Part shown: positions 1-64,000 of the stretch, one piece after another
How positions within the stretch are numbered: position 1 is the first letter of the stretch
Layout: each line of letters opens with the position of its first letter
Source: Candidatus Sumerlaeota bacterium
Lineage (GTDB): Bacteria; Sumerlaeota; Sumerlaeia; JAFGJS01
Length of the DNA stretch: 64,000 bases
Assembly (NCBI GenBank): GCA_016928995.1
Contig: JAFGJS010000054.1
Coordinates: forward strand, 1-64,000
Direction of reading: 5' to 3'
Translations under genes and position numbers: made by a program
Notes under the pieces: generated by a model
The model's input: the letters and a program-made list of their open reading frames with translations, nothing else
Databases searched by the model: none
What the model was told of the DNA's origin: nothing

Positions 1-441
1 CTCTCCTTTTCGTTCCTCTGAATTTTCGAACGAAAACCGGAGAAAAATCCACCTTAATGGCTGTCCAGTTTTTGGGGACAATTATACTCAGCGTAGCGGT
101 ACTCGTACTCGTTCTCGTCCTCGTTCTCGAATAAAGTAGTCCACCGTTTCAAAACGGCAAAAAAATGATAGCTCGTGAAAATCTTACGACTCAGAGTCCA
201 TCTCCGAACTCGCTTATCATCCATTCGAGAAAAACCCCGCCCTCAAATTATATGATTGTTATTATAAATATTACTTGCGCCCATAGTGCGATTAGTGTAT
301 TTTCACTGGGTTTTGTTATAAAAATGACCGCATATCCTTCCCGTCGCGCACAACACCGACCCATGAAAAACCAAGCGCGGCATCCGGATGTTGTCTGTTT
401 TTTATCTTGAGTTCAATCACCACGCCAGGAGCCATATCATC
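1..441. other. Intergenic region with hairpin and hexamer array
   Basis: No credible gene. An inverted repeat (7-15 with 28-36, flanked by CTCC/GGAG) could be the end of a gene lying to the left of the window. At 86-132 there is a tandem run of TNCTCG hexamers that matches elements near 39.8 and 45.2 kb. The remainder is AT-rich (about 230-310) and probably holds the promoter of the next gene, but I cannot pick a convincing -35/-10 pair. Confidence 0.5.
86..132 (+). repeat. Dispersed hexamer repeat, partial copy 1
   Basis: ACTCAGCGTAGCGG is followed by five degenerate TNCTCG hexamers and CGAAT. The same string order occurs, reverse-complemented, inside 45183-45294 and, forward, inside 39777-39880. 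This copy lacks the terminal TGCTTTGTTGAAAA motif of the other copies, so it looks like an internal fragment. Confidence 0.6.
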
Positions 442-3036
442 ATGAAAACATCTCACTGGATCGCCTCCACCCTCATCCTCCTCCTGACAACCGCTGCCCA
501 CGCGGCCGAAGTAACGTTTTCATCGCCGATGGAAATAACAACATCCGCTTCAAGCGCTCGTTCGGTGTTCGCTATCGATCTGGATGGCGACGGTGATCCA
601 GACATATTATCGGCGTCCTATGACGATGATAAAATCGCATGGTATGAAAACCGATTGAATCAGGCGGAGCAGGATTTTGGTTCGCAACAAGTGATCACAA
701 CTTCGACGATCGGCGCTCGTTCGGTTTGGGCCGCTGACCTGGATGGTGACGGCGACGTGGATGTGCTCTCGGCATCATCAGGTGATAATAAGATCGCGTG
801 GTATGAAAATCGCCTAAATCAAGCTGAGCATGACTTTGGAACGCGTCAAATCATCGCAAGTGGAATGAACTTCACCTTAGTTCATGCCGTGGATGTGGAC
901 GGCGATGGCGACGCCGACATTATCGCCAACAGGAATGCATGGTGCGAAAACCGGCTCAATCAAACTGAACATGCCTTTGGCACCTTAAAAAAACCGTCAA
1001 GTAATGCAGTAGATTTTGCCGATCTAGATTGTGACGGTGATATTGATTTTCTTGGATTCAGTGTCGCGGATACTACTGACTGGATTCGTACCTGCTTTTA
1101 TGGTTTCTGTTATTGGACAAGTTACAGAGATATATACCTCCGTCGAATTTTTAATTCGGGAAGTAGTTTCCATACAGATAATACAGGTCCTTATATTTAC
1201 CGTCAATCGACAACATTCTCAGGCCCCGCAGCAGTCCCTCCAACGGAGGATCCTTCTAAGTATTTTTCTAATCCCAGAATCTTTGCCACTGATTTGAATG
1301 GTGATAGTTATATTGATGTTGCAGCATTCGATGATGGTTTTTATTGGATTGAAGATGGAGAAAGTGTGCGATTTTTTTCAAATCTAACTTATCCTTCTGA
1401 CTTCGTGGATTTAAATAATAACGGCAACAAAGATATCCTGACTTTGACAGGATGGCATGAGAATCGATTGAATCAACCGGAAAATGACTTCGGTGAACAA
1501 CAGACAATAATCCCAGGCAGTTACACTCGATCCGTTTATCCTGTGGATCTGGATGGTGACAAGGACCTGGACATTGTTTATGCGCAAAGCAATGGAGTGT
1601 ACGTTATCTTCAATCAATTAGATCCATTTGAAACCGTGATTGGCGAAGGCTCGACATCGTGGTATTTTGCGGATGGGGATAATCAGGGAGGAGCGCAGAC
1701 TTATATTTTAGTCAATAACACCAACACCGAGGCGACGACGCTCACACTGAAGGCGCTGTTCTATCAGCAAGAGCCGGTGACGATCAACGCGACGGCCGAG
1801 GCGCTGTCGCGCTGCACGATCGCGATGCACGAATGGTTGCCGGGGATTGGCATCAACACAACGAGTTTTGGCTGCGAGCTGATTTCGAACCTGCCGGTGT
1901 TCGCGGAGCGGGTGATGTATACGCCGGAGATCGCGCTGCGCGATGGGATCGCGACGACCACCTTCCGCACTCGCGCGACGGCGGCCATCGGCGCGCGCGA
2001 GCCGCGCACGGAGTGGTTCCTCGCCGAAGGCGCGACCGGCGCAGGCGCTGGCGGCCAACTGCGCGAAACGTATATCTACATCGCGAATCCGAACGAGACC
2101 GACGCCATGATCGAGTTGGAGTTCCTGCGCGAGGACGCGGCGCCGCTCACGCTGCCTTACGCGGTGGAAGCGCAGCGCCGCAGGGCGATCGACTGCGCCG
2201 TAATCGTCGGGCTGGAGCAGGCGAATTTTTCCACGCGCGTGCGCTCGACGAACGGCGTGGGCATCGTAGTTGACCGCACGATGGTCGGCGCGGCGGACGG
2301 TCTGCCGCGGCAATGGGCGCATGCGGCGCTGGCGGCTGATCGCGCCACGACAGGCTGGTGGTTCGGCGATGGCTCGCTGACCGACGGCTGCGAGACATTC
2401 CTCACGCTGGCGAATCCGTCGAGCGCGACGGCCACAGTAAACCTGCGCTTTCTGCGCGAAAGCGAAGAGCCGTTCGCGGCGCAGGTTGCGGTGGCGCCGC
2501 TCGCGCGCGAAACCGTGATCCTGAGCACGTACGCCGAGCTGCTCGGGCGGCGCTTTTCCATCGAGGCGCTCGTCGCGGACGGCGGACCGGGAATCGTGGC
2601 GGAGCGACCGATGTACTGGCGCGCGGAAGGCTACACGCACCGCTCGGGCGCGTCCGATACGATCGGCGCGACGCACACGGCCGCGACGTGGTTCCTGCCG
2701 GAAGGCGCGGTGTTCGGCCAGTCGGATTTCGAGTGCGAGTTCGCCGTGGGGAATCCAAGCACGAGCGACACCTTGGTCGAAGTCGCGTTCATGCTGTCCA
2801 ACGGCGAGGTCTTGCTGGTCGAGCGCGAGCTGGCGGCCGGCCGCCGCATCACAATCTCGGCGAACGACCATCTCGCGAACACAGGCGGCACGATTTCGTT
2901 CTCCACGCTGATCCGCACGACAAACGGCGTAGGCATCGTAGCCGACCGCTCGATGTACGCGCGGAGCCTGCCCAGCGAAGGCGGCATCGCCCGCTTCAGC
3001 GGCCACGCCAGCCAGGCGATTTCGCTCGAGGAGTGA
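442..3036 (+). CDS. Secreted VCBS/FG-GAP repeat protein with C-terminal beta-domain repeats
   Basis: An 864-residue exported protein. The start at 442 is chosen over an in-frame start at 388 because AGGAG lies at 426-430 and a signal peptide begins here (hydrophobic core, then AHA before AEV). The first ~400 residues contain FG-GAP/VCBS-type repeats with DLDGDGD calcium-binding loops and a recurring IAWYENRLNQ string, as in integrin-like propellers. The C-terminal half holds three to four related units of about 120 residues. These carry WFLAEGA-type openings, ANPN or ANPS and FLRE in the middle, and end in NGVGIVVDR or a variant; they recall DUF5719-type repeats. The 5' half is AT-richer than the 3' half, which suggests a fusion of parts with different histories. 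It is probably a surface or secreted binding protein; substrate unknown. Confidence 0.85.
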   Translation: MKTSHWIASTLILLLTTAAHAAEVTFSSPMEITTSASSARSVFAIDLDGDGDPDILSASYDDDKIAWYENRLNQAEQDFGSQQVITTSTIGARSVWAADLDGDGDVDVLSASSGDNKIAWYENRLNQAEHDFGTRQIIASGMNFTLVHAVDVDGDGDADIIANRNAWCENRLNQTEHAFGTLKKPSSNAVDFADLDCDGDIDFLGFSVADTTDWIRTCFYGFCYWTSYRDIYLRRIFNSGSSFHTDNTGPYIYRQSTTFSGPAAVPPTEDPSKYFSNPRIFATDLNGDSYIDVAAFDDGFYWIEDGESVRFFSNLTYPSDFVDLNNNGNKDILTLTGWHENRLNQPENDFGEQQTIIPGSYTRSVYPVDLDGDKDLDIVYAQSNGVYVIFNQLDPFETVIGEGSTSWYFADGDNQGGAQTYILVNNTNTEATTLTLKALFYQQEPVTINATAEALSRCTIAMHEWLPGIGINTTSFGCELISNLPVFAERVMYTPEIALRDGIATTTFRTRATAAIGAREPRTEWFLAEGATGAGAGGQLRETYIYIANPNETDAMIELEFLREDAAPLTLPYAVEAQRRRAIDCAVIVGLEQANFSTRVRSTNGVGIVVDRTMVGAADGLPRQWAHAALAADRATTGWWFGDGSLTDGCETFLTLANPSSATATVNLRFLRESEEPFAAQVAVAPLARETVILSTYAELLGRRFSIEALVADGGPGIVAERPMYWRAEGYTHRSGASDTIGATHTAATWFLPEGAVFGQSDFECEFAVGNPSTSDTLVEVAFMLSNGEVLLVERELAAGRRITISANDHLANTGGTISFSTLIRTTNGVGIVADRSMYARSLPSEGGIARFSGHASQAISLEE

Positions 3037-3120
3037 ATCCGCCGTCAGCATGGCTCTTAGGAACGAAACAGTGATGAACGCATTTATTCGCGAAGCGAAT
3101 CAAACGGGACAGGCGAAACA

Positions 3121-3392
3121 TCAGTAGCGTTTAAAGATTTTATCTCTCTTAAATTCAACCTTATCAGCGCCAAAGGCGCTTGACATACCAGTCCAGGGCA
3201 AAGCCCTGGGTCTGGATCGACCAACATGTTTAAACCCTGTAGGGGCGCGATATTGAGGGGTATCCAATGCCAATGATGTTCCGCCCCTACAGGGCTTGTC
3301 ATTTTTATTGCCTCTACCTAGGGCGTTGCCCCAGGCTGGTATGTCTGGCGCTTTCAGCGCCCTACAAAACGAAAACCTTTAAACGCTACTGA
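3121..3392. repeat. Nested ~270-bp imperfect palindrome
   Basis: The outermost arms are 16-bp perfect inverted repeats (3121-3136 and 3377-3392). Inside are imperfect arms around 3165-3210 and 3315-3360, both including a GACATACCAG core. At the centre is a 13-bp perfect pair (3235-3247 and 3282-3294, CCCTGTAGGGGCG). It lies between two genes on the same strand and could form a long cruciform or RNA stem. It resembles dispersed palindromic units in other bacterial genomes; function unknown. Confidence 0.75.
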
Positions 3393-3581
3393 CAAAACAC
3401 CTATCCCGTTTTTGAGTCTTACCACACCCCCCACAGATCCATCACAACGCCTGAAATGCCCAGTCAAGAAATGCCACGCCATGAACATTTTATGCCCAAC
3501 CTGATCGCCCAATGATTTCTCAAAAACCAACCTCATTCTGCAAATACCTGAAATTACACCGCTTACAAAACGCACCGCGTC

Positions 3582-3597
3582 TGGCACACGCCTTGTA
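3582..3597 (+). promoter_or_regulatory. Possible sigma-54-like promoter of the VIT/vWA gene
   Basis: TGGCACACGCCTTGTA fits the sigma-54 pattern TGGCAC-N5-TTGC(A/T) in spacing and in the -24 GG, but has T where the -12 C is normally invariant. It sits 72 nt before the ATG at 3669. Weak evidence; no activator site was identified. Confidence 0.2.
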
Positions 3598-3668
3598 TAG
3601 GTGAAAGCAAACAGCAGAAAAGAAGATCTGAAAAAAATCTGCCTGATTCATCCAAAAGGAGAACTCCA

Positions 3669-5684
3669 ATGAATAAGCACATCGCACGACTCACTATCAT
3701 GGCGGTCATCGTTTCCGCCGCATCCTTCGGACATGCAGCCGGAATCCTGACGCCGCTCGGATCGGGACAAGCGCCGATCCAAATCCAGGATCATCATGTC
3801 AACGTGGTGATCAACAACGGTTTCGCGCAGACCGAAGTGACGCAAACCTTTACCAATCCCAATGCGGAACGCATTGAAGCGATTTACTCCTTTCCGCTGC
3901 CCAAAAGCGCCAGCTTGTCCGAAGTGACATTGACGATCGGCGAACGCGAAATTCATGGCGAGGTGATCGAACGCAAGGAAGCGGAACGCATTTATGAGGA
4001 AGAGAAAAACCAGGGCAATGACGCCGGGCTGGCCAATAAAAACGAATACAAAACATTCGAGTTCCGGGTTTCCGGGATCGAGCCCAATTCCGAAGCGCGT
4101 ATTCGTTTCGTCTACTACCAGCCGATTGAAATCGACTCGGGCGTGGGACGTTTTGTCTATCCGCTGGCCGACGGCGGAACCGACGAACTGGCCGAATCCT
4201 TCTGGAGCGTGAACGAAAAAGTGGAAGGCGCCTTTTCCATCGAAGTCGAATTGAAAACAGCCTGGCCGGTGACATCCGTCCGGACGCCGGGCTATGAGAA
4301 TGAAACCAGCATCAATCAGATCGCCGACGGCCATTACCAGGCGCGCTTCGAGCAGACGCAGGGCGCCTTGACGCGCGACTTCGTGTTTTACTACATGCTG
4401 CGCGACGATCTTCCCGGCCGGGTGGAAATGCTGACCTACAAGGCGGACGCCGAGAAGCCCGGCACGTTCATGATGATCCTGACGCCCGGGCTAGATCTGG
4501 AGCCGCTGACCGAAGGAACGGATTACGTCTTCACGCTCGATGTGTCCGGCAGTATGGATCAAAAAATTCACATGCTGACTGAAGGTGTCAAACGAGCCAT
4601 CGGACAGCTCAATCCCAATGACCGTTTTTGCGTTGTAGTGTTCAACGACAACGCAAAAATGCTGACGCGCGGCTGGACGGCCGCGACGCCGGACAACGTG
4701 GCAAAGACATTCCAAGTCCTTGACGGATTGCGTGCGAATGGCGGCACCAACCTGTTTGACGGTCTTATGCTCGGATTGAAGCAACTGGACGCGGATCGCG
4801 CTACGAACTTCATCCTGGTCACGGACGCCGTGACGAACCAGGGCGAGCTGTCGCCGAAGAAATTCCACGAACTGATGAAAACCTACGATGTGCGGTTCTT
4901 CGGTTTTCTGATCGGCAACAACGCCAACTGGCCGCTGATGCGCGTGATCTGCGAAGGCAGCGACGGCTTCGCTCGCGAGGTCTCCACGTCGGACGACATC
5001 ATCGGGCAGATCGCGCTGGCGAAAAGCAAAGTCGGACGCGAATGCCTGCATGACGCGGAACTGAAAATCAGCGGCGTGAAAACCTTCAACACCACCGACC
5101 AAATGATCGGCCGGGTGCATTTTGGGCAGCAATTGATTATCTTCGGCCAGTATGCGGATGGCGGCGAGGCCGCGCTGACGCTGAAAACACGGCAGACCGG
5201 CGAAGATAAGACATACAAAACCAGCGTGCAATTCCCCGATGTCGCTGTGGATCATCCCGAACTCGAACGCCTGTGGGCGCTGAGTCAGATTGAACAAATC
5301 GAACTGCAGGAGAACATCGGCCTGACGGAACCCGCCGAATCCCGCAGCGCCATCGTTGACCTGGGGCTGAACTACCAGTTGGTGACGGATCACACGTCCA
5401 TGCTGGTGCTGTCGGATGATAAGTTCGAGAACTACGGCGTCAAGCGCCTGAACAAGGAGCGCACGGCTCTGGAACACGAGGCGCAAGCCCGTCGCAAACA
5501 AAACGCCGCGTCCAATTATCGTGTGGACAACCAGTCGCCGATGTTCCAACGCCAAGCCAACCACATGCGGCACACCGGCGGCGGCTCCGGCGCCGGGGCT
5601 TTCGATCCAATCACCGCCATGATCGTGGCATTGTTGACCGGAGCGGGCGTAACCGGCGCCCGCAGCCGCAAACAACAAGGATAA
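3669..5684 (+). CDS. VIT and vWA domain protein with GlyGly-type C-terminal sorting tail
   Basis: 671 residues. A signal peptide (about 1-23, GHA then AG) is followed by a VIT (inter-alpha-trypsin) domain at about 30-170 and a vWA domain at about 285-460 with an intact MIDAS (D291-V-S-G-S, then NGGTN and VTDAVTNQG). Residues 636-644 are TGGGSGAGA, followed by a hydrophobic segment (645-663) and a basic end ARSRKQQG. That tripartite tail is the layout of GlyGly-CTERM signals cut by rhombosortases, and a rhombosortase-like gene follows at 5789. AAAGGAG (3655-3661) precedes the ATG. Proteobacterial VIT/vWA proteins with an LPXTG tail next to a dedicated sortase are a known parallel. Probably an exported, surface-anchored metal-dependent adhesion or assembly protein. 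Confidence 0.88.
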   Translation: MNKHIARLTIMAVIVSAASFGHAAGILTPLGSGQAPIQIQDHHVNVVINNGFAQTEVTQTFTNPNAERIEAIYSFPLPKSASLSEVTLTIGEREIHGEVIERKEAERIYEEEKNQGNDAGLANKNEYKTFEFRVSGIEPNSEARIRFVYYQPIEIDSGVGRFVYPLADGGTDELAESFWSVNEKVEGAFSIEVELKTAWPVTSVRTPGYENETSINQIADGHYQARFEQTQGALTRDFVFYYMLRDDLPGRVEMLTYKADAEKPGTFMMILTPGLDLEPLTEGTDYVFTLDVSGSMDQKIHMLTEGVKRAIGQLNPNDRFCVVVFNDNAKMLTRGWTAATPDNVAKTFQVLDGLRANGGTNLFDGLMLGLKQLDADRATNFILVTDAVTNQGELSPKKFHELMKTYDVRFFGFLIGNNANWPLMRVICEGSDGFAREVSTSDDIIGQIALAKSKVGRECLHDAELKISGVKTFNTTDQMIGRVHFGQQLIIFGQYADGGEAALTLKTRQTGEDKTYKTSVQFPDVAVDHPELERLWALSQIEQIELQENIGLTEPAESRSAIVDLGLNYQLVTDHTSMLVLSDDKFENYGVKRLNKERTALEHEAQARRKQNAASNYRVDNQSPMFQRQANHMRHTGGGSGAGAFDPITAMIVALLTGAGVTGARSRKQQG

Positions 5685-5708
5685 AAGCAAATTGTGGCTC
5701 AATCAAGC

Positions 5709-5743
5709 GCGGCGGCATAGTCCGAAACAAACTATGCCGCCGC
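5709..5743 (+). promoter_or_regulatory. 13-bp perfect stem-loop between the vWA and rhombosortase genes
   Basis: Arms 5709-5721 and 5731-5743 are perfectly complementary with a 9-nt loop. No T-run follows, so it is not a standard intrinsic terminator. It may protect the upstream mRNA end or tune expression of the downstream protease. Confidence 0.55.
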
Positions 5744-5788
5744 CAATCAACAGAAACGACAAAAACAACAAGGCACGGAGAAGATAAA

Positions 5789-6439
5789 ATGGAACTCGCG
5801 AATCAAATCATGCTCCATCACAGGGAAGACGCATCATGCAAACGGATCGAGCACTGCCTCTCCTACGCTCTGACCGCCTTCGCCGCCTTGGCCGCAGCAA
5901 TGATCTACATAATTCCCGCATGGACGTCATTGGCGCATTTCGACCGCGCATTGATTCACGCTGGCGAGTTCTGGAGATTATTCACCGGTCACTTTGCCCA
6001 TCTGAGTTTCGAGCATCTGTTTTGGGATCTATTAGCGTTTATCGTTTTGGGCGCATTCTGCGAACATAAAAGCCGGACCTTATTCGTCGTCTGTGTTGCG
6101 CTTTCCATGATCACGATCAGCATGCATGTGTTGCTGTTTGAACCCGGCATCGCGCGCTATTACGGCTTGTCCGGCGTCGATTCGGCGTTGTTTGTCATGT
6201 TGTGCGTGATCCTGATCAAAGAAAGCGCGCACCAACAAGGCGACGCATCGGGAATCATCGCCTGGCTCGCGCTGCTTTGTTTCATCGGAAAAGTTACTTA
6301 TGAATACTTCACGGGAGGCGCTACGCTCTTCGTTGACATAAGCGCAATTGGCCGCGGCGTTCCTTCAGCACACCTGATCGGCGGACTGATTGGCGCGGCA
6401 ACCGGCATGCAATTTGGTATAAAGCGCTGCTGGAATTGA
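5789..6439 (+). CDS. Rhombosortase-like rhomboid serine protease
   Basis: 216 residues, polytopic membrane protein. Rhomboid features are visible: FWRLFTGHFAHLSFEHLFWD (the WR-x(n)-H-x-x-H region), the catalytic serine in YYGLSG (Ser128) and the catalytic histidine in SAHLIGG (His195). Short, six-helix rhomboids of this kind with the active site between helices 4 and 6 are typical of the rhombosortase family, which processes GlyGly-CTERM proteins at the inner membrane. CGGAGAAG stands about 8 nt before the ATG. The neighbouring vWA protein with a Gly-rich tail is the obvious substrate, and the pair is probably co-transcribed. A general rhomboid protease is the alternative. Confidence 0.8.
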   Translation: MELANQIMLHHREDASCKRIEHCLSYALTAFAALAAAMIYIIPAWTSLAHFDRALIHAGEFWRLFTGHFAHLSFEHLFWDLLAFIVLGAFCEHKSRTLFVVCVALSMITISMHVLLFEPGIARYYGLSGVDSALFVMLCVILIKESAHQQGDASGIIAWLALLCFIGKVTYEYFTGGATLFVDISAIGRGVPSAHLIGGLIGAATGMQFGIKRCWN

Positions 6440-6451
6440 CGAAGCGCTGAT

Positions 6452-7297
6452 TCATTCTGCCAACGCCTGAACCGTCTCCTGATACAGCGCCCGCAGGCGC
6501 TCAATCAGTGGTCGCTCCGTTGGCAACTCTACACTATCAATCGCCCGCACCGGCAACACGCCCACTTTCGTGCTCAGCACCATCGCCTCGTCCGCCTGTA
6601 TGTACTGCTCCAACGTCCGCCGCTCCAGCCGCACAGGAACGCCCGCCTCGCGCGCCAGCTCCAGCACGATCTCCCGTGTGATACTCGGCAGGATCTCATA
6701 CGACAACGGCGGCGCAACCAGCACCCCTTCCTCCACGATCAGTACGCTGCTGCCCGAACCTTCTGTCACGTGCCCGTCGCGCACCAACAACGCGTCATAG
6801 CCGCCTGCCGCCGCCGCCTTCTGCCGCGCCATCACGTTCGGCAGCAAATTCACCGACTTGATGTCGCAGCGCCCCCAGCGCAAATCCGTATGCGAAAAGA
6901 GCGTCACGCCACGCGCATAATGCTCCGCCGGAAGATCATGCCGCTCCTGCGCCGTGATGATCAACGTCGGCCGCGGCTCCTCCTTCCAGGTATGCGCTCG
7001 CGCAGGCTGAACCCCGCGCGTCACCTGGATGTAAAAATCAACGTCGCGATGCTCGCATCGGCCGCTCAGCTCGGCCAGCGCCGATTCGATCTCCTCGATC
7101 GATATCGCCCCGATCCCCGTCTCGTGCAGACTATGCGCCAGCCGCCGGAAATGCCGTTCCGGGGCGTGCAGCCGCCCATTGATCGAAAACAACGTGTCAT
7201 ACACTCCGTCGCCGAAAAATACGCCGCGATCCAACAACGGAAGCCGCGCCTCCGCCAACGGAGTGATCGTGCCATTCACATACGCCAACGCGCTCAT
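6452..7297 (-). CDS. dat: D-amino acid aminotransferase (class IV, PLP)
   Basis: 281 residues. It interconverts D-alanine/D-glutamate and 2-oxo acids, supplying D-amino acids for peptidoglycan. The fold-type IV hallmarks match Bacillus D-amino acid transaminase: DRGVFFGDGVYD near the N-terminus, YIQVTRG at 89-95, RWGRCDIKSVNLL with the PLP lysine K147, and VTEGSGSSV. The start at 7297 (MSALAYVNG) is chosen because GAGGT precedes it and the family starts here. A longer frame back to 7399 would only translate a CAAGAG hexamer array into an Arg-Ala run. A branched-chain aminotransferase is less likely given the RCDIKS signature. Convergent with the rhombosortase gene. Confidence 0.88.
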   Translation of the reverse strand: MSALAYVNGTITPLAEARLPLLDRGVFFGDGVYDTLFSINGRLHAPERHFRRLAHSLHETGIGAISIEEIESALAELSGRCEHRDVDFYIQVTRGVQPARAHTWKEEPRPTLIITAQERHDLPAEHYARGVTLFSHTDLRWGRCDIKSVNLLPNVMARQKAAAAGGYDALLVRDGHVTEGSGSSVLIVEEGVLVAPPLSYEILPSITREIVLELAREAGVPVRLERRTLEQYIQADEAMVLSTKVGVLPVRAIDSVELPTERPLIERLRALYQETVQALAE

Positions 7298-7356
7298 CGT
7301 AATCTCGACCTCATGAAGAAAATGAAACCGGCGCCCCAAAAAGAACGCCCCACCCT

Positions 7357-7391
7357 CTCTTGCTCTTGCTCTTGCTCTTGCTCTTGCTCTT
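7357..7391. repeat. Hexanucleotide tandem repeat (CTCTTG)5.8
   Basis: Five full CTCTTG units plus CTCTT, without interruption, 60-95 nt upstream of the dat start. On the dat transcript it would read as CAAGAG repeats. Perfect short tandem repeats of this type can change copy number. Confidence 0.85.
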
Positions 7392-7436
7392 AAAAACAAG
7401 AATCCTACTACCCGTCCACCCTATTTCAAAATCAAA

Positions 7437-7473
7437 GTAAAAAAAATAAGGCCCCGAAGCATTCTTCGGAGCC
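7437..7473 (-). terminator. Intrinsic terminator of the ribosomal superoperon
   Basis: On the minus strand a 10-bp stem (7464-7473 with 7450-7459, one G-T pair) with a 4-nt loop is followed by TTATTTTTTTTAC. It lies about 50 nt after the rplQ stop. Confidence 0.88.
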
Positions 7474-7524
7474 TGTTGGCTTTCTTATCTTTTCACGCGT
7501 CTGTTCAAGGAATGCGCTCCCCGA

Positions 7525-7953
7525 TCATCGCCGCCCCTGACGCGCGCGTTTGATTTTCTCTGCCATCGTCGGCTCTTTTACCTTCTTGATTTTCTCCTGC
7601 GCGTCCACTAGTTCGATGAAGGCCATCGGCGCGCCGTCGCCCGGACGAAAATCCGTCTTCACCACGCGCGTGTAGCCGCCGGGACGATCCTTAAAGCGCG
7701 GCCCCAGCTCCTCGAAAAGCTTGTGCACCGCTTCTTTGCTCTGCAGCCGGGCGAAAGCCAGACGCCGCTGATGCTGCGAACCTTCGCGCGCCAGCGTAAT
7801 CAAAGGCTCCACCACTCCGCGCAACTGCATCGCCTTAGCCTGCGTGGTTTCAATCCGCTCATGATCGATCAGCGCGATCGCCAGGTTGCGCATCAGCGCC
7901 TGACGGTGCTCGCTCGTGCGGTTCAATTTGCTATGATGTTTACGGTGTCTCAT
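7525..7953 (-). CDS. rplQ: 50S ribosomal protein L17
   Basis: 142 residues from MRHRKHH, the canonical L17 opening, at 7953; an in-frame start ten codons upstream has no family support. AAGGAAAAGG precedes the ATG. L17 binds 23S rRNA near the exit tunnel. Residues after about 115 form a Lys/Arg-rich tail ([19 protein letters not shown]), slightly longer than the usual 117-130 residues. Last gene of the superoperon, directly after rpoA. Confidence 0.96.
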
Positions 7954-8009
7954 CGTGCCCTTTTCCTTGTCTTCGCTCCTCAAGCCGCATCACGCCGCGA
8001 CGCGCGTTT

Positions 8010-9014
8010 TTATTCGCTCTCCAGAATCGGCAGCCCGTTCTCGTCCAGCTTCATGTTGAACGACAGCCCCATCTCCTTGAGGATATTCTTGATTTCCGCC
8101 AGCGACTTCCGGCCGAAATTGCGGTACTTCAGCATCTCCGACTCCGTCTTCTGCACCAGGTCGCGGATCGTCTTGATCCCCGCCGCCTCCAGGCAGTTGT
8201 ACGAACGGACGGACAGCTCGAGTTCCTCGATCGATTTGTCCAGTTTCTCCTCCAGCTCGCTCAGCGGAGAAGCCTCTTCCTCTTCCTCCGTCACATCCGA
8301 CACCATCAGCGAGTCGTCCTCGATGGTGATGAAATGATTCAGGTGGTCGCGCAAAATCTGCGCCGCATAGCTCACCGCGTCCTCCGGCTTCACCGTTCCA
8401 TCCGTCGTGACTTCCAGGATCAAACGGTCATAATCCGTGCGTTGACCCACGCGCGCATTCTCCACGCGAAAAGACACGTTCTTGATCGGCGAAAAATCCG
8501 CGTCCAGTGGAATCAAGCCGATCGGCTCCTCCGGATCCTTGAACTCATCCGCCGGAACATAGCTGCGGCCCATCTGGATATTCGCTTCCATGTTCAGCCG
8601 CGCGCCCTCGCCCAGCGTCGCGATATGCTGATCCGGATTCAAAATCTCGATGTGCTGATTCAATTCGAAATCCGAAGCCATCACGACCTTCGGACCTTCA
8701 ACGTCCAGATAAATCGTGGAAGCCGTCTGCAAACCTTCCATCTTGATCCGCAGCGCCTTTAGATTCAGGCCAATGTCCGTGATGTCCTCCTTCACGCCAG
8801 GAATCGACGTGAATTCATGATCCACATCCTCGATGCGAATCGAGGTCACGGCCGCCCCCTGAATGGAAGACAGCAAAATCCGCCGCAACGCGTTGCCGAT
8901 CGTTGCGCCGAAACCCCTTTCGAACGGCTCGGCGTAAAAAATACCGAAACTGTCCGCAAGCACGTCTTGATCCACAATGACGCGCCGAGGGGCAATGAGC
9001 GGTTTCAGGTCCAT
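8010..9014 (-). CDS. rpoA: RNA polymerase alpha subunit
   Basis: 334 residues. The N-terminal dimerisation domain carries the expected GNALRRILLSS motif, and the C-terminal domain has the promoter- and activator-binding helix-hairpin-helix (RNFGRKSLAEIKNIL). An acidic linker (TEEEEEASPLSELEEKLDKS) joins them and is somewhat longer than usual. The start is placed at 9014 (MDLKPL). GGAGG at 9024-9028 directly abuts an upstream in-frame ATG at 9023, so that ATG cannot be served properly, whereas 9014 has 9-nt spacing. Lies between rpsK and rplQ with no rpsD in front. Confidence 0.97.
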   Translation of the reverse strand: MDLKPLIAPRRVIVDQDVLADSFGIFYAEPFERGFGATIGNALRRILLSSIQGAAVTSIRIEDVDHEFTSIPGVKEDITDIGLNLKALRIKMEGLQTASTIYLDVEGPKVVMASDFELNQHIEILNPDQHIATLGEGARLNMEANIQMGRSYVPADEFKDPEEPIGLIPLDADFSPIKNVSFRVENARVGQRTDYDRLILEVTTDGTVKPEDAVSYAAQILRDHLNHFITIEDDSLMVSDVTEEEEEASPLSELEEKLDKSIEELELSVRSYNCLEAAGIKTIRDLVQKTESEMLKYRNFGRKSLAEIKNILKEMGLSFNMKLDENGLPILESE

Positions 9015-9132
9015 AAATGGCATCCTCCAAGGAATACTGAGGGCTTGTTGTGCTTATTTGATGATCTGCTGCATGTCTGACAGAAACCTGCGCCCGGCGG
9101 ATGACCCGCCAGGAACGCAAACTCCGCGATGC

Positions 9133-9525
9133 TTACACGCGCCGTTTCTTCGGCGGACGGCAACCGTTGTGAGGAATCGGCGTCACGTCCTTGATCGACT
9201 GAATCTCCAAGCCGATGGCCTGCAACGAGCGCACGGCTGATTCGCGGCCCGAACCCGGACCCTTCACCACGATGCGGCATGCGGTCATACCGTTGTCCAT
9301 CGCAATCTTGCCCGCCTGAGCGGCCGCCATTTGAGCGGCATACGGCGTGCTCTTGCGCGAACCCTTGAACTGCGCGCAGCCGCCGCTGGCCCAGCTGATG
9401 GTGTTGCCCTGCTCGTCCGTGATCGTTATGATCGTATTGTTGAACGTCGCGTTTACGTGCACCACGCCGAACGGGATGTTCTTTTTCACTTTTTTCTTTG
9501 TGCCACGGGCTTGACGTTTCGCCAT
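9133..9525 (-). CDS. rpsK: 30S ribosomal protein S11
   Basis: 130 residues, full length; body matches the family ([18 protein letters not shown] near residue 20, and the basic C-terminus [12 protein letters not shown]). Part of the 30S platform, contacting 16S rRNA with S6/S18 and the S7 interface. AAGGAG precedes the ATG. Followed by 118 nt without a gene and then rpoA, where many bacteria carry rpsD. Confidence 0.97.
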
Positions 9526-9590
9526 GGAATGACCGCTCCTTTATCAATGCCGCCGCTGAATCAAACAAGCGGCGCAAGTCCTGCTGAAAA

Positions 9591-9962
9591 TTACTTCTTG
9601 TTCAAGCCGCCGATCGTCGAACGCGGACCCTTGCGCGTGCGCGAATTCGTCTTCGTCCGCTGACCGCGCACCGGCAAGCCGCGACGATGGCGCAAGCCGC
9701 GATAGCAGCCGATGTCCATCAAACGCTTGATGTTCTGCTGCACCTGACGGCGCAAATCGCCCTCAACCGTGTAATCCTGCGTGATGACGCCGGTGATCTT
9801 GCTGATCTCGCCTTCCGTCAAATCACGCACGCGCGTCGACGAATCGATCCCCGCCCGGCTCAAAATATCACCCGACGTCTTCGGCCCGATCCCATAAATA
9901 TAGGTCAGGCCAACATCAATCCGCTTGTCGCGCGGCAAATCAACACCTGCTATGCGTGCCAC
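9591..9962 (-). CDS. rpsM: 30S ribosomal protein S13
   Basis: 123 residues, full length. N-terminal [21 protein letters not shown] and the C-terminal tail with [19 protein letters not shown] are diagnostic. It sits in the 30S head and its tail reaches tRNA in the A and P sites. Lies 18 nt downstream of rpmJ in the alpha-operon order rpmJ-rpsM-rpsK. Confidence 0.97.
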
Positions 9963-9980
9963 TGTTCAGCCTCCGTCCGT

Positions 9981-10094
9981 TTATCCCTGGCGCTGCTTAT
10001 GACGCGGATTCTGACAAATAATCCGAACCACGCCTTTGCGCCGGATCACACGACACTTATTGCACATTTTTCGCACCGAAGCCCGCACTTTCAT
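9981..10094 (-). CDS. rpmJ: 50S ribosomal protein L36, zinc-binding form
   Basis: A 37-residue gene too short for most ORF scans. Translation from 10094 gives [20 protein letters not shown] and continues to a CxxxxxH pair ending near HKQRQG. The CNKC motif and the later C and H form the zinc ribbon of the C+ form of L36. GGGAG precedes the ATG by about 9 nt. Order infA-rpmJ-rpsM is the usual one. Confidence 0.95.
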
Positions 10095-10153
10095 GGCTCC
10101 ATCTCCCATATCCTCGCGGCCAACCGCAGCTTGCGCCACGAACGCCCGCCAGC

Positions 10154-10372
10154 TTATTTATAACGATACACGATCCGCCCGCGACTCAAATCATATGGCG
10201 ACACTTCCACCATCACCTTGTCGCCGGGCAAAATCTTGATAAAATGCATCCGCATTTTGCCGGAAATATGCGCCAGAACCTTCAATCCATTGTCCAATTC
10301 AACGCGAAACGTCGCATTGGGCAACGGCTCCAACACAGTCCCTTCCATTTCAATGGCTTTTTCTTTAGCCAT
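10154..10372 (-). CDS. infA: Translation initiation factor IF-1
   Basis: 72 residues, a single OB-fold. [20 protein letters not shown] opens the protein and [19 protein letters not shown] is the conserved RNA-binding face. It blocks the ribosomal A site during initiation and aids IF-2 and IF-3. Downstream of map, upstream of rpmJ. Confidence 0.97.
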
Positions 10373-10464
10373 AAAAAAACAATCCTCATTCTGCGTTCCG
10401 CATCACAAACTTGAATACTTTCAGGCTCAAAGGCCCACTGTCAAGCCTGATATCGCCATTTTTT

Positions 10465-11277
10465 TCAGGGCCGCGTCAGAATCACTGGGCCGCCGTCAAC
10501 AATCGCCACCGTATCCTCAAAATGAGCCGAAGGCAGCCGGTCCTTTGTCACTACCGTCCAACCATCGGGCAGCTCCACCGTCTCCGCCACGCCCATGTTG
10601 ATCATCGGCTCCACAGCCAGCACCCAGCCGTTCTGAAAGCGCTTGTTGTTCTGCGGATCGAAAAAATTAAAAACCTCGGGCGCCTCATGCATCAAGCGGC
10701 CGATGCCATGGCCCGAATATCGCCGCACAACGCCAAAGCCATTGCCTTCCGCATGCTCCTGGACCGCCCGGCCCAGATCACCCAGCCGCATCCCGACGCG
10801 CATCGTCTGAATCGCGAGCTCCAGGCATTCCCGCGTCACATCCAGCAAGCGCTGCAGCTCCGGACGAATCCGCCCCACGGGCATCGTTCGCGCCATATCA
10901 GACATATAGCCATCCAGCTCCAGTCCGCAGTCGATCGAAACGATGCTTCCCTCTTCCAGCGCGCAATCCGGCGACGGTATCCCATGCACCACTTGCTCAT
11001 TCACCGAAACGCACAGCGTCGCTGGAAAGCCGTACAGTCCGAGAAACGCAGGGCGCGCGCCTTTATCCTCAATCCGCCGCTGCGCCAGCGTGTCCAGTTC
11101 CTTCGTCGTCACGCCCGGCTTCACCGCCGCGCAAACTTCCTGCATCACTTCAAAGAGCAAGCGCCCATTACGGCGCATTATCTCAATTTCCCGCGAGGTC
11201 TTGATCCGGATCGGCCCTTTGACCACGTCGCCTATAGTCCTTTTCTCAAGCCGCCGCCGCGCCAGGCGTTCAATCAC
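10465..11277 (-). CDS. map: Methionine aminopeptidase type I
   Basis: 270 residues. Removes the N-terminal methionine of new proteins. The metal ligands are visible in family context: SIDCGLELDGYMSDMART (two Asp), YSGHGIGRLMHEAPEV (His), AVEPMINMG (Glu) and HFEDTVAI (Glu). It starts with GTG at 11277, whose first bases overlap the secY stop (GTGA, 11274-11277), so the two are translationally coupled. About 20 extra residues (MIERLARRRLEKRTIGDVVKG) precede the usual IKIK-type start. adk, commonly between secY and map, is absent. Confidence 0.95.
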   Translation of the reverse strand: MIERLARRRLEKRTIGDVVKGPIRIKTSREIEIMRRNGRLLFEVMQEVCAAVKPGVTTKELDTLAQRRIEDKGARPAFLGLYGFPATLCVSVNEQVVHGIPSPDCALEEGSIVSIDCGLELDGYMSDMARTMPVGRIRPELQRLLDVTRECLELAIQTMRVGMRLGDLGRAVQEHAEGNGFGVVRRYSGHGIGRLMHEAPEVFNFFDPQNNKRFQNGWVLAVEPMINMGVAETVELPDGWTVVTKDRLPSAHFEDTVAIVDGGPVILTRP

Positions 11278-12674
11278 GCCCCCCGGCGTCGGATGCGGAA
11301 TCCCTCGTAATGCCGCACCATCAACTGCGACTCAACCTGCTTCAACGTATCCAGCAGCACGCTCACCACGATGATCAATCCCGTGCCGCCGACGAAATCC
11401 ATCAAGCTGTAATCCATGCCGTACGAAATCACCATCACCATCGGCAGCACCGAAACCGCGCACAAATAAAACGCCCCGACGAACGTGATGCGCACCATCA
11501 CAAACTCGATGTAATCCGATGTCGCCTTGCCCGGGCGGCGGCCGGGGACAAACGCCCCGCTCTTCTTCAGGTTTTCCGCCAAATCAATCGGATTGAACGT
11601 GATCGCCGTATAGAAATAACAGAAGAACGCCGTCAGCACGATATAAATAATCACGTACATATTGATCGACTTCAGCGCGTCAAAAATGAACGCCTGCTCC
11701 AGGAACGACTCGTCGATCTTCATCAAATCATACGGATTCACCGTCGATTGCATATTAAACAGATTGCCCAGCCAGCCCAGGAAACCAGTGCTCGCTTGAC
11801 CGCCAGTGAACGGCGTCAGGATCAGCGGGAAAAACTGCAAGATCGCTGAAGAAAAAATCACCGGAATCACGCCCGCCGTATTGATCTTCAGCGGCAGAAA
11901 CTGCGTCTGCGCCTGTGTCATCCGCCGGCCTACCTGCCGCCGCGCATGCTGAATCGGGATCTTGCGCGTCGCCGTCTGGAAAACCACGATGATCACCGTC
12001 ATCAGCAGGAACAGCGCCAGCACGCAAATGAAAAAGAACATCGTCATGTTGCCGTCTTTCACCCGCACAAGCGACCGCAAAATGGATGTCGGATACCGCG
12101 CCAAAATCCCCAGCGTAATCATGATCGAAATGCCGTTGCCGATCCCATGCTCCGTGATCTTCTCGCCCAGCCACATGATGAAGCACGTGCCCGTCGTGAT
12201 CGAAAGCGCCGCCAGCATCACAAAAAGCGCCGAATGACCCGGAATCAACGTCATCCCGCCCTGCGCCAGCCAAATCCCGATGCCGCAAGACTGCGCCAGC
12301 GCCAATCCCACGGTTCCATAACGCGTATATTGATTGATCTTCTTCTTGCCGATCTCGCCTTCCTTCGCAATCTTCTCCAAACGCGGCCACACGATCATCA
12401 ACAACTGCAAAATGATCGAAGCGCTGATGTACGGCATGATACCTAGCGCGAACACCGTCATTTGACTGAAAGCGCCGCCGGAAAACATGTCGATCATCCC
12501 GAAAACGCCGCCCCCGCTCACCATGCCGCCGATTTTTTCCTTCACGACAACTGGATCGACCAACGGCACCGGAATATGCGCCCCGATCCGGTGAACTGCG
12601 ATCAACATCAACGTATAGAAAATCTTTTTCCGTAAATCCGGCACACTGTATATATTGGCCAAGTGGCGAAACAT
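11274..12674 (-). CDS. secY: Protein translocase subunit SecY
   Basis: 466 residues with about ten membrane helices. It forms the protein-conducting channel with SecE and SecG, taking substrates from SecA or the ribosome. Family landmarks include PDLRKKIFYTLMLIAVHRIG in helix 1, the plug/pore region around GGGVFGMIDMFSGG, the cytoplasmic loop TRKIPIQHARR and the C-terminal VESQLMVRHYEGF. Follows rplO and overlaps map by four bases. Confidence 0.97.
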   Translation of the reverse strand: MFRHLANIYSVPDLRKKIFYTLMLIAVHRIGAHIPVPLVDPVVVKEKIGGMVSGGGVFGMIDMFSGGAFSQMTVFALGIMPYISASIILQLLMIVWPRLEKIAKEGEIGKKKINQYTRYGTVGLALAQSCGIGIWLAQGGMTLIPGHSALFVMLAALSITTGTCFIMWLGEKITEHGIGNGISIMITLGILARYPTSILRSLVRVKDGNMTMFFFICVLALFLLMTVIIVVFQTATRKIPIQHARRQVGRRMTQAQTQFLPLKINTAGVIPVIFSSAILQFFPLILTPFTGGQASTGFLGWLGNLFNMQSTVNPYDLMKIDESFLEQAFIFDALKSINMYVIIYIVLTAFFCYFYTAITFNPIDLAENLKKSGAFVPGRRPGKATSDYIEFVMVRITFVGAFYLCAVSVLPMVMVISYGMDYSLMDFVGGTGLIIVVSVLLDTLKQVESQLMVRHYEGFRIRRRGA

Positions 12675-12733
12675 CGATCAATTTCCGTCCCGTGGTGATG
12701 ATTTACGCGCCTGAAATCCCGGCATCGCTGCGA

Positions 12734-13201
12734 CTATTCCCCGGCGCTCGCATTCTTCTCGCGCGCGACCGCCGAACCGCCGACCGCTTCGATCTTCTTC
12801 AACGCGCCGGCTGTAAAGGCATCCGCCTCCACGGTCAACTGCGTCTTCAGTTCCCCGTTGCCTAAAATCTTCACCGGCGCGCCCTGCTTGCTGATCAAAC
12901 GGCACCCCAGCAACAGCTCGAAGGTCACCGTCGCTCCCGATTCGAAACGCCCCTCCAGCTGACCTACGTTCACTTCCTGATACTCGACGCGGAAGGGATT
13001 TTTGAAACCCCGTTTGGGCAAACGGCGATGCAACGGCATCTGGCCGCCCTCGAAGCCGTGTTTGCGCTTATAGCCCGAACGGCTCTGCGCGCCCTTGGAG
13101 CCGCGCCCCGAAGTCTTTCCGTGCCCAGAGCCTTCGCCCCGGCCCACGCGCTTGCGCTGCTGACGATTGCCCGGATTGCCTGGCAACTCATGAATCTTCA
13201 T
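12734..13201 (-). CDS. rplO: 50S ribosomal protein L15
   Basis: 155 residues. The Gly/Arg-rich N-terminus ([18 protein letters not shown]) and [18 protein letters not shown] are diagnostic for L15, a late-assembly 23S rRNA binder. The start ATG overlaps the rpmD stop (ATGA, 13198-13201), implying coupled translation. Confidence 0.96.
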
Positions 13202-13383
13202 TCGCCCGTCTCCTCGACCTTCAACATATAGCGCACCTGGTTGATCATGCCGCGCACCGAAGGGCTCAATTCATGCACCCGGCTCTGCTGCAATCGGCGC
13301 AGACCTAAAGCGCGCACGGTCTTTCTGTGAACCGCATTGCGGTTGATCGTGCTGCGCACCAATGTCACTTTCACTTTGCTCAT
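13198..13383 (-). CDS. rpmD: 50S ribosomal protein L30
   Basis: 61 residues, matching the bacterial L30 length. The motif [23 protein letters not shown] and the closing [20 protein letters not shown] fit the family. Located between rpsE and rplO as in the spc operon. Confidence 0.94.
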
Positions 13384-13435
13384 GGCTCTCGATTCCCCGA
13401 AAACTCGTTATGCTTCTCTTCGTGCGGCTCCAGAA

Positions 13436-14134
13436 TCACTCGTCGCCGTCATCATCGCTGTCAAACTCATCCGTCGCATGATCCATCACAACAGTCTGCC
13501 GTACGCTGCTCACTGATGTTCCATGAGTCGCGCCGCCGCCAAGCTGCTGCTCGCGAAACTCATTCGCCAGACGGCGTCCGAGCATCTCCTCCAGGCTGCG
13601 ATTGCGCAGCGCGGCAACCTGCTCGGCCCGCCGCAGCTGCTGCAAGCCGTTCACCGTGGCTTTCACTACATTGATCTGGTTGCTTGAACCAAGGCTCTTC
13701 GTCAAGACGTTATGCACGCCCGCCAGCTCCAGCACATGACGCACGGCCGTGCCGGCGATAATCCCAGTGCCGTCCGACGCCGGTTTCAGCATCACACGCG
13801 CGCTGCCGAACTTGCCGATCACTTCATACGGCAACGTGCTGCCCTTCAGCCAGACACGGAATAAATTCCGCTTCGCCGACTCGACGCCCTTCGTGATCGC
13901 AGCAGGGACTTCATTCGCCTTGCCGTAGCCCAGCCCGACGATGCCGTGGCCGTCGCCGACGGCGACCAGCGCGCTGAAACTGAATCGGCGTCCGCCCTTG
14001 ACCACCTTCGCCACGCGCGAAAGCTTGATCACTTCCTCGCGCAACTCCAGCTCCCGCGGATCGATCGCCTCCTGCTCAAACAGCTGCTCCAATCCTTCGG
14101 CGCCCAGAATATTTTTAGCTTCTTGATCTTCCAC
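13436..14134 (-). CDS. rpsE: 30S ribosomal protein S5 with N- and C-terminal extensions
   Basis: 232 residues against about 165 in E. coli. The core ([25 protein letters not shown], then [12 protein letters not shown] and [17 protein letters not shown]) is standard; S5 guards decoding accuracy and the mRNA entry tunnel. About 30 residues precede the core (acidic, [17 protein letters not shown]). The last 35 residues form a low-complexity acidic tail ending [11 protein letters not shown]. No frameshift is seen; the extensions look lineage-specific. Confidence 0.95.
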
Positions 14135-14215
14135 GCTGCACCCGCCTTGTTTATTTAAGAGTTCGACTCCGGACGCAGAGGCATAACGCCCCCGCGGATC
14201 CGCATTGATTTTTCG

Positions 14216-14584
14216 TTAAAACTTCAAGCCGCCCTCGCGCGCGGCCTCGGCCAACGCCTTCACCACGCCGTGGTACACATAGCCGCCGCGATCAAACACA
14301 ACCGACTCAATCCCAGCCGCCTTGCATTTCTCCGCCGCCAACTTGCCCAGCCGCTTGGCCGATTCGATGTTGCAGCAAGCCTTCGCTCCGCTGTCGCCGC
14401 GAAACTCCTTGCTGTTCGTCGTCGCGCTCGCCAGCGTGCGGCCCGTCAAATCATCAACCGCCTGCACCTGGATGTGCTTGCTGGTCTTATGCACGCAAAG
14501 CCGCGGACGGTCCGCCGTCCCCTGGACTTTCTTGCGCACCCGCAAGTGGCGCTTCTTTAATGATTGTGTACGTGTCAGTTGCAT
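14216..14584 (-). CDS. rplR: 50S ribosomal protein L18
   Basis: 122 residues. Binds 5S rRNA with L5 in the central protuberance. [20 protein letters not shown] and [25 protein letters not shown] are family hallmarks. Confidence 0.96.
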
Positions 14585-14662
14585 CTCGCTCTTCCCGCAT
14601 TGTTATCGTTTAATGATCCGCCGCAAATCAATGACGCCGGCGGAAACGCTCAGCTCTTGTGA

Positions 14663-15202
14663 TTACTTCTTGCCGCTCTTGCCTTCTTTGCGCCGCACGT
14701 ACTCGCCCACGTAACGGATCCCCTTGCCTTTGTAAGGCTCCGGCGGACGATAACCGCGAATATGCGCCGCGGCCTGACCCACCTTCTGCTTATCGATCCC
14801 GCTGACGATGATCGTCGTCGGCTTCGGCGTCTCCAGCGACACCCCCTCCGGCGGATCGAAATACAAATCATGACTGAACTGCAAATCCAGCTTCAGCCGC
14901 TTCCCTTCCATCTGAGCGCGGTATCCCACGCCCTGAATCTCCAACTCGCGCCGAAATCCCTTCGTCACGCCCGTGATCATGTTGCTGATCAAACGGAACG
15001 CCATGCCATGACACGATTTCATATGCTTCGTCTCATTCGGACGGCTCAGCTGCAGCGTGCTTCCATCCAGCTCCACGCCCAGACCATCCGGAATGCTCCA
15101 GTTCAGCTGGCCCTTCGGCCCCTTCACCGTCACATCCCGCTCCTTGAGCGTCAGCGTCACGCCGCTCGGAATTTCAATCGGATCTTTGCCAATTCTTTGC
15201 AT
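14663..15202 (-). CDS. rplF: 50S ribosomal protein L6
   Basis: 179 residues, two repeated alpha/beta domains. Opens MQRIGKDPIEIPSGVTL and ends with PEPYKGKGIRYVGEYVRRKEGKSG, the conserved 23S rRNA-binding C-terminus near the sarcin-ricin loop. Confidence 0.97.
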   Translation of the reverse strand: MQRIGKDPIEIPSGVTLTLKERDVTVKGPKGQLNWSIPDGLGVELDGSTLQLSRPNETKHMKSCHGMAFRLISNMITGVTKGFRRELEIQGVGYRAQMEGKRLKLDLQFSHDLYFDPPEGVSLETPKPTTIIVSGIDKQKVGQAAAHIRGYRPPEPYKGKGIRYVGEYVRRKEGKSGKK

Positions 15203-15224
15203 GATTTAATATCCCGTCAATCGT

Positions 15225-15626
15225 TCACCAGACTTTGCAAATCAACTCGCCGCCCACGCCCATCTGACGCGCGCGATGGCCCGTCATCACGCCCTGCGAA
15301 GTGGAAACCACCGAGATGCCCATTCCGCCCAGCACGCGCGGAATGCCGTCCTTGCCCACGTAACGCCGAAGTCCCGGACGGCTCACGCGCTGAATATCCG
15401 TGATCACGCGCTCGCGCCTCGGACCGTAACGCAGGAAGATCCGGATCGATCCCTTGGCGGTCTTCTTGTTGCGCACCGGCTTGAAGTATTTGATATAGCC
15501 TTCCTCGCGCAGAATCCGCGCCAGCGAAAGGTTCATTTTGCTCAATGCGACTTCCGTAACGTCATGGCTCATTCGATTCGCGTTACGGATGCGTGTCAGC
15601 ATGTCTGCAATTGGATCTGTCAGCAT
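15225..15626 (-). CDS. rpsH: 30S ribosomal protein S8
   Basis: 133 residues. MLTDPIADMLTRIRNANR opens the protein; the closing GISVVSTSQGVMTGHRAR is the 16S rRNA helix-21 binding part. In many bacteria S8 represses the spc operon by binding its own message; no such site was identified here. Confidence 0.97.
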   Translation of the reverse strand: MLTDPIADMLTRIRNANRMSHDVTEVALSKMNLSLARILREEGYIKYFKPVRNKKTAKGSIRIFLRYGPRRERVITDIQRVSRPGLRRYVGKDGIPRVLGGMGISVVSTSQGVMTGHRARQMGVGGELICKVW

Positions 15627-15735
15627 AATTCGTCGTCCTTCAATCGACCTTGAGTCGCGCCGCCAGAATCACATCCAACGGCTTATTAAAGCAGGCCCCC
15701 GGTCCGCCCGAAGCCCTCTTATCCCGCCATCTATC

Positions 15736-15921
15736 TCACCAACTGGCCTTGCGCACGCCCGGAATCTGCCCCTTCAGCGCCAATGCGCGGAAACACAAAC
15801 GGCACATGTCGAATTTGCGCATATAGCCGCGCGAACGGCCGCAAAGCGGGCAGCGATTATATCCACGGACTTTGTACTTAGCCGTCCTTTTCGCCTTTAC
15901 TCTCCAGGTTAACGTAGCCAC
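15736..15921 (-). CDS. rpsN: 30S ribosomal protein S14 type Z (zinc-binding)
   Basis: 61 residues, the short form. The CPLC and CRLC pairs form the zinc knuckle; [27 protein letters not shown] is the conserved end. Zinc-dependent like the L36 of this operon, so zinc supply may matter to this cell. Confidence 0.96.
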
Positions 15922-15963
15922 TTGTTATCGCCTTCTCCTTGAAACAGGTCTGTATTCGAAGCC

Positions 15964-16590
15964 TTAGCGCTCGCGGAACGGCATGCCGAACAGCTTCAGC
16001 AGCTCCCGCGCCTCTTCGTCCGTCTTGGCCGTCGTCACGGTGATGATGTCCAAACCCTGGTTGCCGGTCGCCGAGGACGGATCCAACTCAGTAAAGATCA
16101 AATGCTCCTGAATCCCCATCCCGTGATTGCCGCGCCCATCGAACGATTTCGGCGGCAAGCCGCGAAAGTCGCGCACACGGGGAATCGCCACGTTGATCAA
16201 GCGATCCAGGAACTCATACATCCGGGCGCCGCGCAACGTCACCGCGCACCCCACAGGCATCTGCTCGCGAATCTTGAAATTCGCGATCGACTTCCGCGAA
16301 CGGCGCACACTCGGGCGCTGACCAGCGATCTGCGTTAGCTCATCCATCGCCACATCGATCAGCTTCGCATCGCGCGAACCCTCGCCCACGCCCATATTCA
16401 GCACGATCTTCGTCAACCGCGGAATCTCCATCGGATTCCCATAGTTGAACTTCTGCTGCATCGCCCCGCGAATCGATTCGTGATACATCTTGCGCAACCG
16501 GGGCTCGGACTCCGTGCGGCGCGGACGCGGCGCAGGCCCCTTGCCCTCTTTTTGCGGTTTCGCTTCGGCGCTTTTCTGCTGCTTCGCCAT
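15964..16590 (-). CDS. rplE: 50S ribosomal protein L5 with N-terminal extension
   Basis: 208 residues against about 179 usually. About 30 Lys/Pro-rich residues ([15 protein letters not shown]) precede the normal core, which begins near [10 protein letters not shown] and includes [20 protein letters not shown] and the C-terminal [20 protein letters not shown]. Binds 5S rRNA and P-site tRNA. Confidence 0.96.
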
Positions 16591-16597
16591 TTCCGTG

Positions 16598-16927
16598 CTA
16601 CCTCGCGATCCTGATCGGATTGCCCTCCACGCTTACGCGCTCATGGGTTCCGTCTTCGTTAATTTTCATCCTGATGCGGGTCGGTTCATTCGTCACCGAG
16701 TCGATCGCCATCACATTCGACAGATCAATCGGCGCCTCCTTCTCGATGATCCCGCGCTCGCCGGTCTGCGAACGCGCCCGCTGATGCTTCCGGACCATGT
16801 TCACGCCCTCAACCAGCGCGCGGCCCGTCTTCGGAAACACCGCCAGCACTCGCGACGCCTGGCGTTGACCGGCGCTGCGGCCCCGCATCACGTAAACCAA
16901 ATCATTCTTTTTAATCCGAGTCTTCAT
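16598..16927 (-). CDS. rplX: 50S ribosomal protein L24
   Basis: 109 residues. The KOW-type start ([20 protein letters not shown]) and [11 protein letters not shown] are diagnostic. An assembly initiator that binds the 5' end of 23S rRNA. Seven nt upstream of rplE. Confidence 0.95.
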
Positions 16928-16983
16928 CGTTTCATCAACCTCGCGCGGCCCGGCCCTTGCCTTCGGACGGCCGTTTCATCCGC

Positions 16984-17352
16984 TCACATAACCTCTGGAG
17001 CCAACGATATGATCTTCATGAAATTCTTCTCGCGCAATTCACGGCCGATCACGCCAAAGATGCGCGTGCCTAATGGCTCATTCGAAGTGTTGATCAGCAC
17101 CGCCGCATTGTCGTCGAAGCGCACATAGGAGCCGTTCTCGCGGCGCTGAGCCTGGCGCGTCCGCACGATCACCGCGCGCACGACGCTTTTTTTCTTCACC
17201 GACGAATCCGGCGTCGCTTCCTTCACCGACGCGATCACAATGTCGCCGATCCGCGCATAACGATGGCGCGTTCCGCCCAGGATCTTAAACGCGCAGATCC
17301 GACGCACACCGGTGTTGTCTGCCACCGCCAGATTTGTGTATTCCTGGATCAT
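16984..17352 (-). CDS. rplN: 50S ribosomal protein L14
   Basis: 122 residues, the standard length. [19 protein letters not shown] and [26 protein letters not shown] are family signatures; lies at the subunit interface beside L19. Confidence 0.97.
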
Positions 17353-17370
17353 CTTACTCGAATCCTCCGA

Positions 17371-17667
17371 TTATTTCGCCCGCTCTAAGACGCTCTCGAC
17401 CCGCCAGCGTTTCAGCTTGCTCAACGGACGAGTCTCCACAATCCGCACCCGGTCGCCGATCCGGCAGACATTCCGCTCGTCATGCGCGTAGAATTTCTTT
17501 CGCCGGCGAATGTACTTCATATACGTCGGGTGCTTCATCTGACGTTCCACCGCCACAACCACGGTCTTGTCCTGCTTATCGCTGACCACCATCCCGATCC
17601 GCGACTTGGCGGCGGCCGGCTTCGTCGGACTCGCGCCCTGCGATTCTATCGTTTGCTGTTCCGTCAT
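17371..17667 (-). CDS. rpsQ: 30S ribosomal protein S17
   Basis: 98 residues with a short Ala/Pro-rich lead before the OB-fold, which begins [43 protein letters not shown] is the conserved 16S rRNA-binding part. Confidence 0.96.
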
Positions 17668-17684
17668 TGATCCGCTTTCTCTCC

Positions 17685-17882
17685 TCAGACCAGGATGTTA
17701 CGTTCGCGCAAAATCGTCTTGATCCGCGCTATGTCCTTGCGGGCCGACGGCAATTTCGAAGTGTCGGTCAATTCCTTCGTTACGTTCTGCACCCGCATGT
17801 TGAACAAACTCTTTTGCAACTCGTCGATCCGCGCCAGCAGATCCTCATTCGTCATCGCCCGCAATTCGCCGCTTTTCATCAT
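17685..17882 (-). CDS. rpmC: 50S ribosomal protein L29
   Basis: 65 residues, a helical hairpin ([20 protein letters not shown] and [15 protein letters not shown]). Two successive ATGs (17882 and 17879) are possible; GGGAGG fits the second slightly better. The start overlaps the rplP stop by four bases. L29 sits at the peptide exit and helps dock trigger factor and SRP. Confidence 0.94.
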
Positions 17883-18454
17883 TCACCCTCCCGATCATCG
17901 GCCGCGGAACCAGCGGCGGCAGCCTGACGCGCCTCGCGCTCGGCCTGCTCCCGCTCGGCCTCAGCCAGCAAAGCCGCCTCGTCCACTTCCTGCGGGGCCA
18001 GCTCTTCGCCTTCCGCGTACGCCTCTTCCAGAACTTGCGCCACCTTCATGTCGCGCTTCACAAATGTCGTGGGGATCGGCAGCTTATGCGCCGCGCGGCG
18101 AAAAGCCTCGCGCGCCATCTCTTCCGTGACGCCGTCCAGCTCATACATGATCCGGCCCGGCTTCACCACGGCGACCCAGCCTTCCGGATTGCCCTTGCCC
18201 TTGCCCATACGCGTTTCCGCCGGCTTCTTCGTCAGCGGCTTGTCCGGAAAAACCCGGATCCACAGACGGCCCTGACGGCGGCAGGCGCGTGTAATCGCCA
18301 CACGCGTCGCCTCGATCTGACGGTTCGAAACCCAGCCCGTCCCCTGCGCCTTCAAGCCGTAGGCGCCGAAGTTCAGCGTCGCGCCGGCCTGCGAATTGCC
18401 GCGCGCGCGGCCTTTGAACATCTTGCGGTGTTTTACCCGTTTTGGAAGCAGCAT
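17879..18454 (-). CDS. rplP: 50S ribosomal protein L16 with acidic C-terminal extension
   Basis: 191 residues; bacterial L16 is usually about 137. The core is complete ([19 protein letters not shown] to [10 protein letters not shown]) and lies near the peptidyl-transferase centre and A-site tRNA. About 54 further residues are Glu/Ala-rich and predicted helical ([20 protein letters not shown]). The stop overlaps the rpmC start, so the tail is genuine in this frame. Confidence 0.95.
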
Positions 18455-18513
18455 CGTTCCCTATCCTGAATCTCCGGTCCTCGCCTTAATCGGCCCCTCG
18501 GCCGCGCGGGACT

Positions 18514-19164
18514 TCAGATGATTTTCTTTTCTTTCTCGGGGTTCAGCTTTTCCCCGCGGAAAATCCACACCTTCACCCCGATAAAACCGTACTTCGTCTT
18601 GGCTTCCGTGAAGCCGTAATCAATGTCCGCGCGCAAGGTGTGCAGCGGCACGCGGCCCTCGCGGTACCACTCGCTCCGCGCCATGTCGGATCCGGCCAGC
18701 CGGCCCGCGCAATTGATCTTGACCCCCTGCACGCCGCTCTTCATCGCGCCCATCACGGTCTTCTTCATCGCGCGGCGGAAGGCGATCCGGCGCTCCAACT
18801 GACTCGCCACGTTCTCCGCCACCAGCTGCGCCACCATGTCCGGCTTGCGCACTTCCTCGATGTTGATCATCAGCTGCTTGCCCGTCCGCGTCTGCAGATC
18901 TTTGCGCAGCAGCTCGATCTCGCCGCCCTTGCGTCCGATGATGATCCCCGGACGCGCCGTGTGGATCGTGATCTTCACACGATTGGCCGCCCGCTCGATC
19001 TCCACGCGCGCAATCCCCGCATGATAAAAGCGGCTCTTGATCTCCTTGCGCAGCATGAAATCCTCATGCAGCCATTTCGCATATTCGCGCCGCGAGTACC
19101 AGCGCGATTCCCAGGGCTTCAAATACCCCAGACGAAAACCTATTGGATGGACTTTCTGGCCCAA
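18514..19164 (-). CDS. rpsC: 30S ribosomal protein S3
   Basis: 216 residues. The KH domain is seen ([17 protein letters not shown]), as is the C-terminal domain with [20 protein letters not shown]. Together with S4 and S5 it lines the mRNA entry and unwinds structured mRNA. Starts [13 protein letters not shown] as in all bacteria. Confidence 0.97.
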
Positions 19165-19181
19165 AGTTCGCCTCCTGCCTT

Positions 19182-19550
19182 TTACGACTCAGTTAATGTC
19201 AGCCGCACATGGCTCGTGCGCTTGAGAATGCGGCCCGCGCGACCATACGCGCGCGGATGCCAACGCTTCATGATTGGCCCGGAATCGACCTGGATGTCGC
19301 CGACGAGCAGCTCATCCGTATTGATCGCCGGATCGCCATGCTTCGCATTCGCCACCGCCGACTTCAGCAGCCGGTCGATATGCGGCACAACTCCCGGCTT
19401 CAAGGTGAACGCAAGGACGTTCCGCGCCTCAGCCACGGACTTGCCGCGAATCGCATCCGCGATAAGCCGCACCTTGCGCGGCGCCACACGCAAATAGCGC
19501 ATTTGCGCCTCCGCCACCTTGATCCGCGCCGATGTGTTTTTCCTTGCCAT
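19182..19550 (-). CDS. rplV: 50S ribosomal protein L22
   Basis: 122 residues from [11 protein letters not shown] at 19550; an in-frame TTG at 19571 is less likely. GAGGGG lies about 8-13 nt upstream of the ATG. The exit-tunnel loop is recognisable ([21 protein letters not shown]). Confidence 0.94.
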
Positions 19551-19591
19551 GATTGCAACGCCCCTCGTCAATTCTCTCGGTTCGAGCTTAA

Positions 19592-19873
19592 TTATTTCTT
19601 GACCGTCTTCGCTGACTTGCCGCCGTGACCCTTGAATGTCCGCGTCGCCGCGAACTCGCCCAGCTTGTGCCCCACCATGTTCTCATTGATGAACACTGGC
19701 ACGAAGCCCTTGCCGTTATGCACGGCCAGCGTATGGCCCACCATCTCCGGCGATATCATCGAACGGCGCGACCACGTTTTAATCACGCGCTTCTCGCCGC
19801 TGTTTTCCAGCGCGCCAATCCGCTTCAGCAGCTTCTCGCTGATATACGGGCCTTTTTTGAGCGACCTTGGCAT
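19592..19873 (-). CDS. rpsS: 30S ribosomal protein S19
   Basis: 93 residues, full length. [19 protein letters not shown] and [29 protein letters not shown] are diagnostic (split here only by a few residues). Works in the 30S head with S13. Confidence 0.97.
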
Positions 19874-19891
19874 AATTGCTCCCTCAAATCC

Positions 19892-20722
19892 TTATTTCTG
19901 GTTCCGGCGGCGGATGATCAGCCGCGACGATTCTTTTTTCTTATTGCGAGTCTTCAATCCGCGGGTCGGCTTGCCCCAAGGTGTGCACGGAATCCGGCCG
20001 CCCGAACTCTTCCCTTCGCCGCCGCCCATCGGATGATCCACCGGGTTTTTCACCACGCCGCGGACATGCGGACGGCGCCCCAGCCAGCGGCTGCGGCCGG
20101 CCTTCCCGATGGAGATATTGAAATGATCCGTATTCCCCACCTGACCCAGCGTCGCGCGGCAATTCAGCGAAGTCATGCGCATCTCGCCCGAAGGCAGGCG
20201 CAAAATCGCGTTTCCGCCTTCCTTGCCCACCAGCTGAATCGCAACGCCCGCCGAACGGCCCATCTGCGCGCCCTTGAGCGGCTTCAGCTCCACGCAGTGC
20301 ACCATCGAGCCCACCGGGATGTTGCGCAACGGCAGACAATTGCCGACCTGGATTTCCGCATCCGGTCCGCTCATCACCTGCTGCCCGACCTTCAGCCCCA
20401 GCGGAGCGAGGATGTACACCTTCTCGCCGTCCGCGTAGTGCAGCAGCGCAATATGCGAAGTCCGGTTCGGATCATACTCGATCGACGCCACCTTCGCCGG
20501 CACGCCGTCTTTACGGCGCTTGAAATCAATCGTGCGAAAGCGCCGTTTATGGCCGCCGCCGATATTGATCGACGTGTTGCGCCCACGGTTATTCCGGCCG
20601 CCCGTCTTGCACAGACCTCGCGTCAGGGACTTCTCCGGCGAACGCTTCGTCACTTCCTCGTGCGTCAGCGTCGTCATCGTCCGGCGGCTCGCCGTATACG
20701 GCTTGTAAGTCTTAATGCCCAT
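19892..20722 (-). CDS. rplB: 50S ribosomal protein L2
   Basis: 276 residues. The catalytic-core contact region is present ([20 protein letters not shown] near the C-terminus, with the conserved histidine). Begins [17 protein letters not shown]. Preceded by a 121-nt gap with an imperfect hairpin built from hexamer-type repeats, an unusual spacer inside an S10 operon. Confidence 0.97.
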
Positions 20723-20739
20723 CTTTTCCCGGCTCCAAC

Positions 20740-20816
20740 TTGCTCTTGCTCTTGCGCTTGGCCCCGCCCGGCTGAATTCGCCGCCCCGCTCAGGCCAAAG
20801 GCACGAGCAGGAGCAA
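20740..20816. repeat. Imperfect inverted repeat with GCTCTT hexamers between rplW and rplB
   Basis: The left arm (20740-20763) contains TTGCTCTTGCTCTTGC; the right arm (20793-20816) is its imperfect complement, with GGCC at the inner ends. It would form a long stem in the message just before the rplB start and is built from the same hexamer type as the array upstream of dat. Confidence 0.7.
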
Positions 20817-20843
20817 AAAATCTCCTGATTGCGCCTTGCTTAA

Positions 20844-21128
20844 TTAATACACATGAATATCCTGGCCCGGCTCCAGCGTCACGATCGCCTTCTTCCAACT
20901 CGGCCGGCGGCCCTGCACGTAACGCAAACGGCGCTTCTTGCCCAGCATATTGATAGTGTTCACCTTGCGTACTTTTACGTTATAATGAATCTCCACCGCG
21001 CGGCGGATCTCCACTTTATTCGCGCCCGGCTGCACGCGAAAGACGTACTGCTTCGGATCCGACTCCGACAACTGCGAAGCCTTCTCCGTGATCACCGGAC
21101 GGATTAAAATTTCATACGGGCTTTTCAT
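20844..21128 (-). CDS. rplW: 50S ribosomal protein L23
   Basis: 94 residues from MKSPYEILIRPVITEKAS at 21128, preceded by GGAGG; a longer frame from 21179 has no support. Docking site at the exit tunnel for trigger factor and SRP. Its start overlaps the rplD stop (ATGA, 21125-21128). Confidence 0.96.
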   Translation of the reverse strand: MKSPYEILIRPVITEKASQLSESDPKQYVFRVQPGANKVEIRRAVEIHYNVKVRKVNTINMLGKKRRLRYVQGRRPSWKKAIVTLEPGQDIHVY

Positions 21129-21781
21129 CCAAAAACCTCCTCGATCCGGGCCAGCGATCCTCGCGTCGCCACCAAACAATCGCTGGTCAGCAGGTCGAAG
21201 ATATTCAAACTCCCCGGCGTCGCCACAGTCACATGCGGCAGGTTGCGCAAACTCAACAGCACATTGCGCGAAGCCTCGGTATACTCGCCCTGCTCATCCC
21301 TCTGTGCATCAAAGACCACCAAAATGCGGCCCTTCGCGCCCAATTCTTCAAGCTGCGCCGCCATCTGCCTGGTCGAAGGCTCCTCCACCTTCAGCTCATC
21401 GATGGCAAACAGCGCCTCGCCGCGTTGGAACTCCGACAATGCGCCCAGTAAAGCCTGACGGCGCATCTTCTTGTTCACGCGCTGCGTGTAACGATGCGGC
21501 CGCGGCCCAAAGGCGATGCCGCCGCCCGGACGCAACGGACTATTAATGTCCCCCGCGCGAGCATTGCCGGTTCCCTTCTGCTTGAACAGCTTCCGGCGGC
21601 TGCCCGAAACCTCGCCGCGGCTCTTGGCCTTATGCGTGCCCAAACGCTGATTCGCCAAAAAAGCGTCCAGCGTCTGACGCACACAATTGGCGTTCAATTC
21701 CACGCCCAGCACGCCCTCGCTGACGTCCATCGTGCCGGCTTTATTGCCCTTGGCATCCAGAATGTTCACCACTACAGGCAT
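21125..21781 (-). CDS. rplD: 50S ribosomal protein L4
   Basis: 218 residues. The tunnel-lining loop is visible (KQKGTGNARAGDINSPLRPGGGIAFGPRPH). In enterobacteria L4 controls the S10 operon; no matching leader could be identified here. Coupled to rplW by a four-base overlap. Confidence 0.96.
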   Translation of the reverse strand: MPVVVNILDAKGNKAGTMDVSEGVLGVELNANCVRQTLDAFLANQRLGTHKAKSRGEVSGSRRKLFKQKGTGNARAGDINSPLRPGGGIAFGPRPHRYTQRVNKKMRRQALLGALSEFQRGEALFAIDELKVEEPSTRQMAAQLEELGAKGRILVVFDAQRDEQGEYTEASRNVLLSLRNLPHVTVATPGSLNIFDLLTSDCLVATRGSLARIEEVFG

Positions 21782-21828
21782 TGCCCTAGTCCCGTGTTCC
21801 TATAAGATTGGTCGCCTACGATCCGCTA

Positions 21829-22467
21829 CTACGACCGCTTGGCTTTCACCGACTTGCGAATAATCACCATGCCGTTCGCGCTGCCCGGCACGGAACCCCT
21901 CACCGCGATAATGTTCGTCGACTTGTCGCGCTTCATGATCTTCAGACCCTGGGCCGTCATGCGCTTATTGCCCATCTGCCCAGGAAGCCGCTTCCCCTTC
22001 ATCACCCGCGAAGGATCCGCCGACATGCCCATCGAACCAACCCGGCGATGATACATCGAACCGTGCGACTCCGGGCCGCGATGCTGACCATGCCGCTTGA
22101 TCACGCCCTGGAAACCCCGGCCTTTCGATGTCCCCACGATGTCAACCTTTTCGCCGTCTTCGAAAATATCCAAATCCAGCGTCTGGCCGACCTCATAGCG
22201 ATCCGGATCGTTGATCCGAACCTCCCGCACATAGCGGCACGCCTTGCTGTTGCTCGGCGCCAAATGCCCCGCCATCGGCCGCGTGATCTTATTCTCACGC
22301 GCATCCCCAAAACCGAGCTGCAGGGCGTTATATCCGTCAGTGGAAACGACTTTCTTCTGAAGAACAACGCATGGACCGGCCTCAATGAGCGTCACCGGCG
22401 CCAAAACGCCGCTCTCATCAAAGCACTGAGTCATTCCCAGCTTTCGTCCAATGAGTCCCAGTGTCAT
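21829..22467 (-). CDS. rplC: 50S ribosomal protein L3
   Basis: 212 residues. LGLIGRKLGMTQCFDESG and the central loop GRGFQGVIKRHGQHRGPESHG with the modified-Gln region are diagnostic. Assembly initiator binding near the peptidyl-transferase centre. Confidence 0.97.
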   Translation of the reverse strand: MTLGLIGRKLGMTQCFDESGVLAPVTLIEAGPCVVLQKKVVSTDGYNALQLGFGDARENKITRPMAGHLAPSNSKACRYVREVRINDPDRYEVGQTLDLDIFEDGEKVDIVGTSKGRGFQGVIKRHGQHRGPESHGSMYHRRVGSMGMSADPSRVMKGKRLPGQMGNKRMTAQGLKIMKRDKSTNIIAVRGSVPGSANGMVIIRKSVKAKRS

Positions 22468-22624
22468 GATTCGGCTTGCCTCTTCCTAAGTTCTCAACTC
22501 TCCGGCGCCGGCTGTAAATCAACGTTACCGTCCGGAGAAGTCCGCCGGCATGCCAGGCGCCCCATCTTGCATCGCCCCAACAGCGGCCGGCTCATACTGA
22601 AATTCCCAGTTCGCCGCGCGCAAA

Positions 22625-22942
22625 CTACGCCAACAGCTTGATATCCACATGCACGCCCGCAGGCAAATCCAGATCCTTCAGCGAATCCAACGTCTTCTGC
22701 GTTGGCTCTAAAATATCGATCAACCGCTTATGATTGCGCATTTCAAACTGATCCCGCGATTTCTTGTCCACATGCGGCGAACGCAGCACGGTGTAACGAT
22801 TAATCCGCGTCGGAAGCGGAATCGGACCGCGCACTTTCGCCCCGCTCCGGCGCGCCGTGTCCACGATATCCTGCACCGACATATCCAGCAAACGGTGATC
22901 GAACGCCCGTAAATTGATGCGTATTTTTTGACCGACAGCCAT
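22625..22942 (-). CDS. rpsJ: 30S ribosomal protein S10
   Basis: 105 residues. [25 protein letters not shown] and [34 protein letters not shown] match the family. Also the NusE subunit of antitermination complexes. A 157-nt gap follows before rplC. Confidence 0.97.
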
Positions 22943-23024
22943 GTCTCCGCAGTCTTTCCATCATCGCGCTCAAACCGGCGATGAATTTAAATTCGGCGCA
23001 CACGCGCCCATCTTGACATAAGAA

Positions 23025-23057
23025 AGCGAGGCCGCTCCGGAAAGAGCAGACCCCGCT
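23025..23057 (-). terminator. Hairpin between tuf and rpsJ, possible leaky terminator
   Basis: On the minus strand, 23057-23044 pairs with 23037-23025 (13-14 bp with one bulge) and is followed by TTTCTTAT, ten nt after the tuf stop. The weak T-run suggests partial termination, letting EF-Tu be made in excess of the ribosomal proteins. Confidence 0.5.
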
Positions 23058-23067
23058 GCTTGTGTTG

Positions 23068-24258
<1,191 letters not shown>

Positions 24259-24682
24259 TTGAGAAGCCTCCCAAGGTTATGACTGATTTTCTCATCACCG
24301 AGTATTATATTGTTAATTTCGCTGCTTTATATCCCGCTCAAGCCACTGCCCGCCATTCCGCCGAAGAATCTTCTCCGCCGGTTCGCGGCCGCACTGCGCC
24401 TCATGATGTCCCGCTCAAACTTGTCTGACAGTAATCCCTGATCTAGAAGAGCGACCCCGCAACCGCCGGGTTCCAGTCTGAAATTATCGCTCTCCGCGAA
24501 GTAGCCCTCGTCTTCTTTTCCTAGCAGTCGATTCGTGAGGCCGGGCCCCAAGCCCGAAGTCTCAAGGATGAGGGAATCCTGAGACGGAATCCAACCATTC
24601 AATATCAGCGTCTTTCGCGCAAATCCCGTAAATCAAAGGTTTCCGCCTTTATTCAAGGCCGTCTTGCCGCGAAAGGAAGGGG
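24259..24682 (-). other. Long tuf leader region
   Basis: About 420 nt between the promoter-like site and tuf. One hairpin (GTCTCAAGGAT paired with ATCCTGAGAC, about 24569-24596) is clear. A 91-codon frame (24327-24602) with a TTG start and no Shine-Dalgarno is not convincing. A TATAAT hexamer at 24304-24309 (minus) could be a second, tuf-proximal -10 box but lacks a -35. No tRNA T-arm was found. Confidence 0.45.
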
Positions 24683-24711
24683 ATTCAATACAAACGCCTT
24701 GGATGAGTCAA
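24683..24711 (-). promoter_or_regulatory. Sigma-70-type promoter of the tuf/ribosomal superoperon
   Basis: On the minus strand TTGACT (24711-24706), a 17-bp spacer and TTGAAT (24688-24683). Immediately upstream (24712-24741) are phased A and T tracts that look like an UP element. The position and quality fit a strongly expressed operon. Confidence 0.55.
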
Positions 24712-24804
24712 CAAAAAAAAACGCTTTTTTGCTTTTTTTTTCGCGACGGCCGCCGAGGGCGTAAATCACGCTCCATCAAATATAAATCAAGCGGAAAAGC
24801 GGTG

Positions 24805-25044
24805 CTATAAATAGGCGATAGTGGCGCCGCCCCCAATCAACACAATGCTGCCAGCCAGAAGACAGGCGGCGTATTTACATTCATCCCAGTTCAGACAGAT
24901 ATAAAGCAGCATCAAGGGCCAAAGCGCCATGCAACATACGCCCCATGAAATGCTATCGGAAAAAATGAGACACACAATCCACACCACGGCGACGCTGCAC
25001 ATAAACAGACCCAGCAGAAGCATCAATTTCCCCAAAATCACCAT
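24805..25044 (-). CDS. Small membrane protein of unknown function
   Basis: 79 residues from MVILGKLMLLLGLF at 25044, chosen because AGGGGA precedes it; longer frames start at 25077 (ATG) or 25110 (TTG). Three hydrophobic segments cover nearly the whole chain, with a short loop NWDECKY before the last. No family recognised and no clear partner; it stands alone between tuf and the MerR gene. Confidence 0.5.
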   Translation of the reverse strand: MVILGKLMLLLGLFMCSVAVVWIVCLIFSDSISWGVCCMALWPLMLLYICLNWDECKYAACLLAGSIVLIGGGATIAYL

Positions 25045-25186
25045 CGTTGCATCCCCTATTCCAAAAATAATCCACATTCCAGCCGGAAAACATCCGTCAA
25101 TCGCAAACAACTAAATATAAGCCGACGGAAAATGCAATGCAATTCTCGCCGTTCCTTGCATATCCACGCTGCATGTCAAACCGGAC

Positions 25187-25993
25187 TCACCGGACCAGGA
25201 GCTGAATCTCGGTCCGGTAGTTCCTCGGATTGCCTTTGAAGATCATACCGGGGCCTTTTAGATATACCTCGCGCGTGGGCAGAATGATCTCCAGCCCGCG
25301 CTCCTTCACGTATTTCAGAATTTTCTCGTACGATCGTCCCAGCTGATCATAAGGCCCCCGGTGCAATAGCGAAAAACAACGCCCTCCCGTCAGCTCTCGC
25401 ACGGCAACGCCCTCCGTCTCCACGTGCTTCCGGACCGGCATGCACGCCTCGAAGTCCGCGTCTTCTTCCTTGTACTCCCCGTCATAATAGAGGCAGAGCG
25501 GCTTGCCGCAGATATAGCGCCCCAGTTTCTTGCCGATTCGCGAAAATCCCTGACCGCAATCGCTGTACTTCCCCCTCATGCGCACACCGGCGATCAGCAT
25601 CGGCTCAATATTTTTTTCCTCGACCTCATAGTCGGCTTGTTTCATCAGTCTTCGCGCCTCCTGTTCATTCTGGATGATGGCGTTCAACGACGCGGTGACA
25701 TTTCTCAACGCCGCGAGCTCCGCATCGACCGCTTCCCTGCGCGCCTGCAAGTAATCCAGAATCTCCTGATCATCCGTGTATTGCCCCAGGATCGTCTGAA
25801 TCTCGCTCAGCGAAAATCCAAACTCCCTCAGCCGGACGATCACCCGCGCCATTTCCACGTCCCGCTCATTATAATAGCGGTATCCCGTCCTCGACTGGAC
25901 AAAAGAAGGACGCAACAGTTCCTTCTCATGATACAGCCGCAACGCCTTGATCGAAATGCCCGTGATTCTGGAAAACTCGCCGATCGAAAACAT
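25187..25993 (-). CDS. MerR-family regulator with GyrI-like effector-binding domain
   Basis: 268 residues. N-terminal winged helix (MFSIGEFSRITGISIKALRLYH, then TGYRYYNERD), a coiled-coil dimerisation helix (about 75-120, LEYLQARREAVDAELAAL-like), and a C-terminal GyrI/AraC-effector-type domain (about 130-268, RGPYDQLGRSYEKILKYVKE and a closing TEIQLLV). This is the BmrR/BltR layout: such proteins bind lipophilic cations and activate efflux genes from promoters with 19-bp spacers. No efflux gene is adjacent, so the target lies elsewhere or is itself. Confidence 0.85.
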   Translation of the reverse strand: MFSIGEFSRITGISIKALRLYHEKELLRPSFVQSRTGYRYYNERDVEMARVIVRLREFGFSLSEIQTILGQYTDDQEILDYLQARREAVDAELAALRNVTASLNAIIQNEQEARRLMKQADYEVEEKNIEPMLIAGVRMRGKYSDCGQGFSRIGKKLGRYICGKPLCLYYDGEYKEEDADFEACMPVRKHVETEGVAVRELTGGRCFSLLHRGPYDQLGRSYEKILKYVKERGLEIILPTREVYLKGPGMIFKGNPRNYRTEIQLLVR

Positions 25994-26081
25994 TTATCCG
26001 CGCCTGGAATGATCATTGGAGTCTGCGCCCTCCCCCAAGGGGAGACTCAAGAAAAAAACTACCCCTGAAACTAATTTTTTT

Positions 26082-26155
26082 ACCACAACGACACAACGCC
26101 ACGACGAATTTTTTTTACTCTGTGACCTCTGTGTCTCAGTGTGATTATTTCTGTC
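26082..26155. repeat. Degenerate CACAGAGG / CAACGACAC-type intergenic repeat
   Basis: ACCACAACGACACAACGCCACGACG, T8, then ACTCTGTGACCTCTGTGTCTCAGTG. Low-complexity strings of this kind occur between genes in many unrelated bacteria. Sits between the MerR gene and the end of ccsA; the T-rich part could end the ccsA message in neither clear orientation. Confidence 0.5.
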
Positions 26156-26167
26156 TGGAACTCGCTC

Positions 26168-27688
26168 TCACGCCGCGTAGCTATGCAGCCCGCTCAGCAG
26201 CAAATTCACGCCGAGATACGTGAACAGCACCGCCGCGAAGCCGATAATCGACAAAATCGCCGACCACAACCCGCGCCCTTTCGGCAGAAAACGCACATGC
26301 AGATAAATGCCGTAAATCACCCAGGTGATCGCCGACCACGTCTCCTTCGGATCGAACGCCCACGGACGCCCCCAGGCTGTCGCGGCCCACACCGCGCCCG
26401 TGATGATCCCGATCGTCAGCAACGGAAATCCCACCGCGATGATGCGGTAGTTGAAAAAATCGAGGCGCTTCAGCTCCAGATACGGCCGCTCGATTTTAAA
26501 CGCATGACAAATCACGTAGAGCACGCTGACCATGAACGACAGCGCAAACGCCGAATAGCTCAACATGATCGTGATCACATGATACGTCAGCCACGACGAC
26601 TGCAACGCAGGCATCAACGGACGCAGCTCGCTGTTCATCACCGGCATCTTATCCGCCAGCACCAGGCAGATGAAGCCCAGCAGCGCCCCGCAAGCCCCGG
26701 CCAGCCGGTTTTTGGTTTTCACGTCGAACACAATGGCGAAAAAAATCATCCCCGCAATCGCGAAGACAAACGACTCATACAGATTGGAAAGCGGCGCGCG
26801 CCCCGCGATCAACCAGCGCAGCCCCATGCCGCAAAGATGCAGCGCCAGTCCGGCGCTCAGCAAGCCGATCACCGCCTGCCACATCCCCTCGCGCCGGAAC
26901 ACCAGCACCCCCAGGCTGCAGAGAAACGCGAAGAGATACAACACGAAACTCCACCGCAACGGCTTCATCTTGGTATAGAGCCTATCGGCCGCAAGACCGC
27001 GCAGATCGCCGCCAGCCCGCTCCACGCCCTGCCTGTTCAGCGCAGCCAGCCGCCCAGCGGCCGCATTAAAGCGTTCCGCATCGCCATCCCGATACGCCGC
27101 ACAAACCTCCCGCCACGCCTCAACAATTTCCGTTCCGCCCGGAACAGTCTCAGCCTCCGAATCCAGCGGCGAAAACCATGTCGCGCCATCCCCTTTCACC
27201 GGAATCAGCGCCAACTCTTCTTCGGCGTGGATGAACGCCTGATCGCTGAGCAGCAGTTTCCGCACGCCCTTGCCCAGCGGACCTGAAGCCTCGCTATGCT
27301 GCCACAAATATTGAATGCTCTCCCGGCTGCTTAAATCGCTCACGCTCACGCGCCGGTACTTTTCCTTCGTCAGATTAAAAAACGCCACCAGTTCCGGATG
27401 ATCCACGCGAATCACTCGCCGGTCGCGCCATTCCTCCGGCTGCGCAATAATCTCCAGCAACGTCTCAATCGGATGCCGCCCTTCGAAAACCGCCTTGCCC
27501 GTGATCGCCTGCGCCCGCTCCGACGCGTAAGTCAACAGCGTCTTCACAGAACCGAAGTCCTGCACGGCCACGCCCTCCAGCGCGGCGTAATCGAACTCTC
27601 CAGTCTTCGCCAAGCCCATCAGCGCGCCGCCCGCCAGCATCGCCAGCGTCAAAAACAATATCGTCATCCAATGCCGTTGTAGCTTCAT
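26168..27688 (-). CDS. ccsA: Cytochrome c assembly protein CcsA/ResC
   Basis: 506 residues from MKLQRHW at 27688; the upstream extension to 27934 lies inside ccsB and has no family support. An N-terminal anchor is followed by a soluble domain of about 200 residues (extracytoplasmic by analogy), then eight or so helices. The tryptophan-rich heme-handling motif WGRPWAFDPKETW (439-451) and flanking LHVR are diagnostic. With CcsB it exports heme and attaches it to apocytochromes c (system II). The start overlaps the ccsB stop (ATGA), with GGAG upstream. Confidence 0.92.
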   Translation of the reverse strand: MKLQRHWMTILFLTLAMLAGGALMGLAKTGEFDYAALEGVAVQDFGSVKTLLTYASERAQAITGKAVFEGRHPIETLLEIIAQPEEWRDRRVIRVDHPELVAFFNLTKEKYRRVSVSDLSSRESIQYLWQHSEASGPLGKGVRKLLLSDQAFIHAEEELALIPVKGDGATWFSPLDSEAETVPGGTEIVEAWREVCAAYRDGDAERFNAAAGRLAALNRQGVERAGGDLRGLAADRLYTKMKPLRWSFVLYLFAFLCSLGVLVFRREGMWQAVIGLLSAGLALHLCGMGLRWLIAGRAPLSNLYESFVFAIAGMIFFAIVFDVKTKNRLAGACGALLGFICLVLADKMPVMNSELRPLMPALQSSWLTYHVITIMLSYSAFALSFMVSVLYVICHAFKIERPYLELKRLDFFNYRIIAVGFPLLTIGIITGAVWAATAWGRPWAFDPKETWSAITWVIYGIYLHVRFLPKGRGLWSAILSIIGFAAVLFTYLGVNLLLSGLHSYAA

Positions 27689-29670
27689 TGATCTTTCGCT
27701 CCATCGCTTAGCTGGCGCAATTCCTTCAGCAAAGCCTGCGCATCGCGAGTCAAATCCTGCCGCCCGTTGCGATACGTCACTGCCGCCCGGATCACTCCCG
27801 TCTCGCCATCCACCCACAGCTGGACATCGCGCAGCTGAATGAAAAACGCCATCAACAAACCCGCGACCATCACGCCGCAACAAACATAAATCCACGGCAG
27901 CAATGGATTGCGCGAAATGCTCAACACCGTGCAATAGCGCGGAACCCGCCCCTGCAATTCGAACTCATAGCGCTCCAAACCCATCTCCCGCGCAGCGACA
28001 GCTGAGTCATCGCCCCATAGCGGCCGCGTCTCATCCAGCCCCAGCGTGAACTGGTTCAGCAACTCGCCCGACCGCCAACCGTGCGCTTCCAGCGCAAAAC
28101 GCGGCTCATTCTGCGCATCGGATTCGATTCCAACAAAAACGATCGTATACAAATCATCACGAAACGAGCCATGTGAAAATGCCCGCAGATTCTCGCGCTG
28201 AAACAGCCAAATCGTGCGCGGCTCCTTGCCCGGATCTTCCAGCTCAATCTGCAACGCCGGATTGTTCGGCTCCTCGCTCCGGGAAAAAAATCGCCCTTCC
28301 TTCATGCCGAAGTCCGGGAAGTATTGCAGCGCATGAATCCGCGCCCCGTGCGAAAGATACTGCCGCGCCTTCGTCTGGCCCACCGCGCTCAACTCGACGA
28401 AGATTCCCAGCTCATCATGATCCAACAGCGCCGTGCCCAGACCGGCGATCGGCGCCGGCTGACCCATGTCCACATCCGCCTCGCGCTCGTAATCCGCGTC
28501 CTTGTCGCGCGCCAGCAGCCTCAACCGGCTGTCGCCCTCGATTTCCCAGTATCTGCTCTGATGAAACGTGAGCCCCTTGTACTTCAGCGAATTATTCACC
28601 TCGATGGAATCGATGAAGCGCCGGTCGCCGTCCACGATCTCCACGAGCGAAATGAACTTGGAAGGCATCGGCGTTCGCGGATGAAAGCCCAGTTCGAAAT
28701 CCAGGCACCGCAGTTGAAAACCGAGCGGCAGCACATCGGACCGCGCCTCGCCGAATTGCATTTCCTGCCGCTGTTGCTCGCGCGCGCCAGGCAGCAATTC
28801 ATATTCATCCGCCGTCTCGCCCTCGGCCAGCGTGATCCGCCCCTCCCGGCTCACGAATCCCACCAGCAGCGAGGAAATCAGCACGGCGATAAAACCAATA
28901 TGCGAAACCACCGATCCGAAGCGCTGCAAGACGCCCTTGCGTCCGCAGATGAAAGCCCCCTCACGCGCCGTCCAAAAACCATGCCTGCGCAGCAAATCCG
29001 GCAATTCATCCGCCGCGCCGCGAAACGGAATCTCGAACGACAGCCCGCCCTCCGCTGCATAATACGCCGGCTGGCAAATCGCCCGCGGCCGCAGATTCGG
29101 CAATACTTTTCGCCGCAGATTGACATAGGTCGCCACGCCAATGTTCAGCGCCAACGCCAGCAGCAACACGCGGAACCACCACGTGTCGAAAACCAGCGAC
29201 AGCGCATCGTCCATTTCATAGATCGTTCCGCCAATCGCCGCCGCCGCCGACACGATCAACAAAACAACGCCGGCCTTGAGCGACGCAAGGCTCGAAAAAA
29301 ACCAGCCCGGCCGCATGAAGCCAGCCGCATGCGCAATTGCTCCGGCCGCGCCACCCGCCAGCAGCGCAAGGCTCATCCACACGCGCAGTCCCTGCGCATA
29401 CGCTTCATCCAGCCGCCGGTCACGGAGCTGCTCGAAAAAACTCAGCTGCTCAATCCAGCCCAGTTTGCTCAGTAAGATCTCGCCGCCTCCCGCCAGCGCA
29501 AGCAGCGCATCCACCGACGCAAGGACAAGCAACGCCGTTACAGCGCCGCCCAGCAGGGCCTCAATCCAGTTAAGCGATTTATGTCTGACAATACCGCGTT
29601 GATTGGCTTCCAAAGCGAACTCCACGATGCCGCCAGGCATCCCATCATACTCACCGGCGTTCATGCTCAT
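27685..29670 (-). CDS. ccsB: Cytochrome c assembly protein CcsB/ResB
   Basis: 661 residues. Four hydrophobic segments (about 35-65, 95-120, 130-155 and 255-275, then one near the C-terminus) surround a large extracytoplasmic domain. SLASLKAGVVLLIVSAAAAIGGTIYE and the NNSLKYKGLTFHQSRYW motif fit ResB. Start taken as the ATG at 29670; a TTG at 29688 is also possible and neither has a strong ribosome-binding site. Forms the heme channel/ligase with CcsA. Confidence 0.9.
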   Translation of the reverse strand: MSMNAGEYDGMPGGIVEFALEANQRGIVRHKSLNWIEALLGGAVTALLVLASVDALLALAGGGEILLSKLGWIEQLSFFEQLRDRRLDEAYAQGLRVWMSLALLAGGAAGAIAHAAGFMRPGWFFSSLASLKAGVVLLIVSAAAAIGGTIYEMDDALSLVFDTWWFRVLLLALALNIGVATYVNLRRKVLPNLRPRAICQPAYYAAEGGLSFEIPFRGAADELPDLLRRHGFWTAREGAFICGRKGVLQRFGSVVSHIGFIAVLISSLLVGFVSREGRITLAEGETADEYELLPGAREQQRQEMQFGEARSDVLPLGFQLRCLDFELGFHPRTPMPSKFISLVEIVDGDRRFIDSIEVNNSLKYKGLTFHQSRYWEIEGDSRLRLLARDKDADYEREADVDMGQPAPIAGLGTALLDHDELGIFVELSAVGQTKARQYLSHGARIHALQYFPDFGMKEGRFFSRSEEPNNPALQIELEDPGKEPRTIWLFQRENLRAFSHGSFRDDLYTIVFVGIESDAQNEPRFALEAHGWRSGELLNQFTLGLDETRPLWGDDSAVAAREMGLERYEFELQGRVPRYCTVLSISRNPLLPWIYVCCGVMVAGLLMAFFIQLRDVQLWVDGETGVIRAAVTYRNGRQDLTRDAQALLKELRQLSDGAKDQ

Positions 29671-30015
29671 TTTCGAACGCCGTTTCAAATCAAGTCTTTA
29701 CTCTGTCCAAGTCGCAACCTTCAACGATTTTTCCTGTCACCTCGCACGGCTTCGAAAAACCCGCGCCCATGCGCCCAATAATTAAATCGAAAAAGACCCT
29801 AACGCGTAAATCTTTTATTTACAAATAAGATCCGCCTGTTGTATCTATTTAACTTTCTGAATGGCCAGATTTGATTTTGATTGCTTACAACGGGTTGTTG
29901 AATCCCTATCGCTGATAACCTGCGACCGCCGCTCTGACTGCTCCCGCTGAACTAAACCCTATACAACTCTATTGATTGTATTGCTGTAGGATGTCTTGGG
30001 GGAGGACCTTGAGAT
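29671..30015. other. Divergent intergenic region, ccsB / PIN-like gene
   Basis: An AT-rich stretch of 345 nt that must contain both promoters. An imperfect inverted repeat (about 29810-29831, ATCTTTTATTT with AAATAAGAT) lies in the middle. No gene seen. Confidence 0.5.
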
Positions 30016-31155
30016 ATGACCGAACACAATCAAAAAAAACTGCCTGACGCGGTGTACCTGGACACCGGAATCCTGCAAACATCCGGCGCGAATTTCAACG
30101 AGCCCTGGATGACTCAGATCCGCGCGTTCGCCAAGGAATTCGATCTACCCCTGCACATCACCGACCTGACCGTCGCTGAACTCTGCGAGCACATCAGCAA
30201 CACCCTCAAGGCCGATTGCGAAAAACTCCTCTCCGCATCCGCATACATCCGAGCGCATCAGATTCCCGTGCCGCCGCCGGCCGAGTGCACCATGACCCTG
30301 CCCGAAGGCACCAAACTGATCCAGATCGTCCGCGACCGCCTGATCAACGCCGGATTCCAGATCATCGAAAACAGCCCATTGTCCTACGATCAGCTCATCA
30401 ACGAAGCCGTGCAGCGCAAGCCCCCCTTCACCACCGAAGGCAACGGCCTCTGCAAAGCCATCCTGCTGGAAAGCTTCGCCCAGCACGCGCTGCAAAACTA
30501 TGAAAATCCCAGCGTCATCGTCATCAGCAACGACGACGCCATCATCGAATCCGGCGAGCGCTTCACCTCGCGCGACATCGACGTGCAGATCCTCCGCGCG
30601 CACCAGGCCATCGACGCCATGAAAAACTTACTCGGCAAAGACATGGTCATCCGCTACCAGCTGCGCGAGAACAACCTGCTCAACCTCGTTCGCTTTCACG
30701 AACAGCAAGTCCTCGACTTCGTCAAATCCTCGCTGATCCAGTCGCGAGACGCCTGGCTGCAATCGCCCTTCACCTTCGAAGACGAAGTCCAGGGCTCTGT
30801 GCAAAGCATCGTCAGCGCCAAGCCCGTCGCCATCAGCAAAGTCGTCGGCGGATGCGCCGCATTCCCCCAGAAAATTCCCTGGGGCCGCTACCCCGTGGCC
30901 ATCTGGGTTTCGCTCGAGATCGACCTCGCCATCGTCGATTTCCCCCTGCACCACAACACGGCCATGCCCTATTACCCCGGCCGCAAACAAAACGGCGCCG
31001 CCCAGCAGCCCAGCGCACTCGACACCATGCTCTCCTGGCAGCCCACCGAACGCCAGGAAACCGTCTACCGCGACGTCTACGTCGAAGCCACCGTCCGCAC
31101 CCGGAATCCCTACAAATCCGAAGAAAACGACCTCCGCTGCGAACGTATCCTCTAA
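30016..31155 (+). CDS. PIN-like domain protein
   Basis: 379 residues. The first 210 residues resemble the DUF4935-type PIN-like fold: YLDTGIL (D16), DLTVAELCEHI (E55), RKPPF before a helix, and VIVISNDDAI. In related PIN proteins a third acidic residue follows RRPPF in a GF-x-D-A motif; here the matching stretch reads GNGLCKAILLES, so the active site may be altered. The C-terminal half is a beta-rich region of unknown kind. GGGGGAGGA (about 29999-30007) gives a strong ribosome site. No antitoxin or other partner is adjacent, so it is not a classic VapBC toxin. Confidence 0.65.
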   Translation: MTEHNQKKLPDAVYLDTGILQTSGANFNEPWMTQIRAFAKEFDLPLHITDLTVAELCEHISNTLKADCEKLLSASAYIRAHQIPVPPPAECTMTLPEGTKLIQIVRDRLINAGFQIIENSPLSYDQLINEAVQRKPPFTTEGNGLCKAILLESFAQHALQNYENPSVIVISNDDAIIESGERFTSRDIDVQILRAHQAIDAMKNLLGKDMVIRYQLRENNLLNLVRFHEQQVLDFVKSSLIQSRDAWLQSPFTFEDEVQGSVQSIVSAKPVAISKVVGGCAAFPQKIPWGRYPVAIWVSLEIDLAIVDFPLHHNTAMPYYPGRKQNGAAQQPSALDTMLSWQPTERQETVYRDVYVEATVRTRNPYKSEENDLRCERIL

Positions 31156-31267
31156 GTTGACGCAGTATTATCACAGTTTTCAAAACAGCGGTATATAGGG
31201 TGGACTTTGGCGCTTTGCGCTGAAGAATAAGAATGGAAATCCGTGAGTGGTGCAACAAGACAAAATA

Positions 31268-31969
31268 CTAAGCGTCCAGCAACTTTCCCTGCTCCAGCTT
31301 CAACTGCCGGTCGGCTTTGTCCGCCAGCACCGGCTCGTGCGTCACGATGATCAACGCCGCGCCCGTCTCCTGCGACGCGTTCCACAGCAAATCAATGATC
31401 GCCCCGCCCGTCTGCGGATCCAAATTCCCCGTCGGCTCATCCGCCAGCACCAGCGAAGGACGATTGATCATCGCCCGCGCGATCGCCACGCGCTGCTGCT
31501 CGCCGCCGGACATCTTCGACGGACGATGGTTCGCCCGCTCGCTCAGCCCCACCCGGTCCAGCGCAGCCAGCGCCTTCTCGCGCGCCTCGCGCTTGCCCAT
31601 GCCCAGCAGCATCTGCGGAATCATCACGTTCTCCGTCGCGCTGAACTCCGGCAGCAAATGATAAAACTGGAAAATAATCCCGATCTCGCGCGCCCGCAGC
31701 CGGCTCAGTTCGCTCTCCGTCATCGCATGCAGCTCGCGCCCGCCAAACTGAATCTGCCCGCCCGACGGACGATCCAGCCCGCCCAGCAAATGCAGCAGCG
31801 TGCTCTTGCCCGAACCCGAAGCCCCGGTGATCGACACGATCTCGCCCGCGCGCGCGGAAAGCTCCGCGCCACGCAGCACACGCAAAGTCCGCGTCCCGTC
31901 CTGGTACTCCTTCGTCAATCCGCTGGCCCGCAACGCAGGCGCGTCCGCTGTCTTATCCGCTTTACTCAT
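31268..31969 (-). CDS. lolD: Lipoprotein-releasing ABC transporter ATPase LolD
   Basis: 233 residues from MSKADKTADAP at 31969; the upstream in-frame part lies inside lolC. Walker A GASGSGKST (49-57), signature MSGGEQQRVAIARA and Walker B LVLADEPTGNLD are intact, and FQFYHLLPEFSATENV is the LolD-type Q-loop region. Hydrolyses ATP to release outer-membrane lipoproteins from the inner membrane. Overlaps the permease stop by 8 nt. Confidence 0.9.
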   Translation of the reverse strand: MSKADKTADAPALRASGLTKEYQDGTRTLRVLRGAELSARAGEIVSITGASGSGKSTLLHLLGGLDRPSGGQIQFGGRELHAMTESELSRLRAREIGIIFQFYHLLPEFSATENVMIPQMLLGMGKREAREKALAALDRVGLSERANHRPSKMSGGEQQRVAIARAMINRPSLVLADEPTGNLDPQTGGAIIDLLWNASQETGAALIIVTHEPVLADKADRQLKLEQGKLLDA

Positions 31970-33341
31970 AGCGCAACGCCTCCACGGTCTTGATCCGGCA
32001 AGCCTGCAGCGAAGGCAGCACGCTCGCCGCCACCGTGATGATGAACGCAATCCCCACAATGATCGCAATCGACGCCGGCTCGATATGCACCGGCAGCGTC
32101 TCGATCCCATACACCGCCGAAGGCAGCTCGAACTTGATCCAGCGCTGAATCGCATAGCACCCCAGCAAACCCAGCCCCAGGCCGCAGCTCGCTCCGGCGA
32201 AGCCGATCAGCACGCCCTGCAGAATGAAAATCATCATGATCTGCCGCGCGCCGCAGCCGATCGAACGCAAAATCCCGATCTCCCGCGTCTTCTCAATCAC
32301 CACCATGATCAGCGTGCCGATGATGTTGAACGACGCCACGATCACGATCAGCGTCAGGATCGTATACATCGCCAGCCGCTCCAGCGCCAGCGCCTTGAAA
32401 AACTCCACGTTCCGCTCGCTCCAGCTCCCGATGCGATACTGCCGCTGCGGATCCAGATACTGCGGACTCGCCGAACTCAAATCCTCCTGCAGCGATTCGC
32501 GGAAGCGCTCCACCGCCATCGGATCTTTCAGCTTGATGTGAATCTTGTCCGCCACGTCGTCCATCAAGTATATGCTCTGCGCCGTCGCCAGCGTCACATA
32601 CGCAAAGTTCGCGTCCAGCTCATACCACCCCGACTTGAACACGCCGCAGACCTGCAGCTTCACAATCTTCGGCCACGGCCCGTTCGCCGTCGCCGCGATC
32701 TGCGTGAAAGCATAAATCGAATCGCCCACCCGCACGCGCAGTCGCCGCGCCATCTCCACGCCGATCATCACCTCGCGATCGCCGCGCGGCGCATGGCCCG
32801 GAATCAAATGCAACTCCGCCTCATACGGCTCCAGGCGCCGCCCCGCGGCCGTCCGGTACCACGCCAGACCCTGACTGTCGAACTCCAGCTGCAAATCCTT
32901 GCGGTCGATCTGCTCCAGAATATTTTCCTCAAGCTTGGTCACATTCCGTTCCAGCTCCGGAATCACGCCGAGGATGATCGCCCCTTGCTTCGGCGCATCA
33001 ATCCCCAGCTCCGCCTGCAGCATCGCCTGCTTCTGAATCACCGGCGCCACTCCGGCGCCCTTCTCGCCGCTCACGACCATCGGATGCTTGGACAAACGTT
33101 TCGTCAGCTCCCGGTAATCATCCATCGGCTGGATCGACTGAACCTCCGCATGACTCAGCACGCCCAGAATCGTCCGCCGCAAATCCAGATCGAAACCGTC
33201 CAGCACCGAGATCACGATGATCAACGCCGTCACGCCGACCGCCACGCCCCCGGCTGAAATCAACGTAATCAACGAAAGCAGCCCCGACCGCTCGCGGCTG
33301 ATTAAGTAGCGCAACGCAATATACGCTTCAAATTTCAACAA
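31962..33341 (-). CDS. lolC: Lipoprotein-releasing permease LolC/LolE
   Basis: 459 residues. Starts FEAYIALRYLISRERSG, has a first helix at about 27-48, a long periplasmic MacB-like domain, and three helices after residue 330 with the coupling region EKTREIGILRSIGCGARQIMMIF. Only one permease gene is present, so the complex probably uses a homodimer, as in bacteria outside Enterobacteria. The ending ITVAASVLPSLQACRIKTVEALRYE is typical. Confidence 0.9.
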   Translation of the reverse strand: MLKFEAYIALRYLISRERSGLLSLITLISAGGVAVGVTALIIVISVLDGFDLDLRRTILGVLSHAEVQSIQPMDDYRELTKRLSKHPMVVSGEKGAGVAPVIQKQAMLQAELGIDAPKQGAIILGVIPELERNVTKLEENILEQIDRKDLQLEFDSQGLAWYRTAAGRRLEPYEAELHLIPGHAPRGDREVMIGVEMARRLRVRVGDSIYAFTQIAATANGPWPKIVKLQVCGVFKSGWYELDANFAYVTLATAQSIYLMDDVADKIHIKLKDPMAVERFRESLQEDLSSASPQYLDPQRQYRIGSWSERNVEFFKALALERLAMYTILTLIVIVASFNIIGTLIMVVIEKTREIGILRSIGCGARQIMMIFILQGVLIGFAGASCGLGLGLLGCYAIQRWIKFELPSAVYGIETLPVHIEPASIAIIVGIAFIITVAASVLPSLQACRIKTVEALRYE

Positions 33342-33486
33342 ACCCTTTGATCCTATAAAAGAATATCACGTCCCCAACGGCGCCTTTCACCAGCGTCCGG
33401 AAAAAAACACTGTGGCTTGTCGTTGGGGATTGCAAGCGAGAAGTGCCTGCGCGTGCCGGAAAGACGCCCCACTGCAACCAAAGCGC

Positions 33487-33825
33487 TCAACCGCCCAGCT
33501 CCGCGACCGCCTCATCGGCGGTTTTAACGATCGAAAAAACACGGTTCAATTGCAACTGACGCAGCACCTTGTCCACAGTATCCGACAATCCGCACAAATA
33601 GAGAATTCCGTTGTTTTGCAGCTGGTGTTTTTGCATCGTCAACAGGGAGCCGATCCCGCTGCTGTCGATAAATGACAACATCGATAAATCGAGCACAATT
33701 TTCTGCTGATCGGCGGTGATCGCATCCAATTTCACCAGCAGTTCCCTGCTATTGCTGGTATTCAAGACATCGATTTGCGGCTTCGCAACCGTGCATCCTT
33801 GATGTTCAACAAGTTGGATTTCCAT
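33487..33825 (-). CDS. STAS-domain anti-anti-sigma factor
   Basis: 112 residues from MEIQLVEHQG at 33825, preceded by AAGGAG. The SpoIIAA-type signature VLDLSMLSFIDSSGIGSLL is intact (D54-S55-S56-G57), with the phosphorylatable serine. Such proteins sequester an anti-sigma kinase in their unphosphorylated form. No HPK-like anti-sigma factor or sigma gene is adjacent; it stands alone. Could also serve in a non-sigma pathway with the PP2C and kinase proteins encoded further on. Confidence 0.88.
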   Translation of the reverse strand: MEIQLVEHQGCTVAKPQIDVLNTSNSRELLVKLDAITADQQKIVLDLSMLSFIDSSGIGSLLTMQKHQLQNNGILYLCGLSDTVDKVLRQLQLNRVFSIVKTADEAVAELGG

Positions 33826-34044
33826 GCCACCGCGTCTCCTTTGTGCGCATTGTATAGCATTCTGCGCAATTCGGTCTGACGAATTCAACAAAAAACACAT
33901 AAAATGAATTCACGCACAATCTCCGCCGGATACACATTTTTTTGACGCCTTTTCCACGAATCCGCGCCAATCCAACGCTTGCTCCGCATTATCCAAATAA
34001 TGCTCCAAAAAGAAGCGTTTTTTCATCTCAATCCTCGAATTCGC

Positions 34045-34072
34045 TTGACCCAAAACCAATTTTTGGTACACT
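34045..34072 (+). promoter_or_regulatory. Promoter candidate of the nucleotidyltransferase gene
   Basis: TTGACC, 16-bp spacer, TACACT; predicted start of transcription near 34079, 136 nt upstream of the ATG. A short symmetrical CCAAAA/TTTTTGG lies in the spacer. Confidence 0.4.
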
Positions 34073-34214
34073 GCAAGGTACGCGATCAAAGGGTGATTTC
34101 GTCAATCCCATTCTAGCTCATATTGCTGCAGTTTTTTTTCCTAAAATTGTTCATTTTCCGCTCATGTTCATCGTCTTACCGCCCGAAAAAAAGATAAATA
34201 GGGAGGAGGCGACC

Positions 34215-35069
34215 ATGATTTCAAACATCTGCATGCAACCACAATTACATGACAGGTCCGATTTTCCCGAACATCACAAACGTATCGTCCCACGAAATGG
34301 GGCGCCCCCCAAAGCCAGCGTCATTATCATGGCCGGTGGCTATGGCACCCGTCTTGGACCGCTGACCCAGCGAGTTCCAAAGCCGATGATCCCCGTGGGC
34401 AACCGCCCCGTCCTCGACCACATTCTCACTCACGTTCAAAACCACGGCTTCAACGACGTGGTCATCACGCTCCACTATCTCCCGCATATCATCCGGGAGC
34501 ATTTCCAAAACCACCAGCGTGACGATTTGAAGCTGCAATTTTTCGAAGCCCAGGAAGACCTGGGAACCGCCGGCAGCGTGCGCGGCGCAAGCCTCCTCGC
34601 GCGCCACAACCGCCTGCTCGTGCTTTCCGGCGATCTGCTCACGAACTTCGATCTCGGCATGCTCCACCGCTTCCATCGCCGCCGCAAAAGCCTGATGACC
34701 GTCGCCCTCTGTCACGTGGACGACGCAAGGCAATACGGCGTCGCGCACGTTCAGGAAAACGGACGCATCGACCGCTTTCAGGAAAAACCTGAAACCACGC
34801 CCGAGGGTGGAGCGTGGGTCAATGCAGGAATTTACATGATCGAACGCGAGGCGCTTAATCTCGCCCCGCCAGACAAATTTTACGATTTCTCACGCAATCT
34901 TATCCCGGAATTAATGGCGAGAAACATTCCGATCTACGGCTGCAAGCTGCCCGGATACTGGTACGACATGGGCACCCCGCAAACCCTGCTGCAAGCAGAG
35001 CAGTTTCTACAACACAAGGGCGCATCCATCGGCAATCGTAATCTCGCCAACGTCGCCGCCATCACATGA
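34215..35069 (+). CDS. Sugar-1-phosphate nucleotidyltransferase
   Basis: 284 residues from MISNICMQPQ at 34215, with GGGAGGAGG just upstream; the longer frame from 33942 is non-coding in look. The activation signature VIIMAGGYGTRLGPLTQRVPKPMIPV (about 36-61, here given in parts: GGYGTRL 41-47, K56) and LSGDLL are typical of NDP-sugar pyrophosphorylases (mannose-1-P guanylyltransferase / glucose-1-P thymidylyltransferase type). Lacks the left-handed beta-helix of GlmU. Makes an activated sugar for surface polysaccharide; the sugar is unknown. Confidence 0.85.
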   Translation: MISNICMQPQLHDRSDFPEHHKRIVPRNGAPPKASVIIMAGGYGTRLGPLTQRVPKPMIPVGNRPVLDHILTHVQNHGFNDVVITLHYLPHIIREHFQNHQRDDLKLQFFEAQEDLGTAGSVRGASLLARHNRLLVLSGDLLTNFDLGMLHRFHRRRKSLMTVALCHVDDARQYGVAHVQENGRIDRFQEKPETTPEGGAWVNAGIYMIEREALNLAPPDKFYDFSRNLIPELMARNIPIYGCKLPGYWYDMGTPQTLLQAEQFLQHKGASIGNRNLANVAAIT

Positions 35070-35108
35070 AAGACGCGACATTCACCATTTGCCGCGGCGA
35101 CACAACGA

Positions 35109-35149
35109 GAAAGCGCTCCCGAAGCATCGCGGAGCGCTTTCCCTTTTTT
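35109..35149 (+). terminator. Intrinsic terminator after the nucleotidyltransferase gene
   Basis: An 11-bp perfect stem (35109-35119 with 35131-35141), 11-nt loop, then CC and six T. Confidence 0.88.
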
Positions 35150-35205
35150 CACCAACAGCACCGCCAATCATGAATGCATCCTCGCGCACACAGTATTGAA
35201 TCAGC

Positions 35206-36630
35206 ATGAACCGCGCCTTCGCCTCAGCAACCGCCCTGCTTCTCATCCTCGCAGCTCAAATCGCGCATGCGGCCGTCTATGAAGTCGGCCCCACACAAAC
35301 ATTGACCGCCTGCGGCGGCGTCCCCTGGGAAAGCCTCGAGCCCGGCGACATCGTCCGCATCCACTGGCGCGAAGATGCCTACAACGAAAAATGGGTCATC
35401 GGACGACAGGGAACCGCGGAGGCCTGGATCACCGTCCGCGGCGTGCCCGGACCGCAAGGCCAGCTCCCCGTCATCGACGGCCGCAATGCCACGACGCGCA
35501 GCCAGCTCAACTTCTGGAACGAAAGCCGCGGCGTGATCAAAATCGGCGGATCAAACACGCCGCCCGACACCACGCCGCAATACATCCGGATCGAAAACCT
35601 CGACATCCGCAGCGGACGCCCGCCCTATTCCTTCACCGGACGCGACGGGCTGACTTATTATGTCAACAACTGCGCCGCCCTCTACGTTGAAAAAGGCGAG
35701 CACCTCATTTTCCGCAACTGCACCGTGCACGACTGCGGCAACGGCATCTTCGCCGGGTCGCTCTCCAAGGACATCCTCGTCGAATACTGCACGATCTACG
35801 ACAACAGCATCGAAGACCGCTACTACGAGCACAACAACTACACCGAATGCGACGGCATCATTTTTCAATACAACCACTTCGGCCCCACGCGCGATGGAAC
35901 CGGCGGCAACAACCTCAAGGACCGCTCCGCGGGCTGCGTCATCCGCTACAACTGGATCGAAGGCGGCAACCGCCAGCTCGACCTCGTGGACAGCGACAAT
36001 CTCTACACGCTGCCAAGCTACAACCAAACCTACGTCTACGGCAACATCCTGATCGAACCCGACGGCGCCGGCAACAACCAGATCGCCCACTACGGCGGCG
36101 ACAGCGGCGAGGAAACCTATTACCGCAAAGGCGCGCTCCACTTCTACCACAACACCGTCATCTCCACCCGCAGCGGCAACACCACCCTCCTGCGCCTCTC
36201 CAGCGACGGCGAAACCGCCGACATGCGCAACAACATCATCTACGCCACGGCCGGCGGCAGCTACCTGGCCCTGATGAATGAAGATGGCGTCCTGCGCATG
36301 CGCCACAACTGGCTCAACACCGGTTGGACCGAAACCCACAGCGGACAGCCCGTCACCATCATCGACGAAGGCGGCAACATCACCGGCGCCGAACCCGGCT
36401 TCATCAACTTCGCCGTGCAAAACTTCCGCCTGCAATCAACCTCTCCCTGCCTCGATCTGGCGGCATCCCTCCACCTCGACGCCGCCACGCATCCTATCCT
36501 CTTCGAATACATTCAACACGCCGCCCGCGAAACCCGCACGCCCTACGGCGACGCCCTCGACCTCGGCGCCTACGAATACACCATCCCCCCCAGCGCCTCC
36601 GCACAACCATCATGGCTCCTGTTGAATTGA
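35206..36630 (+). CDS. Secreted right-handed parallel beta-helix protein
   Basis: 474 residues. A signal peptide (hydrophobic core LLLILAAQ, AHA then AVY) is followed by a pectate-lyase-like beta-helix: repeated short strands with Asn/Cys ladders such as IRIENLDIRSG, LIFRNCTVHDCGNGIF and ILVEYCTIYDN. Residues ALDLGAYEY close the protein, as in many polysaccharide-active parallel beta-helix proteins. It probably binds or cleaves a uronate or other polysaccharide outside the cytoplasm; no catalytic residue set could be assigned. Confidence 0.8.
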   Translation: MNRAFASATALLLILAAQIAHAAVYEVGPTQTLTACGGVPWESLEPGDIVRIHWREDAYNEKWVIGRQGTAEAWITVRGVPGPQGQLPVIDGRNATTRSQLNFWNESRGVIKIGGSNTPPDTTPQYIRIENLDIRSGRPPYSFTGRDGLTYYVNNCAALYVEKGEHLIFRNCTVHDCGNGIFAGSLSKDILVEYCTIYDNSIEDRYYEHNNYTECDGIIFQYNHFGPTRDGTGGNNLKDRSAGCVIRYNWIEGGNRQLDLVDSDNLYTLPSYNQTYVYGNILIEPDGAGNNQIAHYGGDSGEETYYRKGALHFYHNTVISTRSGNTTLLRLSSDGETADMRNNIIYATAGGSYLALMNEDGVLRMRHNWLNTGWTETHSGQPVTIIDEGGNITGAEPGFINFAVQNFRLQSTSPCLDLAASLHLDAATHPILFEYIQHAARETRTPYGDALDLGAYEYTIPPSASAQPSWLLLN

Positions 36631-37288
36631 CAACACACACTATTCAATATAGAAATATCCAGCTACGATTAATGTTGCTGGATTGAAATGATCAACAATC
36701 CCTCTATTTATTAGAATTTGAAAGATACTCTAGCTAAAAGAAATCACCCTTGGCTTAAATACTGACTTGTTTTGAATGTATCTGAAAATTCAATAAAGCT
36801 TGACGGATTGCCAATTCAGCAATATAAATAGTATTCATGCTTTGCTGATGGCATTCGTCAATTATGTTTGACATGTCGGTTTATATCTTTTTGATAAGGT
36901 CATGCCGGAATTGTAGACAAATTGCACTGAGTTTCCAAATTGATCACGTAAACTCGCAGTTGCTCAAATCATCCGGACAATGACATTGCGCGCCAGCTCA
37001 CAGAAGGGAACGCCCTGAGCGGCGCAAAAGAAGAAAGATCTCAGCTCCGGCCGTCCTCAACGCAGGACGCGCCCGGAAGCATTGATTTTCATGGGATGAT
37101 CCTGCGCGCCGCACGGCCAAGCCGGCCCGCGCAGGGAATTGGCCTGAAGCCGCCGACAAGCGGCGGGGGAGCGAATCAACAACATAGCGAAGGATGACAG
37201 AGGCGCGGAGGATTCGATTTTAGCCGGTTCGCGTGCGCAAAGGACGCATGGCCAGCAAACCGGGCAATCTTTTTGAATCGAGAAGCGC
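36631..37288. other. AT-rich intergenic region with tandem promoter-like sites
   Basis: 658 nt without a gene. A weak stem (36657-36663 with 36677-36683) follows the beta-helix gene. Two promoter-like sites are listed separately or noted here: TTGACG-N17-TATAAA at 36800-36828 and a perfect TTGACA at 36868-36873 with a poor -10. The last 250 nt become GC-rich. A short untranslated RNA cannot be excluded. Confidence 0.5.
36800..36828 (+). promoter_or_regulatory. Sigma-70-type promoter
   Basis: TTGACG, exactly 17 bp, TATAAA: ten of twelve consensus positions. It lies 460 nt before the histidine kinase gene, leaving a long leader. Confidence 0.5.
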
Positions 37289-39760
37289 ATGAACGCTCGC
37301 CAGGAAAACAAGCAGTTCCGTCTGTTGACGGTGGAAGATGAGGAACAGATCTTGGAACTGGCCATGCTCCGTCTGGGAGAATATGGCTATACGATCGATC
37401 CCGCCAGCACGGGCGCGAAAGCACTCGAACTGCTGAAAAAAAACGATTATGATTTGATGCTGCTGGATTACCGGCTGCCGGACATGACCGGACTGCAGCT
37501 CATCGAACGCCTGCAAAAAACCAAGTCACCGCCGCCCTTCATCGTCATGTCCGGGCATAGCGACATCAAGATTTCATCCGAAATGGTCAAAGCCGGAGCG
37601 CGCGACTTTCTGGTCAAAGATCCCCATTTCTTCGAGCTGCTGCCGATCACCGTCCGCAGAAACCTGGAGCAAAACGCGCTCGAGGCCGAAGTCGCGGAGA
37701 TGGAGGAATTGCGCCAGGCCCTGCGCCGCGCCGAAGCCGCCAACGAAGCTAAAAGCGAATTCCTGGCCAGCATGAGCCACGAAATCCGCACACCGATGAA
37801 CGGCATCATGGGCATCCTGAATTTCCTGATCAAAACCGTCCAGGACGAGCAACAGCACGCCTATCTCCGCACGGCCCGCCAATCCGCGCAGGAACTGCTC
37901 CGCATCATCAACGACATCCTCGATTTCTCTAAAGTCGAAGCCGGCAAACTCATCATCGAATGCATCGACTTCGACCTCCATGAATGCATCGAAGAACTCG
38001 GCGACATCCATGCCCAACGCGCCCAGGAGCGCGGAAACGAACTCATCATCGCCATCGACTCCAATACGCCCCGCTGGATCAAGGGCGATCCCGTGCGCCT
38101 GCATCAGGTTCTGAACAACCTCGTCGGCAACGCGCTCAAATTCACACGCGACGGCGAAGTGATCGTCTCCGTCAAGATGAAAGAGTCCCAAGCCGAAACC
38201 AACATGCTCGAATTTTGCGTCCGCGACACTGGCATCGGCATCTCGCACGAAGCGCAGCAACGCATCTTTGAGCCCTTCATGCAATACGATCAGACCACCG
38301 CCCGGAAATTCGGCGGCTCCGGACTCGGGCTGGCCATCTCGCGCAAACTCGTCCGCCTGATGGGCGGCGAGATCACGCTCGAAAGCGAAAAGGGCGGCGG
38401 CGCCGAATTCCATTTCACCATCCCCGCCGGTCAATCAAGGCTGCAGGTTCAACTCGGCTCGCAATCGCTGGAAACCCTCCGAGGCGTCCGGGTGCTGCTG
38501 GCCGAAACGCACGTCGTGGCCAACCAGGCCCTCGCCGGGCAAATGCAACGCTGGGGCTGCGAAGTCACCCCCGCCTACTCCGTCCATCAAGCCTGGCAGC
38601 TCGTCGAACAAGCCTACGGAACCGGCAGGCCGTTTCAAATCGGCGTGTTCGACTTCCACTTCCCGGACGGCACGGCGGTCGACCTGGCGCGGCGCCTGCG
38701 CAGAAGCGACGGCGCCTCAGCCCTGGCCCTGATTCTCATCTCCGGCACCATCGAACTGGACCGCCAGGAAGTCGATGCATGCGGCTTCCAGCAAGTCCTC
38801 TCCAAACCCGCTCGCGCATCCATGCTCCGCCTCGCGCTCCACGAGTGCCTTCACGCCGAAAAAAACTCAACAGAGCGCACAAAAACAGCGCAACGCAAGG
38901 CAACGCCCAATCCCAAACAAAACTACCGCATCCTGATCGTCGAAGACAACGAGACCAACCGGCAAGTCATGAAGCTGCACCTGGAATCCTTCGGGCTGCA
39001 ATGCGACCCGGCCTGCGACGGCATCGCCGCTCTCGTCGCCATGAAAAGCACAACCTACGATTTAATCATGCTCGATTGCCAGATGCCCATGATGGACGGA
39101 TTTGACACCGCCCGCAGAATCCGGGAATGGGAACGAGGCGAGAGGCGCGTTCCAATTGTCGCCGTGACGGCGCACGCATTGACCGGATACCGCCAAAAAT
39201 GCCTGGAAGCCGGCATGGACGACTACATCTGCAAACCCATTGAGGAAGAAGAACTGCTGAGCGTCCTGACCCGCCTTCTCCCGGACTTCACCTGTCAACC
39301 GCATGAACAGATCGGCCGGATCATTCCATCGCCACCTCACGAGCACGCAACGCCGGACGCCGGCCTCAGGCGGGACATCCTGGCGGAATCGCCGAACGAG
39401 CAGATGGTGCTGGGAGGGCTGCGCTTCAACCTTACGCGCCTGAAAAACCTGAGCCGCATCAACGCCGATATCGCCGAGATGATCCATCGCTTTTGCATCA
39501 ATAAAAAAAAGAACCTGGACGACATGGAACTCGCCCTGGAAATGAGAGATCTCGCCAGCATCGCACTTTTGAGCCACAGCATCAGGGGCGCCGGATCGGA
39601 GCTCGGGCTCAAAGACATCATGGAAGCCGCGCAGACCATGGAACAGCTGGCCGAAGCTGAGAAACTCGATGAAATCGCCGAATGGATCCCGCGCCTTCGC
39701 GGGCTGATCGACGTTCTGGATCAAATCGATCTGAAACACCTTCCCGTCGAAGGCCGTTGA
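37289..39760 (+). CDS. Cytoplasmic hybrid histidine kinase, REC-HisKA-HATPase-REC-REC-HPt
   Basis: 823 residues, no membrane helix. Domains in order: receiver 1 (about 10-125, phospho-acceptor D60), a coiled linker with HisKA (H164 in [12 protein letters not shown]), HATPase (N-box [15 protein letters not shown]-boxes DTGIGI and GGSGLGLAI), receiver 2 (about 390-510; D455 present but only one residue of the N-terminal acidic pair), receiver 3 (about 545-665, D596, K in ICKPI) and an HPt domain (about 710-810, H763 in [12 protein letters not shown]). It can run a full phosphorelay within one chain, fed by another kinase through receiver 1. No output regulator is adjacent. Confidence 0.92.
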
Positions 39761-39776
39761 AAACAACACGTCGATT

Positions 39777-39880
39777 TTGAGCGTTTCTTGCTTTGTTGAA
39801 AACCTTATCTCGTACTCCTACTCATCGTAGCGGCACTCTTTCTCGAATTGATCGCTTTCGTGCCGATTGTAACATATAGC
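39777..39880 (+). repeat. Dispersed hexamer repeat, copy 2
   Basis: TTGAGCGTTTCTTGCTTTGTTGAAAA, then CTCGTACTC-type hexamers, CGTAGCGGCACTC, CTCGAATTGATCGCTTTCGTGCCG and ATTGTAAC. Apart from its first 10 nt, this is colinear with the reverse complement of the right two-thirds of the element at 45130-45284. Lies between the convergent kinase genes at 39760 and 40108. Confidence 0.7.
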
Positions 39881-40107
39881 GTAAACATAAAGGCGGGTTG
39901 CCTCCCTTTTCAATTGAGGCGTCCTACGGACAGCCTCGTGTTTTGGATTTATCCTGATCCGCAAAATGAACGCTGTTTACGAAACGGTCCAAACGCATCA
40001 ACCAAGCTCTCAACCAGACTATGAATCACACCGAATGAAATAAAAGAACATGCGCCGTACGTAGATCCTTGCGGAAATTTCTCTGAACCGGCAGACACAG
40101 CAGCCGC

Positions 40108-41361
40108 TCAATTCAGTTGAACCTCGACATCGCCCAAACGCAGACGATCACCGGCTTGAACCAGCAATGATCTCTTGTCAGGAAGCCGGATCCATTCTAT
40201 TCCGCTCCAGCGATAGGAGCCATTTCTGCCAACGGACTCAAGCCATGTCTCGGGTCCGATGCGATGGAAGATGGCATGCCGCTCCGACACCATCCGAGAG
40301 TTCCCCAGCTCCGTGCGGCCAATCACCGTCGAACCGTTCACTAAATGGATCGCGCCGCCATGGCCGCTGATCCTCATGGTCAAATGCGGGTACGGGGCGC
40401 CGCATAGCGGGCAAGCAATCTTTGATACATCAATAATGCAAGGGCAGCCGCATTTGGGATTCGGGCAGCAATATACGGCATGAAACGCCTTGTTGAGATT
40501 ATCCTTCCATCTGTTCGCTGACGGCCGTTCTGCCGGATGAACGCTCACGGCATTCCGGAACAATCTCGCCAGATCGGTGTTCAGAATCGCGGTGGGATAT
40601 CCAAACGTCTTGCCCCCCCCGCCTGGATCCGTGTATGCAGGATCCATCAGCCACTTGCCGGCGCACATCGCCTTCTGGAAATCATTCGCGTTGCTGTCGT
40701 TGCCTGCGGAAGGATGACAGAGAAGAATGATTTCATGCATCAACACGCCCAGCGAATACAGGTCTGTCAACAGCGTCGGCACAGCAGGCCGCTCTTGCGC
40801 CAAAGCCTTTCGCAATTCAGGGGCCATGTAGAGATTGTGCCCGATGCACGGCGGCGGCGGAATCCCTGGAGCGCTGAAATTATCCAAATCGATAATCGCG
40901 AGATGCAGCGCGGTGCCAATACGATGGACGATCAGATTCTCTGCGTGCAGGTCGCCATGGGCGATCTCACGATCGTGCAGCACGCAGATTGCATGAGCCA
41001 ACGCGATAGCCAGCTGCAATTCTTCAATGAACGTCGACTTGGGATTTCGCAGAAACTCTTCGAGCAATTGCCCCTGCGCCAACGGCGTGTAATGCCCAAC
41101 CAGGCTTCCTTCGCTCAACATATCGACAGGAGGCATAAGGACAGGACATGCTGAATGCAAATCTTGATCGATCAGAAACCGCAAGCGTTCTACTGTGGCG
41201 CTTTTCACGAATCGCTTGTGGAAGACTTTCAGCACGCCATCCTGACCAGTATCGGCCTCGGTCACCCGATAAGCCTCGCCCTGCCCTCCCGCCTTGATCA
41301 TGCTTTTAACGCAGAGACATCGACCGGAATCGGTTTTAATGATTTCGCCTTTTGGGATCAT
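40108..41361 (-). CDS. Ser/Thr protein kinase with zinc ribbon and FHA domain
   Basis: 417 residues; start at 41361 (MIPKGEII) with AAGGAGG 7 nt upstream. Kinase domain 1-290: glycine loop GGQGEAY, K45 in VLKVF, catalytic HGDLHAEN (D137, N142) and metal-binding DLD (D158) in place of DFG. Residues 298-321 form a zinc ribbon (CCPNPKCGCPC to CPLC). An FHA phosphothreonine-binding domain fills 345-417 (IGRTELGNS, SERHA, GRNGSY). HGD kinases with zinc ribbons occur with TerY-type vWA and PP2C genes, which are exactly its neighbours. Likely phosphorylates system proteins that FHA then reads. Last gene of the locus. Confidence 0.88.
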   Translation of the reverse strand: MIPKGEIIKTDSGRCLCVKSMIKAGGQGEAYRVTEADTGQDGVLKVFHKRFVKSATVERLRFLIDQDLHSACPVLMPPVDMLSEGSLVGHYTPLAQGQLLEEFLRNPKSTFIEELQLAIALAHAICVLHDREIAHGDLHAENLIVHRIGTALHLAIIDLDNFSAPGIPPPPCIGHNLYMAPELRKALAQERPAVPTLLTDLYSLGVLMHEIILLCHPSAGNDSNANDFQKAMCAGKWLMDPAYTDPGGGGKTFGYPTAILNTDLARLFRNAVSVHPAERPSANRWKDNLNKAFHAVYCCPNPKCGCPCIIDVSKIACPLCGAPYPHLTMRISGHGGAIHLVNGSTVIGRTELGNSRMVSERHAIFHRIGPETWLESVGRNGSYRWSGIEWIRLPDKRSLLVQAGDRLRLGDVEVQLN

Positions 41362-41377
41362 TGCATGGCCTCCTTTC

Positions 41378-43237
41378 TCAAACAACGGTCTCCAATGACG
41401 GCAGGCTGACATTATTTGCTTTCGCTTTTTCTTGAACTTGCCAGAATCCTTGAGTCAGTCTGGGGCTCGCGCCATACCCCATAATGCCCAGCGTAAGATT
41501 GTCGTCGCAGATATAACCAATGTTGTCCTTATAAGCAGCTAACTCCATCACGATATGCTCGGCGGTTTTCTGAAAATCGCCATTGCGCTGGATGCAGCCC
41601 CGCAACACGTCCTTCGGAAAAGTCGGCGGCACTCTGTCGAAAACGCCATCCGTGCCCGCGACGAGGAGATCGCTGGTTTCACACTTCACCGATCCAGTGA
41701 CAGGCTCCCCTTCCATTTTGGGGCCAAGCGAAGCGGCAAGAACATTGACTGTGAATGCATCCGCTTTCTGCGGTTCAAGGAACCGGCGAACCTCTCCCGA
41801 TGCCTTGACGATATAACCGCCGCCGTCGCCGATATAGGCATAGCCAACCTCATGCTGATTCCTGATGACAACGATAAGAGTCGTGCGAAGACCGCCGCGC
41901 AAGCTGGTGATGTTGAGTTTTTCTCCCTCCATCATCAGTTGATGAGCGGCATCGCTGATCGCTTCAGCGGCGGCGTCCTCAGCATGAGGGGCGCGTCTTC
42001 GCGACATGCCGTATGCTCGAATAATCGAATTCGCCGCGCTCATGGCCGCCAGATACGAAGCTCTCCGCCCATGGGGCACCCCGCCGCAGCCATCCGCGAT
42101 GATGAGGACATTGTACCTGTCAATCTGAAAACATAAGCCATAATCCTGATTTTCCGCTTTGACGTTGCCCTTGCTCGTCGCCAATCCGATTTCCCATGAT
42201 TTTGCCGGCAACCGCGGCTTGATTCGGAATCGCGAGGTCTTGCTGGCGGATTCGATCATCATCTGCATCTGTTCATCCGGCGAGGGCGGCGGCGGCGGCT
42301 CTTGGCGCGTCGGCTCGATCTTGATTGTTATTTCTTGATCTTGATCTTGATTGTGCACCGCGTCCATATCCACATCCGTTACCAGCGGCGTCATTAGGCT
42401 CTCATCGTCGATTACGCACGACTCATCCGAACAGAAAATTCCTTGTTCAATCTGGCCGTTGCGCTTGCCGGCTTCCATCCGTCGAGCCATTAGATAACTG
42501 AAGCCCATGATCACGATCGCCCAGAGACCCAGCTGCGCTGCGCCGAATTTTTTTTGCAGCCGGATCAAATCCTCATACAAAACCGCGACATCGCGGTCAG
42601 CCATTCCTCCATCAACGCCTTCACTGTTGATGACCTGAGCGTCAGACTTATCAGCCGTGAAATTCATAAGCGGCTTGGCGTTGTCAAAATGCTGCTCGAC
42701 TGGCGTCGCCAACAAGGTATTGCTGGTTGTCAGCTGATCCAATCGGCTCTCAATAATCTGGAGCCTGGCGGCGGCCTGTTCCCGATCCCGAACGATTGCT
42801 TTGCCCAATGCATCCCTGACTTCTTCCATATTCAGCTCAAGCTCCTTGATTTGATCCTGCGCCTTGTCGACTTGATCCTGGATTGCGCGATTACCAACGG
42901 CTTCCCGCAGCTTCAGGATTTCCGCTTCAAGCGCATTGATTCTTTGCATCGTTTCGCTTGTCGCCTGGGAAAGCGTCGGGACGCCGGTTGTTGTCACATC
43001 ATGATCAACCAGCTGCAACTCCACGGGAAACGCGCGTTGAACGAGAAAGAGCGTCAAAATCATAACTATGATAGCAATGACGCATTTCAGGAAGATGCGC
43101 CTGCCGGAATGCGCCGACGTTGCGTCAGACATGACCGTCAAGCCGTCCTTCTTGATTACTGGTTGGATCGGACATACACTGAAAGCGCCGATCAAAGCCA
43201 AATAATCCTTCTGTTCTTGAGTGGGGGGTGTACGCAT
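41378..43237 (-). CDS. Transmembrane PP2C-family protein phosphatase
   Basis: 619 residues. A first helix (about 49-67) and a second (about 235-251) enclose a coiled-coil segment (about 90-175) predicted to be periplasmic. Then come an acidic linker with a Pro run (EPPPPPSPDEQ) and a PP2C domain (349-600). Metal-binding motifs are intact: AENQD (E362, D365), ADGCGG (D382, G383), GTDGVFD and CDDNLTLGI. AAGGAGG precedes the ATG by 8 nt. It probably removes phosphates placed by the adjacent kinase and may sense an envelope signal through its outer coiled coil. The membrane-anchored form is unusual among TerY-associated PP2Cs, which are normally soluble. Confidence 0.88.
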   Translation of the reverse strand: MRTPPTQEQKDYLALIGAFSVCPIQPVIKKDGLTVMSDATSAHSGRRIFLKCVIAIIVMILTLFLVQRAFPVELQLVDHDVTTTGVPTLSQATSETMQRINALEAEILKLREAVGNRAIQDQVDKAQDQIKELELNMEEVRDALGKAIVRDREQAAARLQIIESRLDQLTTSNTLLATPVEQHFDNAKPLMNFTADKSDAQVINSEGVDGGMADRDVAVLYEDLIRLQKKFGAAQLGLWAIVIMGFSYLMARRMEAGKRNGQIEQGIFCSDESCVIDDESLMTPLVTDVDMDAVHNQDQDQEITIKIEPTRQEPPPPPSPDEQMQMMIESASKTSRFRIKPRLPAKSWEIGLATSKGNVKAENQDYGLCFQIDRYNVLIIADGCGGVPHGRRASYLAAMSAANSIIRAYGMSRRRAPHAEDAAAEAISDAAHQLMMEGEKLNITSLRGGLRTTLIVVIRNQHEVGYAYIGDGGGYIVKASGEVRRFLEPQKADAFTVNVLAASLGPKMEGEPVTGSVKCETSDLLVAGTDGVFDRVPPTFPKDVLRGCIQRNGDFQKTAEHIVMELAAYKDNIGYICDDNLTLGIMGYGASPRLTQGFWQVQEKAKANNVSLPSLETVV

Positions 43238-43274
43238 AGTAGCAACCTCCTTGGAATTGCCCTGCGAGAATGGA

Positions 43275-43970
43275 CTACTGCTGTTGAATCATCGCCAAAG
43301 CGTTTGAGGCGTTTGTGCCCGCCGCCATTGTCGTCGTCATTGTCGCGCCGACAGCCGCAAGAAAACTTCGCAGCTCAGAGCCTTTGGAGCATCGATAAAA
43401 GTGCTGCGACGTGCTTGCCAGGGCGCGCATCAACTCCTCATCCGCATCATGGCCGAACGCAACAGTCACAACATCAGCGATGTCTTTCAACGAAGCGGCG
43501 ATGACGCGGGGATCAGGCCCCTTGTTGTGACATCCATCCGTGAAAACAATGACCACCGGCTTCAGGTAGCGCACGTTATCCTGAACGTCAGCTTCGGCTT
43601 TCATTAAGATTGAAAATGCGTCTTCAAGACCCGCTGAAATATTGGTGCTGGTGTTGAATATGCTTACGGAGAGCTCTTTCAGCTTTCCACAAAGCGCCGT
43701 CGCCTTTTCATTGTCATGGATAATTTCGGAAGTCCTGGCGAAGTCGATCACAGAAACGTAAAAACCATCCTTATTCTCAGGCTCCGCAAGTTCGGCCACC
43801 AGGTCGCGGCATGCGGCCGAAGCGCATTTGGCTTTTTTTCCATACATTGATCCGGATTTGTCGCGAACAAGGACCACCCTCTGTTTTGCATTGCGACTGA
43901 TCCAGCTGGGCCGCCGAAAACCGGCGTATACATCATCCAACAGCGGCGAATCATCACTTTGGCTGATCAT
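43275..43970 (-). CDS. TerY-like vWA domain protein
   Basis: 231 residues, almost only a vWA domain. The MIDAS is complete: D37-K-S-G-S41, the Thr in STNIS and FTDGCHNKG. A short Ala/Thr-rich tail (MTTTMAAGTNASNAL) follows. AAAGGAGC precedes the ATG. TerY-type vWA proteins act as metal-dependent scaffolds with a kinase and a phosphatase; these follow here with gaps of 37 and 16 nt. Confidence 0.87.
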   Translation of the reverse strand: MISQSDDSPLLDDVYAGFRRPSWISRNAKQRVVLVRDKSGSMYGKKAKCASAACRDLVAELAEPENKDGFYVSVIDFARTSEIIHDNEKATALCGKLKELSVSIFNTSTNISAGLEDAFSILMKAEADVQDNVRYLKPVVIVFTDGCHNKGPDPRVIAASLKDIADVVTVAFGHDADEELMRALASTSQHFYRCSKGSELRSFLAAVGATMTTTMAAGTNASNALAMIQQQ

Positions 43971-43986
43971 GATAGCGCTCCTTTGA

Positions 43987-44736
43987 TTAGGCGGTCGTCA
44001 TCCGCATCGGCACGGTGCCGCCGCTCGAAACAGTGACGACAATCGATGCGGCGAGCTGCTCAGCGATCCTCTGCAGTTCGTCAGGATCTGGATCGTTGCT
44101 GATCTGGAAGACCAGGCCCTCGGCCAAGTCGGCCAACTCCTGCAGCATCGGCGTCGGTTCGCAGATCAAATACAGCAGGATTCCTTTGTCCTTGATCAGC
44201 ATCCCAAGATCGCCGGCCGAAACGCCGGATTTCGCCGGCTTCGTATCCGCGGTCATGAACGCGACGATGGCCCCGCGCGCACGAGAAGGATCGGCGGTCC
44301 ATGGAACGCGATCGAGCAGCGACTCAATCGCATCAAGGTGATGTTCCGGTGGATCTCCGCCGCCGCCATAAGAGATTTTCTTGATGTCATCAATGGCCTG
44401 CTCAGGCGTGCCGGCGTCCGTATGCATGATGATCTCCTGACCCTCATCGAGATCGCCGTGCGTTTGAACCCAGCATTTGACATCGCGAGCCTTGGCGGCG
44501 ACCTGCGACGCGATAATCTCATAAGCCGCTCCGATTCCAGACTGGAACCGCTCAGACGATCCCGTTCGATCAACGGTCACAGCCAGATCCACCTCGCATT
44601 GAATCTTGGGACGCGATGCGGGATTGAATAGCATGAGATCGTTTTGCCCCTGAGATTCCCGGATTCTCCATGCGCAATGAGGGCACGCATCCACAGCAGC
44701 ATCAATCGGGGTTTGGCAAGAAGGACAGTACATCAT
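43987..44736 (-). CDS. vWA protein with N-terminal zinc ribbon
   Basis: 249 residues; start at 44736 fixed by AAGGAG 8 nt upstream (a longer frame to 44820 is unlikely). C4-P-S-C7 and C18-P-H-C21 form a zinc ribbon. The vWA domain begins near 46 and has a D-R-T-G-S MIDAS variant (D56-S60), GGGGDPPEHHLDAIESLL, and FMTADTKPAKSG in the third loop. This subtype with DxTGS is frequent in stress- and MoxR-linked vWA proteins. First gene of the four-gene signalling cassette, after the repeat-containing gap. Confidence 0.85.
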   Translation of the reverse strand: MMYCPSCQTPIDAAVDACPHCAWRIRESQGQNDLMLFNPASRPKIQCEVDLAVTVDRTGSSERFQSGIGAAYEIIASQVAAKARDVKCWVQTHGDLDEGQEIIMHTDAGTPEQAIDDIKKISYGGGGDPPEHHLDAIESLLDRVPWTADPSRARGAIVAFMTADTKPAKSGVSAGDLGMLIKDKGILLYLICEPTPMLQELADLAEGLVFQISNDPDPDELQRIAEQLAASIVVTVSSGGTVPMRMTTA

Positions 44737-44876
44737 GGTTCGCTCTCCTTTGTGATAAATTGTTATGGCTCTCGAAAGTTCTATCGCTGGCAAATCCTGT
44801 AATCTGGCCGGACCATGCACGGTGCGTTAGAACTCCCAAGAACTACTATTAATCGTCCGATCAACAATTTTTGGGG

Positions 44877-44927
44877 GTTCGTGATTGTCAGTATTAAAAT
44901 TTTAACTACGATGCTGATTTCACGAAC
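44877..44927. promoter_or_regulatory. Palindromic operator-like site before the vWA/PP2C/kinase cassette
   Basis: Outer 8-bp arms (44877-44884 and 44920-44927) flank a 12-bp perfect AT palindrome (44894-44905). Lies about 140-190 nt upstream of the first cassette gene on the minus strand. Confidence 0.35.
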
Positions 44928-45129
44928 GAACATTTGTATTTTCCCTTTGTTGATTCCTTCTATTATCTACTAATGATCATCAGCCCGTTTTCTTTCACGG
45001 CAGGGATTCGTTAATGCACATTTTTTTTCGAATCGGCATCGATAGAAGATTTGAAGCGGGAGGGAAGATCTTAAAACGGCGGCAATACTGCGTATCAATC
45101 CACGGCGAAACGTTTTATTGAGCGGTTCT

Positions 45130-45284
45130 TGCTCTGTTGAAAGGCTATGAATTTATAATCGCACTCGTACGCGTACTCGTACTCGATAATAAGTTACAAT
45201 CCGGCACGAAAGCGATTAAATCGAGCACGAGTACGAGTGCCGCTACGCTGAGTACGAGTACGAGATAGGATTTTCAACAAAGCA
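45130..45284. mobile_element. MITE-like element with hexamer arrays
   Basis: 155 bp with terminal inverted repeats TGCTCTGTTGAAA and TTTCAACAAAGCA (12 of 13 matching) and a perfect 9-bp direct repeat AGCGGTTCT on both sides (45121-45129 and 45285-45293) like a target duplication. The inside holds two GAGTAC-type arrays in opposite orientation (45162-45184 and 45222-45265). Non-coding. The copy at 39.8 kb is also preceded by AGCGTTTCT, so the flank could instead belong to the element or reflect target choice. Confidence 0.55.
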
Positions 45285-45363
45285 AGCGGTTCTTAAAAGC
45301 CTTGTCCGCAACCATTGAATGCGGCCCAGTCGGCCGGCGACAGTTGAGTTTCAATGCAGCGCG

Positions 45364-48300
45364 TTAAAGTTTATCAATAAAAACCTTAAAAACGCCGTTC
45401 GACGAAGAGCAGAGCCAGAGAATATGAGGATTATCCGAATCCAGGACGCCATCGCAGAGATCGACGAATGGCTTACGCCCGATCCACCATGCGTCGTTGC
45501 TGGATGGGTATGACCGGGACTGGAAACGGATCTCATCGACTGAGACTTGAAATTCTCCCGGATCAAGACTCATCCCAAGAAACGGAAAAGGCGAAAAAGA
45601 CGATTTTTGCGGCGGCGTGCATAGCGCCCACAAATCACCTTCATGGAATCGAACTCGAAACACTGTTTGCAGGATCTGCGCATGGCTCTCTGCATCGCCA
45701 CCGAAGGATTTGAAGCCATTGGACCACTGCCCAGCTTTCCCATCGGGCGCCATAACTTCCAATAGCCGTCCCTTCGGATGCGTAATCACGGAAAGACCCG
45801 AATCAGACCAGGGCGCTTCCCATACTCCGCACATCGTGCCCAAGGCAAACGATTCATCATCAGGATTCGACGAAAGAGACAGGAAGTAATCAAACGCCCA
45901 CATTCGCACGTTAGAGCCTGGGAGCGCAAACAGCAACGACTCTCCATTCCTGATCCAGTCCCCATCGCTTATGCTGACATAGGGCAGCTGGCTATCCAGA
46001 AAGCGCTGTTTGACCGACCATTCCAGATTAGATTCATTAATGATTGCGCAATCTCCATTGCGAAATGCGCCGATGGCATCCGCAGTCAGTTGTTTTCGAT
46101 CAAAGGGGAAAACGCTGGTCAGATCATCGATCCCGCGCCCCCCCAGCTTGTCAGCGGACTGCGAAAGCCCCCATAGTCTGTCTTTATCAAAGCGGAGATA
46201 ATCATAACGCTTGGCTAGCAGTCTCACATCAATCAGGCGCAACTCGCCAGGTCTGGATCGGTCAGCCGCATATTTGAACAATTGGTAACCGGCGACTGAA
46301 GAATATTCCGATTCGCATCCATGCCAAATGATGGTGTTTTCAACTTCCGGCTCGCTGCAAACGGCATCGACGTTATCGAAAACAAACCGGCCGTTGACAA
46401 TGAAGTCATCGAACGGCATGCCATCCATCCTGATTTCAAGGCTGGCAAAGCGTGACAGGCTGCTCTTCAACGGCCAACTGTCTTCGAAGCAGTACTCAAG
46501 ATTGCCCGTTGGATTCCGGCGAGTTTTATTCAGGCTGACGACACTGCGGCGCAGCTTGCCGGCCGCCACATTTTTTTGAGCCGTAACGATGCGCTCATCA
46601 TTTCCGGTCAGCAGCGCCCAGTTCTTGGGAGTCCGCCAGTTCTTGACCATAACGCCGCAACGCAATCCTTCTTCATTGCGCGCTTCTTCGAGATCCCCAA
46701 TATCCACATCCTCGATCAAGCCTTCTTCAACGGCGTCGCTATTTCCATCCAGCCTTATCGCGATAATCCCCAGCTCCGTGGCGGCGACGATATTGTTCGT
46801 TGAAAGAACTTCAACATCAAACACATCATCCCATAAAAAGCGATTCTTTCCCCAGACTCGGGTCAGACATGTCCGATCGCCAGAGATCGAGCGAATCCAT
46901 GCCTGCCATTGACCTTTGTCTCTTCGCCATTCCGTCAGCAGTTTGGCAGCGCTTGCCGGCTCTGGTTCGAAATCTCTGGACCACAACGGTGTCGCAGAAT
47001 CGCCCAGACAACGCCATCGAAAATCGATCTCCGGCGCTTCAAGATATACGCCTTTGGCATCGCAGCCAAGCAAAAGCCCTTCCGGCATGCTTTCGGAGAA
47101 CGGCGCGTAGCGCGTGGTGTTCATGGGCTCCCTTGCGTCGCGCGTCAACAATCCACGATCAGGAAGCAGGGAGACAATTTCGTCACCGTCAGCGACAATT
47201 TGACCGCCGACATCCGAGAAGAATTTTCCCTTAACGAAAACACCGCCGTCGTCGCTCGTTGTGAAGCGGATGAAGTTCCCTTCTTCCTTCGCGCGCCAAG
47301 CCGCATTGGCATACAGCTCCGGGTCCGCTTGCGAACGCCATCCATCCGTCAGAATTCCTTCCCGTCCGTTTGACGGATCAAGGTGAAACGCCAGTCCACG
47401 GTGGCGGGTGTTGCAGATAAAAGCCGTATTGGATCCCTCGGCCACACTCACAACCCAGTCGTCCGCGAAACGATATCCCGTATCCTCCGCTTCCCATTTG
47501 CGTTCCACCGGAACCTGACGCTCGTCATTCCAATAAACTTGCTTGAGCTGACATTGTTGCAGGTCAAACAGCCATCGGCAGTCATTTCCCGCCCGGCATA
47601 CAAGTGATATGCTCTGGTCTTGCCCATTGCCACTTAGGACGCCGTTTTCATAGCATACAAATCCATCGGGCGTCTCGATAATGCAGTCGTTTGCTCCTCC
47701 TGAGTCATACACTGCATGAAAAAAGCGAATCCCCTGACGCAAGGGATGCCATGCCTGAAGTTGGAGCGTATTCTCGTCATGGATGCCAACGCCTGCGTCG
47801 GTCAAGATGATCAATTCGCCCGTTGCGGAGACATGCATATCGCGAGCCGCTTGCACGGCGAGTCTTTGCCCGGACCAAACCGGCGGCAACACATCACCGC
47901 TGTTTGCCGGATCAACCCAATGGAAAGCGAGTCCGCCCCCAGCCGCGGCGATGCATTGCAATTTTAATGGGCCATACGCAACGTCCGCGACAACGTGCTG
48001 CGTCTCCCCGTTGATCGTCCCCGTCAGGTCCGATAAGCGACGCTTCAGGTAGCGCGGCGATCCTTGCGGCGAAGCAGCCACAACAAGCCCCGCGGGAGAC
48101 GACGCCTGAAGCTCGGGTTCGAACTCCAGACTTGTTCGCTGCAAGATGTCCAAAGTTTTACGATCCGCATTGGGCGCCAGCACAAGGCGTCCGGAAGCGC
48201 ATTGAGCGATGATGCGTCCGTCATCCAACAGCAGCGCCTCATCATAGGCGTCCTCCACGAACCCGCCGTCCTGGCAATGCAATTCAATGAAATCTTCCTG

Positions 48301-51300
48301 GGTTCTCATGCGATAATTGGTCTGGCCGTTTGCGCGATAGATCCATAATTTCCCGCTGCAAATTGCCTCATCATCTTTCGGCGTTGAAACGTGTTCATAG
48401 TGTTGCGCCAGTTGCGTATACTTCAATTTTTCCGCGCGCGCCTGCTCCGCAAGGCTCTTCGCCAACTTGATGCTTGATTCCGTTTTTTGGATGAGATCAT
48501 CAGCCAGGCGCAATTCCTCAGCCAGCCCGGGAAGCTCTTCAGCGATCCGTTGATTCTCCAACTCCAAACGTGGTTGTTCGAGTTCGAGTTTTTCGAGTTC
48601 CTGGCTGAGGTTTTGAAGGCCGCTTTGGGCTTGCACGATGCCCTGCTCAAACCAATCCAGCCTGTTTTGCGCTTCCTTCAGGGATTTTTGCAGCCTCCGG
48701 CGTTGCATGTACGCTCCAAGAGACCATCCTTGCGCCTCTTCAGAATTGAGCTGCGCTTTGATCGATTTGATCTCCGCGGTGTTGTCGGTCACATACTTTT
48801 CGTTCTGACTGATTTTATCCTTAGCTGATTTTTGTCGAGCCAGGCTGGCATTCCGCTTTTGATTGTTATCGGCGATTTGCTTTGAGATCCGTTTACTCTC
48901 AGCGTTCAGATCGGCTTGCTTCTGTGAAAGTTCTTTGCGGCACTTTTCGCTCGTTGCGAATTGATCGCTCAACCTTTTCGCTTCCGCTTCCTGCGCCAGC
49001 GCCTTGATTTCCTCGGCATCCGCCAATGATTTGAAATACGGAGCCAGCTCAGCCGGATCGCAACGGTAAGTTATTTTCCTTTTTTGATCGCTCACGTTCA
49101 CGGAAAGAGCGTCGCCGCTGGATTGACGAAAGAGCAGTTCGAGCTCAACTTTGTCATCGCCCCTCCGCGCGCCGATCCAGCCGTGCAGGCTCGCGTCAGC
49201 TGGCGGTTGACTGACGATCTCCCAGGCTCCTTCCGCCACGCTGTATTTGACGACTCTCCCATGATCATCGATCATGTGGATCAACGGCTCCGTTTCGATC
49301 GCGCCGACAACCGCAACCGGATTGAATCCGTAAGCGGGGATTCCGCCTCTCCGCCGCTCGCCGCTGGCGGAAGGTTGGCTGACGTTTTGATAGTCTTCCA
49401 CTTTGATTCCGCCATTGGCGCTGATGGTTGCGATGCGCAGTTGATCCGGCTGCAGCAGCATGTCATAAGCTTTTCGGTTGCCATCCAGCTTGCGGACTGA
49501 AGAGAGTGACAGGCCGGCGCGCTCCGCATATCCCCACATGACATCATCCCCCGCGGCAAGCGCGATGGCTTCGCCCGAACATTGCACTCGATCTAATGCG
49601 GCGGAGATTTTCAGCCTGACGGTTGAAAAATTGTTTAACGTTGCGTCGTAAATCCCGCAAAGGCCGTTTCGTCCCGGCAAGAAAAAGAAATTGCCCGCGG
49701 CTTCCGTTTCCGGTTGCCAGAGCCACAGGGCATTACTCTCGATAAATTCCTTCATATCGCTCGTCGCATGGCATAAGCGTCGATCGGATGTCGCGAAGGA
49801 ATTCGCAAACCAGGAAATGCCGCCATCCTGCATAACGCACCAGAGTCCCGATGATCCAGGATACACACGAACGGCCTCCGGCCATTTCCGGTAAGCGCCG
49901 TTTTCATCGGAATGATAAACATAATCGCTGGCAGTGCATAGATTGATCGCCCCGCCAGCGGGCAGGATCGATGTGATTGCGTTGCTCGACACATAATCCG
50001 GGATGGAGTGTTGTTTCCATGAGCCCCACCGCGGATCGTACTCCGCCAGGCCGGCGCCGTCTGAAACAAGGATGTGCCCGGATTCCGTTTTCGCGATGGC
50101 CTTAATGGAATCGGGAGCAAACGAGAGCCGGCCTTCGCCCCATAGTTTCCATTCCGCTAATGCCGTCTGCTCAACAAGGATTTCATTGCGCAGCAACACG
50201 CGTCCTTCCATGGTCCGCGCCGCCACTTCCAGAGTCCGTCCGCCTTTGCTGTTTGCGCCTCGAAGCTCAGCGATGATATGGCCTTGGGGGATTCCCAGCT
50301 CCGACGCTTCGCCGTTTCTCAGATCATAATGGCAAAGCATGCCGGACATTCCCATGAAAATGATGCCGCGAGACGCGCCTTGCCTTCCATAGATGTCGCC
50401 GATGAACGACTCTTCCTTCGCCTCAACGCGATCGATCAGACAACTAAACGCGCCAGAGAAAAACGCTTCACAATCTTGATCGCGAAGAGTCTCCTTCGGA
50501 TAACGGTAAAGCGAACCGTTTTCATCCTTCCCAAACACCCGTCCTGCCGCCACGGCGATCGATGACGGCTTTCTTCCGTCATTCAGACCAAAGGAGTCGA
50601 GGCAGCGCCATTTATTTGCTCCGCCGCCTTCTCCCATGAACAAGTAAGGCTGCCAGCCTGTTTGAGCAGACAATTCCTCCTGCGCCAATGCAGCGATAAT
50701 GCCATCCGACGAAACCACGCTCTCGAAGGCGCTCAGCGTCCCCTCTTTTAACTCATAGGAGTCGCCATTCCTCACAAAAAACAAGGAGCGGGAAATGTCC
50801 TGATAATCATGACGCGATTGATCGTAACGGAAGGCGCCCTGGGTGGTGGCGACGATCAGACGATTGGACTCCGCCTTTTGAATTCCTTTAATCTGCAATG
50901 CGTTTGGGGATGAGGCGGAGCGTTCCCATTGGGTTCCGGCATTAATGACAGCCGGCCGAGGGTGATCAGCCAGAACACTCCTCACATAACAAACCTCGCG
51001 CCTTTTCTCATTGTTCTCCATCAGGGTTTGCCGAGTGTAGACCACAGCGCCGTCGTATTCGCTCACCCCGATCTCCTCGATTGCATTCGGATCGATTTCC
51101 GCAACAGACGCCCTGCCATTTTTATCCATACGACACGTTTTCAATCCGTGGCTTGTGGGAAAGAGCGCGACGGAATCGCCGCTGGAAGGCGAGCGCGCCA
51201 CGGCGATCTGATCCGCGCCCCCGCCGAAAATGCAGGACATGGAATGACTGGGGATATGGTATCCATACCCCCCTTGACCGGTTGAGATCCAAATGGCGGA

Positions 51301-52329
51301 ATCCGCGAGTCTTGCTGCGGCGATGTTTTGATCATCGAGCGGCGGAATGGATGGATCCTCGCGATACAGCGAAAAGAATGGACCCGAGATTGATTTCGCC
51401 TGCGGGGATGTAAGCCACTTGCCCCCCCTGCTATCGGTGACGGCAGCCCAGGCGTCCGTCCAGTCAGCGTCTAAATCCGTCACCTGCGCGTCATCCAAAT
51501 TATACCGCGCAAACTCACGAAGATCGGCTCTGCGTATTCCGATAAGCTGCGCGCCGCCCGAAACTGAGCGACAAATCCAGAGCGAATTCGAAGACATGGC
51601 GGCCTGATCGAGATTGCACTGCTGATAGTCGCCAAACTCCCACTGCCGTTGCCGCCGGCAGGAATCCGAGCCGTCCGCCCGCAGAAGGTAACGCCCGACC
51701 CCCCATCCTTTTACCGCCAGCAGCATACCGCGCTGATCCAATCCGCTTGCGAGAATCTTCGCATCTTCGGAAGTTCCCTCCGCCACCATCCAGCCGGCAT
51801 TTTCACCGTCAAGCCACTGCTCTTCCCGTGGGGAAAACTGCATCCCCGAAGGCATCTTTATTGTTTGAATGCTCTGATCGTGCAGCAGCGCGAGGAATCC
51901 ATCTCCGTCGGCTCTGGCGCAGACATCCAGCGCTCCCTTGTCATTCATGAGCTCGCGAGGCACGCGGCTGCGCTTATGAATCGCGAGCAGGCCATGCGAA
52001 GCCGTCCCCAGAGCGAGCCAATCGCCCGATTCAGCCAGAGTCGTGAAAGGCTGCCGCTCCACATAGTCCTTGCCTGGACGAGGATCTGCAATTGAATCGA
52101 TGGAATTCCAACGCCCGTTGGTGAACCAGAAAAGCCGGGGATTGACGGTCCATAGCATGCCAATGGCCAGCAGCGTCACAATGCCGGCAAAGCAAGGAAT
52201 AAAGATCCAGACAAACTTCACCTTGAAGGTTTCGGCGAAAAGCCACCCATGCCGTTCAAGCGCCTTGCTTCTCAGTTCCGCGGTCCACGCCGTTAAATCA
52301 GAGGTCCGTTTGTCCACAGGTCGTTCCAT
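45364..52329 (-). CDS. Giant membrane-anchored propeller-like protein with central coiled coil
   Basis: 2321 residues. A basic N-terminus precedes one membrane helix at about 38-62; the charge pattern predicts the rest outside the cytoplasm. Residues about 65-1090 consist of beta-rich repeats with Trp- and Gly-Asp-containing turns. Some read like regulator-propeller blades (ILVSDGAGLAEYDPRWGSW). Residues about 1095-1305 form a long coiled coil (KSLKEAQNRLDWFEQGI, LSQELEKLELEQPRLELEN). Residues 1310-2321 are a second propeller-like half. About 40 cysteines are scattered without pattern. The gene overlaps the upstream membrane-protein gene by 37 nt. It may be the beta-propeller partner of the MoxR ATPase; no enzymatic motif was found. 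Confidence 0.75.
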   Translation of the reverse strand: MERPVDKRTSDLTAWTAELRSKALERHGWLFAETFKVKFVWIFIPCFAGIVTLLAIGMLWTVNPRLFWFTNGRWNSIDSIADPRPGKDYVERQPFTTLAESGDWLALGTASHGLLAIHKRSRVPRELMNDKGALDVCARADGDGFLALLHDQSIQTIKMPSGMQFSPREEQWLDGENAGWMVAEGTSEDAKILASGLDQRGMLLAVKGWGVGRYLLRADGSDSCRRQRQWEFGDYQQCNLDQAAMSSNSLWICRSVSGGAQLIGIRRADLREFARYNLDDAQVTDLDADWTDAWAAVTDSRGGKWLTSPQAKSISGPFFSLYREDPSIPPLDDQNIAAARLADSAIWISTGQGGYGYHIPSHSMSCIFGGGADQIAVARSPSSGDSVALFPTSHGLKTCRMDKNGRASVAEIDPNAIEEIGVSEYDGAVVYTRQTLMENNEKRREVCYVRSVLADHPRPAVINAGTQWERSASSPNALQIKGIQKAESNRLIVATTQGAFRYDQSRHDYQDISRSLFFVRNGDSYELKEGTLSAFESVVSSDGIIAALAQEELSAQTGWQPYLFMGEGGGANKWRCLDSFGLNDGRKPSSIAVAAGRVFGKDENGSLYRYPKETLRDQDCEAFFSGAFSCLIDRVEAKEESFIGDIYGRQGASRGIIFMGMSGMLCHYDLRNGEASELGIPQGHIIAELRGANSKGGRTLEVAARTMEGRVLLRNEILVEQTALAEWKLWGEGRLSFAPDSIKAIAKTESGHILVSDGAGLAEYDPRWGSWKQHSIPDYVSSNAITSILPAGGAINLCTASDYVYHSDENGAYRKWPEAVRVYPGSSGLWCVMQDGGISWFANSFATSDRRLCHATSDMKEFIESNALWLWQPETEAAGNFFFLPGRNGLCGIYDATLNNFSTVRLKISAALDRVQCSGEAIALAAGDDVMWGYAERAGLSLSSVRKLDGNRKAYDMLLQPDQLRIATISANGGIKVEDYQNVSQPSASGERRRGGIPAYGFNPVAVVGAIETEPLIHMIDDHGRVVKYSVAEGAWEIVSQPPADASLHGWIGARRGDDKVELELLFRQSSGDALSVNVSDQKRKITYRCDPAELAPYFKSLADAEEIKALAQEAEAKRLSDQFATSEKCRKELSQKQADLNAESKRISKQIADNNQKRNASLARQKSAKDKISQNEKYVTDNTAEIKSIKAQLNSEEAQGWSLGAYMQRRRLQKSLKEAQNRLDWFEQGIVQAQSGLQNLSQELEKLELEQPRLELENQRIAEELPGLAEELRLADDLIQKTESSIKLAKSLAEQARAEKLKYTQLAQHYEHVSTPKDDEAICSGKLWIYRANGQTNYRMRTQEDFIELHCQDGGFVEDAYDEALLLDDGRIIAQCASGRLVLAPNADRKTLDILQRTSLEFEPELQASSPAGLVVAASPQGSPRYLKRRLSDLTGTINGETQHVVADVAYGPLKLQCIAAAGGGLAFHWVDPANSGDVLPPVWSGQRLAVQAARDMHVSATGELIILTDAGVGIHDENTLQLQAWHPLRQGIRFFHAVYDSGGANDCIIETPDGFVCYENGVLSGNGQDQSISLVCRAGNDCRWLFDLQQCQLKQVYWNDERQVPVERKWEAEDTGYRFADDWVVSVAEGSNTAFICNTRHRGLAFHLDPSNGREGILTDGWRSQADPELYANAAWRAKEEGNFIRFTTSDDGGVFVKGKFFSDVGGQIVADGDEIVSLLPDRGLLTRDAREPMNTTRYAPFSESMPEGLLLGCDAKGVYLEAPEIDFRWRCLGDSATPLWSRDFEPEPASAAKLLTEWRRDKGQWQAWIRSISGDRTCLTRVWGKNRFLWDDVFDVEVLSTNNIVAATELGIIAIRLDGNSDAVEEGLIEDVDIGDLEEARNEEGLRCGVMVKNWRTPKNWALLTGNDERIVTAQKNVAAGKLRRSVVSLNKTRRNPTGNLEYCFEDSWPLKSSLSRFASLEIRMDGMPFDDFIVNGRFVFDNVDAVCSEPEVENTIIWHGCESEYSSVAGYQLFKYAADRSRPGELRLIDVRLLAKRYDYLRFDKDRLWGLSQSADKLGGRGIDDLTSVFPFDRKQLTADAIGAFRNGDCAIINESNLEWSVKQRFLDSQLPYVSISDGDWIRNGESLLFALPGSNVRMWAFDYFLSLSSNPDDESFALGTMCGVWEAPWSDSGLSVITHPKGRLLEVMAPDGKAGQWSNGFKSFGGDAESHAQILQTVFRVRFHEGDLWALCTPPQKSSFSPFPFLGMSLDPGEFQVSVDEIRFQSRSYPSSNDAWWIGRKPFVDLCDGVLDSDNPHILWLCSSSNGVFKVFIDKL

Positions 52330-53861
52330 GGCGCATCTTCATCCTTGAGCTTGTTGATGTAGTTGATCATGTTCTGATGGTTGGATCGTTCCCCATCAAC
52401 ATTCTCTTGTTTCAGCTGATGGTACGCTGCGGCAAGCTCTGCGCGAGCGAACAGCATGACTAATGGCGTCCAGGTTTTTTCGAACAGGGAGGCATGCGTG
52501 GGCGGCCGGCCGAAAACGAGCCGCTGGATGTTCCGCAACACCTCCAGGCGCAAAGGCGCTCGTATTTCACGAGTCAACAGCAACCACGCACAAGGCGCTT
52601 CATGCAGAACGATGTCTGCAACAGCGCGATTCTCTTCCTTGTTTTTCAAATCACCGTCATCGTTTGCATACTGATGCAAACTCTCCGCAAGCGCCGTCAC
52701 ATGCCCGATTGACGTTCGCGCTCCGCCGGTCTTGCGGCACTGGCCGATTGCACTCAAAAATTCAATCCACCCTCTCAGGAGCTGAACATCAAATTCCTGA
52801 AGCAGATCCTTCCGCTTGTCTTCCAGCGCCCAATCGAGCAGACGCTTGAATTGAGCGCCGAAACCGGCCGGCGAATTCCCCGTCAGCGCCTCTTGCCATT
52901 GGTTGACGACAAGACCTTCCGTGAGCAACCCCATCAAAACACGCCGCCTCGCCTTCCGCGGCGCCACAAGTTCGCTCCATCCGCCGCGAAGCGCATATCC
53001 AGCGACCTGAGACGCAACGCTTAAATAGTTTGAAACACACTCCTCAAGCTTGCCGCCGTCGATCCCGTTGGGTGAATTCTGCAGCAGATCGCGTATTTCT
53101 CGCGCCTGGCAGAGATACTCCCCCCACAGCATGCTGAGCCGCGCAGGGGAGCATCGCGTCAGGGCAAAGCCGCTCAAGGCCGGCGTATATTTTTTCAGCG
53201 TCGCCCAAATGGAATGAACGCACTGCCGGGGATCGCTGCGCCACATTTGAAGAGCTTCGCGCAACGCCCTGAAAAAACGCCTCGGAACGAACAAATGATC
53301 ATCGTCATTTTTGCGAATGAGTTTGCATAAATCGCCGCCGTTTTTGCGCCACTGCTCGCAGATTCCGTATAGCGCCACAGCGCTGATCAGGCCTCCGCAT
53401 AAAGCCGCCATGATAAATAAGGCGATGGCCCAGTTGGAAAATTCCGGCCCGAATACGCACAAAGCCCTGTGCGCCCCAAGGATGAATATTATTCCAGCGA
53501 CAATAGCGACGGAGGGATAATAAACATGCATATGACCGGATCTGGAATAGATCACACATACTCGCAGCAATCCGAATGCAGTCACGACAAACAAAAACGG
53601 AAACAATTCATAAAAATGGGTTAATTCGATCAAGCGCGCTGCGGCGGGAATGTTGAAAAGCGAGTTCCAACCGAACAGCGCGCAAGCTCCAATGCACGGA
53701 GCCAGCAAGATCGCCACGCACGTCACGAAAAAGTCAACCACAGCTCCCAGCGCGTCGAATATCGTTTTCGGCAACGCCGCGATATGGGCGCCGCTCGCAT
53801 GATGCGGCGCCGGCGCGTCCCGGTGCCATCGCAATCGAGGATCGCTTGAAGATTCGGCCAT
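52293..53861 (-). CDS. Four-helix membrane protein with helical cytoplasmic domain
   Basis: 522 residues from MAESSSDPRL at 53861 (AGGGA at 9-nt spacing; an ATG three codons upstream abuts that site). Four hydrophobic segments lie within the first 200 residues (around 43-66, 85-107, 117-139 and 145-168). The remaining 330 residues look helical and soluble (LLDWALEDKRKDLLQEFDVQ, LAAAYHQLKQENVDGE). No family recognised. Its place between the coiled-coil gene and the giant protein, with overlap into the latter, suggests a membrane platform for the system. Confidence 0.6.
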   Translation of the reverse strand: MAESSSDPRLRWHRDAPAPHHASGAHIAALPKTIFDALGAVVDFFVTCVAILLAPCIGACALFGWNSLFNIPAAARLIELTHFYELFPFLFVVTAFGLLRVCVIYSRSGHMHVYYPSVAIVAGIIFILGAHRALCVFGPEFSNWAIALFIMAALCGGLISAVALYGICEQWRKNGGDLCKLIRKNDDDHLFVPRRFFRALREALQMWRSDPRQCVHSIWATLKKYTPALSGFALTRCSPARLSMLWGEYLCQAREIRDLLQNSPNGIDGGKLEECVSNYLSVASQVAGYALRGGWSELVAPRKARRRVLMGLLTEGLVVNQWQEALTGNSPAGFGAQFKRLLDWALEDKRKDLLQEFDVQLLRGWIEFLSAIGQCRKTGGARTSIGHVTALAESLHQYANDDGDLKNKEENRAVADIVLHEAPCAWLLLTREIRAPLRLEVLRNIQRLVFGRPPTHASLFEKTWTPLVMLFARAELAAAYHQLKQENVDGERSNHQNMINYINKLKDEDAPWNDLWTNGPLI

Positions 53862-53926
53862 TTGAATCATTCCCTGCGCGGAGCTCCTGGATTAGATCAA
53901 TCGCCAGCGCCCCGTCGATTTTTTTC

Positions 53927-54499
53927 TTATTCAACGCCGCTTCTTTGTGCGGCGATCCGCCGCCTTAGCGCCTCAATGTCAGCGCGCACGCGTTCAATAT
54001 CAATCCGGGTTCGCGCAGCCAATTGATCAATGTGCAAGGATCTCCTGGCATTCATCCTGGCGCCCTGACTCCGCTCTTCTATCTTTGCGAGAAATCCCAA
54101 TAATTGATCGATGTCTTGCGTCAACAAGCGATATCTCTGACCAGCCAAATCAGCGTCAGTCTCATATCGTTTGACTTTTTTCTCCCACACATCGCCGAGA
54201 CGGCCATTTTCACGTTCAAGCCGCCGATGCACACGCCGGCTGTAGGCGATTCGCAAATCCAGCCAGAGGCGCATCAGCGACGCACAAACATTTCGACGCC
54301 AGGACTGGCCTCGTAAGCCGGACATTTCTTGATTGACGGACGTCGTCTGCTCATGGAGTTGATCGATTCGCTTTTTCACATCATCCTCCCAAGCCCCCGG
54401 CTGTCCGAGGTCTTTCTGTATCGTTTCATGCAATTGTTCGAGTTGAACTTCCACAGCCAGCTCCCAATTGTCAGGTTTGCCAGATTGAATCAGCGTCAT
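53927..54499 (-). CDS. Coiled-coil protein of unknown family
   Basis: 190 residues, nearly all predicted helix with heptad-like spacing (VEVQLEQLHETIQKDLGQ; RTRIDIERVRADIEALRRRI). A hydrophobic-basic middle (CASLMRLWLDLRIAYSRRVH) could bind membrane or a partner. Located 30 nt after the 668-residue gene. Probably structural or adaptor. Confidence 0.6.
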   Translation of the reverse strand: MTLIQSGKPDNWELAVEVQLEQLHETIQKDLGQPGAWEDDVKKRIDQLHEQTTSVNQEMSGLRGQSWRRNVCASLMRLWLDLRIAYSRRVHRRLERENGRLGDVWEKKVKRYETDADLAGQRYRLLTQDIDQLLGFLAKIEERSQGARMNARRSLHIDQLAARTRIDIERVRADIEALRRRIAAQRSGVE

Positions 54500-54529
54500 A
54501 CGTCAAGATCGATTGAGCGAATGCTTCGG

Positions 54530-56536
54530 TCATTTCGATCGTTTTGATGCTGCGATCAGGTCGCTCAAGTTGCGTATGTCATCGCGCACCCGGGCGATAT
54601 CGTTACGGATTTGCACTGTTGATGCCGCGGTGCTGGCGGCGCCTTCCGTTGTCGTCGTCAGTTTGCGCGTTGATTTTTCCATCTTGTCAAAGGATCGCCA
54701 CAACCGGTTAAAGTCGTTCTTCAATTTGATATACTCGCTCTTCAGCGCTTTGACATCCGCCTCATGCCCTTTAATCATCCTATCAAGGTCCGTTCTCTGC
54801 TGATTGACATTCTGGACGCGCTCCGCTCCAGCGGAGACGATTCTCATGACTTCTTTCACGATCTCCCGGTTGATGGTCTTTTCCGCGGTCTCCTTGATAT
54901 GATCGATGGTCGACTCGGACTTGAGCATTGATTCCGCAAAGCTGTCAACTTCGTCGAAAAGTTCGACTTTCACGCTATGCTGGGCGAGACCTGCCTTGAT
55001 TTCAGAAAGCGGCCGGAATTGATCCATGGGAAGGGAAAAGGTCTTCACGGACCCCTCTGTTCCGGCGACCGGAGCAAACAGCGCAATATGCCTTGTGAAA
55101 TCTTGTTCTCCAAAAAGAGCGGCGCCCAATTTCCGCGCGGCCAATGGTCCCGGCTGCATTCGCGGCACGAGAAACAATGAACGGCCCGCCGGAATAAACA
55201 TTTTCAAGTTCACCTGATCGCGCCATGCCATGCTCAAATCAAACCGGCTGATCGCCAGCCCCCGTCCGCTCCGTTCATATCCTCTCAGCCGCAGTCCGAT
55301 ATCCGCGTTCTGTTGCGGCGCCGCCCCAATCGCATAGTCGGTCGTGACGATGTGAAGCGCCTCCGCGTTCGGCGCCAGCTCCTTTGGGACCGGACAGATG
55401 CGGGCATAATGGACGCGCCCAAGTTCATCCTCATCATCGATCCATTCAAGGATCAACGCGCTGAGTTCCGGAGGGACTACAGTCATCGAGTCGCTTGGAA
55501 ATAAAAGAAGGGGATCGGGAAATGGCAGAACAGCGGCATCCCGGTGTTTCCTGATGAGTTGATTCAGTTTTTTTATCTGCCGTTCACGCGAAGCGATGTC
55601 CGCTTTCAATTCGCTGATGCGCGCTTCAAGCTTCTGTTCACGGCGGCCTTCCCGCAATTTTATCTCCAGCGTGAAGCGGCTTTCTTTCGCCTGCTCGCGA
55701 CTCATGGATTTGCCGGAGGATGTGTCTAATTTGCCGCTTGCCGCCGTTGTTATTTTCGTGCTGACGGGCAACTTCAAGAAAACAGAGTCGCCATAAAGAT
55801 CAACAATATGCGGAGGCCGGGAAGACAGAAGCACACGGTGAGGCGACGCATCTCCCCATTGAAGTTTGCTCAGCCATTTCATCGGTGATAAAATCTCGTA
55901 CGGCCACTCGATGTATATCGCCGGCTGGCGGGATTCTGTCGCCCGCCACCAGATCCGCACATCCGGATTCAGCAGGATTGCATGCGGAGGCTCCCACCCG
56001 AACACGCCGTTTTTTACTTCAAGTTCCCAGAAGAAAGAAAAAGGCGAATTCCCCGCATCCCACGCCACCGGACAAGCGCCCACCATCGTCGTGTCCAGAT
56101 TACACAAGATTTTAAGCACATACTGCGCCTGTTCATCGTTTCGAGCGCCGATCAAGAAGCGCGCCTTCGGACCAAAAGGAATCCCCTCTTCGTTGTGCTG
56201 ACGCCGCCAAGCGCCGAAGCGCCCGGCATAAAGCCCATGATGCCGCTGCCGGCATTCCTGTTTCCAATAGACCGGATCCCGCCGTTTCCACGCCGCTTCT
56301 CGCATCAGGCAATCGGCGAAGCGCTGCGTCACGGCTTTTCTGTTTGATGGAGGTTCAGGCGCATATTCCCATTTACACATGGCGATAGTGTTCCGAAAGT
56401 ATTCTTCGTCGTGAGTGAGATCCTCATGATCGACAAGATACCAATCATCCACCCGCTCCATTGTCTTGGGAAACAGCTTGTTAAAAGTCTGAAACGCGTC
56501 CGCGACATGCTCTGCATGTTTGAAATAGTAAGTCAT
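54530..56536 (-). CDS. Large conserved-looking protein of unknown family with two coiled coils
   Basis: 668 residues. The first 280 residues are rich in Trp and aromatic residues (FSFFWELEVKNGVFGWEPP, DVRIWWRATE). A coiled coil spans about 285-335 (EARISELKADIASRERQIKKLN), a beta-rich middle follows, and a second long coiled coil closes the chain (about 570-668). The start overlaps the stop of the 517-residue gene (ATGA). No known domain recognised; possibly equivalent to one of the bpX-type domain proteins of MoxR-vWA-beta-propeller systems, by position only. Confidence 0.6.
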   Translation of the reverse strand: MTYYFKHAEHVADAFQTFNKLFPKTMERVDDWYLVDHEDLTHDEEYFRNTIAMCKWEYAPEPPSNRKAVTQRFADCLMREAAWKRRDPVYWKQECRQRHHGLYAGRFGAWRRQHNEEGIPFGPKARFLIGARNDEQAQYVLKILCNLDTTMVGACPVAWDAGNSPFSFFWELEVKNGVFGWEPPHAILLNPDVRIWWRATESRQPAIYIEWPYEILSPMKWLSKLQWGDASPHRVLLSSRPPHIVDLYGDSVFLKLPVSTKITTAASGKLDTSSGKSMSREQAKESRFTLEIKLREGRREQKLEARISELKADIASRERQIKKLNQLIRKHRDAAVLPFPDPLLLFPSDSMTVVPPELSALILEWIDDEDELGRVHYARICPVPKELAPNAEALHIVTTDYAIGAAPQQNADIGLRLRGYERSGRGLAISRFDLSMAWRDQVNLKMFIPAGRSLFLVPRMQPGPLAARKLGAALFGEQDFTRHIALFAPVAGTEGSVKTFSLPMDQFRPLSEIKAGLAQHSVKVELFDEVDSFAESMLKSESTIDHIKETAEKTINREIVKEVMRIVSAGAERVQNVNQQRTDLDRMIKGHEADVKALKSEYIKLKNDFNRLWRSFDKMEKSTRKLTTTTEGAASTAASTVQIRNDIARVRDDIRNLSDLIAASKRSK

Positions 56537-58086
56537 CGTGAAACTCCAGCGGACTTCAGCATTTGTGATGTCCAGGAACAGGCCAGCCGTAAAAACTCCT
56601 CGCGCAGTTTAGAGAAAAGGTCTCCGCGCGCGCCGACTGAATTTGTGGGTGAGGCTGGCTGCAGTTCGCAGCCCACGCTCGAGTCCCTCTTATTATATAA
56701 AACAGACCAGAGAGAAGCCTTTCCGTCGACGGTCTCCAGAACAACGAGATGATGGAGATTGCGCGGAAGAGCGTAACGCTGTTTGTCCGGCGAAACCGCC
56801 GCTGCCCTTTTCAAACGCTCCAGATCCTTACGTAAAATAATCCCGCAACGCCAATGCACAGGCAAAGCGTCTTCACGCGTTCGCGCCTCGCTCCAAGACC
56901 ATTCAGCGTCCGGCCATTCAAGAGCATAAGGACGTGAAAAAATGGCCCGGATCAGCGAGACTGGCGGCATGCACAATGCATTGGAGCCCTTCCACTTGTC
57001 ATCTTCGTACTCCAGCACTTGATAGAACGCGGGGATGGCGCGGGAAAACGCGCAAGTGATCTGGAGCCGATCACAAAGCATTTCACGCAAGTCATGCGCC
57101 AAAAGCAGCACGACAGCAGGAAGCGCCGAAGCTGGACTGGCTATGATTTTGGCGCCGTTAGGATCGGGTTCGAGCATGACGTCGGATTGTTCGATGAACG
57201 TCGACTCATACGAAGAAGCCCAACAGAACTCAACGACAAGCTCAGGATCTGGGAACGATTCGGGAGGAGCGTTCAGCCGGGGATCCTTTCCATTCGCCAG
57301 CAGCCATTCCCCATATTCGCCCAACATGAGAGTGAAAGGCGAAAACTGACCCCATCTGGCATATTCTTCATATGTTCGGACGATAGGATCGCAGACCGTC
57401 GCCCGGCGGGCTCGCAACAAGATGTCATAGTAGGGAACATTTTCGGAAGCTGCGGATGCCTTGAGAAACACGCCGATTGCCGCGTAATCCAAACGCTCAA
57501 GAAAGTTGCCGTCGCCATAGGCGGCCTCATACGCGTCAGTCGCCAAAGCCCCCGCTTCAACGCCTGGTTGCGCGGCCTTGATGAACCAATCCCAATGCGA
57601 TGACGTGGTCTTTTGCGCGCCCCAATTTCGACTGGCTTCATTAATGTCAGCCAAGGAACTTCGTATATTCACGGCCATATCAGCATACTCATCCATGTCC
57701 ACCACGGCCATCAGGGGAGATTGAAGCTGCATCCATGCCCGCATCAGCACCGGAAGCAAGCTGGCGCAGACATCATGATTTCTTGCGTCCTGACTCGATT
57801 TGCGGCCAATCGCGGTCTGCAGACCGCACAGATTGCCGGTCACCCCTTCAAGCCAGCCGCTATAGGCCTCGGATAAATCATGTGCCGGCAGAGAATAGTA
57901 GCCGATGATCGGCAGCATTGTGGCCACGCAGGAGTCCAAAACAAGCGGAAGCGGAAGAGGACAGCCGAATTGCGCGGATGTGGAAACAATGTTCAACGCG
58001 CGATCCAACATCGCCCGCTTGTCGCTCTCTTCATGAGGGACAAGCATACAGCAGGAGGTTGATTGTAAAAGGGCGGACTTTTCCAT
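56533..58086 (-). CDS. Protein of unknown family next to MoxR
   Basis: 517 residues, no membrane segment or signal peptide. The N-terminal half is helical (GWLEGVTGNLCGLQTAIGRK); the C-terminal half has a mixed pattern with LRKDLERLKRAAAVSPDKQ and LHHLVVLETVDGKASLWSVLY. Nine nt downstream of the MoxR gene and coupled to the 668-residue gene, so the three are probably made together. No function can be given. Confidence 0.6.
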   Translation of the reverse strand: MEKSALLQSTSCCMLVPHEESDKRAMLDRALNIVSTSAQFGCPLPLPLVLDSCVATMLPIIGYYSLPAHDLSEAYSGWLEGVTGNLCGLQTAIGRKSSQDARNHDVCASLLPVLMRAWMQLQSPLMAVVDMDEYADMAVNIRSSLADINEASRNWGAQKTTSSHWDWFIKAAQPGVEAGALATDAYEAAYGDGNFLERLDYAAIGVFLKASAASENVPYYDILLRARRATVCDPIVRTYEEYARWGQFSPFTLMLGEYGEWLLANGKDPRLNAPPESFPDPELVVEFCWASSYESTFIEQSDVMLEPDPNGAKIIASPASALPAVVLLLAHDLREMLCDRLQITCAFSRAIPAFYQVLEYEDDKWKGSNALCMPPVSLIRAIFSRPYALEWPDAEWSWSEARTREDALPVHWRCGIILRKDLERLKRAAAVSPDKQRYALPRNLHHLVVLETVDGKASLWSVLYNKRDSSVGCELQPASPTNSVGARGDLFSKLREEFLRLACSWTSQMLKSAGVSR

Positions 58087-58095
58087 GATTGACGC

Positions 58096-59406
58096 CTAGA
58101 TAAACGGATTTATTTTGCGCAGCAAATCGCCCTCGGCCTCGGGCGAATCCCAGATCAGATTGAAGATGCCAAGTTCATTCGAATCGGGAGATTTGATCAA
58201 GCGGCCAGCAGTGAACGAATCATCGCAAAGCAGCGCGTGGGCGAGCGCGACTTTTTTCAGCGACCGGAGCTTCCGGGGCGAAATCGTCCACGTGATTTGA
58301 TGCATGCTGGGATCCGTGTTGTTCTTCATCAATTCCAGGGCGATGTTGATAAAGCGCTCATTAAAACTTTTTACTTCACCAACGTCGAACGCATCGATGT
58401 CATCCCAGAACATCGCGCGTCCGGCGAATAAAAGATCGTTGACACACGCACGCTCTTCGGGTCGCACCGGCAAATCCAACAACGTCTCATGAAAATCGTC
58501 GTCATTGATGAACCTCGACTGCTCTCTTTGCCATGCCTTATTGACGGCATTGACCATGCTCGAATTATTCACATCTCCATCGTCGGAGCCGAAGGACAAC
58601 GTCGGCACGCGCAATCGAACAGAAAAGCGGTCCAAAAAAGCGTAAAGGAAGGAAAAATCCTCGCCTCTTTCCGCCACGCCCGGCACGGCGCCGCCAAACT
58701 GACCCGGCATTTCATTTGTCGCTCCAATCAGCATCACAGCGTCAGCAGGCACATTGGCGCCCCAGTTGAAGTAAGTTCGCTCCTGAAGAAGCGTCAGCAG
58801 CGTGTTTAGGATCGAGCTGCTGGCCTTGAACACTTCATCGAAGAAAAGACCTCGCACACCGGGTCCAGTCGCGAAACTGAAGTTGATCCGAACCAATATT
58901 CCTTTTTTCATATATTCCAGACTCAGAGGGCCGAAAATTTCATCGGGCTGAGTGTAGCGGCTCAGCAGATAGTGAAAGTACTTCTGCACTTTCTGCTCTG
59001 CGTCGCTGCGCGCATGCCATTGCCGGATGTCCTCCACCGGCATTTCCAACAACTGGGCGTGTTGATCATCAACGCAAGCTTCAGACAAACCCAAGAGGCG
59101 ATAAGCGAGCAAAGCGATTTGTGTCTTCGCCGTTCCCGGAGGTCCGATCAGCAAGACGTTTTCACGGGCGATGAGACCGGCCAACAGCCAATCCGTCAAA
59201 TAGCCGGCGATATGCCGAGCGCCTTCGTCATTCGGCCCCATGCCGACAAATGCGCGCCGGAGAATGTCTCGCGCCTGCCGCAGCCGTCTCATGCTGATGT
59301 CCAGCCACTCTTGCAGCTGGGCCTTGTCGGGCCATTCCTTATCGCTTTTCCGCCCCAAAATCAGATTTGACCATTGAGGCGAACTCCAATCGCTGGGCAA
59401 AGGCAT
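58096..59406 (-). CDS. MoxR-type AAA+ ATPase
   Basis: 436 residues. Walker A IGPPGTAKT (87-95), the MoxR/RavA signature YTQPDEIFGPLSLEYMKKG (151-169), Walker B GLFFDEV (D190, E191), the MoxR-specific LLTLLQERTY, sensor 1 GATNE (N231) and the arginine finger LDRFSVRL (R260) are intact. The C-terminal lid follows with an extension to about 436, longer than a minimal MoxR. MoxR ATPases act as chaperones that remodel vWA partners; two vWA genes lie in this locus. GAGAGG precedes the ATG. Confidence 0.9.
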   Translation of the reverse strand: MPLPSDWSSPQWSNLILGRKSDKEWPDKAQLQEWLDISMRRLRQARDILRRAFVGMGPNDEGARHIAGYLTDWLLAGLIARENVLLIGPPGTAKTQIALLAYRLLGLSEACVDDQHAQLLEMPVEDIRQWHARSDAEQKVQKYFHYLLSRYTQPDEIFGPLSLEYMKKGILVRINFSFATGPGVRGLFFDEVFKASSSILNTLLTLLQERTYFNWGANVPADAVMLIGATNEMPGQFGGAVPGVAERGEDFSFLYAFLDRFSVRLRVPTLSFGSDDGDVNNSSMVNAVNKAWQREQSRFINDDDFHETLLDLPVRPEERACVNDLLFAGRAMFWDDIDAFDVGEVKSFNERFINIALELMKNNTDPSMHQITWTISPRKLRSLKKVALAHALLCDDSFTAGRLIKSPDSNELGIFNLIWDSPEAEGDLLRKINPFI

Positions 59407-59460
59407 AATCCGCGCCTCTCTCTATCAGGTTGTGTTTGATCATGTCCGGAATATTACATC

Positions 59461-59961
59461 TTATATCTGACGCTCGCGTTTCAGCTCGTGATTCACTTCG
59501 CGATCCGGGCTGCGCTTTTCTAAAAGTCTCATGCATTCGAGTACGGCGACTTTCACGCTGGTCTTATCGCAGGGAAGCGATTCCAACTGCCCATCCCAAT
59601 CCAAATCGGGAAACATTTGATTGAGAATTTCGATCAAATGTTCACTGGTGTGAACGAGCAGCTTATTGTGTCCTTTCATGCATTCATCATGCGCATTCAC
59701 CGGCCCTTCAAACTGCACGGTCATTCCAATATCACCGATAGTTTCATCGCCGACAGAAATGCCGATGCACACATTCCCGGTGCCGGATTCCAACGGTCCC
59801 CTGATGGAATCCGCTTCGATTTCCTTTTTTCTGGGAATAGGGTCATCGGTTGACGCAATCTCGACATACTCAATCTCCGGGTTGTCTTTTTCTTCCGCGG
59901 TCAGCTTGCGTTCACGGTAGACTTTCGGCTTCTGGGGAAACTTGACGCTCTTGGCGCTCAT
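59461..59961 (-). CDS. Small protein of unknown family
   Basis: 166 residues from MSAKSVKF at 59961, with AAGGAG 8 nt upstream. A charged lead (KPKVYRERKLTAEEKDNPE) precedes a domain of about 110 residues with VCIGISVGDETIGDIGMTVQ and VHTSEHLIEILNQMFP. No motif recognised. It lies between the MoxR gene and the 195-residue gene and is likely an accessory subunit. Confidence 0.55.
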   Translation of the reverse strand: MSAKSVKFPQKPKVYRERKLTAEEKDNPEIEYVEIASTDDPIPRKKEIEADSIRGPLESGTGNVCIGISVGDETIGDIGMTVQFEGPVNAHDECMKGHNKLLVHTSEHLIEILNQMFPDLDWDGQLESLPCDKTSVKVAVLECMRLLEKRSPDREVNHELKRERQI

Positions 59962-59982
59962 TTTCAATTCTCCTTGTCTTCA

Positions 59983-60570
59983 TTACCAGCCGGAGGCGCA
60001 AAATGCATTGATACGAATGGTCCGTTCTTTGACAACCTCTCGCTCTCTTATTTGCACTCGCTCCTTCCCTTTCAGTTTCAGCTTTTCTTCGACCTGCCGC
60101 GCGATCGTCTCTGCGATCAGACTATTGACCTCCAGATTGACAAACTGCGCCACCTCCGGGCTTATCTTGTGTTGCTGACTTTGCGCTTCATTTTCCAAAG
60201 CCATTTTTTGATTTGCATCTTCGCGCACTGTGACCTCGACCCCAAAAAAAGACTCCGATCGAACGGTCATTCCCGCGTGGCCCCGTTCTCCTTCGAGATG
60301 AATGCGCAATCGATTGATGTTTTGCAGATCCGTTCGCTGTATCGGTTTAATTTCCCGCATGATGTGAATTTTGTTGCCTTTTTCCTCGACTAGCCAACCC
60401 GGATTCTGAAGGGCTGTCTCCTTGATCTGCTCAACGCCCTCGCAACCGAGCCAGGCCGCCAAATCCACTCCCTGAAAACCTTCAGCCTGAAATTCCCCTC
60501 GAGCTTTCAGAAATTTTTGAACTTCCGGAGTTTTCCGAGCTCTTAGAGAAACGCGTGTTCTTGATGACAT
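59983..60570 (-). CDS. Small protein of unknown family with DUF1257-like layout
   Basis: 195 residues from MSSRTRVSL at 60570 (GGAGA at 6-nt spacing). The middle has beta strands (MTVRSESFFGVEVTVRED) and the end a basic helix-strand part (QVEEKLKLKGKERVQIRERE). The overall shape recalls small DUF1257-type proteins that often accompany a two-part AAA+ ATPase, as the next gene upstream is; this is a weak resemblance. 21 nt upstream of the 166-residue gene. Confidence 0.5.
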   Translation of the reverse strand: MSSRTRVSLRARKTPEVQKFLKARGEFQAEGFQGVDLAAWLGCEGVEQIKETALQNPGWLVEEKGNKIHIMREIKPIQRTDLQNINRLRIHLEGERGHAGMTVRSESFFGVEVTVREDANQKMALENEAQSQQHKISPEVAQFVNLEVNSLIAETIARQVEEKLKLKGKERVQIREREVVKERTIRINAFCASGW

Positions 60571-60642
60571 CTCAATTCTCCATTTCATCCGGACGCGCCC
60601 AAAGCGCCGTATTGTATTTCAATCATTGCTTCATCTGTTGGC

Positions 60643-62280
60643 TTAAAAACCGTAATATCCCTTGAGTTGTTTGACGTGCGATCCTTCCGGTCCATTCGCC
60701 CCCACAATGTTTGCAAACCGTCGCATCGCCTGAACAATATCGCGGGCGGCGAACAAACCCGTGTCTAACTTTCGTCTTGTTTCCACATTATTCATCTGTG
60801 TATCAGCAACTGCGCCGGGCCTCGTCGGCCCCCAGAAAAAATCGACAAGCGCTTTTCGCGTCGCCTCATCGATCGTGAGCCCGAAGCGGCGCTCGCCATT
60901 CTTCACCAGCGCCTCAATCTGAGCTTTGGTCGTCGGAAAGGGAACGCGTAAATGCAGATCGAAACGCTTAAGAGCTGCGTTGTCCAACGATGAGACACGG
61001 TTGGTCGTCAGCACCAGCAACACGCCGGAGCTGTCCTTCTTGAATCCCTGGATTTCCTGCAGAATGGCGTTCACTACCCCGATCTCGGCTTCCGCGACGG
61101 CGCCCTTGACAGCATCGCGGTTTTGCAGGATGTCGTCCGCGTCATCCAACACAAGCATGCATGGGGCCGCTCGTCGCGCATCGGCGAAGCATCGAGACAC
61201 GGCCCGCTCGGCCGCGCCCCAATCCGGCTGTTTGAATCGTTCGGGATGAACCACCTGCACGGGTATGTTCAAATTCGCGGCGATGATTCGCGCCAAGGTT
61301 GTTTTGCCTGTGCCTGGCGGCCCTTCAAGCACAACGCCAGCCGGCAGCCGTTCCCGCAAAATAGAATCCGGACATCGAAGGAATTGCTCATAAGGCTGCT
61401 CAACTTCACATTGCACTCGTTTTAAAACCTCCTCGTTAAAACCTGCGCGTTCATCGTCGGATTCCTGCTTGGATACGAGTTCAAAGTCGATCGTCCGAGT
61501 TTTCCACCAGATCTTTTTAAAGATCTCATTCTCTTCGGTATCCCGCTTCCGATCACACATAATCTCCACAGCGGCGATTGGATCCATCCATCGCAGATGT
61601 GAATGCAACCGGGCGATTTTATCAGTCCTTAATCGGTCGCCATCGGCCAGGCGCCGTCCCAGCGAAAGGGGTATGATGCGATGGAAGAGTTGCCTGGGTA
61701 TTTCGCGCAACCAGATGATGTCCGTGAAGGGGCGTTCAAGGCATGACGGAAGCCGCCCGTCTTCGCGCGAAGCGAGTCCGAGAACGGTGCCGGCCCGCAC
61801 CGCCGACACCAAAGCGTAATACGCCGCCTGGACTTCCTGAGCGCTATGCAAGTTTCCATGGGCGTCCACCATGAAATCCAGATTATGAAAGATCGTTGAA
61901 CGAGAGACGCTTTTTTCATTGCCTTTGAGGAAACCGAGGATCGTGGCGAAGACATTCACGCCCTCTTTCCAGGCGTCAAACATAGTCTCACCGCGTTTCT
62001 GAGGATGCTGCCCGTATTCGACCCATTGATTATCGTGATTGACATACTTGGCAGCGGCTCCGATGCATTTGGATGGAACATAAACGAGCACAGAGCCCTT
62101 GCGCAGACGCTCCACAACATCCTCAAACGGCGCTCGAAATCCGCCATTGTTTTGCTCGCCTTCCATCGCGCCGTAAGCTCGGGCAAACACCTCGCGTTTC
62201 CAGGATTCACTGCCGAGCTCTCCGACGTCTGCGTGCGATTCATTGAATAACGAGGTTATCTTTTGATCTTGGAAACTCAT
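60643..62280 (-). CDS. Classic AAA+ ATPase with degenerate N-terminal module
   Basis: 545 residues. The C-terminal AAA+ core has Walker A EGPPGTGKTT (319-328), Walker B MLVLDDADD (D379, D380), sensor 1 TTN (N427) and arginine finger LKRFD (R439). The preceding 300 residues lack Walker motifs, but residues 158-205 (GTVLGLASREDGRLPSCLERP and after) resemble the sensor-1/finger half of an AAA domain, so the N-terminus may be an inactive AAA copy. AAGGAG lies 7 nt before the ATG. Second ATPase of the locus, distinct from MoxR; probably a remodeller. Confidence 0.85.
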   Translation of the reverse strand: MSFQDQKITSLFNESHADVGELGSESWKREVFARAYGAMEGEQNNGGFRAPFEDVVERLRKGSVLVYVPSKCIGAAAKYVNHDNQWVEYGQHPQKRGETMFDAWKEGVNVFATILGFLKGNEKSVSRSTIFHNLDFMVDAHGNLHSAQEVQAAYYALVSAVRAGTVLGLASREDGRLPSCLERPFTDIIWLREIPRQLFHRIIPLSLGRRLADGDRLRTDKIARLHSHLRWMDPIAAVEIMCDRKRDTEENEIFKKIWWKTRTIDFELVSKQESDDERAGFNEEVLKRVQCEVEQPYEQFLRCPDSILRERLPAGVVLEGPPGTGKTTLARIIAANLNIPVQVVHPERFKQPDWGAAERAVSRCFADARRAAPCMLVLDDADDILQNRDAVKGAVAEAEIGVVNAILQEIQGFKKDSSGVLLVLTTNRVSSLDNAALKRFDLHLRVPFPTTKAQIEALVKNGERRFGLTIDEATRKALVDFFWGPTRPGAVADTQMNNVETRRKLDTGLFAARDIVQAMRRFANIVGANGPEGSHVKQLKGYYGF

Positions 62281-62388
62281 TGTCTCTCCTTTTCATCTGC
62301 AGCCGCGTGTCCATCCTGCGATGGGCTTGTTCTTAAGAGCGCATGCGAGGCGCTCCATCTTGGCCTCTATTTTCTAACAATGTCGAAA

Positions 62389-62410
62389 CGTCCTGAGATC
62401 TTTCAGGACG
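62389..62410 (-). terminator. Short hairpin over the stop codon of the 527-residue gene
   Basis: An 8-bp stem (62389-62396 with 62403-62410) with a 6-nt loop includes the stop codon and is followed on the minus strand by only TTTCGACATTG. Weak; it may partly separate this gene from the AAA+ gene downstream. Confidence 0.3.
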
Positions 62411-64000
62411 GGGTGTTTTTTTCACTCGCAACCTCCTTTACTTTTTTTGTCGGGAGAAGGCTCTGCATCGCGGGCGATAAGATTTCGACGCAGCGGCTAG
62501 GGGGACAGCTTGAGAAATGCGTCTCGTGGCGGTCTTCGTCATAGAGCGCGGGCACCGCGACGCCCTTTGAGTAAAAACGAAAAAGAACATTTTCAGCTTG
62601 AGTCCGGCTGAGCCCTGTTTCTTGTGAGAATATGGCGGCGTCGTATTTTTCCGGAATATTAAACAACTCCGTGACGGTGAAGTTTGCGTTTTTTTTTAGG
62701 CCCAGGAATTTCGCCGCCAGACGGCGTCCCAGACTTCTTTCCGGTCCGAAGGCTGTCTTTAGCGACGGGTATTTCTTATCCGGAAACAATTCCTTGCAGC
62801 CCTCCGTTGATCGGAGCGACTGGCTCACGGTCCTCCGTATCAGCATATCGAGAAAAAGGAACCGCACGCCCCCCCCTTGCGGAGTGGCGGCAACCTCCGC
62901 GAAAACCTGATTACGCCGATCCAATGCGGCCTTGACTTGCTTGGCAAGATCGGCCGCGGCAGCATGCAAGCCCCGCGCAACCATCTGGAGCTTGACCTTC
63001 CGAAACCGTTCTCTCCGGCCACGGCGAGTTTTGACATCATCGCGAATGGCATTCGCTGCTTCAGAAATGCGTTCGGCCTCGCTGACGGCGAGCTGAGCCG
63101 CCAACTCTGGATAGACTTCGTTTTGAAGCGAACCCATCATGGATTTGGCCAAGAGGGAGTAAAAAACCCGCAGCCAGGAAACCCCTTGCGTTTCGCGCGA
63201 CGCCGCGATGCCATCGAGCAGACCGTTCGTTGAGGAGCTCGGTTCGCCGGCTCCGATGAGGTCGGCGTAGATCAGTTGCGAAAGGGGGCTGGCGGCGGAG
63301 ACCGTTTGAATCAGCTTCATCCATTGCCTTGCGGACTCGCTCCTGCTCGGAACGTGATTGCCGGATCGCGCCTGCCTCTCAGCGCGCTCCTCCGTCGCCA
63401 AAACAGACAGCCGTTCGTCAGTCAGCAGACTAACGCGCCAATATGCTTCGATGACTTGCGCGTTGCGGAAGCCGCCGGGCGCAATATATCTCGAGAAACG
63501 CTCAGACAGAGGCGCTGCGCGCAGCGATGCGCACGCGGCGAATATCGTATCTTCCAAGAGCAAGTTGAGCTGAAGAAAATCCCCAGGGAAATCCATGCCT
63601 GTGATTTGATAAATAACCGCGAACGATTTTTTATCCTTGCTGAATTGAGTCAACGCATCGCTCAACGCTCCGGGTGAAATCCGCCCATCCCAGGCTTCAT
63701 TCAGCGCGCAAGCCCAAGCCAGCGGTTTGCCGCCGGATTGACATAGCCCTTGCGGAAACCACCCGTCGAAGACGCTGACATGAGGCCATGCGAGCTTCAC
63801 CACATATTTCAAAAGCCGGGCCGTCATGGCTTCGCGCAACTGACCAAGCTCCGCACAAGCCTCCGCAATATTTCGCGCAGGCTTTTTTAACGTGTTACCA
63901 GGCAAAGGGAGGTTCAACGCGCAGAAATCCCACAAGGAGCCCTGGCTTCGAAGAGCGTGAATGAGCTTGGGCCCCGAGCCCAGCATTGGGCGAAGAGCTG
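62403..64000 (-). CDS. Large helical protein of unknown family, 5'-partial
   Basis: At least 527 residues are visible. The first ATG in the window is at 63986, but there is no stop codon between it and the edge and no ribosome site in front, so the true start probably lies outside. Mostly helical (LAVSEAERISEAANAIRDDV, AAAADLAKQVKAALDRRNQV). The end has a small Cys-containing part (HFSSCPPSRC) after a helix-turn-helix-like stretch (FSQETGLSRTQAENVLFRFY). Same strand as, and 122 nt from, the AAA+ gene; it shows that the locus extends to the right. Confidence 0.6.
   Translation of the reverse strand, partial: ALRPMLGSGPKLIHALRSQGSLWDFCALNLPLPGNTLKKPARNIAEACAELGQLREAMTARLLKYVVKLAWPHVSVFDGWFPQGLCQSGGKPLAWACALNEAWDGRISPGALSDALTQFSKDKKSFAVIYQITGMDFPGDFLQLNLLLEDTIFAACASLRAAPLSERFSRYIAPGGFRNAQVIEAYWRVSLLTDERLSVLATEERAERQARSGNHVPSRSESARQWMKLIQTVSAASPLSQLIYADLIGAGEPSSSTNGLLDGIAASRETQGVSWLRVFYSLLAKSMMGSLQNEVYPELAAQLAVSEAERISEAANAIRDDVKTRRGRRERFRKVKLQMVARGLHAAAADLAKQVKAALDRRNQVFAEVAATPQGGGVRFLFLDMLIRRTVSQSLRSTEGCKELFPDKKYPSLKTAFGPERSLGRRLAAKFLGLKKNANFTVTELFNIPEKYDAAIFSQETGLSRTQAENVLFRFYSKGVAVPALYDEDRHETHFSSCPPSRCVEILSPAMQSLLPTKKVKEVASEKNTPS

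Follow-up and report, generated by a model that had tools for sequence, protein, structure and literature searches.

Two adjacent genes in a 64,000-nucleotide stretch of DNA from a Candidatus Sumerlaeota bacterium (the window) probably form a dedicated sorting cassette, in which a VIT/vWA protein would be cleaved at its C-terminal tail by a rhombosortase encoded next to it and then anchored to lipid. The sequences themselves show that both genes belong to their families, that their order is conserved and their inheritance shared, that the catalytic and metal-site residues are intact, and that tail and enzyme changed as a pair. A first-pass annotation had described a VIT/vWA ORF followed 104 nt later by a rhomboid with GxSG and His, and all of these elements are present: both ORFs lie on the + strand with 104 nt between them, and the second contains GLSG with Ser128 and AH with His195.

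3669..5684, + strand: VIT/vWA ORF, proposed rhombosortase substrate, 671 aa (domain matches, AlphaFold2 model)
3669..3740, + strand: probable N-terminal signal peptide, residues 1-24, ending ...GHAA before G (sequence and alignment of relatives)
3783..4115, + strand: VIT domain, residues 39-149 (PF08487, 111.1 bits)
4527..4973, + strand: vWA domain, residues 287-435, with metal-site motif DVSGSM (PF13768, 48.3 bits)
5577..5681, + strand: putative C-terminal sorting signal, residues 637-671, with GGGSGAGA, a hydrophobic helix from about 647 and basic RSRK (sequence, alignment, model)
5595..5600, + strand: predicted cut Gly643-Ala644, placed by alignment with the VesB site, between SGG and S (PMC11389362)
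5709..5743, + strand: intergenic 13-bp stem-loop with no U-run after it (z -4.23; absent from the + strand terminator list)
5789..6439, + strand: rhombosortase-family intramembrane serine protease, 216 aa (TIGR03902, AlphaFold2 model)
6170..6172, + strand: putative catalytic Ser128 in GLSGVDS, with Ser132 (not His) four residues on; Ser128 invariant in 37/37
6371..6373, + strand: putative catalytic His195 in AHLIGGLIG; invariant in 37/37

The VIT/vWA protein, its tail and the neighbouring enzyme

Within the 671-aa protein, matches to the VIT (PF08487) and VWA models of Pfam exceeded their gathering cut-offs. The putative signal peptide looks typical by eye and forms a helix over residues 2-18 in the AlphaFold2 model (mean pLDDT 77.3). 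A structural alignment of 589 columns relates this model to inter-alpha-inhibitor heavy chain 1 (6fpy; E 1.9e-37, TM 0.58-0.64). With the marine sortase-target model TIGR03788 the protein scored 217.4 bits, far under the cut-off of 551.65. The DxSGSM metal-site motif was found in 39 of 40 vWA orthologues, the fortieth being a contig fragment without that region.

The tail (GGGSGAGAFDPITAMIVALLTGAGVTGARSRKQQG) is C-terminal and consists of a Gly motif without Cys, then a hydrophobic helix (residues 647-658 in the model), then a basic end. Gly643 is invariant in nine of nine aligned vWA proteins, and the vWA ORF is the only one of 159 window ORFs (stop-to-stop, at least 120 aa, six frames) to combine a Gly motif, a hydrophobic stretch and a basic C-terminus. 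Neither the whole protein, nor the tail alone, nor the genome locus matched the GlyGly-CTERM model TIGR03501 (cut-off 15.5 bits). The Vibrio profundi orthologue is 38% identical to the window protein, in an alignment that spans its length including the tail, and its own tail (SGSGGGSLGWGVLLLLPLVRWVRNRN) scored 16.0 bits, 0.5 above the cut-off. As described by Haft and Varghese in 2011 (PMC3237569), their curation accepted a weak tail when extended homology reached a trusted GlyGly-CTERM tail. Because homology runs into the Vibrio profundi tail, which is above the TIGR03501 cut-off, the window sequence counts as a putative GlyGly-CTERM signal under that rule, and not by the model alone. The view that this is a rhombosortase-type tail stands as regards layout and homology, but the tail scores below the model.

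The downstream enzyme passed the rhombosortase model TIGR03902 (116.7 bits, cut-off 84), a score that bears out its earlier designation as rhombosortase-like. It also matched Rhomboid PF01694 above the Pfam gathering cut-off (33.6 bits) and remained far under the cut-off of the GlpG models (23.6 vs 250). Its AlphaFold2 model (mean pLDDT 81.3) had GlpG structures as best PDB matches. Rhombosortase motifs are described as Ser in TM4, His in TM6, AHxxGxxxG, and WRxxS/T in loop 1 (PMC3237569); S128, H195, AHLIGGLIG and WRLFT are present in the window enzyme. According to Haft and Varghese, 'virtually all rhombosortases' have His four residues after the catalytic Ser (PMC3237569). This hallmark, a characteristic outside the formal TIGR03902 cut-off, is absent from the window enzyme (Ser132). 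We file the enzyme as a putative rhombosortase variant, since TIGR03902 is passed and the Ser+4 residue is not His. Stem-loops were seen between the partner genes in several pairs, with no obvious common sequence.

From the two proteins we infer cleavage and its exact site, conjugation, outer-membrane crossing and a ligand of the vWA protein. After export via Sec, the vWA protein would stay tethered to the inner membrane through its C-terminal helix, with the Gly motif outside. The neighbouring rhombosortase would then cut the Gly motif, most likely at Gly643-Ala644, and the new C-terminus would probably be transferred to an amine-bearing lipid headgroup, as for VesB in Vibrio cholerae, which is cleaved by rhombosortase and has a glycerophosphoethanolamine moiety attached (PMC6219818). 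This would leave the vWA protein attached to the envelope by a lipid, in a position for its metal-dependent vWA domain to bind partners. The best match to the type II secretion marker GspE reached 619.9 bits (cut-off 630.25); GspE/PilB-like ATPases were present in 12 of 12 genomes searched, of which only Vibrio profundi was above the GspE cut-off.

VesB is cut after Gly383 in SGGS, and Ala at P1' leaves almost no activity (PMC11389362, Table 1). Since a near-invariant Ala occupies P1' in the vWA tails and is nearly inactive in VesB, the site or the specificity must differ, and the sequences predict that the vWA-linked enzymes have a cleavage specificity different from that acting on VesB. This intolerance of VesB to P1' Ala was counted against the cassette, as were the score of the tail under the GlyGly-CTERM model, the missing Ser+4 His, the single split on the tree behind the tail/enzyme change, and the GspE score short of its cut-off.

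Alternatively, the rhomboid might cut the anchor merely to shed a soluble vWA protein, without lipid conjugation, a reading that we consider rather doubtful. Cleavage of VesB by GlpG does give soluble protein (PMC11389362), water may serve to resolve the intermediate of a rhombosortase (PMC6219818), and an altered Ser+4 residue near the active site could alter the acceptor. However, VesB cut by rhombosortase bears a modified C-terminal Gly (PMC6219818), and the VIT-linked enzymes match the same family model, both of which count against shedding.

Conservation of the pair and number of targets

Orthologues were chosen via the vWA protein and not via the enzyme. Among named genomes, the window vWA protein used singly as a query retrieved no loci, and a two-sequence vWA alignment retrieved nine: the record of a second genome of the window phylum (G008), three Pelagicoccus, Verrucomicrobiae bacterium DG1235, three Omnitrophota and Vibrio profundi. 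Profile searches at E<=1e-120 identified the vWA protein in 5 of 384 genomes belonging to the same phylum as an Omnitrophota record, two of them new, and in 29 of 387 genomes sharing a phylum with a Pelagicoccus record, 28 of them new. The rhombosortase is the next gene downstream, on the same strand, in 37 of the 40 vWA orthologues (at least three phyla), the exceptions being L080 and Vibrio L084 (one rhombosortase elsewhere in the genome) and L134 (contig end). This conserved order indicates a pairing beyond chance. With starts assigned by a first-ATG rule, the partners are separated by -17 to 887 nt; a frameshift inflates the gap in L143. All six neighbour enzymes that were scored individually passed the TIGR03902 cut-off, and all 37 matched the model at E<=1e-5, a search read by E value and not by per-member cut-offs.

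Rhomboids occur in most bacteria, and weak TIGR03902 matches (E<=1e-8) were found in 11 of 14 control genomes, so the window genes could in principle encode a vWA protein of the common membrane-anchored sort that lies by chance beside a housekeeping GlpG-type rhomboid. The conserved order in 37 of 40 orthologues contradicts this explanation, which is highly improbable also in view of the GlpG score (23.6 against 250) and of the distribution of the enzyme. Among 61 relatives, TIGR03902 was exceeded only in the window genome and G008, both of which have the pair, and among 40 genomes of the window phylum, enzyme relatives at E<=1e-5 were likewise limited to these two. In G008 the vWA protein is 56-57% identical to that of the window and has the tail GHGGGVLDPLTVAF...RRRRNRREDR. 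Within the window phylum a further 28 VIT/vWA matches were read, and none had this enzyme within 1.5 kb; by eye, 23 have no Gly-helix-basic tail, three run off the contig and two have a sortase-type tail.

Exactly one rhombosortase above cut-off was present in each of ten genomes with a vWA orthologue. Across 386 sampled genomes the enzyme exceeded the cut-off in six, or in 4 of 384 when the window genome and G008 are subtracted, and the resulting contrast (10/10 vs 4/384, Fisher p 4.5e-17) comes from genomes that are not independent and represent about four lineages. In the control Gammaproteobacteria, 44 of 143 genomes had a rhombosortase above cut-off, and no VIT/vWA gene lay within 1.5 kb at any of the 30 loci read.

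The window rhombosortase is likely to have a single target. In the window genome (92.5% complete), TIGR03501 detected no second C-terminal tail above its cut-off; its best hit, on contig C135 (15.1 bits against 15.5), falls in the interior of a multi-helix protein and away from any C-terminus, and was rejected as chance. A tail profile built for the family was run on 7 genomes and in every one gave a single clear match, the vWA protein (next best E 0.0156). The count of other GlyGly tails proposed in the first-pass annotation thus came to none by TIGR03501 or by this profile, which is weak on foreign tails. Applied to ORFs around 35 rhombosortase loci (L075-L078, L088, L095 and L146-L174; L075 and L147 are the same place), the profile found no foreign tail, so that its failure to detect a second tail in the window genome carries little weight.

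This blindness to foreign tails near other rhombosortases, together with the usual many-to-one relationship of substrates to rhombosortase (PMC3237569), would fit an enzyme with many substrates, for which the vWA neighbourhood is historical and the vWA protein no special target. We regard this as unlikely: no tail in the genome exceeded the TIGR03501 cut-off, the best, at 15.1 bits, being the one inside the multi-helix protein, and the profile recovered the vWA protein alone in 7/7 genomes, with gene order kept in 37/40. A dedicated cassette is the preferred reading.

Paired variation of enzyme and tail, and an internal signal

A quick tree (79 rows) placed all 37 VIT-linked enzymes, together with L078 and L095 (the latter from the genome of L080), on one side of a branch with SH-aLRT 84, and the other 32 enzymes were split off by another branch (SH-aLRT 83); support is only moderate, and a number of the end branches are long. 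L147 was left off as a repeat of L075. Distances between partners correlate (Mantel r 0.779, 0/5000 permutations; 35 of 37 pairs, with L116 and L143 omitted as fragment and frameshift, respectively), a correlation to which shared organismal descent contributes. The vWA protein and the rhombosortase are a co-inherited cassette.

The residue at Ser+4, taken from the aligned column, is Ser in 13 of the 37 VIT-linked enzymes, Cys in 7, His in 6, Asn in 5, Thr in 3, Met in 2 and Ile in 1. It is therefore not His in 31 of 37, as compared with His at 28 of 30 gammaproteobacterial loci; the putative dyad of Ser and His is invariant in all 37 neighbour enzymes. A GGA-type tail (G-G/A-G-A/V plus a hydrophobic residue) accompanies the non-His enzymes in 31 of 31 cases, and a GPVG tail accompanies the His enzymes in all five readable cases among six pairs. 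Because the six His enzymes form one clade, the joint change of enzyme and tail represents one event and not many.

The signal is internal in four of the 40 orthologues, those of three Pelagicoccus and of Verrucomicrobiae DG1235. In these proteins the chain continues past the Gly motif, helix and basic cluster into another hydrophobic stretch and roughly 100-120 further residues. This extension is 44-63% identical among the four, contains SSIDxSIAxFW and NLFNA-type motifs and ends in DFVWG; Pfam gave no match in it, and no other copies were found in the remaining loci compared. To judge from its sequence, the Pelagicoccus/DG1235 protein is likely a two-product precursor. DG1235 was listed in 2011 with a rhombosortase but without GlyGly-CTERM (Haft and Varghese, PMC3237569). 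Its sole rhombosortase above cut-off adjoins the vWA gene, and the internal signal would account for that listing. If this is correct, the vWA protein is the likely missing target of the DG1235 orphan, and a rhombosortase may be able to act on an internal signal.

A broader interpretation, which we offer tentatively as a possibility, is that these enzymes form a separate, vertically inherited rhombosortase branch, co-evolved with its substrate and with a new cut specificity, that the Pelagicoccaceae precursor, cut at the same place within a longer chain, yields two surface products, and that C-terminal cutting and conjugation may be an ancient trait of VIT/vWA proteins or one gained several times.

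Comparison with known systems

The general idea of the pairing has been known since 2011; the variant enzyme motif, the tail and the internal signal are apparently unreported. Within the open literature that our survey covered, a VIT/vWA protein with a rhombosortase was found in the 2011 paper alone (PMC3237569), and we found neither the Ser/Cys variant nor the GGGA tail, the joint change, the internal signal or an Omnitrophota cassette mentioned there. If our reading is correct, the pair is a naturally occurring example, from outside Proteobacteria, of a rhomboid dedicated to one substrate, and its paired changes at active site and cut could reveal what determines rhomboid specificity.

The GlyGly-CTERM/rhombosortase system (TIGR03501/TIGR03902; PMC3237569) resembles the window pair in its tripartite tail, its model-passing enzyme and a target beside the protease. 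In most single-target genomes the target adjoins the rhombosortase, and VIT/vWA family members bear GlyGly-CTERM, PEP-CTERM or LPXTG tails (Haft and Varghese 2011, PMC3237569); those with GlyGly-CTERM appear already in the legend to Fig. 3C of that paper (PMC3237569). The first-pass suggestion that dedicated proteases were recruited convergently is not new, since Haft and Varghese had already recorded these three kinds of tail on the family in 2011 (PMC3237569). The present system differs in a tail under the model, GGGA instead of SGGS, 31/37 enzymes with a non-His Ser+4, and an internal signal in 4/40 proteins. VesB and RssP of Vibrio cholerae (PMC6219818; PMC11389362) share with it the enzyme family, the predicted topology and a predicted cut in the Gly motif. 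VesB, however, is a serine protease belonging to a set of several targets served by a single enzyme, and its P1' residue is Ser, whereas it is Ala here.

The marine proteobacterial VIT/vWA protein with LPXTG and a class GN sortase (TIGR03788/TIGR03784) offers a homologous body (217.4 bits) and a one-to-one pair, but its enzyme class and recognition motif are unrelated to those of the window pair. Two genomes of the window phylum (G017 and G018) encode a VIT/vWA protein with a TAT(S/N)-type tail (TIGR03788 441 and 492 bits, under the cut-off), and in both the gene after it scores above threshold with the general sortase model TIGR01076. The contrast in enzyme class drawn in the first-pass annotation is therefore present within a single phylum.

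The whole-body fold of the window vWA model also matches the inter-alpha-inhibitor heavy chains (ITIH1, PDB 6FPY). Heavy chains lose their C-terminal pro-domains, and the new C-terminus, at the end of an unstructured peptide, becomes bonded to another molecule, chondroitin sulfate (PMC7170535, PMC4661386); their vWA metal site drives self-association. The bond is an ester to chondroitin sulfate or hyaluronan, and no rhomboid is mentioned in the accessible text of these sources (PMC7170535, PMC4661386). If the cassette functions as proposed, it sharpens the question of why VIT/vWA proteins repeatedly gain C-terminal conjugation, by rhombosortase, sortase, exosortase or animal heavy-chain transfer. 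The parallel with the heavy chains is one of fold and habit, not of mechanism or of a shared origin of the tail.

Surroundings of the pair within the window

The gene upstream of the VIT/vWA-rhombosortase pair encodes a protein that is probably secreted, and in which a sorting tail is absent.

388-3036, FG-GAP repeat protein with DUF5719

Between the two paired genes lies a strong hairpin that is not followed by a U-run. Several other vWA-rhombosortase spacers also hold strong hairpins.

5709-5743, GC-rich stem-loop with a 13-bp stem (z -4.23)

On the minus strand at about 7320-7399, an open reading frame with the sequence MFLRARARARARAREGG suggests a short simple repeat. It sits immediately upstream of the probable true start of the adjacent gene, which is termed aminotransferase-like on the basis of a function judged by eye.

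Variant rhombosortases and extended vWA proteins in other genomes

Two loci encode rhombosortases with variant motifs.

L077 (G184:C43), 1228-1995, rhombosortase with SGVIE
L078 (G195:C77), 3-1388, minus strand, rhombosortase with SGVIC and a lipoprotein-like protein

The L077 enzyme carries Glu four residues after the catalytic Ser, scores above the curated TIGR03902 cut-off (84 bits) and occupies a very long branch on the tree. At L078 the enzyme adjoins a protein whose tail is a Gly-containing helix, and this locus appears to be a further variant enzyme-target pair.

In the vWA orthologues of three Pelagicoccus and Verrucomicrobiae DG1235 (L080, L081, L082 and L085), the sorting signal is internal and is followed by a conserved extension of ~100-120 residues, to which Pfam assigned no name. 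The extension contains SSIDxSIAxFW and a motif ending in DFVWG.

VIT/vWA proteins next to sortase-family genes

Within the window's own phylum, two loci encode a VIT/vWA protein whose tail is of the TAT(S/N) type, and a sortase-family gene follows immediately.

L067 (G017:C58) and L066 (G018:C8), about 759-3435, minus strand, VIT/vWA protein and sortase-family gene

Follow-up and report, generated by a model that had tools for sequence, protein, structure and literature searches.

Does the long run of minus-strand genes at the right-hand end of our window (the whole 64,000-nucleotide stretch of a Candidatus Sumerlaeota contig that was analysed) encode a single machine, and, if it does not, which of its parts belong together and what might they do? 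The original prediction was of one large device, encoded by at least 14 minus-strand genes with tight spacing and several overlaps. The gene arrangement was borne out: 14 intact minus-strand genes lie between position 40,108 and the window edge, which cuts the last gene (p548). The intergenic gaps are mostly below 60 nt, with two exceptions of 122 nt and 543 nt, and overlaps occur between the PP2C and kinase genes (35 nt), between the genes for the 525-aa and 2321-aa proteins (37 nt), and between p517 and p668 (4 nt). The one-strand run extends 7 kb beyond the window, to position 71,118, for a total of 18 genes in 31 kb (positions past 64,000 are contig coordinates that continue the window numbering; the contig has 169,482 bases, and the assembly comprises 4.5 Mb in 161 contigs). 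The idea of a fixed unit was not supported. Comparison with three metagenome genomes splits the locus into three modules, namely a core, a TerY-P cassette, and a set of ECF, CHAT and presumed Ycf46-type AAA+ genes; the core recurs without TerY-P, and 543 nt with a dispersed repeat separate the two.

The genes of the core, and those interspersed with it, are the following.

45364..52329, minus strand: anchored protein of 2321 aa, apparently beta-rich, with a transmembrane (TM) segment at residues 39-57 and a central coiled coil at about 1102-1310
52293..53870, minus strand: 4-TM protein of 525 aa, probable counterpart of the N-terminal part of a fused chain in the relatives
53927..54499, minus strand: coil190, a 190-aa coiled-coil protein for which no homologue was found
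54530..56536, minus strand: core protein p668, with coiled coils and no Pfam family
56533..58086, minus strand: core protein p517, no Pfam family
58096..59406, minus strand: MoxR-type AAA+ ATPase (PF20030, 4e-29; P-loop GPPGTAKT at residue 88)
59461..59967, minus strand: p168, TTG start, no Pfam family
59983..60588, minus strand: p201, no Pfam family above threshold
60643..62280, minus strand: AAA545, a second AAA+ ATPase of 545 aa, classical and FtsH/PAN/IetA-like (PF00004, 4.9e-27)
62403..64000, minus strand: core protein p548, whose gene continues to contig position 64049; distant homologue of p553 of the relatives

The window thus contains the two different AAA+ ATPases that had been announced. 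The first matches the Pfam family bpMoxR with 101.6 bits against a cut-off of 27, has an additional segment at its N-terminus as well as an insert, and is 28-29% identical to bpX6-type MoxR proteins and 43-45% (47% in a second comparison) identical to the MoxR proteins of its three relatives. The latter were obtained from one scan of 84,980 genomes and belong to three metagenome-assembled genomes (MAGs), two titled UBP9 and one titled 'bacterium'. No such MoxR was found in the remaining sampled genomes of the phylum to which the window genome belongs, and in 386 genomes, plasmids and IMG/VR the matches were all partial, confined to the AAA module, with no further close relative among them.

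The gene order downstream of MoxR is shared by all three relatives: homologues of p517 (E 1e-13 to 1e-15), p668 (1e-26 to 1e-29) and the 2321-aa protein (1e-60 to 1e-68) come next, encoded on the strand of MoxR. The gene that immediately precedes MoxR there encodes p553, to which p548 is related with an hhalign E of 8e-5 and local scores of 88-107, compared with about 42±6 in shuffles. Judged by sequence similarity and gene position, the core is composed of p548, MoxR, p517, p668 and a presumptive scaffold, the 525-aa and 2321-aa proteins; none of the partners of MoxR in it could be placed in a Pfam family. The three relatives resemble one another and therefore represent approximately one independent lineage, so that the conserved core is known from two lineages only, the window genome and these relatives. 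The loci of the relatives yielded no AAA545, p201 or p168, which sit here between the core genes p548 and MoxR, and no coil190 or CHAT/ECF genes either. The expectation that the unassigned genes keep company with both the MoxR and kinase genes held in part: p548, p517, p668 and the 525-aa and 2321-aa proteins travel with MoxR, but their linkage to TerY-P is not fixed.

In the relatives the giant protein is about 2480 aa long and opens with about 480 residues bearing up to four predicted TM segments. The 525-aa protein matches this N-terminus with a BLASTP E of 6e-4 in the four-protein set and agrees well with it in TM topology; its local score is 80 against 39±5 in shuffles for the best of the three relatives, and not significant for one of the three. 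The pair encoded in the window probably corresponds, on this evidence, to the single chain of the relatives, whose homologues lack most of the coiled coil of the 2321-aa protein. This protein had been described as a giant propeller, of which the TM anchor and the beta-rich appearance remain: propeller families stay below threshold (best value 0.15, and 0.031 in the homologue of one relative), internal duplication was not detected between its two halves, and a PDB profile search with it returned noise only. AlphaFold models of its residues 60-740 (pLDDT 33.2) and of p668 (pLDDT 38.6, from a 4-sequence alignment) were too poor for a fold search. A self-chosen W/G blade-like motif occurs five times in the giant protein, compared with 1.2±1.1 times in shuffles, an enrichment that we judged too weak as proof of a propeller.

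The left-hand part of the locus, with the boundary that separates it from the core, is organized as follows.

40108..41412, minus strand: Ser/Thr kinase of 434 aa with a zinc ribbon and an FHA-like C-terminus (PF00069, 2.3e-12)
41378..43237, minus strand: membrane PP2C phosphatase of 619 aa (PF13672, 1.7e-13), with TM segments predicted from hydropathy at about 48-66 and 233-251
43275..43970, minus strand: TerY-like stand-alone vWA protein of 231 aa (PF00092, 1.6e-13), with an intact MIDAS motif, DKSGS
43987..44820, minus strand: zinc-ribbon vWA-like protein, listed with 277 aa; the start is probably at 44736, giving 249 aa
44821..45363, no strand: 543-nt gap at the boundary of TerY-P and core, with a MITE-like palindromic element of which one copy lies at 45189-45286

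The kinase displays the catalytic motifs HGD and DLD as well as the zinc-ribbon cysteines, and is 26% identical over 361 aligned positions (E 8e-21) to the kinase of the ter locus of plasmid pNDM-CIT, in a match that spans kinase domain, zinc ribbon and C-terminal extension. The PP2C protein has the metal-binding Asp motifs and matches its ter-plasmid counterpart with an E of 3e-5, and the 231-aa vWA protein matches the vWA protein of pNDM-CIT with an E of 1e-7; the gene order vWA/PP2C/kinase is that of the plasmid as well. With vWA protein, PP2C and zinc-ribbon kinase all present, the cassette is, by its sequence features, a TerY-P triad, and the name first given to it was well chosen, as was the description of the phosphatase as a membrane protein. 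The predicted FHA kinase is a kinase whose FHA domain is matched at a sub-threshold 0.019 only, and of the two predicted vWA proteins one is clear and the other is recognizable by motifs (CPSC/CPHC and a MIDAS-like DRTGS), its VWA_4 match of 0.0067 being sub-threshold. Compared with the known TerY-P triads of ter loci (CoCoNuT-associated), which share the three components and, in pNDM-CIT, their order, the PP2C here has two predicted TM segments, the first vWA protein has a zinc ribbon of its own, and no TerD-family protein was found anywhere in the window genome.

The palindromic element in the gap has a fold z of -4.3 and belongs to a family with 16 matching sites, corresponding to about 14 elements, in the window genome. 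Since a second copy, in inverted orientation, is located just beyond the kinase gene, so that TerY-P has an inverted pair of the repeat around it, the triad may be a cassette that was acquired and is transcribed separately. This gap was not noticed in the original prediction.

TerY-P was not found in the loci of the three relatives, where the core is accompanied by other kinases. A histidine kinase with dCache-HAMP-HisKA-HATPase architecture lies directly upstream in both relatives that were examined for the upstream gene, and a Ser/Thr kinase is found on either side of the core in all three; a receiver domain is present in each of the four flanking kinases of the two MAGs checked with Pfam. 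As the genomes of the relatives encode 20-25 kinases each, two kinases at one locus are unlikely to occur by chance. The core is thus paired with different kinase modules in the two lineages.

The output of the system had been suspected beyond the right edge of the window, which looks right in view of a probable CHAT protease; the run continues there with four genes that had been missed.

64042-65880, minus strand: AAA665 (named after its longest ORF), an AAA+ protein of 612 aa that we take to be of the Ycf46 type; of its two halves, the C-terminal one alone has an intact P-loop
65906-69514, minus strand: CHAT-like/pseudokinase/degenerate-AAA protein of 1202 aa (PF12770, E 7.9e-4)
69524-70447, minus strand: zinc anti-sigma factor, adjoining the CHAT-like gene with a gap of 9 nt
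70513-71118, minus strand: ECF sigma factor, 65 nt from the anti-sigma gene

The PF12770 match of the 1202-aa protein is below the Pfam curated cut-off, with H205 and C257 in the expected contexts, FLGH and IFAC, respectively. In its kinase-like domain HGN replaces HRD and DFG is missing, and its AAA domain has no P-loop. To judge from these motifs, the protein probably combines a CHAT protease, a pseudokinase and a degenerate AAA domain in one fused chain. Its CHAT segment retrieved no relative from PDB and no convincing one from plasmids, and no homologue of the protein turned up at the loci of the relatives or among 241 further genomes, so that a single operon is the basis for linking it to the core. 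Homologues of AAA665 are common elsewhere, and AAA665 was therefore set aside as a system-specific FtsH component. The catalytic motifs of the kinase, the phosphatase and three ATPases of the locus are intact.

The locus was originally compared with the MoxR-vWA-propeller ternary systems (subsystem 4, with bpMoxR and bpX domains), which are defined by a vWA-propeller fusion and, like other MoxR ternary systems, have been proposed to act in conflicts (PMC7159879). It shares with them the bpMoxR ATPase, a large partner anchored in the membrane, additional linked proteins that belong to no known family, and a core without a classical toxin. In contrast, neither a vWA-propeller fusion nor a bpX domain was found here, and the vWA proteins are short and stand alone. 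The third component of those systems has a variable N-terminus, a TM segment and a propeller; its candidate counterpart here has TM segments and an apparently beta-rich chain, with the N-terminus on a separate protein and with sub-threshold propeller matches. An HMM scan of p517, p668, p548 and the 525-aa and 2321-aa proteins gave no Pfam vWA or bpX domain, a result that a highly divergent vWA domain could escape. A bpMoxR operon is present in six genomes of the relatives' phylum, with the bpX6 domain confirmed in two; profile comparison (hhalign) of p517, p668, p553 and the giant protein with the partners in these bpX6 systems gave no similarity, with 99.6% for the MoxR control.

A second comparison is with the FtsH-containing MoxR systems (subsystem 3, PMC7159879), which also comprise MoxR and several orphan proteins, together with a gene for a caspase-like effector, comparable to the probable CHAT protease here, and an AAA+ protein with an inactive-looking N-terminal and an active C-terminal half, to which AAA665 may correspond. 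They differ in that the double-AAA protein is here of the common Ycf46 type and the vWA proteins belong to TerY-P; among the 18 genes there is no Pfam match to Ubl, E1, E2, RING, JAB or radical SAM, and EAD and NEFF1 were not found as far as Pfam covers them. We regard the locus as related through MoxR to both kinds of system and as a member of neither. A third likeness is to Craspase, in which Csx30, a protein that binds an ECF sigma factor and inhibits it, is cleaved by the CHAT protease Csx29 (the Csx29-Csx30-CASP-sigma pathway; PMC10028731). Both combine a CHAT-type protease, a probable one in the present locus, with a candidate inhibitor and an ECF sigma factor, whereas the inhibitor is here a zinc anti-sigma factor instead of Csx30, its cleavage is putative, and no Cas7-11 or CRISPR component was recognized among the locus proteins.

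The G+C content of the region from 40.1 to 71.1 kb is 54.1%, compared with 57.7% and 57.0% in the flanks, and the mean GC3 of its 18 genes is 0.60, compared with 0.74 in a set of eight genes from the flanks (p=1.7e-4); the set was chosen by hand, which makes this contrast supporting evidence only. The low GC3 suggests lateral acquisition, and the gene cluster was likely acquired in this way. The number of sigma-70-type promoters matched chance expectation in both scanned stretches, the window part and the right-hand part; so did that of terminator-like sites in the former, whereas the latter had somewhat more than expected (22 against 15±4), with no clear assignment. No ECF-type promoter pattern was found in front of the sigma gene, AAA545, p201 or TerY-P, the four sites scanned.

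In the reading that we favour, with a probability of about 0.4, the locus would encode a laterally acquired membrane sensing scaffold that is remodelled by MoxR, controlled by a swappable phospho-switch and read out through CHAT and sigma. The 4-TM subunit and the giant anchored protein would form the scaffold in the membrane, whose assembly state, as the MoxR family would lead one to expect, a MoxR ring with p517, p668 and p548 would remodel. A detachable module (the TerY-P kinase/PP2C/vWA set in this genome; in the relatives, Ser/Thr kinases together with a histidine kinase) would adjust the set-point of the core by reversible phosphorylation. The CHAT-like protease would be the probable output, kept inactive by its pseudokinase and AAA parts; once released it might cleave another protein, the adjacent zinc anti-sigma factor being the simplest candidate, and thereby free the ECF sigma factor for a response that possibly includes the locus itself. 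The anti-sigma factor is a plausible CHAT substrate because of the Craspase precedent (PMC10028731), which we treat as a lead. This sensing machine is favoured by the colinear core in three MAGs from outside the sample of the window genome's phylum, the split or fused state of the 525-aa and 2321-aa proteins, the kinases that bracket the core in the relatives, the TerY-P order, the intact kinase and PP2C motifs, the adjacency of ECF, anti-sigma and CHAT genes, the Craspase precedent and the low GC3; it is weakened by the sub-cut-off CHAT match, the absence of CHAT from the relatives, the 543-nt gap next to TerY-P, the two-lineage core and the low-pLDDT models. A more specific version, in which a transferable, vWA-independent MoxR scaffold 'chassis', its phospho-input (histidine kinase/REC-kinase or TerY-P) being exchanged between lineages, gates a CHAT protease that cleaves the anti-sigma factor, as a non-CRISPR counterpart of the Craspase pathway, appears decidedly unlikely to us.

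Among the alternatives, we consider somewhat unlikely that two or three independent systems (MoxR scaffold, TerY-P, and an ECF/CHAT regulon) lie side by side through the accretion of an island. The gap with its MITE-like element, the inverted repeat copies around TerY-P and the relatives' cores, which lack TerY-P as well as ECF/CHAT, agree with such an origin, as does the attachment of TerY-P to varied systems elsewhere (PMC11090510). Against it, the 18 genes share one strand and, from the ECF gene to that for the 2321-aa protein, are closely spaced or overlap, AAA545, p201 and p168 are placed within the core, and GC3 is similar across the locus.

Less probable still is an anti-invader suicide system, in which the scaffold senses invasion and CHAT kills or arrests the cell, the ECF pair merely controlling dosage. 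Caspase-like effectors do occur in several classes of MoxR ternary systems (PMC7159879), and varying partner modules around a constant core in an island-like composition fit this picture, but the effector is missing from the relatives and PADLOC recognized no defence system within the locus, its matches and those of NCBIfam being generic kinase/AAA matches for the locus ATPases and kinases. A housekeeping envelope chaperone, in which MoxR matures a large membrane complex in a RavA/ViaA- or CoxD/E-like manner and phosphorylation merely tunes the process, is the least likely, since none of the other members sampled in its phylum has the locus and its codon usage differs from that of its flanks, unlike housekeeping genes, even if characterized MoxR proteins mainly assemble complexes (PMC7159879) and the core, which has no obvious toxin, includes a large membrane protein.

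Returning to the sensing machine, the combined evidence suggests that it has not been described previously in this form. The analysis defines co-conserved unknown proteins around MoxR, in a core with no detectable vWA partner, which can be tested. A vWA-free core, if true, would qualify the rule that the MoxR ATPases of this clade act together with a vWA co-chaperone. The TerY-P switch is placed beside a concrete candidate target, and, if the link between CHAT and the anti-sigma factor is true, caspase-like enzymes would release sigma factors outside CRISPR systems as well.

The hybrid histidine kinase, which directly adjoins the locus on its left in convergent orientation, looks native to the genome because the GC3 of its gene is 0.74. 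The TerY-P cassette is flanked on both sides by a dispersed MITE-like palindromic repeat (arms CTTGCTTTGTTGAAA / TTTCAACAGAGCAAG; about 14 elements genome-wide), the two copies standing in inverted orientation. Coordinates prefixed C97 refer to the whole contig.

Window 37289-39760, plus strand: hybrid histidine kinase, 823 aa (HisKA, HATPase, three receiver domains, Hpt)
Window 39780-39885, plus strand: MITE-like repeat copy
Window 45189-45286, minus strand: MITE-like repeat copy
C97:64045-65880, beyond the right edge of the window: Ycf46-type AAA ATPase (L059)
C97:76084-76140: MITE-like repeat copy
C97:87795-87857: MITE-like repeat copy
C97:98026-98192: MITE-like repeat copy

The in-locus Ycf46-type AAA ATPase is the sole match to this type in the window genome at E <= 1e-25, whereas most other sampled genomes of the class carry a copy elsewhere.

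In the relatives' phylum, six 8-Mb genomes (loci L033-L038) possess a compact operon composed of bpMoxR, a protein of about 540 aa and a bpX6 protein; the second, which follows MoxR in all six, matches no Pfam family.

In the relatives with a colinear core, Ser/Thr kinases, REC-kinase fusions where checked, are located on both sides of the core (L019 and L022/L023), and a dCache histidine kinase is encoded upstream of it, which together suggest a His-Asp to Ser/Thr relay at these loci.
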